A stretch of DNA of 51,964 nt, taken from positions 1-51,964 of the forward strand of contig RPQS01000025.1 of assembly GCA_003818605.1 (NCBI GenBank). The letters run 5' to 3'. The DNA is from Candidatus Zhuqueibacterota bacterium (GTDB lineage: Bacteria; Electryoneota; RPQS01). This document shows positions 1-51,964 of the stretch, piece after piece. Under the pieces are notes generated by a model, which had not been told where the DNA came from, searched no databases, and worked only from the letters and a program-made list of their open reading frames with translations. Both the position numbers and the translations under genes were made by a program. Within the stretch, counting starts at the first letter, position 1, and each line of letters opens with the position of its first letter.

Positions 1-658
1 ATTCATCCGGATGGCGCAGCGAAACGAAGGCGAAATCCATTTCGAAATCCGGGAAAGGCAGCGTCGCCGTCCAGCGAATGGTTTCCACCGCGGCGTCACG
101 TGCCCATTTCAATTGGTCGGTGAAAGCCTTGAGAGTGCGTAAGTCCGGCAAACGGTAAAAACCTCCGACGCGGACATTGACCGGATGAATCTCCCGCCCG
201 CCGACAATCGTCATTAGCTCATTGCCGATCTTCTTGAGCTTCAATCCGCGCTTAACTGCATCAGGATGATCTTTAGCTAATTGCAGCCCGTCTTCATAAC
301 CGAGAAAATCGGGAGCGTGCAGCATGTAAATATGCAGACCATGACTTTCGATCCACTCTCCGGCAAAGAGCAGCCGCCGCAGATCGCGAATGCCGCTATT
401 GACCCGTACGCCGAAGGCGGCTTCAATCGCTTGACAAGCGCTCATCTGATAAGCCACCGGACAGATTCCGCAGATGCGGGCCGTGATATCAGGCACTTCT
501 AAAAAATGCCGTTCGCGCAGGAACGCTTCAAAAAAACGCGGCGGCTCGAAAATGCGCATTTGCACGTCCACCACGCGGTCATCGCGCACCTTAACAGAAA
601 TCCCGCCTTCACCTTCCACGCGGGCCAGAAAATCCACTTTCACCGATTTACTTTTCAT
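1..658 (-). CDS. [NiFe] hydrogenase large (alpha) subunit, group 3b-like, truncated by window edge
   Basis: Not in ORF track because it runs off the window. Manual reverse translation from ATG at 658: [84 protein letters not shown]..., with the diagnostic RICGICP proximal Ni-binding motif. Starts overlapping the end of the small-subunit gene. Confidence 0.93.
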
Positions 659-1427
659 GGGATTCACTCTCCCGGCGGAACGGTTCGGCGCACGCGTTGA
701 AGCTGCGGAAGGCGCGCAGCAGCGCATCCTCTTTCATTCCCAATTGACGGAAACCGGCGGACAACGACGACGTGTTCGGAGTTTCCTTCGGACCGAAGCA
801 GCCGTAGCAGCCGCGATGGAACGACGGACACAACGCTCCGCAGCCCGCGTGCACGACCGGTCCTAAACACGGAATCCCTTTGGACACCATCACGCACGTT
901 ATACCCTTGAGTTTGCATTCGAGACACACACTGTGCGGCAGAATCTGCGGTTTGCGTCCGTTGAGAAAAGCGCTGAGGACTTCAATCAGGTGCGCTTTGC
1001 TGATCGGACAGCCGCGTAACTCGAAATCCACGAACACGTGATCGGAAATCGGCGTGGATTTCTTCAGCGTGTCAATATAATGCGGCGACGCGTAGACGAT
1101 GGAGAAGAATTCCTTGACGTCCTTAAAATTCCGTAACGCTTGAATACCGCCGGATGTGGCGCAGGCACCGATGGTAATCAGGACTTCCGATTCCCGGCGG
1201 ATGCGGTGAATGCGTTCCGCATCGTGCGGCGTGGTAATCGAACCTTCCACCAGCGACAGCGTGTACGGTCCTTTGACAACGGCGCGCGTGGCTTCGGGAA
1301 AATAAGCGATCTGCACGACGTCAGCTATCGCGAGCAGCTCATCTTCGCAATCCAGCAGACTCAATTGACATCCGTCGCACGAGGCGAATTTCCAAACGGC
1401 TACTTTGGGTTTGGGCTGCGTTTTCAT
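648..1427 (-). CDS. [NiFe] hydrogenase small (delta) subunit
   Basis: [32 protein letters not shown]..., CxGC Fe-S cluster motif and further Cys clusters; track ORF 648..1499 with internal ATG at 1427 preferred. Confidence 0.92.
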
Positions 1428-1428
1428 A

Positions 1429-2265
1429 TCAGATTTCCCGCTTCCTGAGCCAGTCGCGGATCGAATCGTAAGAATACACCGGTCCATCCTTGCAGACAAA
1501 CGTCGGACCGAACTGGCAGTGGCCGCACAATCCGATGCCGCATTTCATGTTGCGCTCCATGGACAGATAAATGCGGGAATCGGCGACGCCGCGCTTCTGT
1601 AATTCCATGATCGCATAGCGCATCATAATCTCCGGCCCGCAGACCATGGCGATAGCCGTATGCGGATCGAAGGGAGCTTTCGAAATCAGGCGGGTCACCA
1701 CGCCCACGCTGCCTTTCCATCCCGTTGTGGCGCGATCCACCGTGATTCCGACTTCGACATCGAATCGCCCGCGCCATTGCTCCAGCTCGCGTTCGTAAAG
1801 CATATCCTGCGGTGTGCGGGTGCCATATAAGAGCGCCACCTGTCCATACTCTTCCCGATGCGACAGAATATGATAAAACGCGGGGCGAAGCGGAGCCAGT
1901 CCGATGCCGCCCGCCACCAGTACGACGTCGCAGCCGCGCGCCTGTGTGATCGGCCACGAACTGCCGAACGGGCCGCGAATGCCCAGCAGATCCCCTTTCT
2001 TCAATTTCCGCAAAGCTTCCGTGACGTGTCCGACGGCGCGCGTCGTATGCACCAGAGCTTGCGATTTGCCGGGATCTCCGCTGATGCTGATCGGCACTTC
2101 ACCAACGCCGAAAGCGTAGAGCATATTGAACTGCCCGGCGGCGAAGGCGAAATTGCTCTTTCCGCCCGCAGGCTCCAATTCCAGCGTGAACGTGTCGTGC
2201 GTCTCCTGCACCGTGCGTTTCACGCGGAAGGGTAAGGGAGTCATTTGCTCGCGAACACTGGCCAT
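1429..2265 (-). CDS. Hydrogenase gamma subunit, FAD/NAD(P)-binding oxidoreductase (sulfhydrogenase gamma-like)
   Basis: Ferredoxin-reductase-like FAD/NAD fold ([25 protein letters not shown]), C-terminal 2Fe-2S Cys motif [21 protein letters not shown]; within operon. Confidence 0.9.
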
Positions 2266-2270
2266 GATGA

Positions 2271-2741
2271 TCAGCCTTTTACCCGACGGGTTGAATATAA
2301 ATCCAAAAGCTGCATAACCACCGCTTCCATTCGATCCACCATAATGGGAACGAAACGGCGCAGCAGTTCACGATCCAATTCGTGATCGTTCTCGCATTTG
2401 GTACGAAGACATTTTGCATCCAGTGCAATTGCGAGCGTCATTTTAACCGCTCGGGCGTCGAAATGCCAGCGATACGGAGGGATCAGCCAGGACCATCCCA
2501 GCGTATCCCCATCGGTCAGCGTGGTCAAGGTAACCGCGCCGTGCCCGGGCAAATACGCGTCGAGAGCAACCATTCCTTTGCGGACCACGTAGAACACATC
2601 CGCTTCACCGTCTTCTCGAAAGATGATTTCGCCCTCATTAAAGCGTACGTTCTTGGCGCAACCCACGAGCAACTTCAAGTGCTCGGAACTCATCCCTTGG
2701 AACAATGGGTGTTCCGCCAACAACGGTTCAATCGTTTCCAT
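2271..2741 (-). CDS. Cyclic-nucleotide-binding-domain (Crp/Fnr-like) protein without DNA-binding domain, hydrogenase operon
   Basis: [58 protein letters not shown]... CNB beta-roll; 156 aa, no HTH; overlaps hydB-like gene by 14 bp. Confidence 0.82.
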
Positions 2742-3879
2742 CGGGAACCTCTTTGATTGTGACGCGGTGCTTAAGAGCCGTCGCTTCTTCCGTCAAGTCT
2801 ATGCCCGCCGGGCACCATGTGATGCAGCGCCCGCAGCCGACGCATCCCGGCGTGCCGAATTGATCCACCCACGTGCCCAATTTATGAGTCAGCCAGTGGC
2901 GGTATCTGGCGCGAACGGATGACCGGACGCTGCCGCCGTGAATATACGAGTAATCAAGGGTAAAGCACGAATCCCAACGTCGCACGCGCTGAGCGGTGGT
3001 GCCGCCGAGGTCGGTTCGATCTTCGACCGTGGCGCAGAAGCACGTGGGACACACCATGGTGCAGTTGGTGCAGCTCAAACAGCGCGCCGCCACGTCATCC
3101 CAGCGGGGATGTTCCACCGCCTCGTAGAGAATATCTCTCAGTCCGTTTGTATCCAGCTTTCGTACTTGACCGGATGCGGCCGCGCGTGTGACCTGTTCCA
3201 CCCATTTTATGTCTGAAGCGGCGGCTTCCTTATGGGGTATGGCAGCAAGAATCTCTCCGCCCTTGAGGGATCCTATTTCTACGACAAACCGGTGCCCGTG
3301 TTCATCTATCCGTTCGGTTAGGCACAGATCGAAATGCGAAGCCGCTCGCGGCCCGCTTCCCATGGAAGCGCAAAAGCAGGTGGCGGCACTGTCCAGGCAA
3401 TTCACGGCGATAATAAAAATATTTTTCCGCAATTCGCTGTACGTAGCATCGGCGTACGGTCCTTGCATCATCACACGGTCTTGGATGAGAATCGCCGCCA
3501 GTTCGCAGGCACGCACTCCAAGAAAGGCGTAGTGCGGCGGTTTCCCCGCTGTACCGGCGGGCTGCAAACCCGAGCGCACGCCTTCCCAAAGTACGGTCTG
3601 CGGAGGATGCAGAAAGCGTTTCCAAGACTGCGGGCCGCAATGATACCCGAAGAATGCCTGATCTCTGCGTTCCTGTAAACGATATCGGGCGGGCGATTGT
3701 TCATCCGCCCAACCCGCGGGCAAATCCTCTACCGTGGTGACTTCACCGTGCACGATAGAGCCGTCCACGACCGTTGGGCCAACCACCGTATAGCCGTATC
3801 GCTGAAGCTCCGTCAACAAGCTTGATAAAGCTTCTCTTTCCAGAACTAAAGGAACAGGCTGTGTCGTGGATTTCACCAT
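2728..3879 (-). CDS. Hydrogenase beta subunit, 4Fe-4S dicluster domain protein (sulfhydrogenase beta-like)
   Basis: 383 aa with ferredoxin-type Cys motifs CLSCTNCTMVCPTCFC and CVGCGRCITWCPAGID; first gene of operon. Confidence 0.88.
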   Translation of the reverse strand: MVKSTTQPVPLVLEREALSSLLTELQRYGYTVVGPTVVDGSIVHGEVTTVEDLPAGWADEQSPARYRLQERRDQAFFGYHCGPQSWKRFLHPPQTVLWEGVRSGLQPAGTAGKPPHYAFLGVRACELAAILIQDRVMMQGPYADATYSELRKNIFIIAVNCLDSAATCFCASMGSGPRAASHFDLCLTERIDEHGHRFVVEIGSLKGGEILAAIPHKEAAASDIKWVEQVTRAAASGQVRKLDTNGLRDILYEAVEHPRWDDVAARCLSCTNCTMVCPTCFCATVEDRTDLGGTTAQRVRRWDSCFTLDYSYIHGGSVRSSVRARYRHWLTHKLGTWVDQFGTPGCVGCGRCITWCPAGIDLTEEATALKHRVTIKEVPDGND

Positions 3880-3914
3880 GCTTAATCCTGAATCCTGCGA
3901 TGAAAATTTGTGAA

Positions 3915-3943
3915 AATATACGCTTTTTCCACCTTCTTGTCAA
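3915..3943 (-). promoter_or_regulatory. Putative sigma70-type promoter for hydrogenase operon
   Basis: Minus strand TTGACA - 17 nt (agaaggtggaaaaagcg) - TATATT, upstream of start at 3879. Confidence 0.75.
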
Positions 3944-3980
3944 GTATCTCCGGAGCGGAGTGTTCGCCGTCCGGGGTCGC

Positions 3981-4015
3981 AAAGAAAAGCGGCTTCGCAT
4001 GTTAGCGAAGCCGCT
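3981..4015 (-). terminator. Rho-independent terminator downstream of C25 peptidase gene
   Basis: Perfect 11-bp stem AGCGGCTTCGC-atgtta-GCGAAGCCGCT followed on minus strand by tttcttt. Confidence 0.8.
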
Positions 4016-4041
4016 GAAAATCCATGGCCGATAGATGATAT

Positions 4042-7000
4042 CTACCGTGCCGATGTCACAAGGTAGAACCGTTTCAAGTACGTGTCCGCCTCGTTCGTGA
4101 TAGTGCAGGTTGTTGCCGAAACGGTGGCGATAGGCGCTTCGATAAAGCTGGAGGGATCGTTGGATGCATACACATTGTAAGAAGTCGCGTTCGGAACCGC
4201 ACTCCAGCGGAGAATAACATCCGCACCCGAGACTTGGATGGAAAGATCCGTCACGGCATTCGGAACTCCCACAATCATGGTCACGGGAACCGTCACAACG
4301 GTTTCATCCGGATCATTCGACGTGATCGAGATCTGTCCGGTGTACGTGTCTGCGGCCAATCCGGTGGCGTCAAAGGTCACCGTTAGCGGTGTGGATCCCG
4401 ACGGATTTACCGTACCGCTGGTTGGCGACACTCGCAGCCACGGCTGAACCGCCGTAAAGCGGATTGCCAGATTCGACACGAGATATGCCGCATTGTATAC
4501 GACCTGCAGGCCGTCCGTTCCCGTAGCATTCTCGATGCCGATCGTTAGATTGTTCACCGTGCCCGAAACGCTCTGATATTGGAAGAAAATCTCGCCCGAA
4601 GAGTAGAGAATCGCTTCAAATGTGTACAGACCGGGGTAGGTTGTTCCGAAATGCGGTATGCTGTCCCACTGCACGATGAAGCGGCTGTTGGTGGCATCAT
4701 TATAATAATAAATGCCGGCACCGTTCTGCGGGCTTAAATCGTCCCAAAGTGGAGCCAACATGGCGTTCGGCAGCCGGCCGCTGGGGATTTCCCGATTGCC
4801 GTAATCGGTGGTGTCGCCGCTGAAATGGAGGATGCCGTTGGAACTGATTCGCGCCGCCGTATAGGTCGTGCCGTATAGGGGGAAGCCCCACGGCAGAGTT
4901 ACGCCAAAATGCTCGTCATCTCCGGTGGTATTCAGCCGCGTCCCGATTCCGGCAATTTCCACCCAATTGTATACCGGCCCGCCCGCTTCATTGCTGTCAT
5001 ACCAGCGATAGCCGAACGTATCCGGCCCGCCCTGATTGTCCAGCGTTCTCGATCCGTGCCTCGGATCCGCTTGATCTTTTGCCAAGATCAAATCAGGGTA
5101 CTCTTCCCGAATTGCCGCGAGCCGTGTGCTGTTCGTTGTAGCGGAGGCCGAGAAAATCAAATCCGCCTGTCCGATGTTGTCAAGAGCAAGTGTACGGGTT
5201 GTGGAAGCCTCCGGATCAAGGCCGACTTCAAACAACGCCGGATTAACGCTGATGTCCGGGTAAGGTATCGGGGCAATGGGCGGGAAGATGATGTAGTCCA
5301 GCCACGCGCAGTCGCTGCCGCTGCTGAGCGATCCGTCCTTCAGATAGCGCCAGAGGAAAGTATGATTTCCTGCCGTTACCGCGAATGCGGCTTGCGTCCA
5401 CGCAACGGTGCCCGACCATTGTGCCTGCTGTGCTCCGTCAATATAGAACCGCAGATAGTCGTAGCCGGATTCGGAAGAAACCTTGTAGTAAAACCGGATT
5501 GTATCTGCCGCTAAAATGGTAACCGTGACCGATAGATCGCTCGTGTCGCTGTGTGTGATGGTGCCGGATTTCGCGCAATAAACGCCTTCCTGCGGATCGG
5601 TGGAAGTGATGGTCCACGGGAGATTCCCGCCCGGTGTCCACGGGAAGCGCGTGAAGTTCCCTGTTTCGAAATCCTCCAACACCAAGCCGATAGCCAGCGA
5701 AAACGATCCGGTAGTCGCGTAGTTCGTACCGGTCATATCTACATGGAAAGGCGCGGCGTGTCCGATAGGAGCTTCAGTATCAATTGTAACGGCAAACGTC
5801 ACAACGTCCGTCGCGCCGGCAGCCAACGATGCCAAACTGCCGCTGTTGTCCGTGATGACAACATAGGGATCGGCGGAGGATAACAGCGCTGCGAGATTCA
5901 CGACCAGAGCGGAGCCATTGTTGGTCAAATTGACGTCCAGTGTCGCGCTTTCTCCGGGATCAAGCCGCCCATTGTTGTTTCCGGACGGATCGTGCACGGT
6001 GACCGTTCCCACGGTAATTTCTGGGGCATGGGCGGTAATATTGAATCCGTCCGTCCATTCGTTGCTCGCGTTATCGGTTGCCGTGACGACAACGGCGATC
6101 ACGTGTCCGTCGGGGACGTTGGTGGCTACAACCGCTTCGAAGCCGTTGGTGATAGTTGCGCTCTGTCCGGAGAGAATCGTACCGTAGCTTTCCGTTGCAT
6201 CGGTAAATGTCAGGTATGGATCCACTGTGGAAAGAGTCACGTTCACTCCGGCGGCGGATACCGTGCCGACATTTTCTTCCGTAAGAGTCAGGTCAAGGGT
6301 CTCACCGAAGTCGGCCAGCCCGTTGCCGTTGCCGCCCGCCGCATCATTAATGACTTCTGCGGACGTGACAACATACGGGCCGGAATTGGGGATGACCTGA
6401 ATCGAATCAATCACCGGAATGCGGCCTTGGCGCGTGATAACGATATGCGCGTAGCCAGGCGCGGTGATGGCGGCATAATTCAGTGTCAGCGAACCGCTCG
6501 TTCCCACTAAACCCGCGGCCAGCAGTTGACCGCCCGAACTGAAACCGACGTATGAATACGGATTCGCCGTAACCGTGAACGAGGTTTGTCCGATGAAAAT
6601 CGGATCCGGATAGCTGACGGTATTGGCCGTGGGAACTCCCAGATACGTCGTTAAAGAGGGATCGCCCATCAGCGAATAAATTTCCCAATAATAGTTTATG
6701 CGGCTGCTGTTCCCTTCCACGACGGCGATGTTGCCCGCCATAATGAAGCCGTATTGCGTCGTGTACCAATTCGGGAACGTTTCGCTGTGATCGTGGAACA
6801 TTCCATCGTATGCGCCGCGATGAGCTGCATCATACACCGGATTGACCGCCACGGCTTTGGCTCCCACGCCCCACCAATAGTCTTCATCCCAATACGAGTT
6901 GTTCGTTCCGCCGATGTAGCCGATGGCGCCTTTGTTTTCGGCTCGCAGTAGAGCTTCGGCGAAGCAGTTCGCCACGTCGAACTTGCTTGTCAGGCAGCAA

Positions 7001-8481
7001 TTCCCGACCATCGTGCCATATTTGTGCGCGTTGGTCATATTGGCCACATCCGATACCGAGAACGAAGGATCCGCCCAGCCGCTCGAACTGCCGTGCGCCG
7101 TATAATTCATATAGCCCCGGCCCTCGCTGGCATTCGCCAGAACCAGTGCATCCGAACTTCCCGATTCGGGATAGAGATACGTATTGGATGTCAGGCCGTG
7201 CGCCGTGTTGAAGTAATACGTCGTGCCGTAGTTGATCTGCCCGTTGCCGTAGGTCGGAGCGTTATCCGCATCCACACCGGCAATCATCACGCAGCGTCCC
7301 AGATAGCTGGGATCGGGCATTTCATAGCGTTCGTATTCCAGCGTCTTGTCAATCTGCGGCTGCAGTTCGTCCGTTGTGCGTGCCGAAAACCGACCGAAAT
7401 AAATTTCCGGCATGTAATCCGATCCGGCCAGCCGCACATAAGTCAAATCCGTATAGTGGCTGGAGACGCCGCTCCAGACCGGAATCTGAGCGGTATCGCC
7501 CACAAACAGCACAAAGCTCGGAGCCGGGTCTTCGGTTGTGCCCGCATCGTATAAGCCCTGCAAATATGCTTTAATCGAAGTTGCCGTGGAACCCACGGCG
7601 GGTTCGCCCTTATAGGCAACGATGACGTTGTAGCCCTGTTTTCTCTTCCAGTCTACGAACGGCGCGAGCTGCGCGGCAAACATCGAATGAGAGATAATCA
7701 CGTACTTGATCGGATAGCGCGTCAGGTCTTCATCAAGCGAAGAATCGCGCCGGTAGTTCAGTACGGATTGACTATAGATGGATTCGAAGTAGGGTGAATA
7801 CGTTTTTGTGTGCATGTCCCGCGTGGCAATGTAATCACCGCCGTTGAAATGCACGGCGATTTCGATATTGTTATACACAGCCAGAGTCTTTTGCTCGGGA
7901 TTGTACTTCACCGGTTCCACGGTAATCACAAACAAACGCAGACCGCGCATGATTCCCAATTCTTCCGCCGTCACGAGCGGATGGTCATCATAGGAGTTGC
8001 GCGAGTACGCGGTCGCTTTGTATTCGAATGGTACGTCTTCCGGTCTCTGGCTTTTCGACAGCGACGGCTGCGCCGGCATTAACGGATACTCAATCGAGTG
8101 ATCGGTTAATTTGATTTCGCTGCGATCAAACCGGGCGGCTTCCACGATAACCTCCGCACCCAGCGGTACGGCAATGATGCGCCGCTCGAGTGGCAAGGCC
8201 GGTTCGCCGATCCGATTGCTATACGCAAAACCGGGCACGCTGATCCGGCTGAAGGTGCCCATGCGGGTTTGCACGTTAAAACTTTCCAAACCGCTGAACC
8301 GGAACGACAAATCAATTCCGTCCTCGCGGTTGCTGACCAGCTTGAATCCTTCATCCACCGCTGCTGACCGGGTCATTCCATCAAGCGAGACCCACTTGGC
8401 ATCCGAAGCGGCTTGAACCATCGAAAGATTCAGTCCGGTCACGAAGCAGGTTAATAATACCAAGCGCAAAAAAGTTTTCAT
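4042..8481 (-). CDS. Secreted gingipain-like C25 family cysteine peptidase with multi-domain C-terminus (Ig-like repeats, nidogen-like domain, FnIII-like terminus)
   Basis: Start at 8481 with upstream GGAGG and signal peptide MKTFLRLVLLTCFVTGLNLSMVQA; C25 motifs FVLFVGDTAQIP, catalytic His in NYTAHGSSSGW and Cys in MVGNCCLTSKF; C-terminal Ig-like, 190-aa nidogen-like and FnIII-like modules. Track ORF start 8547 is upstream of the likely start. Confidence 0.9.
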   Translation of the reverse strand: MKTFLRLVLLTCFVTGLNLSMVQAASDAKWVSLDGMTRSAAVDEGFKLVSNREDGIDLSFRFSGLESFNVQTRMGTFSRISVPGFAYSNRIGEPALPLERRIIAVPLGAEVIVEAARFDRSEIKLTDHSIEYPLMPAQPSLSKSQRPEDVPFEYKATAYSRNSYDDHPLVTAEELGIMRGLRLFVITVEPVKYNPEQKTLAVYNNIEIAVHFNGGDYIATRDMHTKTYSPYFESIYSQSVLNYRRDSSLDEDLTRYPIKYVIISHSMFAAQLAPFVDWKRKQGYNVIVAYKGEPAVGSTATSIKAYLQGLYDAGTTEDPAPSFVLFVGDTAQIPVWSGVSSHYTDLTYVRLAGSDYMPEIYFGRFSARTTDELQPQIDKTLEYERYEMPDPSYLGRCVMIAGVDADNAPTYGNGQINYGTTYYFNTAHGLTSNTYLYPESGSSDALVLANASEGRGYMNYTAHGSSSGWADPSFSVSDVANMTNAHKYGTMVGNCCLTSKFDVANCFAEALLRAENKGAIGYIGGTNNSYWDEDYWWGVGAKAVAVNPVYDAAHRGAYDGMFHDHSETFPNWYTTQYGFIMAGNIAVVEGNSSRINYYWEIYSLMGDPSLTTYLGVPTANTVSYPDPIFIGQTSFTVTANPYSYVGFSSGGQLLAAGLVGTSGSLTLNYAAITAPGYAHIVITRQGRIPVIDSIQVIPNSGPYVVTSAEVINDAAGGNGNGLADFGETLDLTLTEENVGTVSAAGVNVTLSTVDPYLTFTDATESYGTILSGQSATITNGFEAVVATNVPDGHVIAVVVTATDNASNEWTDGFNITAHAPEITVGTVTVHDPSGNNNGRLDPGESATLDVNLTNNGSALVVNLAALLSSADPYVVITDNSGSLASLAAGATDVVTFAVTIDTEAPIGHAAPFHVDMTGTNYATTGSFSLAIGLVLEDFETGNFTRFPWTPGGNLPWTITSTDPQEGVYCAKSGTITHSDTSDLSVTVTILAADTIRFYYKVSSESGYDYLRFYIDGAQQAQWSGTVAWTQAAFAVTAGNHTFLWRYLKDGSLSSGSDCAWLDYIIFPPIAPIPYPDISVNPALFEVGLDPEASTTRTLALDNIGQADLIFSASATTNSTRLAAIREEYPDLILAKDQADPRHGSRTLDNQGGPDTFGYRWYDSNEAGGPVYNWVEIAGIGTRLNTTGDDEHFGVTLPWGFPLYGTTYTAARISSNGILHFSGDTTDYGNREIPSGRLPNAMLAPLWDDLSPQNGAGIYYYNDATNSRFIVQWDSIPHFGTTYPGLYTFEAILYSSGEIFFQYQSVSGTVNNLTIGIENATGTDGLQVVYNAAYLVSNLAIRFTAVQPWLRVSPTSGTVNPSGSTPLTVTFDATGLAADTYTGQISITSNDPDETVVTVPVTMIVGVPNAVTDLSIQVSGADVILRWSAVPNATSYNVYASNDPSSFIEAPIATVSATTCTITNEADTYLKRFYLVTSAR

Positions 8482-8588
8482 CCGACATTCCTCCGCGAAA
8501 ATACATATGTCTTCGGTCATCGCTTGAAGCAAATCCTGACTTTTCAAACCATGCGACTTCCGCCTGTCATCGCCATGTTATTAAAGAT

Positions 8589-8617
8589 ATTCTACGAACA
8601 AATCCGCCGAATAGCAA
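8589..8617 (-). promoter_or_regulatory. Putative sigma70-type promoter for C25 peptidase gene
   Basis: Minus strand TTGCTA - 17 nt - TAGAAT, about 110 bp upstream of start. Confidence 0.5.
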
Positions 8618-8895
8618 GAACTAATCGTCCGGTATGGGAAAATTGTATCAAAAACTGTCCAATCCCTGTCTGTCCCTATTCATTCGCCTTTTTAACCATT
8701 CTGCTCAGTATCAAACCACTTGTATTTAGGGAAATTCGCCGATTGGCACTCCCGAAAAATCGAGCAACTCTGACCCTTCGAGACAGAAAGTCGGAACTGA
8801 GTATAAAATTGGGCTGGTTGGAAAAAGACTGGTAAAATCGCCGTTTTCATATTATATTTCAGTGACACGCGTGATTGTGTTATGCGAGGAAAAAC

Positions 8896-11451
8896 ATGTA
8901 TTTCGAAAAATTGACGCATTGGGCGCTATTCTTGGCTCTCGCGTTTGTCGTCTCGACGGCTTTTGGGCAACAGCCTGTAGCCCGCAAGAACATGCTGAAT
9001 TCCGGACTTGCCGAAGTCCAAATGACATCGAAGCTCGATCTGCAGACGATAGATCGCATGGGCGGCAACATTGATTGGGTTCAAGGAAACGTGGCTCGGG
9101 TCTATTTACTCCCCGAAGATTTCGAACAACTGCGCGCCTCCGGATTCTCGTTGCAGTGGATTCCTGATGAAGGCAAACTGAGCTTGCAGGACCTGTGGGA
9201 GAAAACGCGGCATACCCGCGATCCGCTCGATGCCTATCATACAAATGACGAAATCCGTACGCAGTTTGCGCTATGGCAGGCGGCATATCCGACTCTCTTC
9301 AAATACGACTCTATCGGCATGTCCGTTTTAGGACGACCCCTTTTAGTCGCCAAGCTCTCGGATTATGTAACCACGGATGAACCGGAAATCGAAGTGAAGT
9401 ACGTGGCCAACATGCATGGCGATGAAACGGTGGGCAAGGAAAATTGTCTCCGGTTTATAGATACACTGCTCACCGGATACGGAATTGATCCCGAATTAAC
9501 TGAGCTGATGACCGATTACGAAATGTGGTTTTTGCCGCTGATGAATCCGGACGGCAACTACAGCTCATCGCGCTACAATGCCAACGGCTATGATTTGAAT
9601 CGTACGTTTCCGGACCGGTGCGACGATTCGGTTAATACGACTACGGGCCGCCCGATTGAAGTGGCCAATGTAATGAACTGGACGGCCAGCCGGAATTTCG
9701 TACTGTCGGCCAATTTCCATGGCGGGGCGTTGGTTGCCAACTACCCGTGGGACAACAACTGCACCGGTGGCGACGTTTATGCTCCGACTCAGGAAGACTG
9801 CTTGTTTGTCTATATAGCCAGGCGCTATTCCTACTACAACACGCCGATGTGGAACAACTCGGCGTTTCCGCCTTGTGGCATCACCCATGGCGCGGACTGG
9901 TACGAACTCAGCGGCGGCATGCAGGATTGGGATTATGTATGGATGGGTGATCGCGAACTGACCCTTGAAATCAGCAATACCAAGAATCCAGCGGCTTCCC
10001 AGCTTGAACAATTCTGGCGTGACAATCGTCAAAGCATGCGTTATTATCTCTTGGAAGCCAAGTACGGCGTGCGCGGAACCGTCACGGACGTGGTATCGGG
10101 GCTGCCCCTGCGGGCGAGCATATCCGTGAATTCCATTCCATATCTGACTTTTAGCAGTGCGCTGCACGGTGAATATTATCGCATGCTTCGGCCCGGAACC
10201 TATTCAATTTCCTTTTCGGTGCCGGGTTACGGATCACAAACTCATTCCGTCACGGTCGCGCCGAATTCCTATACGACGCTGAACGTTCAACTCGGATTAC
10301 CGCCGGATATTGCCGTCAGTCCCGATACGATCCGGACTACGGTGGGCCGTTGCAGTAATGGGAGTGCCTCCTATACTATAATCAATAACGGCGCCGGGCC
10401 GTTGACATGGTCGGCGGTGGAGGGCTATACCAATTACAGCGGATACGGGAGCGCCGTCGGCGGCGACTGGCGATTCATTGACAGCGATCAATCGGACGGA
10501 CCGGTTTATGCTTGGAAAGACATCAGCTCCGCGGGGACTCTGGTCAGCTTTAGTTCGGACGATCAGACTCTGGGGCCGTATTCCGTCGGATTTTCTTTCC
10601 CCTATTTCGGCCAAGCACATACGACATTCAGGATTTGCGGCAACGGATGGATTTCCTTCACGTCCACGTCCACGGCCTATGAGAACGGAATGCTGCCCTC
10701 TTCCGGTGCGCCGCTTAATATGCTGGCGGCATGGTGGGATGATTTGAGTCCGCAGCGTTCGGGAACGCAGGTCAGATATTGGTCGAACAACTCCGATACG
10801 CTGGTTGTGACATTCTCGAATGTGCAGAGTTACAGCGGCAGCGGATTGTATACATTCCAGTTCATTTTGCTCTCGTCGGGCAAGATTGTGTATCAATACA
10901 ATTCGATGGGAACTCTTCGCTTGAATTCTTCAACCATCGGTTTGCAGAACGCCGCGGGTACAAAGGGAATGGCTGTCATCAACAATCAAACGTACATCCA
11001 CGATGCGATGGCTATTGAATTCTGCCCGCATTCGATGATTACTCCGGCTCCGCTGGCAGGAACAGTCGCGCCCATGTCTTCGCAATCGTATGCTGTCAGC
11101 GTAAACACCTGCTGTGTGCCTTTGGGAACGATTGCCGGAATCCTCGCCATTTCATCCAACGATCCGGATTCTCCGACACTTCATGTTCCCGTTGTTATCA
11201 CGGTCGTGGATGCTCCGCCGGACCCGGTCACCGATCTGACGATTTATTCCGAAGGAACAAATGCGCTTCTAAAGTGGAATCCGGTTCCAACGGCATCCGG
11301 CTATCTGGTTTATCGCATGAGCGGAGCCGAACAAGATTACTCCACTGGAGAACTGCTCACGCTCGTACCCATTACCGCCACTTCATACACTGATACGGTT
11401 ACGGCGGCGGCGGCAGGCGTTCGTTTCTATCAGGTTGTTTCCGTCCGCTGA
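8896..11451 (+). CDS. Secreted M14 family zinc carboxypeptidase with nidogen-like domain, Ig-like halves and FnIII-like terminus
   Basis: ATG at 8896 after GAGGA; signal peptide MYFEKLTHWALFLALAFVVSTAFG; M14 motifs NMHGDETVGKE (HxxE), SANFHGG, catalytic Glu in RELTLEIS; carboxypeptidase regulatory-like domain follows. Confidence 0.92.
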   Translation: MYFEKLTHWALFLALAFVVSTAFGQQPVARKNMLNSGLAEVQMTSKLDLQTIDRMGGNIDWVQGNVARVYLLPEDFEQLRASGFSLQWIPDEGKLSLQDLWEKTRHTRDPLDAYHTNDEIRTQFALWQAAYPTLFKYDSIGMSVLGRPLLVAKLSDYVTTDEPEIEVKYVANMHGDETVGKENCLRFIDTLLTGYGIDPELTELMTDYEMWFLPLMNPDGNYSSSRYNANGYDLNRTFPDRCDDSVNTTTGRPIEVANVMNWTASRNFVLSANFHGGALVANYPWDNNCTGGDVYAPTQEDCLFVYIARRYSYYNTPMWNNSAFPPCGITHGADWYELSGGMQDWDYVWMGDRELTLEISNTKNPAASQLEQFWRDNRQSMRYYLLEAKYGVRGTVTDVVSGLPLRASISVNSIPYLTFSSALHGEYYRMLRPGTYSISFSVPGYGSQTHSVTVAPNSYTTLNVQLGLPPDIAVSPDTIRTTVGRCSNGSASYTIINNGAGPLTWSAVEGYTNYSGYGSAVGGDWRFIDSDQSDGPVYAWKDISSAGTLVSFSSDDQTLGPYSVGFSFPYFGQAHTTFRICGNGWISFTSTSTAYENGMLPSSGAPLNMLAAWWDDLSPQRSGTQVRYWSNNSDTLVVTFSNVQSYSGSGLYTFQFILLSSGKIVYQYNSMGTLRLNSSTIGLQNAAGTKGMAVINNQTYIHDAMAIEFCPHSMITPAPLAGTVAPMSSQSYAVSVNTCCVPLGTIAGILAISSNDPDSPTLHVPVVITVVDAPPDPVTDLTIYSEGTNALLKWNPVPTASGYLVYRMSGAEQDYSTGELLTLVPITATSYTDTVTAAAAGVRFYQVVSVR

Positions 11452-11466
11452 ATCTTCATGCAGGTA

Positions 11467-11502
11467 AACAAAAAAGCCCGTTGCAGTGTGGGCTTTTTTG
11501 TT
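11467..11502. terminator. Bidirectional rho-independent terminator between convergent M14 and flavodiiron genes
   Basis: Perfect 13-bp inverted repeat AACAAAAAAGCCC-gttgcagtgt-GGGCTTTTTTGTT with A/T tracts on both sides. Confidence 0.92.
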
Positions 11503-11525
11503 GTCCGAAATTTCGTAAGCCTGTG

Positions 11526-12737
11526 CTATGGAGCGGCGACTTCAGCAAGCTTGTGCGCCGTCTGCAATCCTAAAGCGTAGCATTCCTGAATCGTTGTCTT
11601 ATCCGGCAGATAGCGGATTTTTAAACCGTCGCTAACCAAAGCGACTTTCATTACCGTCAGAATGGATTTGATCTCTTCAACAGCCGTCCCGTTCCATCCG
11701 TACGAGCCAAATGCGGCTCCGATCAAATTCGCGGGTTTTAGTCCTTTCAAATACGTCAACACGTCGGCTACCGTTGGAAAAAGACCATCGTTGAGTGTCG
11801 GGCTTCCCACTAAAAGCGCGCCTGCTTCCAACACCTCAGTTGCCACGTCGCTGCGGCTGTACTTGCGAAGCGGCATGTATTTCACTTCCGTTCCGCCGGC
11901 GGCAAGTCCTTCGCAAATTGCCAGCGCCATTTTTTCCGTGCTGCCCCACATCGTATCAAACACAACGACCGCTTTGCGTGTGGGTTTCTTCGCGGCCCAG
12001 CATCCGTAGCGATCCAGTATCCACTGCCTATCCTGTTCGCGCCGCCAGACCGGACCGTGATCCGGAGCGATCAGGTCAAATGGAATTCCGGAGGTCTTGA
12101 CTTTTTCCAGTAATTTCGTAATGCGCGGACTGAACGGCATCAGAATATTGGCATAGTATCGCGCGGCTTCGGATTCGAGAACTCCGTGCGCGATTTCATC
12201 GGCGAACCGTTCGCGCGAAGCCAAATGCATGCCGAAAGCGTCCTGCGAAAAAAGCAGCTTGTCTTCTTCCAAATACGAGAACATGCTGTCGGGCCAATGC
12301 AGCATGCGTGTTTCCGTGAAGGTCAGCGTCAAATCGCCCAACTTCAGGCTCTCGCCGTCTTTGACGGCGGTAATCTTGTCCAAATGATAATAGTCGGCCA
12401 GAGCCTTGACGCCCATGGCGGATGCAAATACTTTTTCCGGTTTCGCCAATTCGATAATTTCGGGCAGGCAGCCCGTATGATCCATTTCCGAATGGTTGGA
12501 AATGATATAGCTGATCTCCCGCGGTTCGACCACCGACATCACGCGCGCCAGCATTTCGCTGCGGAACGGAGCCTTCACCGTGTCCACCAACGTGATTTTC
12601 CCGCCTAAAATGAGATAGGCATTGTACGTTGATCCACTCGGCGTGGCATAACCGTGAAAATCCTGAAGTGTCCAATCTATCGCTCCCACCCACCACACAT
12701 GGTCACTGATCTGAACCGCTTTGAAGACATCGCTCAC
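11526..12737 (-). CDS. Flavodiiron protein (A-type flavoprotein; O2/NO reductase family)
   Basis: Metallo-beta-lactamase diiron motif SNHSEMDHTGCLPE plus C-terminal flavodoxin domain (VVFDTMWGSTEKMA, AFGSYGWNGTAVEEI). Confidence 0.93.
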   Translation of the reverse strand: MSDVFKAVQISDHVWWVGAIDWTLQDFHGYATPSGSTYNAYLILGGKITLVDTVKAPFRSEMLARVMSVVEPREISYIISNHSEMDHTGCLPEIIELAKPEKVFASAMGVKALADYYHLDKITAVKDGESLKLGDLTLTFTETRMLHWPDSMFSYLEEDKLLFSQDAFGMHLASRERFADEIAHGVLESEAARYYANILMPFSPRITKLLEKVKTSGIPFDLIAPDHGPVWRREQDRQWILDRYGCWAAKKPTRKAVVVFDTMWGSTEKMALAICEGLAAGGTEVKYMPLRKYSRSDVATEVLEAGALLVGSPTLNDGLFPTVADVLTYLKGLKPANLIGAAFGSYGWNGTAVEEIKSILTVMKVALVSDGLKIRYLPDKTTIQECYALGLQTAHKLAEVAAP

Positions 12738-12778
12738 AATCGGCCTCCCTTGTTATTGTAGATCAATGGGTCGGCTTT

Positions 12779-12807
12779 AAGATACAAACAACCGTTTGGA
12801 AAGTCAA
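12779..12807 (-). promoter_or_regulatory. Putative sigma70-type promoter for flavodiiron gene
   Basis: Minus strand TTGACT - 17 nt - TATCTT, upstream of start at 12737. Confidence 0.6.
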
Positions 12808-12825
12808 GTTGCGTTTACGGCTGAA

Positions 12826-12855
12826 TAAAAAGCGCGGAGTCAGAAGACTCCGCGC
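12826..12855 (-). terminator. Rho-independent terminator downstream of second C25 gene
   Basis: 9-bp perfect stem GCGCGGAGT-cagaag-ACTCCGCGC followed by TTTTT on minus strand. Confidence 0.82.
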
Positions 12856-12891
12856 CGCATTTCTGTCGGGGATCAATGATGCCAAAGCGGC

Positions 12892-15800
12892 CTATTCCGT
12901 AGCCGATTGCACCTGATAGAATTGCCGGATTCCGGCCGTGTCCGTTCGCGCCACGTTCATGAGCGTATCGGATGTGCTTTGGAAAAACGTGTATGGGCCT
13001 TCAATAGCCGTGGAGCAATAGACTTTATACAGCGGGACTCCCAAATTTGTCCAGGACAAACGCACGTAGTCGCCCTCGACTTGCGATACGACCTGTGGCG
13101 GAACCAGCGTGAATCCGTGCGCGCGAATCAGGCGATTACCGCTGCGTGCGGACGAGGCGGCGGATTCTTCGCTGTACCAAACGCTGTCGCAGGGATCGTA
13201 CACGTATGACCTTCCCGCCGCCGTACTGCTGGTATCGTGCAAAAACGCCTCATAATGACCGGATGCCGGATTCGACACGGCGACATAGAACGATCCGGTC
13301 AGCGCCAACGGATCTCCATCTTCATCGTATGTGGCTGCGTAAGTCCAATTGTCCGGACTGCGCGGCATCCCGCCAACTTCATTGCCGATACTCCCGACTT
13401 GTTTGCTGAGCAGAAGACTGCCCGGCAGATTATCCGGCCCGTCGGCATTTAAGATTTGCACTTCAAGAAGCGAATGCGTCGTATCAGGGTGTTCCGCCGA
13501 TATGCCGATGTTCACTCCGTAAAGAAGAAACGGCACGCCGGTGGGATCGAATTTCACGGCCCAGCGATAATCCCTGTTTTCCGACCAGTGGGCGGCCTCC
13601 GCCGTGCCGTCGTCATAGACCAATTCATTGACGCAGCCCGGTCTCGCGTCGAAAGTAAAAGTATCGGTTTGGGCGACAGCCGCTTCCGCATCTTGTACGC
13701 GGATGAAATAGACATACGCGTCTTCCGCGAAGGGGCCGACGGTGGCGGCGTATTCATCCGGATTTGCCGTGGCGATGAGATCCGCCGAATCGGCGGCTCC
13801 GCCCAGGGGCCAGTAAATCATCCGTACTGTAAATCCCGAAGCGTCATCCGTTGCGATTGCGGTTACCGTGAACGACTCCAACATCTGGTCATGCAGAGGA
13901 TCATGGAGAACTGCTGGCGGATCATTGGGCATGACAACGGTGAATGGACCGTCAGAAACATCGCTCGCCGCGGGATAACTCAGGCTCGAAACGCGGATCC
14001 GCGCGTTTCCCGAAGTCGGCGGTGCTGCGTACCATTCAAAGATGCCGTCATTACCCGTGTTGGGAGCTAACGTATCCCATAAGCCCGCCGGATAATCCCG
14101 GTTGAGTTCGATGCAGACGTCGCCGGTCACGTTTTGCGATGTCCATTGAATGTAATACGGATTGTCAATGATCCACGTTTCGCCGCCGTTCGGTACGGCA
14201 ACCGTAATCGTCCGCAAAGCAATCGTGAAATTCGCCGCGGAGGTATCGCCGACACCGGTTTGCACTGTGCCCGCGATACGCACGCGCGCGGTGGTGGATA
14301 CGTCCCCCGCCACCGTCCACGGATGCGATCCGTCATTCGGCGTGCTGGCGATAATCGTTTCCCACGAAGCTTCGGGATAGCTGCGATTGATTTCGATTTT
14401 GATGTTTTCCGTCAGATTTTCCGACGTCCACTTGATGCTGTCCAAATCTTCCACATACCAGATTTCACCGCCGTTGGGAGTAGTCAAATACAAGTGCGGA
14501 ACTGCGGAAACGACCGGAATGTTCGCCGTATAGGTGACCTTGTTGAAAGCCGTCGCGGCTAATTTTAAAGTCTGACCGGCGAGCGGTGTTCCACTGATCG
14601 TGATGGTTGCAAGGCCGCTTCCGTTTGTGTAAGCCGCCCCGTAGATCGTGTCGTTTCTCGTTAAAGCGCATAATGCGCCGGATACGCCGGTGACCGTTAC
14701 ATTAAACGTGGTTTGACCCTGCGCGAACTGCGAAGCATGACTGACCGACATAGCAGTCGGAGTTTTCGTGCGTACTTGAACGGAAGGGTCGCCGAAAATA
14801 TGCCATGTGTTGAACATAGCGGCGCCCGCTGTTCCATTCAGATCAATCATCTTGCACGAAGCGTTGAAGCAGATTCCGCCAAAGGTGGTTTTACTCTGTG
14901 CGCAGACAATATCCGTGGCTTCATCCTGGGCGTCCATCGGGGGCAGCCAGGATTGATTGACCGACGCCATATACGTTGCCAGCGCGCCGATCGGCTGGCC
15001 GGAGCGCACGGAGCGAAGCCAGTATTCCGCGAAGCACGTTGTATTGTGGAACTGACCATTGACGCAGGCAACACTGAAAATGAACGGCAGCAGATTGTCA
15101 TTGGTCAGGTTGGTGATATTCGTATTGTTGAAGCCGGTCGTTGACCAGGAAGTGGTGCTGCCGTGGCCTATATAATTCACGAATCCGCGTCCGGCATTCA
15201 ACGCCGTGCTCACCTGCGCGGCCGTCGCGCCCGGATCGTAGATCTGATCTACCGATGTATATCCATATCCTAAAAGATCCGTGCGGATATAGCCCATATG
15301 CTCGTAATCAATCTCGCCGCCGTTGTGGCCGATGCCATCCCCTTCGGCGGAGGCAATTCCCGTTGCGCGCTGGCACCAGCTTGCCCCGGTGGTTGCGTCG
15401 CGTTCGTATTCGATGCTGCGTTCGACTTGAGTATTCACATGTGCAATGAGCTGAGCGGAAAAACGTCCGATAAAAATGTCGGGATAGTTATCGGCGCCCG
15501 CGACCTTCGCGTATTTCGGATCGCATGCGCTGTCCGAAGACATAATGGTCGCTACCTGCGCGGCATCTCCGACTAACAGCGCGTATGCGAGATTTCCGCT
15601 CGTGCTCGTATAGAAATTCTGGATGTAGTTCTTGATGGACGTGGAATTGTTCCCGATGGTCGAGACGTTGACCATCGTGGTCTTGATTCCCTTCTGAATC
15701 TTCCAACTGTAGAACGGCTGCATGGCCGTGCGGAAGGAATCGGCGGTGATAATGAGCATCTCGCCCTGTTCATCCACGGCCGTATAGCGGGAATCTTTTT

Positions 15801-16494
15801 CTTGAAGAGTTCCGTAGTTCAGAAAATGCCGTTGATAGAGCAGATTAAAAGCGGGATCCACTTTCGTGAACGGCGCGCGGCGCTCGAATACGTTTTTCCG
15901 TCCCTGTCCCGAAGATTCTACGGCAACGGTGACGGACGTGTAGACGCGCAGCGTTTGCGTGACGGGCATATATTGAAAAGCGTAAACTTCGATCACGGTT
16001 CCGCGCAGATCGCGCAAAATGTACGGCTCGCGCAAGGCGACGGTCTGACCGGGATACCAACGTTGACTTTCGTAGACCGAACCAAACGAATACGGAACAG
16101 TTGCGGGATCAATATTGCGGGACAGATTGCCTTTCGAGGGGGCAATCGGCATGGATGGATAATCCGTAAACTGCGATGCGACAATCTTGATCTCCATTTC
16201 CGCATCATCCGGAATAATAATACTCCGGCAGATGCGCGGCAGATCGGGTTCTCCGGCATTCAAAAAATGCGCTTCGCGTCCGCAATTCACCGTATAGTAA
16301 TTCTGGCCGCTGATTTCCACGGCATCACGCGTGAATGCGTTCACGTCGAACCGCACGACGGTCCGCGAACCACTCGACTCGAGTACGTTGACTGATACAT
16401 CCTGAGCGGCGGAATTCAGTTCTACGCGCTCGGCAGCCCAACCCCATGCAGGCAGTGCAAGCAACATGACGAATAGAATCCAAACATGCTTCAT
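12892..16494 (-). CDS. Secreted gingipain-like C25 family cysteine peptidase with tandem PNGGE-W repeats and FnIII-like terminus
   Basis: Signal peptide MKHVWILFVMLLALPAWGWA; C25 motifs YALLVGDAAQVA, NYIGHGSTTSW (His), FIFSVACVNGQF (Cys); SD GAGGAAA upstream of ATG. Confidence 0.9.
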   Translation of the reverse strand: MKHVWILFVMLLALPAWGWAAERVELNSAAQDVSVNVLESSGSRTVVRFDVNAFTRDAVEISGQNYYTVNCGREAHFLNAGEPDLPRICRSIIIPDDAEMEIKIVASQFTDYPSMPIAPSKGNLSRNIDPATVPYSFGSVYESQRWYPGQTVALREPYILRDLRGTVIEVYAFQYMPVTQTLRVYTSVTVAVESSGQGRKNVFERRAPFTKVDPAFNLLYQRHFLNYGTLQEKDSRYTAVDEQGEMLIITADSFRTAMQPFYSWKIQKGIKTTMVNVSTIGNNSTSIKNYIQNFYTSTSGNLAYALLVGDAAQVATIMSSDSACDPKYAKVAGADNYPDIFIGRFSAQLIAHVNTQVERSIEYERDATTGASWCQRATGIASAEGDGIGHNGGEIDYEHMGYIRTDLLGYGYTSVDQIYDPGATAAQVSTALNAGRGFVNYIGHGSTTSWSTTGFNNTNITNLTNDNLLPFIFSVACVNGQFHNTTCFAEYWLRSVRSGQPIGALATYMASVNQSWLPPMDAQDEATDIVCAQSKTTFGGICFNASCKMIDLNGTAGAAMFNTWHIFGDPSVQVRTKTPTAMSVSHASQFAQGQTTFNVTVTGVSGALCALTRNDTIYGAAYTNGSGLATITISGTPLAGQTLKLAATAFNKVTYTANIPVVSAVPHLYLTTPNGGEIWYVEDLDSIKWTSENLTENIKIEINRSYPEASWETIIASTPNDGSHPWTVAGDVSTTARVRIAGTVQTGVGDTSAANFTIALRTITVAVPNGGETWIIDNPYYIQWTSQNVTGDVCIELNRDYPAGLWDTLAPNTGNDGIFEWYAAPPTSGNARIRVSSLSYPAASDVSDGPFTVVMPNDPPAVLHDPLHDQMLESFTVTAIATDDASGFTVRMIYWPLGGAADSADLIATANPDEYAATVGPFAEDAYVYFIRVQDAEAAVAQTDTFTFDARPGCVNELVYDDGTAEAAHWSENRDYRWAVKFDPTGVPFLLYGVNIGISAEHPDTTHSLLEVQILNADGPDNLPGSLLLSKQVGSIGNEVGGMPRSPDNWTYAATYDEDGDPLALTGSFYVAVSNPASGHYEAFLHDTSSTAAGRSYVYDPCDSVWYSEESAASSARSGNRLIRAHGFTLVPPQVVSQVEGDYVRLSWTNLGVPLYKVYCSTAIEGPYTFFQSTSDTLMNVARTDTAGIRQFYQVQSATE

Positions 16495-16511
16495 GCGTCA
16501 TTTCCTCATAC

Positions 16512-16529
16512 TGTGCCGGTTTCGGCACA
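16512..16529 (-). repeat. 7-bp inverted repeat (TGTGCCG-gttt-CGGCACA) in the 5' leader of the second C25 gene
   Basis: Perfect stem 18 nt upstream of the start codon, just upstream of the Shine-Dalgarno. Confidence 0.5.
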
Positions 16530-16641
16530 AAGTGTTGTCAGTAATCCTGACCCGATGTTAACTCAGGATGCCGCGCAACGAGTTCAGTACAAAAATTTAA
16601 CCAATTTACGACCTGTTTACAAGTGAAAACAGAGGTCTTAT

Positions 16642-16684
16642 AAAAAAACCGAAACGGGAAACCCTCTTCGTTTCACGCTTCGGT
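16642..16684 (-). terminator. Probable rho-independent terminator downstream of orphan secreted protein gene
   Basis: Minus strand CCGAAGCG...CGTTTCGG (one G-U) followed by TTTTTTT. Confidence 0.65.
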
Positions 16685-16757
16685 ATATTGTATAATCTGT
16701 TTTTATAGATAATTAGCTGTCGGTGCGGGGAGGCACTATTCCGGCGATGATATTATC

Positions 16758-18164
16758 TTACTCCGGGGTTGCTGTTACATAAAAGAAATGTATACCGGTG
16801 TTTGCCCGAAGGTCGAAGGTATGGTTATTCACTGGAGTCTGCCCGATGTGAGTGTATTCGCCTTCGTACGCTTCGGCTCCATAGATATGATATGTTACCG
16901 CACCGGCCGCCGCTTCCCAGCGGAGCCGCACGATATTCTGTTGGAGGATAAATGTACAGGTCAGATTTGTCACAGAGTCGCAAAGAACTGCCGCACGGCA
17001 GACATTTATCGTATTACCGTTGTGCATGAGTATTCTGTCCGCGACGCCGGGATATTTCAATACATTGAATGTTGATCCCCACATGCGATTTGTTTGCCCT
17101 AACTGCATTCCCGTCTCTGCATCAAATACGCGGAATAGACCGTTATACCATACTAATATGCGTTCGTTTCCGCTGGTATCTACTTTTGCTGTCCAAAGAT
17201 TTTCATTAGCCGTAGCCATTTCCGGATTCGACCAGAGCACTTCGTAGGTGTAGTGATCGAAGGCTGTCCCTTCCGGCGTAATTAAACGCTTCACACCGTT
17301 TCTGTCCATTTGTGGAACCGCATAGCCTCTCAGGCAGGGATGAGAATCGGCACAAAATGGATAGGCGGGCTGTCCCGGTTGTCCGATGTCCACAGTGGTC
17401 ATTTGAGAGCGAAAAACGTCATCGCATATCGGTTCATATCCCGAGCAGAGGAGACGATAATATCCGGAGACAACAAACTGCAGTGTGCGATAGTCTGAAA
17501 ACGGGCGTATATAATAACTGTCGCTAAACCCCGTATGTGTAAAGTATGGACAGTTTAACCCCTCGAAAGTCGTCCCTGTCATATTTTCTGAATAGCCGTT
17601 TTCCAGTGAGCTGTCCCATTCATGAATCCTCTTGCTCCACATTAAAATATCGTTCTTGTGGGGGGGAGGGGGCCAGACCGCCAGATCGCCAATATAGGCA
17701 TACATGGCACCATGACTACGTTCCTCCGAAACTCCTATTATGCGTGTGTGGATGAATGGCTCTGCCCAGGTATTCGCCTGTAGATCAACAGTGACGACGT
17801 AAAGATTCTGTTTGGGGAACGCTTGGACATCCGGGTTGTAGAAAAACGATCCTTTATATGTGATAACAACACCCAAATCCATTTCGCCCGGCCCCGTTTT
17901 CATCAGGCATAATTTGCACATACCCGAAGCGACTGAATCAGGAATGGCAAGATACCGCGGGGCTTGACCATGTTCCGGGACATAGCAAAGCGAATCCCCT
18001 CTCACATAGGCATACCCGTATGTGCGAGCATTAGTCCATCGTTGAAAATCGCAGTAATATCCCGGAATCGAAATGCTGCAATCCAATACCATTGTGTATT
18101 CGGCGAAAGCCGGATACCGGCACAGCACGAATATAATGATATTGCAGTATATGAATTTACGCAT
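16758..18164 (-). CDS. Secreted protein of unknown function with FnIII-like C-terminal module
   Basis: Internal ATG at 18164: MRKFIYCNIIIFVLCRYPAFAEYTMVLDCSISIPGYYCDFQRWTN..., signal peptide; the track's N-terminal extension overlaps the methyltransferase gene and is unlikely. Confidence 0.8.
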   Translation of the reverse strand: MRKFIYCNIIIFVLCRYPAFAEYTMVLDCSISIPGYYCDFQRWTNARTYGYAYVRGDSLCYVPEHGQAPRYLAIPDSVASGMCKLCLMKTGPGEMDLGVVITYKGSFFYNPDVQAFPKQNLYVVTVDLQANTWAEPFIHTRIIGVSEERSHGAMYAYIGDLAVWPPPPHKNDILMWSKRIHEWDSSLENGYSENMTGTTFEGLNCPYFTHTGFSDSYYIRPFSDYRTLQFVVSGYYRLLCSGYEPICDDVFRSQMTTVDIGQPGQPAYPFCADSHPCLRGYAVPQMDRNGVKRLITPEGTAFDHYTYEVLWSNPEMATANENLWTAKVDTSGNERILVWYNGLFRVFDAETGMQLGQTNRMWGSTFNVLKYPGVADRILMHNGNTINVCRAAVLCDSVTNLTCTFILQQNIVRLRWEAAAGAVTYHIYGAEAYEGEYTHIGQTPVNNHTFDLRANTGIHFFYVTATPE

Positions 18165-18188
18165 TGTGCATAATCCGATGTTATACGC

Positions 18189-18217
18189 AATATATTGAAC
18201 GGTTGGCCGGTTGTCAA
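18189..18217 (-). promoter_or_regulatory. Sigma70-type promoter for orphan secreted protein gene
   Basis: Minus strand TTGACA - 17 nt (accggccaaccgttcaa) - TATATT, 25 nt upstream of ATG at 18164. Confidence 0.75.
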
Positions 18218-18235
18218 TAGATTCCAATAAAATAC

Positions 18236-19045
18236 TTATAATTTCTGATGTGCCGCCAATGAAAACAGCAGCGGCAAGCGGGGGATGCCGGCGGGCAGTA
18301 TCCAGCGGCCGTCCGCTTGCTGGGTCATATTCGGAAATTGCGGATAGCACGAATACGGATATTCGTTGAATTCCCCGATCTCCAATCCGGCTTTCTTCAG
18401 CGCGTGAAAAATATCCGCAATCGTCCATGCCCAATAATTTTCTCCATGCGTCGGAACGAACGATGGATCGGCGTAATCCGGTCCGGGCGGTATCACGACT
18501 TCGGCGGCGTTGCTGAAGTAATCGTAAGCCAGTTCGAATTTGTCCGTATTTTCGCGAAACATGAGAGCCAGCGGATGAATCTCCGCAATGAAAAATAGAC
18601 CGCCCGGCTTGAGAAAATGCGCCACGATGCGCGCCCATTTCTCCAAATCACACAGCCACGTAATCACGCCGTACGATGTGAATACCACATCGAACTTCTC
18701 GGTCAAGTGCTGATCCAGTTCCAAGACGTCGCAGCAGATAAATTGGCAGCGGTCGGCAAGTCTGGCTTGCTGCGCGAGATCGCGCGCCTGCTCAATTGAG
18801 GCTTCGGAAAAATCTACGCCGACAACCTGCGCACCCAGCCGCGCCCAGCTTAGAGAATCCATTCCGAAATGGCATTGCAGATGGAGCAGCGATTTGCCGT
18901 TCACATCGCCCACTCCGTCCAGTTCAATCTCGAATAAAGTGTTTCGTCCGGCCAAAAATCCCGGCACGTCGTAAAATTCGCTGCGCGCATGGACCGGCGT
19001 TATTTCATTCCAGCGCCGACGGTTAATTTCATGTTGTTCGATCAT
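18236..19045 (-). CDS. Class I SAM-dependent methyltransferase
   Basis: Motif I-like LLHLQCHFGMDSLSWARLGAQVVGVDFSEASIEQAR; DVVFTSYGVITWLCDLEKWARIVAHFLKPGGLFFIAEIHP. Confidence 0.88.
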   Translation of the reverse strand: MIEQHEINRRRWNEITPVHARSEFYDVPGFLAGRNTLFEIELDGVGDVNGKSLLHLQCHFGMDSLSWARLGAQVVGVDFSEASIEQARDLAQQARLADRCQFICCDVLELDQHLTEKFDVVFTSYGVITWLCDLEKWARIVAHFLKPGGLFFIAEIHPLALMFRENTDKFELAYDYFSNAAEVVIPPGPDYADPSFVPTHGENYWAWTIADIFHALKKAGLEIGEFNEYPYSCYPQFPNMTQQADGRWILPAGIPRLPLLFSLAAHQKL

Positions 19046-19064
19046 GATGGTATTCCCGTTACGG

Positions 19065-19092
19065 ACAGGGGCGCGTATTACCGCGCCCCTGT
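19065..19092. terminator. Strong GC hairpin between S8 peptidase and methyltransferase genes (possible terminator or processing hairpin)
   Basis: 11-bp perfect stem ACAGGGGCGCG / CGCGCCCCTGT, but no poly-U tract on either strand. Confidence 0.45.
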
Positions 19093-19116
19093 TTCAATTC
19101 GGATTGACGGAATAGA

Positions 19117-20997
19117 CTATTTCATCGCCGCCAGAAGTTCCAAAGACTTTTTCGGGTTGACAAGCTTCATGCTGCGCTCGCCGGCTTTCCGTTCGTCGCA
19201 GCCTTGCAGAATTAGATCGCGGATCTGCAAAGCGGTCAGCGCCGGTTTCTTGGCCAGCAGTTTGCCCGCCAGATTCATGACGTTCGGTGAAGACATGGAC
19301 GTGCCCGAAAACTTGATCTGATCGCCGCCGGGCACGTAGCTCAGCACTTCAAAGCCGTTCGCGTAGGCGTCCACTTTGCCGAAGCTGGTGAAATCGGTTT
19401 CATCGCCGGCCTGATCCACGGCTCCGATGGAAATGATATTGGGCAGACTGAATGAACTCGGATAGAATTCCTCGAACAGGACGTTCGCGTCCGCGTTGCC
19501 GGCCGACGTGATAAACAGAATTTCGGGCGCGCCCTTAATAGCATCGAATAAACCTTTGTACGTGATGTCATAGATCTGACGCGACAAAGCCTTGCGTTCT
19601 TCGGGTGTTCCGCCCGCGTTGTTCGCTTCGAGCGCACCTTCAATGCTTGCCAGCGAACCGCCCCAGCTCATGTTCACCAACCGGACGCCGTTCTGCTTGA
19701 AGTACGTTACGGTTTCCTGCATGGCTTTGGCGTCTTTTTGCGCTTGTTCAATCGTCGGCAGTTCAGGAATCATGTGATAGTCGAACGTCGTGCGACAGGC
19801 CAGAATGCGGGCAAAAGGATTTCCCTTTGCCGCAATGCCCGCCACGTGCGTTCCGTGAGCGTAGTTTCCGTATTTACTGATTTCTTCGAATACCGGCTTC
19901 ACGGAATCTTTAGGCAGCGTGGCCATGAGCTGCTTGATTTCTCCGGCTTCTTCGCTCTGAATGTTCGCCTGCAAATCTTCCAGTCCCTTAATCCGCCGCT
20001 GCATCCGCACGCGGTCGGTTTTCAGATCGCCGATGGGGAAGAGCAGCGAAGTTTCTTTATCGGAATGCAGACTCCACGCGATGCCATGCACGTCGTCCAC
20101 GAATCCGTTTTTATCGTCGTCCGCGTTGTTATCGGGAACTTCTTTCGTGTTCGTCCACATCTGATTCTTGAAAATGTCCGTATCCACACCGCTGTCCCAG
20201 ACGGCCATAATCACCGGACTCACACCGGCCTTTTCCGATAAAGCCACATCCCGCTCCGCCCAAATGTCCGCCTTCTTCACTTCGTTAGCGGCGATGTATT
20301 CGCTATACACAGCTACGATGTCTTCCTTGTACGGAAGCATCACTTTTACCGTGTAAGCCGATCCGATTAAGCTCGTGGCAATGTCTTTGCTCATTTCGCC
20401 GCCGCTCTTGTCCAGAATCGGCTGTGTGGCGGCTTCAATACTGCCCTGCAGGAGTGTTTTGGAGATGATTTCGAAACTGGACTTGGTTTGTTTCGCTCCG
20501 GCTTCTATCGTGGCAAAGGGAAGCGGAGTCAACAGCTTCTTGATCTCCGCGCGAAACGCCGCCGCAAAATCAGCTCCCCCCGCGCGCTTAGCCTGAATGT
20601 ACGCTTGCGCCAACAGCCCCGTGACTAAGCGGGTGGCTTCCTTGTCTTCCAAAGCTTTGCGCTTGGCCAGATTTTCAAGATAGACATCGTAGTTACCTTC
20701 TAAAAAGGCAATCTGTCCGAGATCCGCATAAAACGACTGCTGCGTTGTTTTATCCTGAATGTCATACTTGCTCAGATCATCCAGCAAATCTTTCTTGACT
20801 TCCCCGGCCAGCTTCATCAAAGCTTGCTCATTATCCAAGATCTCAGCGGCTTTGATCCCGATTTTATATGTGTGCCGCGGCAGATCGTCCAATTTGGTAA
20901 TCACGGTCTTTTCCGCCGCCCATGCGGCCGGGCCGAATACGGCCAAGATAAAAAACAACGAAGCCAAAAGTGCAACAACCGAAAAACGGGAATTCAT
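19117..20997 (-). CDS. Secreted S8 family (subtilisin-like) serine peptidase with N-terminal extension
   Basis: Catalytic motifs MAVWDSGVDTD (Asp), YAHGTHVAGIA (His), FITSAGN (Asn), FSGTSMSSPNVMNLAG (Ser); signal peptide from MNSRFSVVALLASLFFILAVFG. Confidence 0.92.
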   Translation of the reverse strand: MNSRFSVVALLASLFFILAVFGPAAWAAEKTVITKLDDLPRHTYKIGIKAAEILDNEQALMKLAGEVKKDLLDDLSKYDIQDKTTQQSFYADLGQIAFLEGNYDVYLENLAKRKALEDKEATRLVTGLLAQAYIQAKRAGGADFAAAFRAEIKKLLTPLPFATIEAGAKQTKSSFEIISKTLLQGSIEAATQPILDKSGGEMSKDIATSLIGSAYTVKVMLPYKEDIVAVYSEYIAANEVKKADIWAERDVALSEKAGVSPVIMAVWDSGVDTDIFKNQMWTNTKEVPDNNADDDKNGFVDDVHGIAWSLHSDKETSLLFPIGDLKTDRVRMQRRIKGLEDLQANIQSEEAGEIKQLMATLPKDSVKPVFEEISKYGNYAHGTHVAGIAAKGNPFARILACRTTFDYHMIPELPTIEQAQKDAKAMQETVTYFKQNGVRLVNMSWGGSLASIEGALEANNAGGTPEERKALSRQIYDITYKGLFDAIKGAPEILFITSAGNADANVLFEEFYPSSFSLPNIISIGAVDQAGDETDFTSFGKVDAYANGFEVLSYVPGGDQIKFSGTSMSSPNVMNLAGKLLAKKPALTALQIRDLILQGCDERKAGERSMKLVNPKKSLELLAAMK

Positions 20998-21101
20998 TGG
21001 GGTCTCCATTATCACAGTTGATGTCGAGTGTATCTTCTTCGATTTGAAATCGTCGGCGGCCTGCTCAAAATAACAGCAGACCGAATCACAATCAAAACAT
21101 T

Positions 21102-21130
21102 AAGCTACAGAGTATTATCATCATTGTCAA
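21102..21130 (-). promoter_or_regulatory. Putative sigma70-type promoter for S8 peptidase gene
   Basis: Minus strand TTGACA - 17 nt - TAGCTT upstream of 20997. Confidence 0.5.
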
Positions 21131-21308
21131 GTTTGCGAATTTTCTTATTTTTAGAGATAATCTTCTCAACCCTCCCGTCCGATTGAATTCGTATCACGAT
21201 AAATTACAAAATAATCCCTTCGGGAAACCTCTGAGACAGTTATGCGTATAGAGGATAAGCAAGTCTATTAACCATGGAATGGCTTAAGTATCTAATTTCA
21301 GGAAATCC

Positions 21309-23612
21309 ATGATATTCCACAAACAGAAGATATCACTTCTAATTACCTTTTCATTATTGCTTGGAATTTCCTCGCTGATGGCTGAGAACCGGAATCTTAC
21401 TTCCGGATCTCTGCGCGGCCATGTTGTTGATGCGGTTACGAACGAGGAGTTGGCAGGCGCCTCTGTTAGCGTGGAAGGGACCACACTCGGCGCGGCGACC
21501 GATGCGGAAGGCCGCTTTAATATTACCGAGATACCGGTCGGCATATACCGGGTGCGCGGTTCGTATCTGGGTTATAACACTCTTTTAAAAACCGACATCG
21601 TGATTCGTTCCGGTCAGCAGACCGAAATCATGCTGATGATGCAGCCTTCTCCTCTGAATCTGCCTGAAGTCGTGATTACGCCGTCCTACTTTGAAGAACG
21701 CTCGGCCGCTCCAGTGAGCACTCAGTCTTTTTCCAACGAGGAGATTCGCCGCGCACCGGGAGGCAATGAAGACGTTGTGCGCGCCGTATCAGTCTTACCG
21801 GGAGTCGTTCAGGCGCAAGCCGGTCGGAATGATTTAGTGGTTCGCGGGGGAGCGCCGTCCGAAAACCTGTATGTCATAGATCATCTCGAAGTGCCGAACA
21901 TCAATCATTTCGGGACGCAGGGAGCGGGCGGCGGTCCGCTCAGCTTTGTCAATCTTGATTATGTTCGCGACGTGGATTTTTCCACGGGTGGATTCGGAGT
22001 GCCGTACGGCGACAAACTGTCGTCCGCCATGAATATTCAGTTGAAAGAAGGGAGAACCGACCGTTTCGGCGGCAAAGCGACCATTTCCGCTTCGCAGTTC
22101 GGATTGAATGCCGACGGCCCCCTCGGGAAAAACGGATCCGCGCTGTTTTCTGTCCGTCGCAGCTATCTGGATTTCTTTTTCAAATCGGCGGGTTTCTCTT
22201 TCGTGCCGGAATATTGGGATTTTCTGGGAAAGACCACGCATCGCCTCAGCCCGCACGATGAACTCTCCGTGTTGGCCATCGGCACGGTGGATGATGTCCG
22301 TTTTTTCAACGATTCCCCCGAGAAACGCTTTGACAACTCCCGCATTCTGGGGACATCTCAAGATCAGTACTTCTCGAATATCTACTGGAAGCACCTGTTT
22401 CACGGCGGATTCCTGACGACATCCCTCGGTCGCACGTATACTTCCTTCGACTACCGCCAAGCGGATTCGCTGCTCGCGCCGATTTTCACGAGTCAATCGC
22501 GGGAAGGACAGACGTCGCTCCGCTCGGATGTCGTGTGGATGTTCAACCGCAAAACCGAGTTATCTCTGGGTGTGCAGGCGAAAGCCGCTCGTCTCAAAGG
22601 TTCACTGTATCTTGCCTCGATTCAAACTTCGCTCGGTGATTCTTTGGCGAGTTCGCGTGACTGGGATGCGATGGCTTTCAAATCCGCCGCCTACGTTCAA
22701 GCCAGTCATCCGCTCTCTCCGCGTTTTCGCCTCACAGCAGGATTGCGGCTGGACTTCTTCGACCGTATCTCGAAACAAACGGCTCTGGCTCCGCGTTTCT
22801 CCGCCAACTATCAATTAACGAACAACACATCGCTGAATTTAAGCGCTGGCTCATACTATCAAGCGCCGTCGTACATCTGGCTGATGTCGAACGGTGCGAA
22901 CCGTGGTCTCGCGTTTCTTAGAGCGGATCAGGCCGTGCTGGGAATTGAACAGCTGTTGAGGCCGGACATGCGCGTTCGTGTGGAAGGTTATATGAAATCC
23001 TATCGCGATTATCCGGCCAGCGTCACTCGCCCTTATCTTGTCTTATCTAATACGGGCGGCGGCTTCGGCGGTTCGGAAGAGGGTTTTTCCTCCTTCGGTT
23101 TCGATCCTTTAGTGAGTAAAGGAAAAGGCTTTTCCCGCGGGGTGGAACTGCTGATCCAAAAACGTTTTTCCGATCTCTGTTGCTACGGCATCACCAGCGC
23201 CAGCTATACGCAAACCGATTTCGAAGCTCTGGACGGCATGAGTCGTCCCGGTCTCTACGATCAACGGCTGATCTTCAATTTAAGCGGAGGCTACATTCCC
23301 AATAATAAATGGGAATTCAGTCTGAAATTCCGTGTGGGAACGGGCACGCCGTATACTCCGTTTGATTCCGACGGCACTCAGAATATCGCGGCTTATGCAA
23401 GCGAAAGATTGCCGACTTTCCATGCTCTGGATTTGCGCGCCGACCGCCGCTGGAATTTTCTCCGCTGGAATCTGATAACCTATCTGGATATTCAGAATGT
23501 ATACAATCATCAAAATATCCAAGGCTACCGCTGGGATGAACGCGAACGAAAAGTTGTCACCGATACGGATATCGGTATCCTGCCCAGCCTCGGAATCAGC
23601 GCTGAGTTTTAA
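21309..23612 (+). CDS. TonB-dependent receptor with N-terminal carboxypeptidase-regulatory-like domain
   Basis: GSLRGHVVDAVTNEELAGASVSVEGTTLGAATDAEGRFNITEIPVGIYRVRGSYLGY followed by plug (VVRAVSVLPGVVQAQAGRNDLVVRGGAPSENLYVIDHLEVPN) and beta-barrel. Confidence 0.93.
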   Translation: MIFHKQKISLLITFSLLLGISSLMAENRNLTSGSLRGHVVDAVTNEELAGASVSVEGTTLGAATDAEGRFNITEIPVGIYRVRGSYLGYNTLLKTDIVIRSGQQTEIMLMMQPSPLNLPEVVITPSYFEERSAAPVSTQSFSNEEIRRAPGGNEDVVRAVSVLPGVVQAQAGRNDLVVRGGAPSENLYVIDHLEVPNINHFGTQGAGGGPLSFVNLDYVRDVDFSTGGFGVPYGDKLSSAMNIQLKEGRTDRFGGKATISASQFGLNADGPLGKNGSALFSVRRSYLDFFFKSAGFSFVPEYWDFLGKTTHRLSPHDELSVLAIGTVDDVRFFNDSPEKRFDNSRILGTSQDQYFSNIYWKHLFHGGFLTTSLGRTYTSFDYRQADSLLAPIFTSQSREGQTSLRSDVVWMFNRKTELSLGVQAKAARLKGSLYLASIQTSLGDSLASSRDWDAMAFKSAAYVQASHPLSPRFRLTAGLRLDFFDRISKQTALAPRFSANYQLTNNTSLNLSAGSYYQAPSYIWLMSNGANRGLAFLRADQAVLGIEQLLRPDMRVRVEGYMKSYRDYPASVTRPYLVLSNTGGGFGGSEEGFSSFGFDPLVSKGKGFSRGVELLIQKRFSDLCCYGITSASYTQTDFEALDGMSRPGLYDQRLIFNLSGGYIPNNKWEFSLKFRVGTGTPYTPFDSDGTQNIAAYASERLPTFHALDLRADRRWNFLRWNLITYLDIQNVYNHQNIQGYRWDERERKVVTDTDIGILPSLGISAEF

Positions 23613-23658
23613 TCCTATACACAGATGAGAATTTAGCCCTATCCGGGTTTCTATCGTT

Positions 23659-23702
23659 TATGCGTGGATCAGCCTCTATGGGTTGACCCGCGCATTTTTG
23701 TT
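23659..23702 (+). terminator. Probable rho-independent terminator of TonB receptor gene
   Basis: ATGCGTGGATCA...TGACCCGCGCAT imperfect stem (one G-U, one mismatch) followed by TTTTTG. Confidence 0.6.
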
Positions 23703-23809
23703 TCATTATCCCGTTATCTTCTTCAAACTAAACATTTATCACATAATAGACGATAATAATAGATAGGACTCCAACGAGAAGGTTTTTTGCAAGTTTATAG
23801 GAATTTCTT

Positions 23810-23838
23810 GACTTGCCTGTCTGCCCGATGTATATTTT
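23810..23838 (+). promoter_or_regulatory. Sigma70-type promoter for 23878 operon
   Basis: TTGACT - 17 nt (tgcctgtctgcccgatg) - TATATT, about 40 bp upstream of ATG. Confidence 0.75.
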
Positions 23839-23877
23839 CCAAGATAGGTGTATTCTACCTTTTGAGGAGATTCCTGA

Positions 23878-24294
23878 ATGAAGAGGCTTGCCGTTTCTAC
23901 TGTGATGATTCTGTGCTGGTGTTCTCTGCTTGCCGCTCCGAGCCCTGTGCCTTCCGGAGTTTCCGCGCTCACTTATCCGGAACGGATTCACCTGCTTGAG
24001 GAGGAAACTCAGGCACAAATGACAGTGCTTTTCCAACAAGTTGCTGCCGATCCGGCTCAACGCGAGTCAATCGAAAGGCAAATCATTAAACTGAAGAATC
24101 AAGCCGAAATACACCGTTTGGAAATTCTGCTCGAATGGGCTGAAGCGGAGGGAAACCAAAATAAGGCTGCGGAAATACGGAAAGCCCTCGACCAATGGCG
24201 GACTCCCGTCGTGCCGCCCAAGCAATCACCCGTTCCACGTGATGCTCCGAATGCAACCGGCATTGTTCCCGAATCCAAAGATTCTTCGCGGTGA
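23878..24294 (+). CDS. Small secreted/periplasmic helical protein of unknown function
   Basis: 138 aa; signal peptide MKRLAVSTVMILCWCSLLAAP; predicted helical E/Q-rich core; GAGGA SD; start of an apparent operon. Confidence 0.75.
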   Translation: MKRLAVSTVMILCWCSLLAAPSPVPSGVSALTYPERIHLLEEETQAQMTVLFQQVAADPAQRESIERQIIKLKNQAEIHRLEILLEWAEAEGNQNKAAEIRKALDQWRTPVVPPKQSPVPRDAPNATGIVPESKDSSR

Positions 24295-24297
24295 TCC

Positions 24298-27200
24298 TTG
24301 CGAAAACTGCTGATCATATTCCCTCTACTTGGACTGCTGCTTTACGCAGGATTCGCGGCAAGCGATGAAGCGGCGGATGCCGTCTCCGTGCAGGGAGTTC
24401 TTCTCGAAACTCCGCTTCCGCAAGCAGCCGCAGATTATCGCGTGCCAGTGAATCGCTCCAAGGAAAACCTTCCGCCTCTCTTTTTCCCGCCGCACGCAGG
24501 AACGCTAAAACCGCGCCCGATCACTCCGAAAGATTTCTATCTGAATTTGGCGGACGTATCCAATCCGCACGGCTTGATCGTAAAATTTTCCGAAGAAGCG
24601 ATGATTCGCTGGCGCGACGGCAAGCCGTATTCTAAGACCGGTGCGGATGTCGCAGCTGTCTTAGAGTTTCTTGCCCGGTACCCGGACATTAAAATGGAGC
24701 GGGATGATCCGCTGCAGCCCGAGGAACTTTTCGATTACTGGGAAGCTAACGGCGAAAAAAACACGGGACAGGATCTGGCCAACCTGAATAATTTCTATCA
24801 ATTTTACATTCCGCAGAATCCGAAACCACTCGATATCGTCCGCGAAGTTCTCACTTGGGATATTACAGAAACGGCTTTCTATCTTCCCCAATGGCAGTTG
24901 GCTTGTACGGATGATCCTCCCGCCACTTTAAATTGGGAAGCGGATCAGCCTTACCTTGATCCCGCACCGCTGGGAATTAATGCGGAGTATTCGTGGAACT
25001 ATCATCCGACTCTGGGTCGGGGACGAGCGGATTATTGGTGCATTGACGTGGAAATGGACTGGTCCGAAAACCACGAAGATTTCCCGCAGGCTTTTCAGGT
25101 TTTAGGCGGCGGGGATGCGGGCGGCGCCGCTGATCATGGCGATGCCGTGATGGGAATCGTCGCGGCCTGCAATAACGGCTTCGGCATTACCGGAATCAGT
25201 TCGAACGTCACGCCCAAAGCGATTTCGTGGCCCACACGGTCGGGGATTACTCATCAGGACAAATGGATTTCTGCATTCAATCTCGCCGCGGCTTATCTAT
25301 TGCCCGGCGAATCTTACCTGATTGAGATCCACTACTATGGCCCCGATCCGGGTTTTGGCTGCGATTCCGTCTGCGGAAATTGTTCGCAATTCCGCTTCAT
25401 TCCCGTGGAATACTGGGACAATGTTTTTACGGCGATTCAGACTCATACCGCCAACGGATTTATCGTCTACGAAGCGGCGGGCAACGGCCAAATGGATCTG
25501 AATAATCCCGTTTACGGAAATCGCTTCCAGCGTTCATTCCGTAACTCGCAGGCGATTTTAGTCGGCGCGGCATTGCCGGAAACGCGCGAAGCCGAATGCT
25601 GGTCTAATTTCGGCTCCCGAGTGGATCTGCAAGGCTGGGGACGCGATATTTTCACGCTCGGTTACGGCAATCTTTGGCAAGGCACAGCGGATCCCGACCG
25701 CAGTCAGTGGTATACGTCTTCTTTCGGAGGAACGTCGGGAGCCACGCCGATTGCCGCCGGAGCGGGGAATTTGCTGCAAGGAATTTCGCAGGGGAAATTC
25801 GGCATGACTCTTTCACCGGATCAGGTGCGCGATTATTTGTCTGCCACCGGAACGGCTTGGACGGGATCCCGCGATGTTGGCGAACGCCCCGATTTAGCGC
25901 AAGCCATCAATTATATCGAACCCGACGTCACATCCTATCATCGTGCCGGTTGGGACAATCCTGTTGTTCCGCGCGCTGCCATGGATGCCGGCTGGGACGA
26001 CTGCCATGTCACTCCGTATTTATACGGCAATGGCAACACCTACTTCAACGTGATCGGCATAAATTCGGGTCGTTCCCCCGCGGCCGATTGCACGTCCGTC
26101 GGAGTCTATAGCGAACTCTGCGTGGATAGCGATGGTATCTATGGACTGTCCTGGACACCGCGCATTGCGCCGTTGCAGCAGATGGGCGGAATCAATCTCC
26201 CCGCCGCCGTAATTCGCGGCGGCCGCCATACCTTGGGCTGGCTGCTCGATCCTTACAACGCCTTTAATGAATTTTCGGAGAGCAACAATTCATTTTTTAC
26301 GCAGTACGTATGGTCGCCGATTTCGATAGCGAATGATAATCCGATAGAACGTATTGCACCGCCGCTAAAAACTTGGGGCAGCCCCGTTTATTACAATGGA
26401 GATGGTTTTCATGCTCATGGCGGTTGGTGGCTGGGCGTCGCGGTGATGCCGCAATTAGGTAATGATGTGGATCTCTATACGTTCAACACATCCTATTCCA
26501 GCACAACCGGTTTCGACACGTGGGAAAAGTACAGCATGCGCGGCACAGGTTTCCCTGATTTGATTATGGTTAACGGCAACATTCAAGGCTATAATCCCAC
26601 CCGCTATTTTCAAGCCGTGCGATATTCGGACACATCGAACCAATCCTACCATGTCGAAGCCGATACCAGCAAGCCCGCTTATGGAGTGCCTTGCAGCATG
26701 ATTGGCACGCTGACGAATCCGGAAATATTCGATATGTACGAGCTATATCTGGTTTCCGGGCAGCAGTACTTTATTGGTATCACGGATGTCGCGGCGGCGT
26801 TGGATCTTTCCTTGTTGATCTTCGATCCGGCAAGCTCTGTGGAATCTTATTGGGATTGCCGGTGGCTGGCCAATGCGCACGGAGCGGGCGGCAATGAAGT
26901 TGTTATGGTGGATGCCGATATATCCGGTTATTATGCCGCCGTGGTGATGAAAACCGGTTCCGGGAATTATAGCACGGAAGGTTCCTTCACTTTTTCGGTC
27001 GAGAATCCGGGACTGTGCAATCTGGTACCGGGCTTAAATCGGGAGGGTTGGGATGCCCCCGTCGTCATTCGCAATGATGGCGGCGCAACTGCGGATGATT
27101 GCCGCTTTCCGGCAGCCATTCAAGGTAACACGGATAATTTCATCAGTGGAACTTGGTTTAACAATAGCATGATGCCATTGGATATGACGTTTGCCAATCG

Positions 27201-28362
27201 GGTCTATGTGGACAACGAAGCCGTAACGGACTTTTTTCACGGCGGCTCGTTGAACCCGTTCTCATTCGGCCAGGAACTCAATGTTCCTATCGGGCCGATT
27301 CGCGGCGGGCGGCATACATTGACTCTTGCCGTGGATGCCGATAACGATGTTGCCGAAACAAACGAAACGGACAACACCTACTCCGCCCAACATGTCTGGA
27401 GTCCGCTGACGCTCGAATCCGGAGTGCCTGTCAATCGCTCCGCACCTCCTGCGCGCGGAAGCGGTGTCTATCCCAATGGCGACGGCTTCGCGTTTTCACC
27501 TTTTCCCGAACAAGGCAGCGCCGTTTGTCTTTTGGCGGAATCGTCAACATCGGATTACGATCTGTATCTTTATTCCGATTATGCGGGAACGGATTCCGGA
27601 TTCTCTTTCCTGATCGAAAACTCGATCCATGCTTCCGGATCGTCCGACTACGTGTTTGTTCCGTGGCGCTTGTCAGGTACATATTCGTCGTATTACCCGG
27701 CAATTATAAACTACAACGGTTCGAACCTGTCGTTTCGCGTGGAAGCACGGCAGGCGGAAGGCCGCTTTGAAACCACTCACTTGTGGGCTGCCGAAGACAG
27801 CCTGCCGCCGGAAAACCTGTTGCATATTTATGAATTTCTGCTTAGCGGCGGCGTCCGTTATGTGTTTGAATGCGGCATCCTTGCCGGAAATGCGGACCTC
27901 GAAATACGTCTGCATCCTGATTCGGCGGAAGCCACCGCAAGATTCGATGCCGTCGCTGTATCCGATGCGGGCGGCCCGGGTGAAGATGAAGAATTTATGT
28001 TCACTCCGCCGCTGACGGATTATTATGCTCTCATTATAAACAAAATCAATTCTGCATCGCTGAACGAGTTTAGCCGCTATCAATTGCGCATCGGACCGGA
28101 TAGTCCGCTGCCGGTGAATGACCTGCGCGCGCTGAAAGCGGATTCATCCGATGATATCCGTTTGACATGGACGCACGTTCAGCAAAGCATATTCGGCCTT
28201 CCCTTGTTGAATCGTCTCTATGTGATTTATCGCAGCACGACTCCCCAGTTTACTCCCACTCCCGCCGAATACATCGGCCAAACAACTGACAGTACGTTTA
28301 CGGATCCCGTCAGTTCATCCATTCCCAGATATTTTTACTGCGTCACGGTTCGCAACGATTAA
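24298..28362 (+). CDS. Secreted S8 family serine peptidase with two large CARDB-containing repeats and FnIII-like terminus
   Basis: TTG start: (M)RKLLIIFPLLGLLLYAGFAAS; peptidase motifs YWCIDVEMDW, DHGDAVMGIVAACNN, YEAAGNGQM, SFGGTSGATPIAAGAGN; two copies of GGRHTL-(x)-D-x-x-N-x-x-x-E-x-x-E-x-(D/N)N CARDB signature. Confidence 0.85.
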   Translation: MRKLLIIFPLLGLLLYAGFAASDEAADAVSVQGVLLETPLPQAAADYRVPVNRSKENLPPLFFPPHAGTLKPRPITPKDFYLNLADVSNPHGLIVKFSEEAMIRWRDGKPYSKTGADVAAVLEFLARYPDIKMERDDPLQPEELFDYWEANGEKNTGQDLANLNNFYQFYIPQNPKPLDIVREVLTWDITETAFYLPQWQLACTDDPPATLNWEADQPYLDPAPLGINAEYSWNYHPTLGRGRADYWCIDVEMDWSENHEDFPQAFQVLGGGDAGGAADHGDAVMGIVAACNNGFGITGISSNVTPKAISWPTRSGITHQDKWISAFNLAAAYLLPGESYLIEIHYYGPDPGFGCDSVCGNCSQFRFIPVEYWDNVFTAIQTHTANGFIVYEAAGNGQMDLNNPVYGNRFQRSFRNSQAILVGAALPETREAECWSNFGSRVDLQGWGRDIFTLGYGNLWQGTADPDRSQWYTSSFGGTSGATPIAAGAGNLLQGISQGKFGMTLSPDQVRDYLSATGTAWTGSRDVGERPDLAQAINYIEPDVTSYHRAGWDNPVVPRAAMDAGWDDCHVTPYLYGNGNTYFNVIGINSGRSPAADCTSVGVYSELCVDSDGIYGLSWTPRIAPLQQMGGINLPAAVIRGGRHTLGWLLDPYNAFNEFSESNNSFFTQYVWSPISIANDNPIERIAPPLKTWGSPVYYNGDGFHAHGGWWLGVAVMPQLGNDVDLYTFNTSYSSTTGFDTWEKYSMRGTGFPDLIMVNGNIQGYNPTRYFQAVRYSDTSNQSYHVEADTSKPAYGVPCSMIGTLTNPEIFDMYELYLVSGQQYFIGITDVAAALDLSLLIFDPASSVESYWDCRWLANAHGAGGNEVVMVDADISGYYAAVVMKTGSGNYSTEGSFTFSVENPGLCNLVPGLNREGWDAPVVIRNDGGATADDCRFPAAIQGNTDNFISGTWFNNSMMPLDMTFANRVYVDNEAVTDFFHGGSLNPFSFGQELNVPIGPIRGGRHTLTLAVDADNDVAETNETDNTYSAQHVWSPLTLESGVPVNRSAPPARGSGVYPNGDGFAFSPFPEQGSAVCLLAESSTSDYDLYLYSDYAGTDSGFSFLIENSIHASGSSDYVFVPWRLSGTYSSYYPAIINYNGSNLSFRVEARQAEGRFETTHLWAAEDSLPPENLLHIYEFLLSGGVRYVFECGILAGNADLEIRLHPDSAEATARFDAVAVSDAGGPGEDEEFMFTPPLTDYYALIINKINSASLNEFSRYQLRIGPDSPLPVNDLRALKADSSDDIRLTWTHVQQSIFGLPLLNRLYVIYRSTTPQFTPTPAEYIGQTTDSTFTDPVSSSIPRYFYCVTVRND

Positions 28363-28463
28363 TTCTCTCCGCGGCATCCCCTCAATGAAAGGACGGAGTC
28401 GGGTCAGCCCTCGCTTCTCGTTTATGAAAGATATTGCCCTCAACACTCAATACAGTTTCGATT

Positions 28464-29645
28464 ATGAGATTACTCATCATTATTTTCTTTCTCCTCACGG
28501 CCGGCATGGCTTTCGGTGAGGTTCAGATAGTAACTCGCGATCTACAGCAGGCCATCAATCTTGCAGTGGACGGGGACACGCTGCTCATTGAACCCGGCCG
28601 CTATATTGCCGATTCTGCGCCGTTCGTGGAATCCATCTGCGGAAACTGCGCCGACCATCAAACCGAAGTTCATGCCACGCGCGGTTTTGTGGTGGATGCC
28701 AAGCGGCTTGTCCTGCGTGGACGACATGCCGCAAAGACTGTCTTGGAAACCCGCGCCGGATACGGCCTTCTTTTACTGAATTCCCACGGAACCGTTATCG
28801 AAAATCTGACGGTCACCGGCGGCAAGCGGGATCGCGAGGGCAATGCTACGGACGGCGGTATCGTGCTCAAGTATTCCTCGGCAACGATCCGCCGTTGTCT
28901 CATCGCCGATAATAGTGATTACAACGATTCCACGGTCGTGGGCATTGGCGGAGTAATGATCCGCGAAGGCAGCGATGCACGAATTGAAGAGTGCGTCATT
29001 CGCAGCAATTCCTGGGACGGCGTGGCTCTTTATCGCGGGGCGCGCGCAACGATTTCCGATTGCGTGATTGATTCCGGCCGCGGTGCGGGCATCGGAGCAA
29101 CGTGGGATGCCGTGGCCGTATGCCTGCGGAATCGGATTTCCCATTACTGGAAAGGAATCGGTTCATTCGGAACCGCCACTGTGGTTGCGCGGAATAACGC
29201 CGTTTTTGAGAATCTGGGCTGGGGGGTTATTGTGTCAGGTTCCAGCACAATGATTGCGGAAAATAACGTTTCCGCACGCAACGGAAACTGCGGCATGGCG
29301 GTCTGGAATCGCGGCACGCGCGGCCGATTCGTCAACAATATTTCCGCTTTCAACGGCTGGAGAAAAGAATGGGTTTGTCCGTGCGTGGGGTTCTGGAATC
29401 AGGAGGGCGATACGGCGGGCTGGCAAATATCGCACAATCTTGTCTGGAATAATTCCGCTGGCAACGTGCAGGGAATGGACTCCACGGCATTTCTTATCGC
29501 GGATCCGCAATTTTCCGATACAGTGAGCTTTCGTTTAGCGGAATCTTCTCCGGCTCGCGGACAAGGCAGCCCGGAACTGACAAACTATAACGGCGCACCG
29601 TCGGATATCGGCCTGTCCGGCGGGCCGGAAGCCGTCAAACCATAG
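28464..29645 (+). CDS. Secreted right-handed parallel beta-helix repeat protein
   Basis: Signal peptide from MRLLIIIFFLLTAGMAFG; ladder of short repeats (VIENLTVTGGK, ATIRRCLIADNS, ARIEECVIRSNSWDGVALYRGARATISDCVIDSG, MIAENNVSARNGNCGMAVWN). Confidence 0.85.
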   Translation: MRLLIIIFFLLTAGMAFGEVQIVTRDLQQAINLAVDGDTLLIEPGRYIADSAPFVESICGNCADHQTEVHATRGFVVDAKRLVLRGRHAAKTVLETRAGYGLLLLNSHGTVIENLTVTGGKRDREGNATDGGIVLKYSSATIRRCLIADNSDYNDSTVVGIGGVMIREGSDARIEECVIRSNSWDGVALYRGARATISDCVIDSGRGAGIGATWDAVAVCLRNRISHYWKGIGSFGTATVVARNNAVFENLGWGVIVSGSSTMIAENNVSARNGNCGMAVWNRGTRGRFVNNISAFNGWRKEWVCPCVGFWNQEGDTAGWQISHNLVWNNSAGNVQGMDSTAFLIADPQFSDTVSFRLAESSPARGQGSPELTNYNGAPSDIGLSGGPEAVKP

Positions 29646-29655
29646 CGGGAGAAAC

Positions 29656-30072
29656 ATGGTTCACGGAGAAGAGATCGTCATTTCCATGAAAGGTTTTTCG
29701 GACATTCACGATATCACCGCGAATGTCGAAGAAATCGTAGGAAGATCCGGAATTCGCAGCGGATTGGTATGCGTCTTTGCTGTTGGTTCAACCGCTTCGG
29801 TTTCCACGATTGAATTCGAAGGCGCGTTAACGGAGGATTTTCGCGAGCAGTTGGAAAAATTGTTTCCCCGCACAATGCGCACACGTCACAGCGAAACATG
29901 GGGCGATGACAACGGTTTCTCGCATATTCGGGCTACGTTAATGGGACCGCAGATTACGGTCCCCTTAAAGGACGGTCAGTTGGTGCTCGGCACATGGCAG
30001 CAAATCGTCGTGATAGACCATGACAACCGCCCGCGTACGCGTAAGATCTTCGTACAGATCATGGGAGAGTAA
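29656..30072 (+). CDS. YjbQ family protein (UPF0047, secondary thiamine-phosphate synthase-like)
   Basis: 138 aa; GLVCVFAVGSTASVSTIEFE...SHIRATLMGPQITVPLKDGQLVLGTWQQIVVIDHDNRPRTRKIFVQIMGE. Confidence 0.88.
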   Translation: MVHGEEIVISMKGFSDIHDITANVEEIVGRSGIRSGLVCVFAVGSTASVSTIEFEGALTEDFREQLEKLFPRTMRTRHSETWGDDNGFSHIRATLMGPQITVPLKDGQLVLGTWQQIVVIDHDNRPRTRKIFVQIMGE

Positions 30073-30092
30073 CCGTTTCAGTATCGCACGGT

Positions 30093-31865
30093 TCAGGGAG
30101 AAGTAACGGATAATTGACCGTTGCCCCCGCTGCAAATGACGGCGGGGCCGGTTCCTTCCGGCAGCACGGCTTCGATTCCGTCTACTGAAACGCGCGTGGA
30201 TGTTTTCAGCCGTTCCTCAACGGAGACCAATCCGATGTCATCCGTGCTGGCGATCACTCGCTGCAGCATATCCCGGAGTTCTTCCTGCTTCGTTCGCAAT
30301 AGTGATTTGATGGGTGGAATCGTCTCCATGAGTTCACGATAGACTTCCGCTTTATGCCGCTGATCCCGGTTGCTGTCGCGCGTCTGAGTTAAAAACCGCA
30401 TGAACAGCATTTGCAGAGAAACGCGGTCACACTGCACGACGATCTCCCGTCCGAAAAGAGCCTCCAATCGTTCCAATCCGGCGGTAGCCGCCTCGATGTA
30501 TTTTTGGTTTTCGATAATCCGCTGCTTGTAATAACCGGAGATCCCCACGCAAATGTTGCTGATCACGCCGTTTTCATCCGGATCCACCGAACGAAGCACG
30601 ATGTTTTTGCGAGCCGTTAAGTCGGATCCGGCGACGTGATCCGCCACGATGGTATCGGCCATGAGAGCGGAACCGTGCACTTGGCCCTTGACGATGATTT
30701 GGCCGCGCGCCGTAATCTTGGCTTCATGAACGTTGCCCATCATAACCACATTGGCATCGCTGTTCAGCGCGGCTCGGCGTACGCTTCCGCTGACGACGAT
30801 ATCATCCACGGCTTCAATCGTTGAATTCTCCGCGACATCGCCCGTGATATAAACGTCTCCTTCGGTGACAATCCGGCTTCCCGCCTGAAGATCACCGTTG
30901 ATCTGAACGGCTTGACTTGTGCTGACGCTGACCACGCTGTTGCCCGGCACCGTCAATACGGGATTGACTTTAAACAGAGCGCTTTCCGGCACCTCGCGCA
31001 CGGAATAGGAAGCCTGAGTTCCGCGGTACCGGAACGTCACGGTGCCGCGCCCGTCAATCTCGGCAATGACTTCATTGCCGCTCGGCGACAGATGCACGCC
31101 GAATCCCGTCCGCAGTTCCGTGTCCTGACCCCTTTCCACTGGCAGCAGTTTTCCGAACACGTCAAATCCGTCTTCCAGATCCTTCGTCGGCGAAGTTTTC
31201 GTGCAAATGATGTTTCCGGCGGATATTTTGCGTCGGGAAATGTAATCGCCGGCGTTTGCGCCGGACGGCACGGCGGGAAACAGCAGCTTCAATTCGGCAT
31301 TGAAGCCCGTTTCCGGAAGCTTGCCTCGCGCAAAAATAAAATTCACGGCGGGTGTTTCCAACTCGCGGACTTCGGCGACTTTCTGCGTAATCGCTTCGCG
31401 ATTCACCAGAGACATGGAGACTCCGGATTTCGCAACGGCTTCCAACACCTGATCGAGGCTTACCGGATGATCGTCCTGATCCAGATATAGAATATCCAAC
31501 AGCGCAACCATATTCGGATAGACGTTTTCACCCCGCAGCCCATCCCGAAAATGAACGCGCGGCGCGCCGCGCCGGAGCATCTGCTTGCGAATGTTCACCA
31601 CGACGTCCACGGCATCATCCACCGCTTCGCGATCCGCGATTCCGTCGAAATATAAATTTGATTCCGCCACGCCGAATCGTGCGGCGATTTCCCGCTTGAC
31701 CTTCCGTAAGTGAATCAGCAGCGCTTTCTGATCCACCAGCTCGTGGGCGGGTATATTGAGCGCCACCTTCCATGCATTCTCGCTCTGTTCGACCACACGT
31801 AGCGTTTTTTCGTTCGTTGGAATCCCCGTCGGCTCACACGCCGAAGAATTACCCAAGACACTCAT
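30093..31865 (-). CDS. FapA family protein (DUF342)
   Basis: 590 aa with beta-helical core (VQINGDLQAGSRIVTEGDVYITGDVAENSTIEAVDDIVVSGSVRRAALNSDANVVMMGNVHEAKITARGQIIVKGQVHGSALMA) and C-terminal coiled coil. Confidence 0.82.
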   Translation of the reverse strand: MSVLGNSSACEPTGIPTNEKTLRVVEQSENAWKVALNIPAHELVDQKALLIHLRKVKREIAARFGVAESNLYFDGIADREAVDDAVDVVVNIRKQMLRRGAPRVHFRDGLRGENVYPNMVALLDILYLDQDDHPVSLDQVLEAVAKSGVSMSLVNREAITQKVAEVRELETPAVNFIFARGKLPETGFNAELKLLFPAVPSGANAGDYISRRKISAGNIICTKTSPTKDLEDGFDVFGKLLPVERGQDTELRTGFGVHLSPSGNEVIAEIDGRGTVTFRYRGTQASYSVREVPESALFKVNPVLTVPGNSVVSVSTSQAVQINGDLQAGSRIVTEGDVYITGDVAENSTIEAVDDIVVSGSVRRAALNSDANVVMMGNVHEAKITARGQIIVKGQVHGSALMADTIVADHVAGSDLTARKNIVLRSVDPDENGVISNICVGISGYYKQRIIENQKYIEAATAGLERLEALFGREIVVQCDRVSLQMLFMRFLTQTRDSNRDQRHKAEVYRELMETIPPIKSLLRTKQEELRDMLQRVIASTDDIGLVSVEERLKTSTRVSVDGIEAVLPEGTGPAVICSGGNGQLSVTSP

Positions 31866-31907
31866 TTTGAGCCCCGTTTGAGAAAATGAATTTTGTTAAA
31901 ATAGCCC

Positions 31908-31936
31908 GGCGACAATGTATCAATCCGCTTGTCGCC
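31908..31936. promoter_or_regulatory. 8-bp inverted repeat overlapping putative fapA promoter
   Basis: GGCGACAA-n13-TTGTCGCC; the 13-bp spacer covers minus-strand TTGATA (-35, 31918-31923), with TTTAAC 17 nt downstream (31895-31900). Confidence 0.45.
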
Positions 31937-32063
31937 ATAATGTCGTGCAAGAATTGTGCTCTATCTGAAGATCATAGACCGACAGATAATCTTTCCGGCG
32001 CAAAACACTTCTTTCTCGATTCGATTTGCCGCTCCCGCATTACACTTCTGTAAGGACTCTTTT

Positions 32064-32582
32064 ATGGATCCGCGCATCCGCATCATTCAAGCCGATATCA
32101 CAACTCTCGAAGTTGACGCTATTGTCAATGCCGCTAATTCATCGCTGCTCGGCGGCGGCGGAGTGGACGGCGCCATCCATCGTGCCGCCGGCCCGGAATT
32201 GCTGGTAGAGTGCCGCACTTTCGGCGGCTGTCAAACCGGAGAGGCAAAAATTACCAAAGGGTATCGCCTTCCCGCAAAGTGGGTGATCCACACGGTCGGC
32301 CCCGTCTGGCGCGGCGGGAATTACCGCGAGGATGAATTGCTTACCCAGTGCTACCAAAACTGTTTTCATTTGGCCGCATTAAAAAATATCTCCACAATCG
32401 CCTTCCCTTCCATTAGTACGGGAGCCTATGGATTTCCCGTTTACCGCGCCTGCCGGATTGCCCTTCGCGAATCGTCAGCCTTCCTCGCCCGGAATACTTC
32501 CGTTCTATCTATTCAATTTGTTTGCTTCGATTCGCCGACTTTTCGGGCTTATCAAGAGGCCGTCGCCGAATTCGCTTCTTGA
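32064..32582 (+). CDS. Macrodomain protein (O-acetyl-ADP-ribose deacetylase family)
   Basis: [51 protein letters not shown]...[24 protein letters not shown]...[13 protein letters not shown]. Confidence 0.95.
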
Positions 32583-32896
32583 TTTCCTACTTTTAGATCA
32601 ACAATTTTCTATCATCGCAACAATACTCCAAAGAGAGGCATTCTTGTCGTGCCCTTAATTAAATTGTCATAACTCGCTTAATTAATTGTATAAATTTGAC
32701 ATAACAACAGAATTGAGCCGGCATTGATGCGTGCAGATGAATCGTATCCGTCATTAAGGATTGCATTTTTTAGCAAAATCGCCATATTTGACCAAAAATT
32801 TGTGGAGAAACATCCCCATTAAGGAGTATTATAATCGGCGGTCTTGAGGCCATGCCTCCAAATTAGAAAAGATTGTGTTCATCAGGAAATGTCAGT

Positions 32897-34039
32897 ATGA
32901 ATCCTTCCAGCAGCAGAACGGCGGAGAAACCCGCGGCACCCCCCGACAATGATTTCTTTTCCCAATTTGATCCTTTAGTGGGTAAAAAACTCGGCATTCT
33001 CAATGAAGACGGAACACTCGTTGCGCAGGCTTTACCGTCCGGTCTCGATGATGAAAAACTGCTTGCGGCCTATCGCATAATGACTCAGGCGCGTGTTGCC
33101 GACTTAAAAGCGGTATCTCTGCAAAGACAGGGTCGCCTTTTTACTCTTCCGCCTAACATGGGGCAGGAAGCTTGCGCGGTCGGCAGTGCACTCGCTTTGG
33201 AAGCTGGCGATTGGCTGGTGCCCGCTTATCGTGAATTAGGTGCGCTGTTAGTTCGGGGAGTTCCGCTATCCCGCATTTATATGTATCACGGCGGTAGTGA
33301 ATACGGCAGTGTGTATCCACCGGAAGTTCGCGTGCTGCCACCCTCTGTACCGATTTCTTCACAGCTTCTTCATGCGGTAGGCATCGGTCATGCGGTGAAT
33401 TATCTGGGCGGTTGTGAAGTGGTCATGACCTATTTCGGTGACGGCGGCACATCCGAAGGAGACTTTCACGAAGCCCTGAACTGGGCGGCGGTGTTCAATT
33501 GCCCGGTTGTATTTTTCTGCAATAATAATCAGTACGCTATTTCCCAGCCGCGTGCGCGACAAACCAAATCCAAAACCATCGCGCAAAAAGCAATTGCCTA
33601 CGGCATGCCGGGTATTCAGGTGGACGGCAACGACCTGCCCGCCGTCTATTACGCAGCGCGCGAAGCCGTAAATTATGCCCGTTCCGGCAAAGGCCCGGTG
33701 CTCATTGAAGCCGAAACCTACCGTTTGGCCGCGCATACCACCTCCGACGATCCCTCCAAATACCGCACGTCCGAAGAAGAAGAAAAGTGGAAAGGGCGCG
33801 ATCCGCTGATTCGTATGCGGAAGTATCTCGAAAGTAAAAATCTTTGGAACGATTCTCTGGAAGAGAAGGAAAAGGAAGAAGCGGCGCGCAAGGCGGATGA
33901 AGCCTTCCGCGAAGCTGAAGCATTTCCACCTAATTCTCCGGATGAAATCATCAATCACGTTTACGAACAGCCGAATGATGAACTTCGGAAGCAGGCCGAA
34001 TCTCTGAAGAGCTTCCTGAAGTGGAAGGAGGGACGCTGA
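32897..34039 (+). CDS. pdhA: Thiamine-pyrophosphate-dependent 2-oxoacid (pyruvate) dehydrogenase E1 alpha
   Basis: TPP motif YFGDGGTSEGDFHEALNWAAVFNCPVVFFCNNNQYAIS; VDGNDLPAVY; AHTTSDDPSKYR. Confidence 0.92.
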   Translation: MNPSSSRTAEKPAAPPDNDFFSQFDPLVGKKLGILNEDGTLVAQALPSGLDDEKLLAAYRIMTQARVADLKAVSLQRQGRLFTLPPNMGQEACAVGSALALEAGDWLVPAYRELGALLVRGVPLSRIYMYHGGSEYGSVYPPEVRVLPPSVPISSQLLHAVGIGHAVNYLGGCEVVMTYFGDGGTSEGDFHEALNWAAVFNCPVVFFCNNNQYAISQPRARQTKSKTIAQKAIAYGMPGIQVDGNDLPAVYYAAREAVNYARSGKGPVLIEAETYRLAAHTTSDDPSKYRTSEEEEKWKGRDPLIRMRKYLESKNLWNDSLEEKEKEEAARKADEAFREAEAFPPNSPDEIINHVYEQPNDELRKQAESLKSFLKWKEGR

Positions 34040-34040
34040 C

Positions 34041-35024
34041 ATGGCTGTTATGACCATGATTCAAGCCGTCAATTCGGCTTTAAATGTAAAACTTGCCGAT
34101 GATGAACGTGTGCTCTGCTTCGGTGAAGATGTTGGTGTCGAAGGCGGCGTCTTTCGCGCGACCGACGGCTTGCAGAAAAAGTACGGCGTGAAGCGTGTTT
34201 TTGACACCCCCCTTGCGGAATCGTCCATCGTCGGTGCGGCGGTCGGTATGGCCATCGCCGGATTGCGGCCCATTGCTGAGATTCAGTTTGACGGTTTCGT
34301 TCATCCTGCTTTCAATCAGATCGTTTCTCATGTAGCTCGTTTTCGTTACCGCACGCGCGGCAAGATGCCTTTGCCGATGGTGATTCGCTTTCCCAACGGC
34401 GGCGGCGTGCGCGCGCTTGAATTGCACAGCGATAGTCTCGAAGCCGTGTATGGACACATTCCGGGATTGAAAGTCGTCATGCCCTCCACGCCCTATGATG
34501 CCAAGGGCTTGCTCATCAGCGCGATTGAGGATAATGATCCGGTCATCTTCATGGAACCCAAGCGAATTTACCGGGCCATCAAACAGGAAGTACCGGAGGG
34601 ATTGTATCGCATTCCCATCGGCAAGGCGCGGATTTTATCGGAAGGCACACATATCACGGTTGTTGCCTATGGAGCGATGGTGCGGCTCGTTCAGCAAGCG
34701 ATGGTGGATTTGAAAAAGGACGGCATTTCCGTGGAGTTGATTGATCTGCGCACCATCTATCCGCTGGACACGGCAACAATCATCGAATCCGTGAAGAAAA
34801 CAGGGCGCATCCTCGTCGTTCACGAATCGCCGCGCAGCTTCGGAGTGGCGGCGGAGATTATCGCGCGCGTGAATGAAGAGGCCTTTTTCCATCTCGAAGC
34901 TCCGCCCGCGCGCCTGACCGGCAACGATACCATTCCCCCGCTGCCGAAAAGCGAAGACTTGTACTTTTTCCCGGCGGAAAGAATCTATTACGAAATTAAG
35001 CGGGTGATGGAGGCAAACGCATGA
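34041..35024 (+). CDS. pdhB: 2-oxoacid (pyruvate) dehydrogenase E1 beta
   Basis: VLCFGEDVGVEGGVFRATDGLQKKYGVKRVFDTPLAESSIVGAAVGMAIAGLRPIAEIQF; PSTPYDAKGLL; ELIDLRTIYPLD. Confidence 0.94.
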   Translation: MAVMTMIQAVNSALNVKLADDERVLCFGEDVGVEGGVFRATDGLQKKYGVKRVFDTPLAESSIVGAAVGMAIAGLRPIAEIQFDGFVHPAFNQIVSHVARFRYRTRGKMPLPMVIRFPNGGGVRALELHSDSLEAVYGHIPGLKVVMPSTPYDAKGLLISAIEDNDPVIFMEPKRIYRAIKQEVPEGLYRIPIGKARILSEGTHITVVAYGAMVRLVQQAMVDLKKDGISVELIDLRTIYPLDTATIIESVKKTGRILVVHESPRSFGVAAEIIARVNEEAFFHLEAPPARLTGNDTIPPLPKSEDLYFFPAERIYYEIKRVMEANA

Positions 35025-36355
35025 TCTTTGTCTTTAAATTCCCCGACATCGGCGAAGGCATTCACGAGGGCAAGATTCTCGAGTGGCATGTCGCTCGCGG
35101 CCACACCGTGAAAGAGGGAGATCCTCTGCTTAAAGTGGAAACCGATAAAGTTGTCGCGGACATTCCTTCTCCGCGCACGGGTGTTGTGCGCAGTCTCTTC
35201 GGAAAAGTGGGACAAGTTATCAACGTCGGTGACGTGATTGTAGAACTCGAAGTGGAACCGAAGGGCGATGAACTGGAAATCGCCGCAGGCAAGCCGGTTC
35301 CCTCCCGCCCGCACGTGGAAGGAGTGGAGGAGAAAGGGTTTGGTGTTGTCGGGCAGATTGAAGTTGCACATGATGATGCTTTTCTGCCCGCTACCGGTGA
35401 AGGGTTCGAGGGAGATATTCAGGCTCATACCGCTGCGGAATCGAAAAAGATCCTTGCTTCGCCCGTTGCGCGACGGATGGCTCGTGATATTGGTGTGGAT
35501 ATCCGAACATTAAAAGGCACCGGCCCCGGCGGCCGCGTCATGAAAGAAGATGTCCAACGCGCGCAAAAAACTCCGGCGGCGGCGGCGTCTCACGCTCCGG
35601 CTTCATCTGCCGTTCTTGTTCCGGCGGTCGCAGCTGTTCATCCGGTTGAACCCGTCGAGCGTGCGGAATATGAGGAACTGTCTCAAATCCGCAAGACGAT
35701 TGCCGCCCGGATGTCGCAATCCAAATTCACCGCGCCGCATCTCACCGCTCATGAAGAAGTGGAAGTCTCCAAGTTAGTGGAACTCCGCCGGGAACAGAAG
35801 GCCTCGTTTGCCGCGCAAGGCGTCTCGCTTTCGTATCTTCCCTTCATGGTACGCGCTGTGGCGTTAGCCCTTCGCAATCATCGCAAGCTCAACTGTCGTC
35901 TCGATCTGGAAAACAACCGCGTCGTTTACCATAACTATTTCAACATCGGCATCGCGGTGGACACGCCGGATGGGTTGATCGTTCCGGTCATCAAAGATGC
36001 GGACAAGAAAAGCATTCTGGAATTAGCCACGGTAATTGCCGATTTCGGAAATCGTGCCCGCGAGCGCAAACTAACGATTGCCGAAATCCGCGACGGCACA
36101 TTCACGATTACAAACTACGGATCCATTGCGGGCACTTACGGTGTTCCGATTATCAACTATCCCGAAGTGGCTGTTCTCGGAATCGGTCGCATCCAATCCA
36201 AGCCCGTGGTTAAAGAAGGCCAGATCACTCCCGGCCATATACTGCCGCTCTCATTAAGCGCCGATCACCGGATTGTGGACGGCGGCGACGTGGCGCGTTT
36301 TTTACTCGATGTGATGAATTCACTCGCGGATCCGGTCAACATGCTGCTCAGATGA
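35021..36355 (+). CDS. 2-oxoacid dehydrogenase E2, dihydrolipoamide acyltransferase
   Basis: Lipoyl domain with ETDKVV lysine; PSBD SPVARRMARDIGVDIRTLKGTGPGGRVMKEDV; catalytic SADHRIVDGGDVARFL. ATGA overlap with E1 beta. Confidence 0.95.
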   Translation: MIFVFKFPDIGEGIHEGKILEWHVARGHTVKEGDPLLKVETDKVVADIPSPRTGVVRSLFGKVGQVINVGDVIVELEVEPKGDELEIAAGKPVPSRPHVEGVEEKGFGVVGQIEVAHDDAFLPATGEGFEGDIQAHTAAESKKILASPVARRMARDIGVDIRTLKGTGPGGRVMKEDVQRAQKTPAAAASHAPASSAVLVPAVAAVHPVEPVERAEYEELSQIRKTIAARMSQSKFTAPHLTAHEEVEVSKLVELRREQKASFAAQGVSLSYLPFMVRAVALALRNHRKLNCRLDLENNRVVYHNYFNIGIAVDTPDGLIVPVIKDADKKSILELATVIADFGNRARERKLTIAEIRDGTFTITNYGSIAGTYGVPIINYPEVAVLGIGRIQSKPVVKEGQITPGHILPLSLSADHRIVDGGDVARFLLDVMNSLADPVNMLLR

Positions 36356-36365
36356 GGAATTATAC

Positions 36366-37715
36366 ATGAAGTCCTTTGACGTTATCATTATCGGTGCCGG
36401 ACCCGGCGGCTATGTGTCGGCTATCCGCGCGGCCCAATTGGGCATGAAAACCGCGCTGGTCGAAAAAAGCCGCATGGGTGGCATGTGTTTGAACTGGGGA
36501 TGCGTTCCTTCGCGAAGGCTCATGGAAAGTGCGCGATTTTATGGCCGTATCCGCAATGCTTCCGCCTTCGGAATCGAGGGAATCGAAGCCGATAAACTCC
36601 GCTTTGACTGGAAACGGGCTGTGACCGAAAAAGATCGCATCGTCACAAAGCTGGTCAAGGGAGTTGAATTTCTCCTGAAAAAGTATAAAGTGGAGGTGAT
36701 AACCGGGGAAGCCAGTCTGATCGGCGGGACGGAAGTCCGTGTCGGCGGAGAAACTTACGGAGCGGGGAAGACCATCTTAGCCACCGGATCGCGTCCGGAT
36801 CGTGCACCCGTCGAGATGTTGCCGGAAAAACTGGTGGTGGAAATAGACGATCTCTATTCCCGCGGCGATATTCCGCAAAAAATCATCGTGGCCGGAGGCG
36901 ATACCGTGGCTTGCGAAATGGCCAGCATGCTGCGGTTGATCGGCAAAGATGTGGTCATGGTGGCTCCCGAGGAAAAACTCTTGCCGTGGCTGGACAATTC
37001 TCTGAGTTCCTTCGTGGCGGACAAATTCAAACGCGACGGCATCCAAGTCTTCACGGCCAGTCGTTTTTCAGGCGTGGAAGGCAAACAAGTCCGTGTCGGG
37101 GACTCGCTGCTCGATGCCGACATCGTGGTAAACTGCTCCCGCCGCAAAGCCGTTTTGCCCGTCATGCAGGATGTTCCTCTCGATTTGGATCAAGGTTTCG
37201 CCGCCGTGAACGAATATCTGCAAACGAGTGTGCCTTCAGTGTATGCCATCGGTGACGTCACCGGCCGCATTTTCGCGCATGTTGCCTCGGCGCAAGGTAT
37301 GTGCGCCGTAAATCATATCGCAGGCTTGAAGGAACCGGTGGATTATTTGCGCATGCCCATCACCATCTACATGGATCCGGAAATCAGCGCCGTGGGAATG
37401 ACCGAAGAAGAAATCAAAACGGCGGGCATAGATTTTGTGAAGGGCGAGTTCCCGATGGCCGTCAACAGCAAAGCTCTGGTGGAAGGAACTGCCGAGGGTT
37501 TTGTCAAGGTTCTTGCCGAGCAAAAATATGGTGAGATTCTTGGTGTTCATGCCGTTGCCGCGCGCGCGACGGATCTAATTTCCGAAGCGGTTATGTGCAT
37601 GCGGACGGAAGGCACGTTAGACGACTTAACCCGCGTCGTGCACCCACACCCCACCGTCAGCGAAACTTTTCTCGAAGCCGGATTTAAGGCTTCGGGAAGA
37701 CCGCTGCACATGTGA
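36366..37715 (+). CDS. lpdA: Dihydrolipoyl dehydrogenase (E3)
   Basis: FAD motif VIIGAGPGGYVSAIRAAQLG; redox-active CLNWGC; C-terminal HPHPTVSETFLEA. Confidence 0.95.
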   Translation: MKSFDVIIIGAGPGGYVSAIRAAQLGMKTALVEKSRMGGMCLNWGCVPSRRLMESARFYGRIRNASAFGIEGIEADKLRFDWKRAVTEKDRIVTKLVKGVEFLLKKYKVEVITGEASLIGGTEVRVGGETYGAGKTILATGSRPDRAPVEMLPEKLVVEIDDLYSRGDIPQKIIVAGGDTVACEMASMLRLIGKDVVMVAPEEKLLPWLDNSLSSFVADKFKRDGIQVFTASRFSGVEGKQVRVGDSLLDADIVVNCSRRKAVLPVMQDVPLDLDQGFAAVNEYLQTSVPSVYAIGDVTGRIFAHVASAQGMCAVNHIAGLKEPVDYLRMPITIYMDPEISAVGMTEEEIKTAGIDFVKGEFPMAVNSKALVEGTAEGFVKVLAEQKYGEILGVHAVAARATDLISEAVMCMRTEGTLDDLTRVVHPHPTVSETFLEAGFKASGRPLHM

Positions 37716-38404
37716 ATAAACGATTGAGCATGTTCGGATATTCACCCTCTTCAGTAACCTGTCTGCCGTACGATCTGCCCGACGCGCCGCTGCTCGAACC
37801 GTCGGCTGAAGCAGCGCGCTGCATGGTATTTGTTCCATCCGGGATCATGGTGGTGATCGGTAAAGGTTCCGATCCGGCCCTCGAGTTGAACAAAGATACG
37901 ATTCTTGCCGACGGCATTCCGGTGCTGCGTCGCGGGACGGGAGGCTGTGCCGTTGTGCTCACGCGGGACATGATGGCCGTTTCGTTTTCCATCAGCAGCG
38001 ATACTCAACTCAAGTCCAGTGAATATTTCCGGCTTTTTAATGAGACCGTCATCCGTGCGTTGAAAGCACAAGGCATCTCCGGATTGCATCACGCGGGAAC
38101 ATCGGATATCGCTCTCGAAAATCGTAAAATTGCCGGAACGGCAATTTACCGCAACCGCAATCTGATTTTTTATCACGCGATTATCAATGTGGCCGGAAAT
38201 ACCGACCTGATCGAGCGCTATTTAAGCATTCCGCCCCGCCTTCCGGCCTATCGTGAAGGACGTAGGCATTCCGATTTTGTTACATCCCTGCAAGCAGCCG
38301 GGTACCAAATCCGTCTTGCGGAATTTCAAAAAGATGTCGAGCGCGAATTTGCTGCGACCCTTCGGCACATCGCGCTTCTCCTTTCGCGTGTTTCCGTAAA
38401 ATGA
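37712..38404 (+). CDS. Lipoate--protein ligase / octanoyltransferase family protein (BPL/LplA/LipB fold)
   Basis: GTG start overlapping lpdA stop; VLRRGTGGCAVVLTRDMMAVSFSI and NRKIAGTAIYRNRNLIFYHAII (conserved Lys). Confidence 0.85.
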   Translation: MNKRLSMFGYSPSSVTCLPYDLPDAPLLEPSAEAARCMVFVPSGIMVVIGKGSDPALELNKDTILADGIPVLRRGTGGCAVVLTRDMMAVSFSISSDTQLKSSEYFRLFNETVIRALKAQGISGLHHAGTSDIALENRKIAGTAIYRNRNLIFYHAIINVAGNTDLIERYLSIPPRLPAYREGRRHSDFVTSLQAAGYQIRLAEFQKDVEREFAATLRHIALLLSRVSVK

Positions 38405-38477
38405 ACCACGGCATGAATAAAACGCAACGGAGAGCTGCATAGGGTATAGGTCTTATGTGTCCGGCATCGAATAGAAA

Positions 38478-38496
38478 AGGACTCGCACGGAGTCCT
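38478..38496. repeat. Hairpin AGGACTC-gcacg-GAGTCCT
   Basis: Perfect 7-bp inverted repeat; related sequence at 38673-38691. Confidence 0.6.
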
Positions 38497-38512
38497 GTCC
38501 TCAGATTGCTGA

Positions 38513-38540
38513 CAAACCCCGCCATTTCTGGCGGGGTTTG
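38513..38540. terminator. Terminator-like hairpin downstream of lipoate ligase gene
   Basis: 11-bp perfect stem CAAACCCCGCC-atttct-GGCGGGGTTTG with short T tracts. Confidence 0.7.
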
Positions 38541-38672
38541 GTTATTGTGGCTTAGTGACAGCCCCCAGCTATCTCATTTCATTCGGTTGGCTCTCAGAAG
38601 TTATCAATTTGATGGCCAGACATACTTTCGAGAACTTACTCAGGTGTGCAGAGGGACTTTGTCAACAGCATG

Positions 38673-38696
38673 AGGACGCGCACGAAGTCCTTTTTT
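38673..38696 (+). terminator. Weak hairpin plus T6 tract (AGGAC...GTCCTTTTTT)
   Basis: Short stem followed by TTTTTT on plus strand; alternative pairing GGGACTT/AAGTCCT possible. Confidence 0.45.
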
Positions 38697-38714
38697 AATA
38701 CAGGTGTGTTGTCG

Positions 38715-41700
38715 TTACCGAACCAGAGCCACCTTGCGCACGGCAACGGAGTGTCCCGCTGTCTCCAATCGCGCAAAATAGATTCCGCTGGCTAAGCCCG
38801 ACGCGTTATATATGCGTTCATATTTGCCCGCGTTGCACCAGCCTTCGAACACGGTTCCGGCCTCGCGCCCTAAAATGTCAAAAAGCGAAAGCTTCACGCG
38901 CGCGCCGCGCGGCACGTGCCAGGTGAACATCGTGGCCGGATTAAACGGATTCGGATAATTGGGTTCCAACACGAACTCATTCGGGAAGGCGGACGGCTGA
39001 GACGACCCCGCTTCCAGATCAGGATCCGTCGTGATCATCAACGCACGTCCCGCTTCAATCGGCACCGCGTGCGGATCATATTGCAAAAGGAATAAATACT
39101 GCAATCCATCCGTGCCGCTCGGATTTTCCAGTCCCACCAAACCTTCAAGGCGTCCATTGATCGTGTGGTATTGATACTTGATCACTCCGTCCCCGGTCAA
39201 ACTCGGCACGTAGAGAGGATCATAAAGAATCGCCTGGAACGTCGCCGAACAGGTCGTGTCCCAGCAGTTCACCGCATACCATTCCACGATAACCGAATGG
39301 TTCTGCGTATCGTTATAGTAGAAAACCCCGCCGTCGAAATGCTGCGGTTCCCAATCGTCGTAAAACGGCGCTAAAAATCCGTTCGGTCCGCTCGTGCTGG
39401 GAATCGGATACGGTGACCATTCATCCGAATTCCCTGATCCCATCATAATAAATCCGTTGGCATGAATCCTGATCGTGGTATAATCCGCGCCATAAAAACG
39501 GAACGTGAACGGGAGTGTCCGCTGCACGGATCCGTCGCCTCCGGTGTTCAATTCCGTTCCAGGCAATCCGCCCGCATTGGGATTGATTCCGATCCAATCG
39601 TAGATCGGCCACGGTGTGTCGTAGTTGTCGAAGATGCGATAACCGTATCCGTCCGGACCCGTCGGCCACGCGCGCGGAGATAACGTCAACGCGAATTCGT
39701 GAACGGTCGGCGCTTCCGCATGCAGGAAGTTGTGTATATATTCGTCCCACGGTAAATCACCGGCATGGACTTCGTACCTTCCGTGATATAGCGGCATACT
39801 GAAGCTGCCGTCCAAGCCGGATACCGTTTCCAGATCATATTCCGGAATCCACACGCGAATCCCCGCCAGCGGCTGCCCGTTTCCGGTTACGTAACCTTGA
39901 AAATCGGCCAGCGACACTGCCGTTAGTTGGAAATCATGGATGAGCTCCTGTCCTGCACTCACCGCGATGTTGATCACCCCCTCGCCAAAACCATACTTGC
40001 GGCAGTGAATCCAGTGTGTGCCCGGCTGCAGATATAGTGTGTAGCGGCCGTCGCCGGCGGTATAAATACTGTGTGAACTGTCTGTGAAAACCCGAACTCC
40101 CGAAAGCGTGGTATCGCCATGCCTGATGAGGCCTGTCACTCGTCCCATCCCCGCCACACCTAAACTGCACGCAGCAAACGGACGGATTTTTCCGTAGCCC
40201 CACAAAGTGTCCAACCCCGCCGCTCCCGCGTCCTGCGCGCCGTTGACCAGCAGCAAATAGGCGGCCTCCGGAGTGATTCCGGGAAACCGGGAAAAGATCA
40301 CCGCGCATGCGCCGCCCACGTGCGGCGTCGCTCCGCTCGTTCCGGTAATGCTCGAACACCCGCCGCCCATGCCTAAAGAGGGAACCCCCTGCGGCCCGGC
40401 CACATCAGGCCGGATTAATCCCGGCATTTCTCGGTTGTGAAAAGGATAGTCCTCATATTCCGCCGGATATTCGTTGCCGGATCCCTCCGGTCCGCAAAAG
40501 GCCATGCGGGCATGAACGCAAATATCCTGACGCGACCACGCGCACGGCCCGTGCCCTGAGTAATACTCATGGCTCCCGCCCTGATTATAAGCCGCCACTG
40601 CCACAATCGAACTCACTCCGCCGTGTTGCGGCTGCTGCGGAGTCATCGCCGGAGGCGGACAGTTCGATGGAGCCGCCGCCGAAAACGGCACTGGATTCAC
40701 GTGCCCGTAGTTGCCCGTCGAATTTGCGTGTAAAAGTCCCGCCGCCAGTTCCATTTCACTCACGATTCGATGAGCTACATAATTGGGACACTCGCGCGTT
40801 CCGTCCGCCGTACATTCCGAATGCTTAAAGCTGAGACTGGCGGAAATCACCTGTGCACCCATCTCCACGGCGTATTGACTGGCTTCCCACACCGAACCTT
40901 GCAGTTCATAGGCGGAAAGCACCATCAGCTTCGCTCCCGGCGCGACCGAGATCGTATCGCAGGGCGTGAAGTTCGCGCTGATGACGGACCCGGTTTTTGT
41001 ACCGTGCCCGTCTCTGTCGTTCACGTTGCTGTTGTCGTCGTCGAAATTCCAGCCGCGAAAATCATCAATGTAGCCGTTATGGTCGTCGTCCACGCCGTTG
41101 ATCTCGCCCGCATCTATCGTACCGTTGTGATTCAGATCTTCACCCGGATTAATCCAATGATGTCCCGCGAATCCGGGATGCGAAATATCTTCTCCCGAAT
41201 CTTTATGCCCGACGATCACGCCCAATCCCCAAGCCTGATATTGAGTCCAGACCCGTATCATCTGCATGTCAGCCACTCCCCAACCCACGGCATCCAGCGT
41301 ATTCTCGAAGCGTGTGTCTGCCGTCATGTAAACCACTTCCGGAAAGCTCGTGTCAAGCTCCCTTAGAATATCAGCGGTGGCTGTAACCCGCACACCGTTT
41401 AGAATCCACAGCGGCCGCAATAAAGTCACCTGCCCGCTCTTTCGCGCAGACTCCAACCGCGCCATCACCCGTGATCCCACATCTTGAAAGCGGGCTTTTA
41501 GAGTTTCCACCACATATTTGCGCCGCGCATCCATTGGAAGACTCTTGGCCACAGGATAAACATCATCCATCGTCAGCCGCTGGTCCAAAAATAAAATGAC
41601 GGGAATCGGCTGATCTTCTGGTGTTGTCAACATCAATTCATTCAGCACCACGGTATGTTCCGCGGCTGCGGCAACTCCGCCCGTCATGAACATGAGACTG

Positions 41701-41756
41701 CACACGATCCAGCCTATGATGGATAGAGACCGATCTAAGGGTGATTTTGTCTTCAT
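38715..41756 (-). CDS. Secreted S8 family serine peptidase with nidogen-like domain and T9SS type A (Por) C-terminal sorting domain
   Basis: Motifs VIVGHKDSGEDISHPG, RDGHGTKTGSVIS, NSTGNYGHV, ITGTSGATPHVGGACAVI; C-term LEPNYPNPFNPATMFTWHVPRGARVKLSLFDILGREAGTVFEGWCNAGKYERIYNASGLASGIYFARLETAG...KVALVR. Confidence 0.93.
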   Translation of the reverse strand: MKTKSPLDRSLSIIGWIVCSLMFMTGGVAAAAEHTVVLNELMLTTPEDQPIPVILFLDQRLTMDDVYPVAKSLPMDARRKYVVETLKARFQDVGSRVMARLESARKSGQVTLLRPLWILNGVRVTATADILRELDTSFPEVVYMTADTRFENTLDAVGWGVADMQMIRVWTQYQAWGLGVIVGHKDSGEDISHPGFAGHHWINPGEDLNHNGTIDAGEINGVDDDHNGYIDDFRGWNFDDDNSNVNDRDGHGTKTGSVISANFTPCDTISVAPGAKLMVLSAYELQGSVWEASQYAVEMGAQVISASLSFKHSECTADGTRECPNYVAHRIVSEMELAAGLLHANSTGNYGHVNPVPFSAAAPSNCPPPAMTPQQPQHGGVSSIVAVAAYNQGGSHEYYSGHGPCAWSRQDICVHARMAFCGPEGSGNEYPAEYEDYPFHNREMPGLIRPDVAGPQGVPSLGMGGGCSSITGTSGATPHVGGACAVIFSRFPGITPEAAYLLLVNGAQDAGAAGLDTLWGYGKIRPFAACSLGVAGMGRVTGLIRHGDTTLSGVRVFTDSSHSIYTAGDGRYTLYLQPGTHWIHCRKYGFGEGVINIAVSAGQELIHDFQLTAVSLADFQGYVTGNGQPLAGIRVWIPEYDLETVSGLDGSFSMPLYHGRYEVHAGDLPWDEYIHNFLHAEAPTVHEFALTLSPRAWPTGPDGYGYRIFDNYDTPWPIYDWIGINPNAGGLPGTELNTGGDGSVQRTLPFTFRFYGADYTTIRIHANGFIMMGSGNSDEWSPYPIPSTSGPNGFLAPFYDDWEPQHFDGGVFYYNDTQNHSVIVEWYAVNCWDTTCSATFQAILYDPLYVPSLTGDGVIKYQYHTINGRLEGLVGLENPSGTDGLQYLFLLQYDPHAVPIEAGRALMITTDPDLEAGSSQPSAFPNEFVLEPNYPNPFNPATMFTWHVPRGARVKLSLFDILGREAGTVFEGWCNAGKYERIYNASGLASGIYFARLETAGHSVAVRKVALVR

Positions 41757-41857
41757 GATTCGCTTCTCCGCTGGTGGCTCGTTTCGAGGGTAAAGTTGCG
41801 CTAAGCAGTGGCGTTTTGCGGCGGTGTTCCGTATATTTCTTCTGCGGATTCCCCGCC

Positions 41858-43864
41858 ATGACAATTAAATCTATGTCGGATCAAATAAATCAATCGAATA
41901 AGCGCCTGAGGTCAGACTGGCCCGGTTGGCCCTATCTCATCATCGGGCTGGCCGTGTTGCTCCGTGTCATCCATATCCTTAACAGCCGTTCCAATCCGAC
42001 GTTTTGGGCTCCCGCTGTGGATCCGGGTTGGTATGACCAAACCGCTCAAAACATTGTACTCGGACAGTGGGGGCCGTTTCCGCTGTTCCGTGCGCCGCTG
42101 TATACGACTCTTTTAGCAGCCGTCTATGCGGTTTTCGGTCACGATCTGGTGGTTGCCCGCCTTCTGAACGTGCTCTTTCAGGGAGTCGCGATCTGGGCGG
42201 TGTGGCGGATCGGCCGGGCTTATTTCACTTCCGCCGTCGGAATCGTTGCCGCCTTGCTATTGGCCGTAAACGGCACCACGATTTACTTTGCCGGAGAACT
42301 TGTTTCATCCAGCGCCGAAATGATGGTGGCCGCACTGGGCCTATGGGCAACGCTCCGCCTGACTCGCGATCCGGGACTGACCTCCGTCACCGTTTGCGGT
42401 TTAATATGGGGTTTTGCCGCCATTACCCGCCCCAATTTTCTTTTCGTCTACCCCGTCGTCATCGCGGCAATCGTACTGCTCGCCCGGATTAAGCCTCTTT
42501 TTTCCCGCCGAACGGCTGTCTCTGTCGGGGTCTGGCTGATCTCCGCCTTCATTCCCATCTTGCCTATTACGGCGGCCAATTATTTCTATGGCGGTGAAGT
42601 CGTGATGATCGCTACGCAGGGCGGTGTCAATTTCTGGATCGGCAACAACCCCGAATCCACAGGTATTCTCTCGATCTTGCCCGGATACGGCAACACGTGG
42701 ACAATGGGGGATGCGGAATCTGAGGCCGAACGCGAAATGGGTCGTCCACTGAAGTCCGGCGAATTATCCAACTACTACTACGCAAAAGGCTGGAATTTCC
42801 TGAAAGCGCATCCCGGACCCGCCATCCGGTTCATGATACGGAAAACCGCGCTGTTTTTCAACCGTTTTGAAATATCCAACAATAAACACATTACTCATTT
42901 TGCCGGATTATCCCCGTGGCTGCCCTTCCTGATTCACCTGAATTTCGGAATTCTGATCCCATTGGGACTATTGGGTTTCTGGATTGCATGCAGGAGCCAG
43001 CCTGCCATAAGAATAATTGCCGGACTGTTGCTCTGCTATGCAGCCAGCGTGGTTCTCTTTTTCATTACCGCTCGTTTTCGTATGCCGGTCGTGCCTTGGC
43101 TCGTCTTTCCCGCTGCTATCGGGCTGGTTTGGATTGCGGGTATTTTCCGCAAGCGTCCAACTCGCAGTGATCTCGATCCGCTCTTTATTCTTATCCCCGG
43201 GATAGTAATAGCCTATTTGAATATATGGAATCTTACCGAAGCTCCGATTGGTTGGGCACGTTACATGGAAGGAAACGCATTTTTAAGGCTCAATCAGTTG
43301 GATTCAGCTAAGGTATGCTTTTTTGATTCTATACGTGATAGCAATGCCGTAGCCCGCTCCCAATTGAATCTCGGAGTCATCGCTCAGAGGTTGGGCAATA
43401 ATACGGAGGCTCTGTACTGGTATCAGGAAGCGCTGAAGGCGGATTCCCACAATGCGGATATCTGGAATAACCTCGGCACCATTCAGGAAGCCTCTGGCGA
43501 TACCCTGAAAGCGCTGGCCAGTTATCAAAAGGCGCGCGCGCTTCGCCCGTCTGCTCCGGATCCGCGGCACAACCTTGCGGGAATCCATTTCCGTCTTGGA
43601 AACAGCGCTTTCAAGCAGCGACAGGATTCTCTCGCCCTTCGTCATTTCCAGGAATGCATCGCGCTGGAACCGTCCGCTCCGGTTTTTCACAATCTGGCGC
43701 TCGTCTACGCGGAACTGGGTGACATGTCACGCGCTCTCGCTTCCGTCGAACGCGCGCTTCAGTTCGATCCGTACTTCGTGCAATCCGAAAAACTCAGGGC
43801 GCGGCTTTTATTGGAGATGAAAGCAACTCTAAAAGCCGAACCGGTTCCGCTAACGCGGGATTGA
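41858..43864 (+). CDS. Polytopic membrane glycosyltransferase-like (GT-C/PMT-type) protein with C-terminal TPR repeats
   Basis: Multiple hydrophobic segments; DPGWYDQTAQNIVLGQWGPFPLFRAPLYTTLLAAVYAVFG; C-term TPRs (ALYWYQEALKADSHNADIWNNLGTIQEASGDTLKALASYQKARALRPSAPDPRHNLA). Confidence 0.8.
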   Translation: MTIKSMSDQINQSNKRLRSDWPGWPYLIIGLAVLLRVIHILNSRSNPTFWAPAVDPGWYDQTAQNIVLGQWGPFPLFRAPLYTTLLAAVYAVFGHDLVVARLLNVLFQGVAIWAVWRIGRAYFTSAVGIVAALLLAVNGTTIYFAGELVSSSAEMMVAALGLWATLRLTRDPGLTSVTVCGLIWGFAAITRPNFLFVYPVVIAAIVLLARIKPLFSRRTAVSVGVWLISAFIPILPITAANYFYGGEVVMIATQGGVNFWIGNNPESTGILSILPGYGNTWTMGDAESEAEREMGRPLKSGELSNYYYAKGWNFLKAHPGPAIRFMIRKTALFFNRFEISNNKHITHFAGLSPWLPFLIHLNFGILIPLGLLGFWIACRSQPAIRIIAGLLLCYAASVVLFFITARFRMPVVPWLVFPAAIGLVWIAGIFRKRPTRSDLDPLFILIPGIVIAYLNIWNLTEAPIGWARYMEGNAFLRLNQLDSAKVCFFDSIRDSNAVARSQLNLGVIAQRLGNNTEALYWYQEALKADSHNADIWNNLGTIQEASGDTLKALASYQKARALRPSAPDPRHNLAGIHFRLGNSAFKQRQDSLALRHFQECIALEPSAPVFHNLALVYAELGDMSRALASVERALQFDPYFVQSEKLRARLLLEMKATLKAEPVPLTRD

Positions 43865-45725
43865 GTTCGCAGGCTTGTATCGCTTCTTTCCGGGCTTCTT
43901 CTCGTTTTCCCGATTGCGCATAAATCAACGCAAGATTGTGATGCCTTTCCGCCGACATCGGTAAAAGCGTCACGGCTTCCATCTGAAATTTCAGTGCGTC
44001 TTCCGGCCGGTTCTCAAGCAAGAGAGAACCGGCTTCTTTTTCGAGCACCTCCGCCCACAGCGTATCCGCGCGATTCATCACCAGCTCATACACTCGCCAC
44101 ATCGTCCGGTATACATTTCCCGCCTGAATCACCGACATACGATGCGGCCGCACCGGCTTCGCTTCCGGAAAAGTCTGAATGTAGAGCGGATCGCGTGCGC
44201 CTAAATGCAGCCAAACCGTATCCACTCCGGCAAAACGCATTTCAATCAGAAGTTGCCGCAATTCGCGCGGATTTCCCGCCGTAAAAAACTCGCGCCCTTT
44301 CCATAACGAAGCCAAATCCGCGCACTGGGATGTGGTGGGACACATCACCGGAGATCCAAGCTTCGACTCTATCAGCCGCACATGATCCGAACATTCCCTC
44401 TGCCGCGCGTAGCCGAGAACGCCCGACTGAGCGGTTTGTATCAGCGTGAGAATCATCAGGATGGTGAACAAGCGCCCGCGTGCCCGTTGAGATGAGGCAA
44501 GGTCAAGTATAAATAGGGGGACGGCGAAGAGCAAAACGCGCGGTCCCCAATGTACGCCTTCCCATACCGGCGTTACCGCCATAGCGGCCAGAATACAAAT
44601 CACTCCAAGCCAAAGTGCAGGCCTATGGCGATAGGGAGGAAGCAGTAGAAGCAGCGTCCACGGCAGGCAGACGAGAAGTGAATTGGCTCCCATCAACGCC
44701 ATCGGCGGAAGCGGAGACTGCCACAGGCGATACGCATGAATGGCTGTGGCGGCAAACACCGCGATTAAACCAAAGATCCAATGCCTTCGCTTGTTGCCGG
44801 ACTCCCCCTTCCACAGACAATAAGCTCCGGTTAATAAGAGCAGAATAATAGTGCACGACAGAAAAATATTCCGGTCCGCTCGAAAGAGCAGATGATATAC
44901 AGCGGTCAATCTGTCTCCGAACCACTCCGCGAAACCGTGCGATCCCGCCGCGCGATTCATCTGCAGCTGTATCCAGGCGGATTGCTCCGATCCCATCCCC
45001 TGCCATAAAAGCAGCGCTGCCGATCCTGCCAAGGCTCCCAACACGAACCAACATACGGGAGCGAAACGGCTTTTATCGCGAATGTTCCGGAATACTTCGT
45101 AACCGGCCAAAGCCGCGCCGATGATCGCCGTTTCATGCCGCAGGACAATCGCGGCGGACAGCAGTAATCCCGATGCGAAGCGCAGTACGCGGCCATGATT
45201 ATGGCTGAATACCAGCCAAATCGCCGGCCATGCAAAAAGCCAACTCAGCGCGTGTTCCCAGGGTATCAAACCATAGAACGTCAGCGGCAGCAGCAGAAAC
45301 GCGAAAGGAACGCCCGCCCATTCAAACGCGATCCAAGTGATGATGCTGATCAGCGCGGGCGCCAGTCGTCTCAGTACATGATTTCCGTCGAACAGGTGTT
45401 TATATAATACTCTTGCCCACGGCGAAAACCCCAGTGCAAATCCGCCGCTTTCCCGCTCGGCAAAGGGCAGCAGCAAAGGCGGATTCCCGCTCGGTTCGGC
45501 CAACCGCGAACGGATCGGTCCGTCGGTCACGCTCTCTGCCCACAGTCCGCTTCCGGCATACGCGGCAATTCGCTTGACGCCGTCGTCAATCGTCCACGTT
45601 CCCTCGCGGGGAAGAAGCAGCGATCCGGCGATCATCAGGATCGCCCAGACAACGCCGCAGCGGCGGGATCGTCGGCTGATATTGTTCATAATGAAAAAAA
45701 CGGAGGGCTGCAAAGCGGTTGCCAT
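43794..45725 (-). CDS. Polytopic membrane protein (GT-C-like) with C-terminal TPR
   Basis: Hydrophobic N-terminal two-thirds, C-term ALKFQMEAVTLLPMSAERHHNLALIYAQSGKREEARKEAIQACELNPALAEPVRLLELL. Start uncertain: ATG 45725 (GGAGG 5 nt upstream) or ATG 45689. Overlaps 3' end of convergent gene by 71 bp. Confidence 0.75.
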   Translation of the reverse strand: MATALQPSVFFIMNNISRRSRRCGVVWAILMIAGSLLLPREGTWTIDDGVKRIAAYAGSGLWAESVTDGPIRSRLAEPSGNPPLLLPFAERESGGFALGFSPWARVLYKHLFDGNHVLRRLAPALISIITWIAFEWAGVPFAFLLLPLTFYGLIPWEHALSWLFAWPAIWLVFSHNHGRVLRFASGLLLSAAIVLRHETAIIGAALAGYEVFRNIRDKSRFAPVCWFVLGALAGSAALLLWQGMGSEQSAWIQLQMNRAAGSHGFAEWFGDRLTAVYHLLFRADRNIFLSCTIILLLLTGAYCLWKGESGNKRRHWIFGLIAVFAATAIHAYRLWQSPLPPMALMGANSLLVCLPWTLLLLLPPYRHRPALWLGVICILAAMAVTPVWEGVHWGPRVLLFAVPLFILDLASSQRARGRLFTILMILTLIQTAQSGVLGYARQRECSDHVRLIESKLGSPVMCPTTSQCADLASLWKGREFFTAGNPRELRQLLIEMRFAGVDTVWLHLGARDPLYIQTFPEAKPVRPHRMSVIQAGNVYRTMWRVYELVMNRADTLWAEVLEKEAGSLLLENRPEDALKFQMEAVTLLPMSAERHHNLALIYAQSGKREEARKEAIQACELNPALAEPVRLLELLSSPIKAAP

Positions 45726-45735
45726 GCAGCCCTCC
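45692..45735 (-). terminator. Rho-independent terminator downstream of lipoprotein gene, overlapping next gene's translation start
   Basis: 11-bp perfect stem (minus strand) GGAGGGCTGCA-n12-TGCAGCCCTCC-G-TTTTTTT. Confidence 0.85.
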
Positions 45736-45771
45736 AAGTCACAGTTTTATTCTGCAAGACTCCGCCGGCCT

Positions 45772-48018
45772 TTATTGGCCTCCCAACTCACTGCCTGAAT
45801 GAATGGTGTTAAAGGCCAATGTTTGGTAAGCGACGAGGATTCCCACCGGATGTCCTTCGACGGTGAATCCCGGCATAATCGGAATAGACACCAATTCATC
45901 GTTCTTGATAAAAGACAACGGGAACGTGAACAGCGCCGCGCGGAAACGATTCACCGTCCAGATTCGCAACTGACCGGTGTTCGGATCGAAGTTAATGAGG
46001 CCTTCGTTGCGATTGAAGAACGTGGAGACGGGCTGGTCATGGCTCGGATCCACCGGAATAAACGAGTAATCCACCTGCAGCTCATCGGCGGTGGTCCAGA
46101 TTCCGGACTGCGCCGGCGTGGAAACCACGATCCGCCAGCGTCCGTTGGATTGATCTACCCACATGAACTCGCCGTACACGCCGCGGGTCACGTTGTAAAC
46201 GCGCGTGACGTCCAGAATACGGGCGTTCGTGTTGAACGTGGTCGCGATGGAATCATCGTCGGGAGACAGATAAGCCACGCTGGCCGACGTAGGCGGGAGA
46301 ACCGCGCAGTCCACGTTTGCCGTGTCGTATTGCTGATTCGACGTGCTCGAGAAGTAGTTATACTGCGTCAGCGAGTAGTCGAATCCCGTCTGTCCCGTGG
46401 AACGGCCGAAATAATCCACTTCCGGCAAATAGCTCAAACGCGTGCCGCCGAACAAGACCGATCGCACGATCGCCGTGTCAATTTCCAGACGCCTTAAAAA
46501 CTGGTCCGTTGTGTTCGCACCTGCGAAGTCCGCCGGACTTAAATCGGGATGGGTTCGGTCGTAGCGGGGTTTGGCCGTGATCGTCGAAAGCCCCACGTAG
46601 TTGCGGAAGAAGGTGTCGGCTACGCGGGTGAGTCCCGGAGCCAGCGGGCCTGTCGGCAATTGAAAGATGCCGCCGAAAATGCTGCGTCCCGAAATCATCA
46701 CGTTCCCGCCGACGTCCATATAGTCCATGAGCACGCGCAGCTTTGCGTGAACCGGAGCGGGATCCATATTCTGGCAGGGAACGTTGTCGGCGATAATCCA
46801 AATCCATTTAAAACGGCGAATGTAATCATAGGGAATGAGGTTCGCTGAGAAAATGTCGTTGTCTATAAGCCAATGAACCTGATCGTCGTTGTAAAGGATG
46901 GGATCATGCTGATAGGAAAAAGGCATGACTTGACGAACTTGTTCCGCCAACTCTAAACCCTCTTCCACGACTTGATTGTAGAAGGCTGTCAAATCGGCGT
47001 TCTGCTGTCCGCCGCAAATCCGCGATAAATTGTAAGAACGATTCCAGTCAATCAGCAGCAGTTGCTTGTCGAAAACGGGTCGAACGGCGCGGAAGGTGGC
47101 CATCGCGACCGTGTCCGCTTCCGTCAAACCGTCGTCCCGTACCTTGAGCAGAAAACGGTACGAACCGTCGAAGTCGAACGTCTGGCCCATGTTTGCCATG
47201 CACCAAGCGGAATCGGCGAACCACCCGGAAATATTCACTTGCGTCATCGCGTTCCACGGACTCCAGCCGGAAGCAAAGCCGGTGACGCGGCTGCTGTCGT
47301 CATACACGGGATGCGGCAGCGTGTCCGTAGTGCCGTCGGTGCGATCCACAACCAGCAGCCAGCTGAACTCCAATTGAATGATGTTCAACTCGCGGCTGTC
47401 CGGATCGGTGCCCTGCCACAAAAAGCTGATGCCGGTGTAAGTGGCGGTCGTCGTGTCGTTCCAGAATAGCGTGTCGGGAACGTTGTAAACCGTGCGGAAT
47501 TCCAAAGGATTCAGCAGTTCCACGTCCAGCGCCCATTTCACGCGCGGCGTATTGGGCGGATTGTTCGTGCGGAAAAATGTCCGGACTTTCACGGGGGAAA
47601 CGCTGTTCTGATTGTCAATACAGCGGACCATGAAAATATGTTGCGTGATGCTGTCCTGCTCCGTCCGCCGCAGGCGGATCGTGTCGGACGTCAGATACGT
47701 CTGCACCCACGCGCTCGCCGGCAGCCCGTTGATGTAGTTGCGTAAGGCTTCGTCGCCCGCGTTATAGGCGTCAATGGCGGCCTGCGTCGAATCGTCGTGG
47801 TATTGATAGCCAACCACCATTCCGTCCGGATCGTAGCCCATCCAGTGAACTACCGGGGCGTAGTTGAACACGCTGCTGTCCAGCGGCACGTTCACAAAAT
47901 ACACCGTGGGCAACTGATTCGTATCCTCATCGCCCGTCAGACGGTCACATCCCCAGTAGATTCCCACGAGGGCCAAAGCCAGTGCGGCGACAATGTAGAC
48001 TCTTATTTGATGAAGCAT
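45772..48018 (-). CDS. Putative secreted lipoprotein of unknown function, about 750 aa
   Basis: ATG at 48018: MLHQIRVYIVAALALALVGIYWGCDRLTGDEDTNQ, lipobox-like Cys (YWGC); no catalytic motif recognised. Confidence 0.78.
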   Translation of the reverse strand: MLHQIRVYIVAALALALVGIYWGCDRLTGDEDTNQLPTVYFVNVPLDSSVFNYAPVVHWMGYDPDGMVVGYQYHDDSTQAAIDAYNAGDEALRNYINGLPASAWVQTYLTSDTIRLRRTEQDSITQHIFMVRCIDNQNSVSPVKVRTFFRTNNPPNTPRVKWALDVELLNPLEFRTVYNVPDTLFWNDTTTATYTGISFLWQGTDPDSRELNIIQLEFSWLLVVDRTDGTTDTLPHPVYDDSSRVTGFASGWSPWNAMTQVNISGWFADSAWCMANMGQTFDFDGSYRFLLKVRDDGLTEADTVAMATFRAVRPVFDKQLLLIDWNRSYNLSRICGGQQNADLTAFYNQVVEEGLELAEQVRQVMPFSYQHDPILYNDDQVHWLIDNDIFSANLIPYDYIRRFKWIWIIADNVPCQNMDPAPVHAKLRVLMDYMDVGGNVMISGRSIFGGIFQLPTGPLAPGLTRVADTFFRNYVGLSTITAKPRYDRTHPDLSPADFAGANTTDQFLRRLEIDTAIVRSVLFGGTRLSYLPEVDYFGRSTGQTGFDYSLTQYNYFSSTSNQQYDTANVDCAVLPPTSASVAYLSPDDDSIATTFNTNARILDVTRVYNVTRGVYGEFMWVDQSNGRWRIVVSTPAQSGIWTTADELQVDYSFIPVDPSHDQPVSTFFNRNEGLINFDPNTGQLRIWTVNRFRAALFTFPLSFIKNDELVSIPIMPGFTVEGHPVGILVAYQTLAFNTIHSGSELGGQ

Positions 48019-48088
48019 GTTGGTCTCCGTAAACGTTCCGCGTCCCTTGCGGCGCGGCCCAACCGATCGGCGGATGTTTCCGCAAGGT

Positions 48089-49174
48089 TTAGAAGAACGA
48101 CTTGGGGAACTTGTACCCGAGTGAGAACCGGTGTGTATTTTCCATGAACGCGATCCCGGTAAACGCGTAGTCAATCGTCAATCCCAAACGATGAAGCTTC
48201 AGGCCGGCGCCGATGGTCGCGCCGTTCTGGAAAAACTTTCCCGTCTCGCTAAACAGCGGATATTCATAAAACGGATCCCGATCCGTGGCGTCCTCGCCGT
48301 CGTCAATTTTCCGCTGGTAGTCTTCCCAGTTCCAGCGATGAACACCGTTGATCTTCTTGCCGAACCGCAGGAAGGCCATGTCCTGATAGCCGTACTCCAA
48401 ACCGATATTGTAGACTTCCACGTTATCGTTCGGATGCGACCAGGCCAAGCCGACCAGCAGCGCGTGTGTGCCCACCGAGTCCGATCCCGTCCACCATTGC
48501 CTGTCTTTGGAATTCAACGCGTAGGCGGAAACGCCGAACGTGAAATTCATCGGCATCGGAAACGGCCCGTCTACGAAATTCATATCGGGTCCGAAATTCG
48601 ACGTGAACATGGCAATGCGCACGCTGCGCCAGCCTGTATTATAATACGTTCCCACGTCCGCCGCCCAGCCTGATGCGGATTTATCCGCCAGCGTTTCGTT
48701 CAAGTACTTGAACGTGCCGCCGACGGAAAATTTATCCGTGAGCTTCTGACTGTACGTGAGTCCGAGCGCCACGTCTCCGGCCGTAAATTTACGACCCGTG
48801 CCGTTGGGACGCTCCGGCGTCGTTTCATCCATTTCGTCTGTAGTCAGGTAGACCACGGACGCGGCCCACGCTCCGTTCCATTTGTCCATCGGATGCGTGA
48901 TCCCAAGAAAACCGTATTGAAGGCCTGCGACATAGTCAATGTAGCTGAACATGCCTTCGGGCTTTTCCAGCCGGGCAATCGCGCCCGGATTGTGGTAGAT
49001 GGCGCTGGCGTCGTTGGCAACCGCTACAAACGCTTCGCCCATTCCCACCGCGCGGCAACTTGGACTGATTTTCAGGAACTGCACGCCCGCAGTCCCGACT
49101 TTAGCCTGAGCCCAAACGCTCTGGGGAATGAAGGGAAGTGCGGCCAGCAATACAAGAAGCGGCCATCGCTTCAT
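48089..49174 (-). CDS. PorV/PorQ family outer-membrane beta-barrel protein
   Basis: Signal peptide; KVGTAGVQFLKISPSCRAVGMGEAFVAVANDASAIYHNPGAIARL is the typical PorV/PorQ N-terminal signature; C-term RFSLGYKFPKSFF. Confidence 0.85.
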   Translation of the reverse strand: MKRWPLLVLLAALPFIPQSVWAQAKVGTAGVQFLKISPSCRAVGMGEAFVAVANDASAIYHNPGAIARLEKPEGMFSYIDYVAGLQYGFLGITHPMDKWNGAWAASVVYLTTDEMDETTPERPNGTGRKFTAGDVALGLTYSQKLTDKFSVGGTFKYLNETLADKSASGWAADVGTYYNTGWRSVRIAMFTSNFGPDMNFVDGPFPMPMNFTFGVSAYALNSKDRQWWTGSDSVGTHALLVGLAWSHPNDNVEVYNIGLEYGYQDMAFLRFGKKINGVHRWNWEDYQRKIDDGEDATDRDPFYEYPLFSETGKFFQNGATIGAGLKLHRLGLTIDYAFTGIAFMENTHRFSLGYKFPKSFF

Positions 49175-49210
49175 AGGAGGATCCTTCCGTCTATGTGAAG
49201 CAACTGAAGC

Positions 49211-51964
49211 TTAGCGAATGATGACAAACTTGCCGGTCTCGATCTCATGACCGTGGCCTTCCGTGAGATTCTCGACCGAAAAGAGATAAATGCCCGATAC
49301 AACCTGTTGGCGATTGCGCGAATTCAAATCCCAGCGTTCCGACGTCGGACTGGCCCACTGACTGCGATCGCCGATCACGTTGTGAGGCACAATCTGAACT
49401 AAATCTCCGGCCACCGTGTAAATACGGATCAGGCACTTCTCGGGTAGGTTGATGAATTCGATCCGCCGATCCTGCTGACCGTAGAATTCGGTCGTCCCGT
49501 CGTTCATGTTTTCCCAACTGATGCCCCGGTCGCCGCCGTACTTGCTCGTATAGTCCGTATACGCGCGGTAAGGATTGGGAACCGCCCGGACCGGCTCTTT
49601 GTTCGTGCCGGCCGGCGCCAGCAGCACGGCATTAGCCGTCGGGCGCGTGGATAGCGGGCCTAATCCAGATCGTGGATCACCGAAATCGAACGCCGTCACC
49701 GAATAGTACCGCGGAGCCAGCTTGTGAGCGGGAATGCGGTATTCGTACGTCGAATCGTCAATTTGAATGCTGCTGAAGCCGGTGTTGTTTCCCACGGGTT
49801 TTAAAAACCCGGTGACGCCGCGGATAACCGTATCCGCCTGTCCCGCCGCCGTCAGCGAATCGTAGTCGTGTTGATTCACCGGGAACGTCATCATCGAGTC
49901 GTTGTCATTGAAGTACGCGTAGTCAATCCTGTCCAACTCGACCAGCAGCGAATACTGGTTGTCCCGGTTCGTATTGGCCACGTGGATGCGATAGCCTTCG
50001 AAGTCCTGCACCCGCGAGAACGGATCCCGGTATTCGTCCAGCTCCGATGACGTGGTAGACCAGCGCAGCACCACTTCCTCTTCTTTTAGCTCATAGCCCA
50101 GACCGCCGACATAGCAGCCGCTTCGTACCTGACCGCCCAAATGCGCGGCGGCGTTGTACGTATTCGGCCAGCAGTGCATCAGGGCCGGAATCGGCGGCGG
50201 CGGCGGTCCTGTGAAGTCCGGAATGCCGTCGCCCATGTCCACGACCTCGTTTTGCGCCATCCAGCCCATGTCCCAGTAGCCCAGCTTGGGATGGATGTAA
50301 TACAGTGTGTCCGGGATAATCTTGTCTTCCGTCGTAGCTCCCAGTGCATTCAGGTTGGCATTGAGGATCGAATCAATCACGCCGTTGCGTTCCGTTCCGT
50401 CGATGTCCGGCCCGCTGTACCATCCCACGGAAATGCCCCGACCGCCGTTGACCAGCGGATTGCCTTTGAAGTAGTATACTTCCACGCTGTCCTCGCCGAT
50501 CGGAATTTCTCCGTAGAGACCGTCCGCTCCCACGTCTTCGCCGTACCAACCGTCGCCAGTGTCCAGTTTGCCGTCGCCTTGCGTGCCGTCCTGATCCACG
50601 ATGTTGGGATCATGATCGTCGCCCCAGTCGTACTGCGGCGTATCGAACATGCGGTTGTCGTACACGTCCTTCGCCCACCGTGCGTTTTCCCGCAGGTCCG
50701 CGAAGTTGAAAAGACTCGAATCAATGTTTGTATTGGACGCCTGCGGGTGCGTGGCGTCGTGGAAATTCTCCCCGGCCACGTAGGCGATCGTCATGTTGAA
50801 CTTTTCGCCCGGATTCAAACGGTAAATCCACCGGCCCGATGGATCCTGATAATCGCGGATTCCCAACGGCCCCCAGGACAGCAGATAGCGCGTATCGTAG
50901 CCGTCGCGCATGTCCGCCGCATTCGGAGACGGATCGGATGTGCACCAGGATTTATTGCCGATGCTGTCTCCCCGCGGATTGTAAATCGTCTGCGCCGTAT
51001 ACGGAGTCAATCCGACCGATGTCTGCCAGAAATCAAACTCGCTGTTGCTCAGGACTTGATACTTATGCTCGTCGCCCATGGGAGTGCCGAACAATTGCGT
51101 CCAGCCCATGCCCATGCTGTCCCGCGCGCAGTAGTCTTCCCAGGAGGGGCCGTAGTCCAGGGTCACGTCGCCGTTGGAAATCCACCAGTTGAACGACGTG
51201 CGCAGGCGCGGGTTCGGCGCGCGAATCACGCGTGTTCCCGCCACGCTCGAAACGTTCAGCGCTCCCGCCGTGGATTCCGGATGACGTCCGTCGTTGTCGG
51301 CGATCCAGGCCACGTCCATCGGAATCCGGAACGTATCGCCCCGCGCGTTCCCTTCCCGGTAGTCTTTTACGAAACCGCAGATGTCGTCCGTGTGCTCGTT
51401 GAAATAGCCCTGAATGCCGATGTCTGCGTCCACGTAAAGACCGACGTACAGGTTCTTGAGAAAGTTCGAAGCGATGTTCTCGATTTCGTAGTCAATCAGA
51501 ATGAAATCCTCGGCAAACGCCTGACTGAACGAGTAGGACGTCTGCTTCACGCGAATACCCAGCGGACGGTGCGGCCCGTCAATCGGATCGTTTAAAACGA
51601 AATTCTGATCCCGCAACGTGTCCGCATACGCGCAGAGAAAATCCTGATCCGAAATGGCGTCCGGATGAGTCACGAAATCGCCTAAACAGTTCGTCAGTCC
51701 GGGCCGTGTGGAACGCTCGATGATCCCGTCGTTCTCGCCTTCGCCCGGCCAGAACTCGTTGATGGACGGACTGAGCCAGCCGTCAGTGCCGACGCTCACC
51801 CGCTTCGTCTCGTAACCCTCCTCCACAATCAGCGCGCCGATCCACAAACCGGCTTGGAACAAGTACTGCTGTCCGCTGCCGCACGGATATTCGCACTGGG
51901 GAGCCCAGTCGTTGGGAGGACACGGATCGAACAACCGCCCCGGTTGTTGAGGGCCGTCGTTCCC
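49211..51964 (-). CDS. Large secreted protein with T9SS-like C-terminal domain, 5' end outside the window
   Basis: Frame stays open to the window edge (NDGPQQPGRLFDPCPPNDWAPQCEYPCG...), so the track start (TTG at 51934) is not the real start; C-term AVPNPYRAYTDYTSKY...ERWDLNSRNRQQVVSGIYLFSVENLTEGHGHEIETGKFVIIR. Confidence 0.85.
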   Translation of the reverse strand, partial: GNDGPQQPGRLFDPCPPNDWAPQCEYPCGSGQQYLFQAGLWIGALIVEEGYETKRVSVGTDGWLSPSINEFWPGEGENDGIIERSTRPGLTNCLGDFVTHPDAISDQDFLCAYADTLRDQNFVLNDPIDGPHRPLGIRVKQTSYSFSQAFAEDFILIDYEIENIASNFLKNLYVGLYVDADIGIQGYFNEHTDDICGFVKDYREGNARGDTFRIPMDVAWIADNDGRHPESTAGALNVSSVAGTRVIRAPNPRLRTSFNWWISNGDVTLDYGPSWEDYCARDSMGMGWTQLFGTPMGDEHKYQVLSNSEFDFWQTSVGLTPYTAQTIYNPRGDSIGNKSWCTSDPSPNAADMRDGYDTRYLLSWGPLGIRDYQDPSGRWIYRLNPGEKFNMTIAYVAGENFHDATHPQASNTNIDSSLFNFADLRENARWAKDVYDNRMFDTPQYDWGDDHDPNIVDQDGTQGDGKLDTGDGWYGEDVGADGLYGEIPIGEDSVEVYYFKGNPLVNGGRGISVGWYSGPDIDGTERNGVIDSILNANLNALGATTEDKIIPDTLYYIHPKLGYWDMGWMAQNEVVDMGDGIPDFTGPPPPPIPALMHCWPNTYNAAAHLGGQVRSGCYVGGLGYELKEEEVVLRWSTTSSELDEYRDPFSRVQDFEGYRIHVANTNRDNQYSLLVELDRIDYAYFNDNDSMMTFPVNQHDYDSLTAAGQADTVIRGVTGFLKPVGNNTGFSSIQIDDSTYEYRIPAHKLAPRYYSVTAFDFGDPRSGLGPLSTRPTANAVLLAPAGTNKEPVRAVPNPYRAYTDYTSKYGGDRGISWENMNDGTTEFYGQQDRRIEFINLPEKCLIRIYTVAGDLVQIVPHNVIGDRSQWASPTSERWDLNSRNRQQVVSGIYLFSVENLTEGHGHEIETGKFVIIR

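Follow-up and report, generated by a model that had tools for sequence, protein, structure and literature searches.

The window (the whole stretch of DNA analysed, 51,964 nucleotides) encodes five secreted proteins whose last residues had been read as one shared FnIII-like module. The module is present in all five (Table 1), and each protein stops 3–5 residues beyond its FYxV strand. The listed 626-residue reading frame of the orphan protein (16758–18638) overlaps a methyltransferase gene (18236–19045); since a signal peptide, MRKFIYCNIIIFVLC, lies near 18164 on the minus strand, the true start was placed there and not at 18638. Two other window genes had been described as ending in canonical T9SS tails. 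This description stood for the S8 peptidase gene at 38715, whose tail passes the model cut-off (Table 1). The tail of the gene at 49211 (VPNPY...SGIYLF) resembles it in style only, and no type-A model matched it at E 0.1 despite that style. A PorV/PorQ-family protein, flanked by two large secreted proteins, did not reach the equivalog cut-offs for PorV and PorQ. At 648–3879, going by the open reading frames only, genes for a small subunit, an FAD/NAD subunit, a cyclic-nucleotide-binding-like protein and an iron-sulfur subunit stand in an order resembling that of a NiFe hydrogenase cluster of the cytoplasmic sulfhydrogenase type. A search for RNA families across the window found none.

Table 1. 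Positions of the terminal modules and T9SS-related features in the window
Feature	Position	Strand	Remarks
Terminal FnIII-minus-G module, C25 peptidase (C25a)	4042..4266	-	Gene 4042-8547; signal peptide start near 8481
Terminal FnIII-minus-G module, M14 carboxypeptidase	11215..11451	+	Gene 8875-11451; AlphaFold2 model made
Terminal FnIII-minus-G module, second C25 peptidase (C25b)	12892..13107	-	Gene 12892-16494
Terminal FnIII-minus-G module, orphan secreted protein	16758..16985	-	Signal peptide start near 18164
Terminal FnIII-minus-G module, S8 peptidase	28102..28362	+	Gene 24298-28362
Type-A T9SS tail (YPNPFNP...KVALVR), S8 peptidase 38715-41864	38715..38955	-	TIGR04183 24.5 bits, cut-off 23
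PorV/PorQ-family outer-membrane protein, T9SS shuttle/attachment relative	48089..49174	-	NF033709 195.6 bits, cut-off 90

The by-eye alignment from which the module had been proposed was fragile on its own, because pairwise similarity (phmmer) was strong only between the C25a and M14 modules (E about 1e-13). It was moderate to weak for the C25b and orphan modules and weakest for the S8 module, which was not significant alone. The alignment held once a profile was applied. When a profile of the five window C-termini (A1) was run against the source genome (G000; 3.2 Mb, 253 contigs), 48 matches were obtained up to E = 1; about 34 further matches were significant and mostly C-terminal. The genome has about 35 carriers, beside at least 150 matches to type-A tails. 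Matches were translated to the stop codon to place the module relative to the protein end. About 25 proteins end 0–8 residues after strand F (FYxVxA), 7 have an extra tail of 19–50 residues beyond it, and 2 have the module directly behind the signal peptide. The weak remaining matches are ordinary internal FnIII domains, several of them in proteins ending in a type-A tail. At one locus (L080; contig C120, 16596-16751, minus strand) an in-frame TAA lies within the module, possibly marking a pseudogene or a sequencing error. Wherever the 5′ end is complete, the carrier starts with a strongly hydrophobic, signal-peptide-like segment, as judged by hydropathy and not by SignalP. The carriers comprise C25, S8, M14, M1, GH57, endonuclease/exonuclease, trypsin-like and PETase-like proteins, and several proteins have no known domain. 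They cover the enzyme repertoire typical of type-A-tail cargo.

Profile and structure comparisons identified the module as an FnIII homologue. Against the PDB, a profile of 28 members (A2) matched the solved FnIII 3mpc (E 5.5e-16), spanning residues 14–78 of its 103, and also the FnIII of CtXyl5A. The best Foldseek matches of the module model were likewise FnIII domains, with that of Pel3/PelI among the structural matches. Alignment to canonical bacterial FnIII by hhalign reached 98.7%, with the strand G columns unaligned. Solved and canonical FnIII continue for another 15–25 residues that form strand G, whereas the module does not. In the AlphaFold2 prediction of the M14 module (pLDDT 86.7) six strands were seen, with F as the last (residue 77 of 78), while the predicted structure of a matched canonical FnIII family had seven, including G (pLDDT 97.8). 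The module therefore shows FnIII homology in sequence and fold but has six strands in place of the seven (A-B-C-C′-E-F-G) that define FnIII. We conclude that, as modelled, it is an FnIII domain ending after strand F, with strand G absent. The missing strand is the key point that the sequence-only reading overlooked.

The C-terminal position of the module goes far beyond chance. In a near-closed, 7-contig genome of another genus that took no part in the profile (G029), 50 matches fell in 45 proteins. Of these proteins, 30 end no more than 8 residues beyond strand F, where random placement would predict 0.7 (P about 4e-46). Ten of the 45 have a tail of 15–51 residues, tails being called visually from strand F when the profile matched only in part, and five have the module elsewhere; three of these five, including a protein of 2875 residues that holds six internal copies, have a type-A tail at their end. 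Consistently, the best match in each of 14 other genomes, from the order of the source genome or from families f6–f8, was terminal and strand-less (ending without strand G), with or without a tail. Matches are few in families f3–f5, where 8 of 13 loci were terminal and strand-less. Internal hits lacking C-terminal bias had been named as evidence against a sorting role; the matches in this lineage are overwhelmingly C-terminal. A chance alignment was ruled out by the further matches in the source genome and by the placement in G029.

Could the module be an ordinary FnIII stalk that happens to come last, its strand G lost neutrally as nothing follows? This alternative, which the sequence-only reading had itself raised, is correct as to FnIII identity, and secreted bacterial enzymes often contain FnIII stalks. 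However, stalk FnIII domains are complete and placed between other domains, and for this reason we regard the alternative as improbable. Truncation at the same strand recurs in dozens of unrelated proteins from several phyla, while complete internal FnIII domains occur in the same genomes, including those in proteins ending in type-A tails, which keep strand G. Even within a single protein (contig C119 of the source genome), an internal FnIII with strand G (SDASNLVTVDV) precedes a terminal FnIII ending at F. Neutral loss also fits poorly with the 30 terminal positions where 0.7 were expected and with the exchange with export tails described below.

In a tailed sub-class (loci L084, L089, L125 and L128; source-genome contigs C66, C82, C126, C84, C181 and C98), strand F is followed by a disordered-looking, Ala/Pro/Lys/Arg-rich tail of 13–58 residues. 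The 26 tails examined had a mean length of 27 residues; a basic residue was found among the last five in 25 of them and a final K or R in 20, and type-A tails also end in K or R. At L111 (G012:C222), two consecutive open frames, a tandem pair, both end strand-less (FYRIVKSWG and FYRIQKTW), in a family that otherwise uses the module little.

Four carriers depart from the C-terminal position (L059:860-2839(-), L069:2-1924(-), L250 and L153), with the module directly behind the signal peptide in three and internal in one, so that the end position is not absolute. In two of the four, the module precedes a PGA_cap or formylglycine-enzyme-like domain. These carriers fit a module that binds a surface or polymer, its free edge docking on a surface partner or on another copy while export proceeds by another route. 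Lack of a strand is a typical docking trait, as in the donor-strand complementation of pilins, and some carriers have lectin-like, LTD and hydrolase domains. We consider such a binding role plausible but on the unlikely side; alone, it would leave unexplained the strict end position, the exchange with T9SS tails and the restriction to SprA-positive genomes in our sample.

The distribution of the module was compared with that of SprA, the T9SS translocon. Across the 39 genomes of the phylum, matches per genome numbered 35–84 in the order of the source genome, 14–38 in families f6–f8 and 1–9 in f3–f5. Type-A tails were abundant throughout (their counts are lower bounds), and SprA scored over the cut-off in 35 of the 39, the source genome included. 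Outside the phylum, the 16 genomes with the most matches were sampled, eight with SprA over the cut-off and eight with no SprA or weak fragments only. The strand-less terminal form was found in six of the eight clearly SprA-positive genomes (G233, G118, G178, G088, G230 and G186); of 52 matches sampled from these six, 35 end ≤8 residues after strand F, 16 have 13–58-residue tails and one is non-terminal. The remaining two SprA-positive genomes, G189 and G143, have ordinary FnIII only. None of the eight genomes without clear SprA had the strand-less form, and the domains matched there retain strand G (typically GESxxSNxxSATP). The association between SprA and the strand-less form gave a Fisher P of 0.007 by genome and 0.02 by family, in a small, match-selected sample with kinship not removed. 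Occurrence in genomes lacking any outer-membrane secretion system had been named as evidence against a sorting role; the sampled genomes that lack both SprA and type-A tails show only G-retaining FnIII.

Within individual enzyme families, the module and the type-A tail replace one another. All 11 M14 orthologues in the order of the source genome (52–60% identical) end in the module, whereas of nine distant homologues from families f4–f7 with the 3′ end present, eight end in a type-A tail and one in neither. In a tree of the M14 catalytic domain the module-ended sequences form one side of a branch, which indicates a single exchange, in either direction. A second exchange, independent of M14, is given by two subtilases of the source genome that share 39.6% identity over some 800 residues, one (on contig C82) ending in the module and the other (C130) in a type-A tail. 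These exchanges support an equivalence of module and tail.

The module is nevertheless no type-A tail in disguise, a candidate excluded on two grounds. None of the 28 module members matched TIGR04183 or any other model of T9SS tails (types A, B and C) in NCBIfam and Pfam at E ≤ 1, so the module belongs to none of these types by any model. Moreover, hhalign of the module against type-A tails of the same genome gave 1%, that is, no profile similarity. A lysine lies within the last 13 residues in 43% of modules compared with 99% of type-A tails. A recurrent or dedicated exporter gene beside the carriers was also looked for; no recurrent neighbour family was found, and an adjoining dedicated exporter was rejected. 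If the module is an export tag, a shared machine would accordingly be expected, as no recurrent shuttle gene accompanies the carriers.

One such machine might be the T2SS, which exports folded proteins. The FnIII of the pectate lyases Pel3/PelI, found among the structural matches above, carries T2SS determinants and aids export across the outer membrane by this route (PMC7949064), and the module could be a recognition domain of the same kind. We think this quite improbable: the Pel3/PelI domain is N-terminal and seven-stranded, unlike the module, and the module follows SprA in our sample and exchanges with T9SS tails.

The reading we favour, tentatively and at close to even probability, is that the strand-G-less FnIII serves as a C-terminal sorting or anchoring domain in T9SS bacteria, an alternative to the type-A tail. 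If so, it is probably served by the T9SS, and it is probably a new, undescribed tag for export from the cell or fixation to it; in the literature searched, from which subscription journals were mostly absent, no report was found of an export signal made of an incomplete FnIII. The second sorting or anchoring signal suggested by the sequence-only reading gained from the C-terminal placement, the signal peptides and the tail exchange, and lost from the four non-terminal carriers and the lack of an exporter gene nearby. In the proteins concerned, module and type-A tail occupy one and the same position. Against a sorting domain stand the absence of precisely the last strand, where the type-A export motif sits, the lack of type-A similarity and of a conserved lysine, the four non-terminal carriers, the absence of the module from G189 and G143, and its low use in families f3–f5.

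Mechanistically, the carrier would pass through Sec, and the module would fold in the periplasm and be recognised by the translocon of the T9SS or by a carrier protein. The docking site would likely be the free edge of the C′-C-F sheet, the vacant place of strand G, which corresponds to strand β7 in the type-A tail. A strand of a carrier protein or surface receptor could fill this edge. As no cleavable region follows it, the module may stay attached to the mature protein and anchor it. With less confidence, as one possibility, we propose that it constitutes an additional class of sorting domain for the T9SS in several non-Bacteroidota phyla, its open edge completed by a strand of the translocon, a carrier or a surface anchor, so that recognition would occur by strand addition and not through the type-A C-terminal motif. 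Should the module be a sorting or anchoring domain, present tail models would miss a sizeable share of what several mostly uncultured phyla secrete, and the module would provide a means to predict surface enzymes in unculturable lineages. The T9SS, or a neighbouring system, would then read a structurally distinct tag, and the sandwich, being incomplete, would point to a mechanism open to testing, namely recognition through completion of the missing strand.

Among known domains, FnIII (PF00041; 3mpc, CtXyl5A) shares its fold with the module and is clearly homologous to it as far as strand F, but it is usually internal and has strand G, whereas the module is terminal and lacks it; Pfam fn3 matched just 4 of the 28 members, weakly. 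Among known sorting signals, type-B (TIGR04131) and type-C (ChiA-like) tails, neither of which matches the module, show that the T9SS takes several tail families (PMC10202324, PMC12618676). Linkage to PorP/SprF shuttle genes is frequent among type-B genes, whereas the carriers have no recurrent linked family. The type-A tail (TIGR04183, PF18962) is bound inside SprA by PorV loops (PMC10994853), and the last of its seven strands bears an essential C-terminal motif (PMC11285876); this export motif and the conserved terminal lysine are both absent from the module. In other respects the type-A tail is close to it, being also C-terminal, about 70–80 residues long and a two-sheet beta sandwich, borne by proteins with signal peptides in the same genomes and enzyme families, and its 3+4 arrangement (PMC11285876) has a strand order compatible with that of the module.
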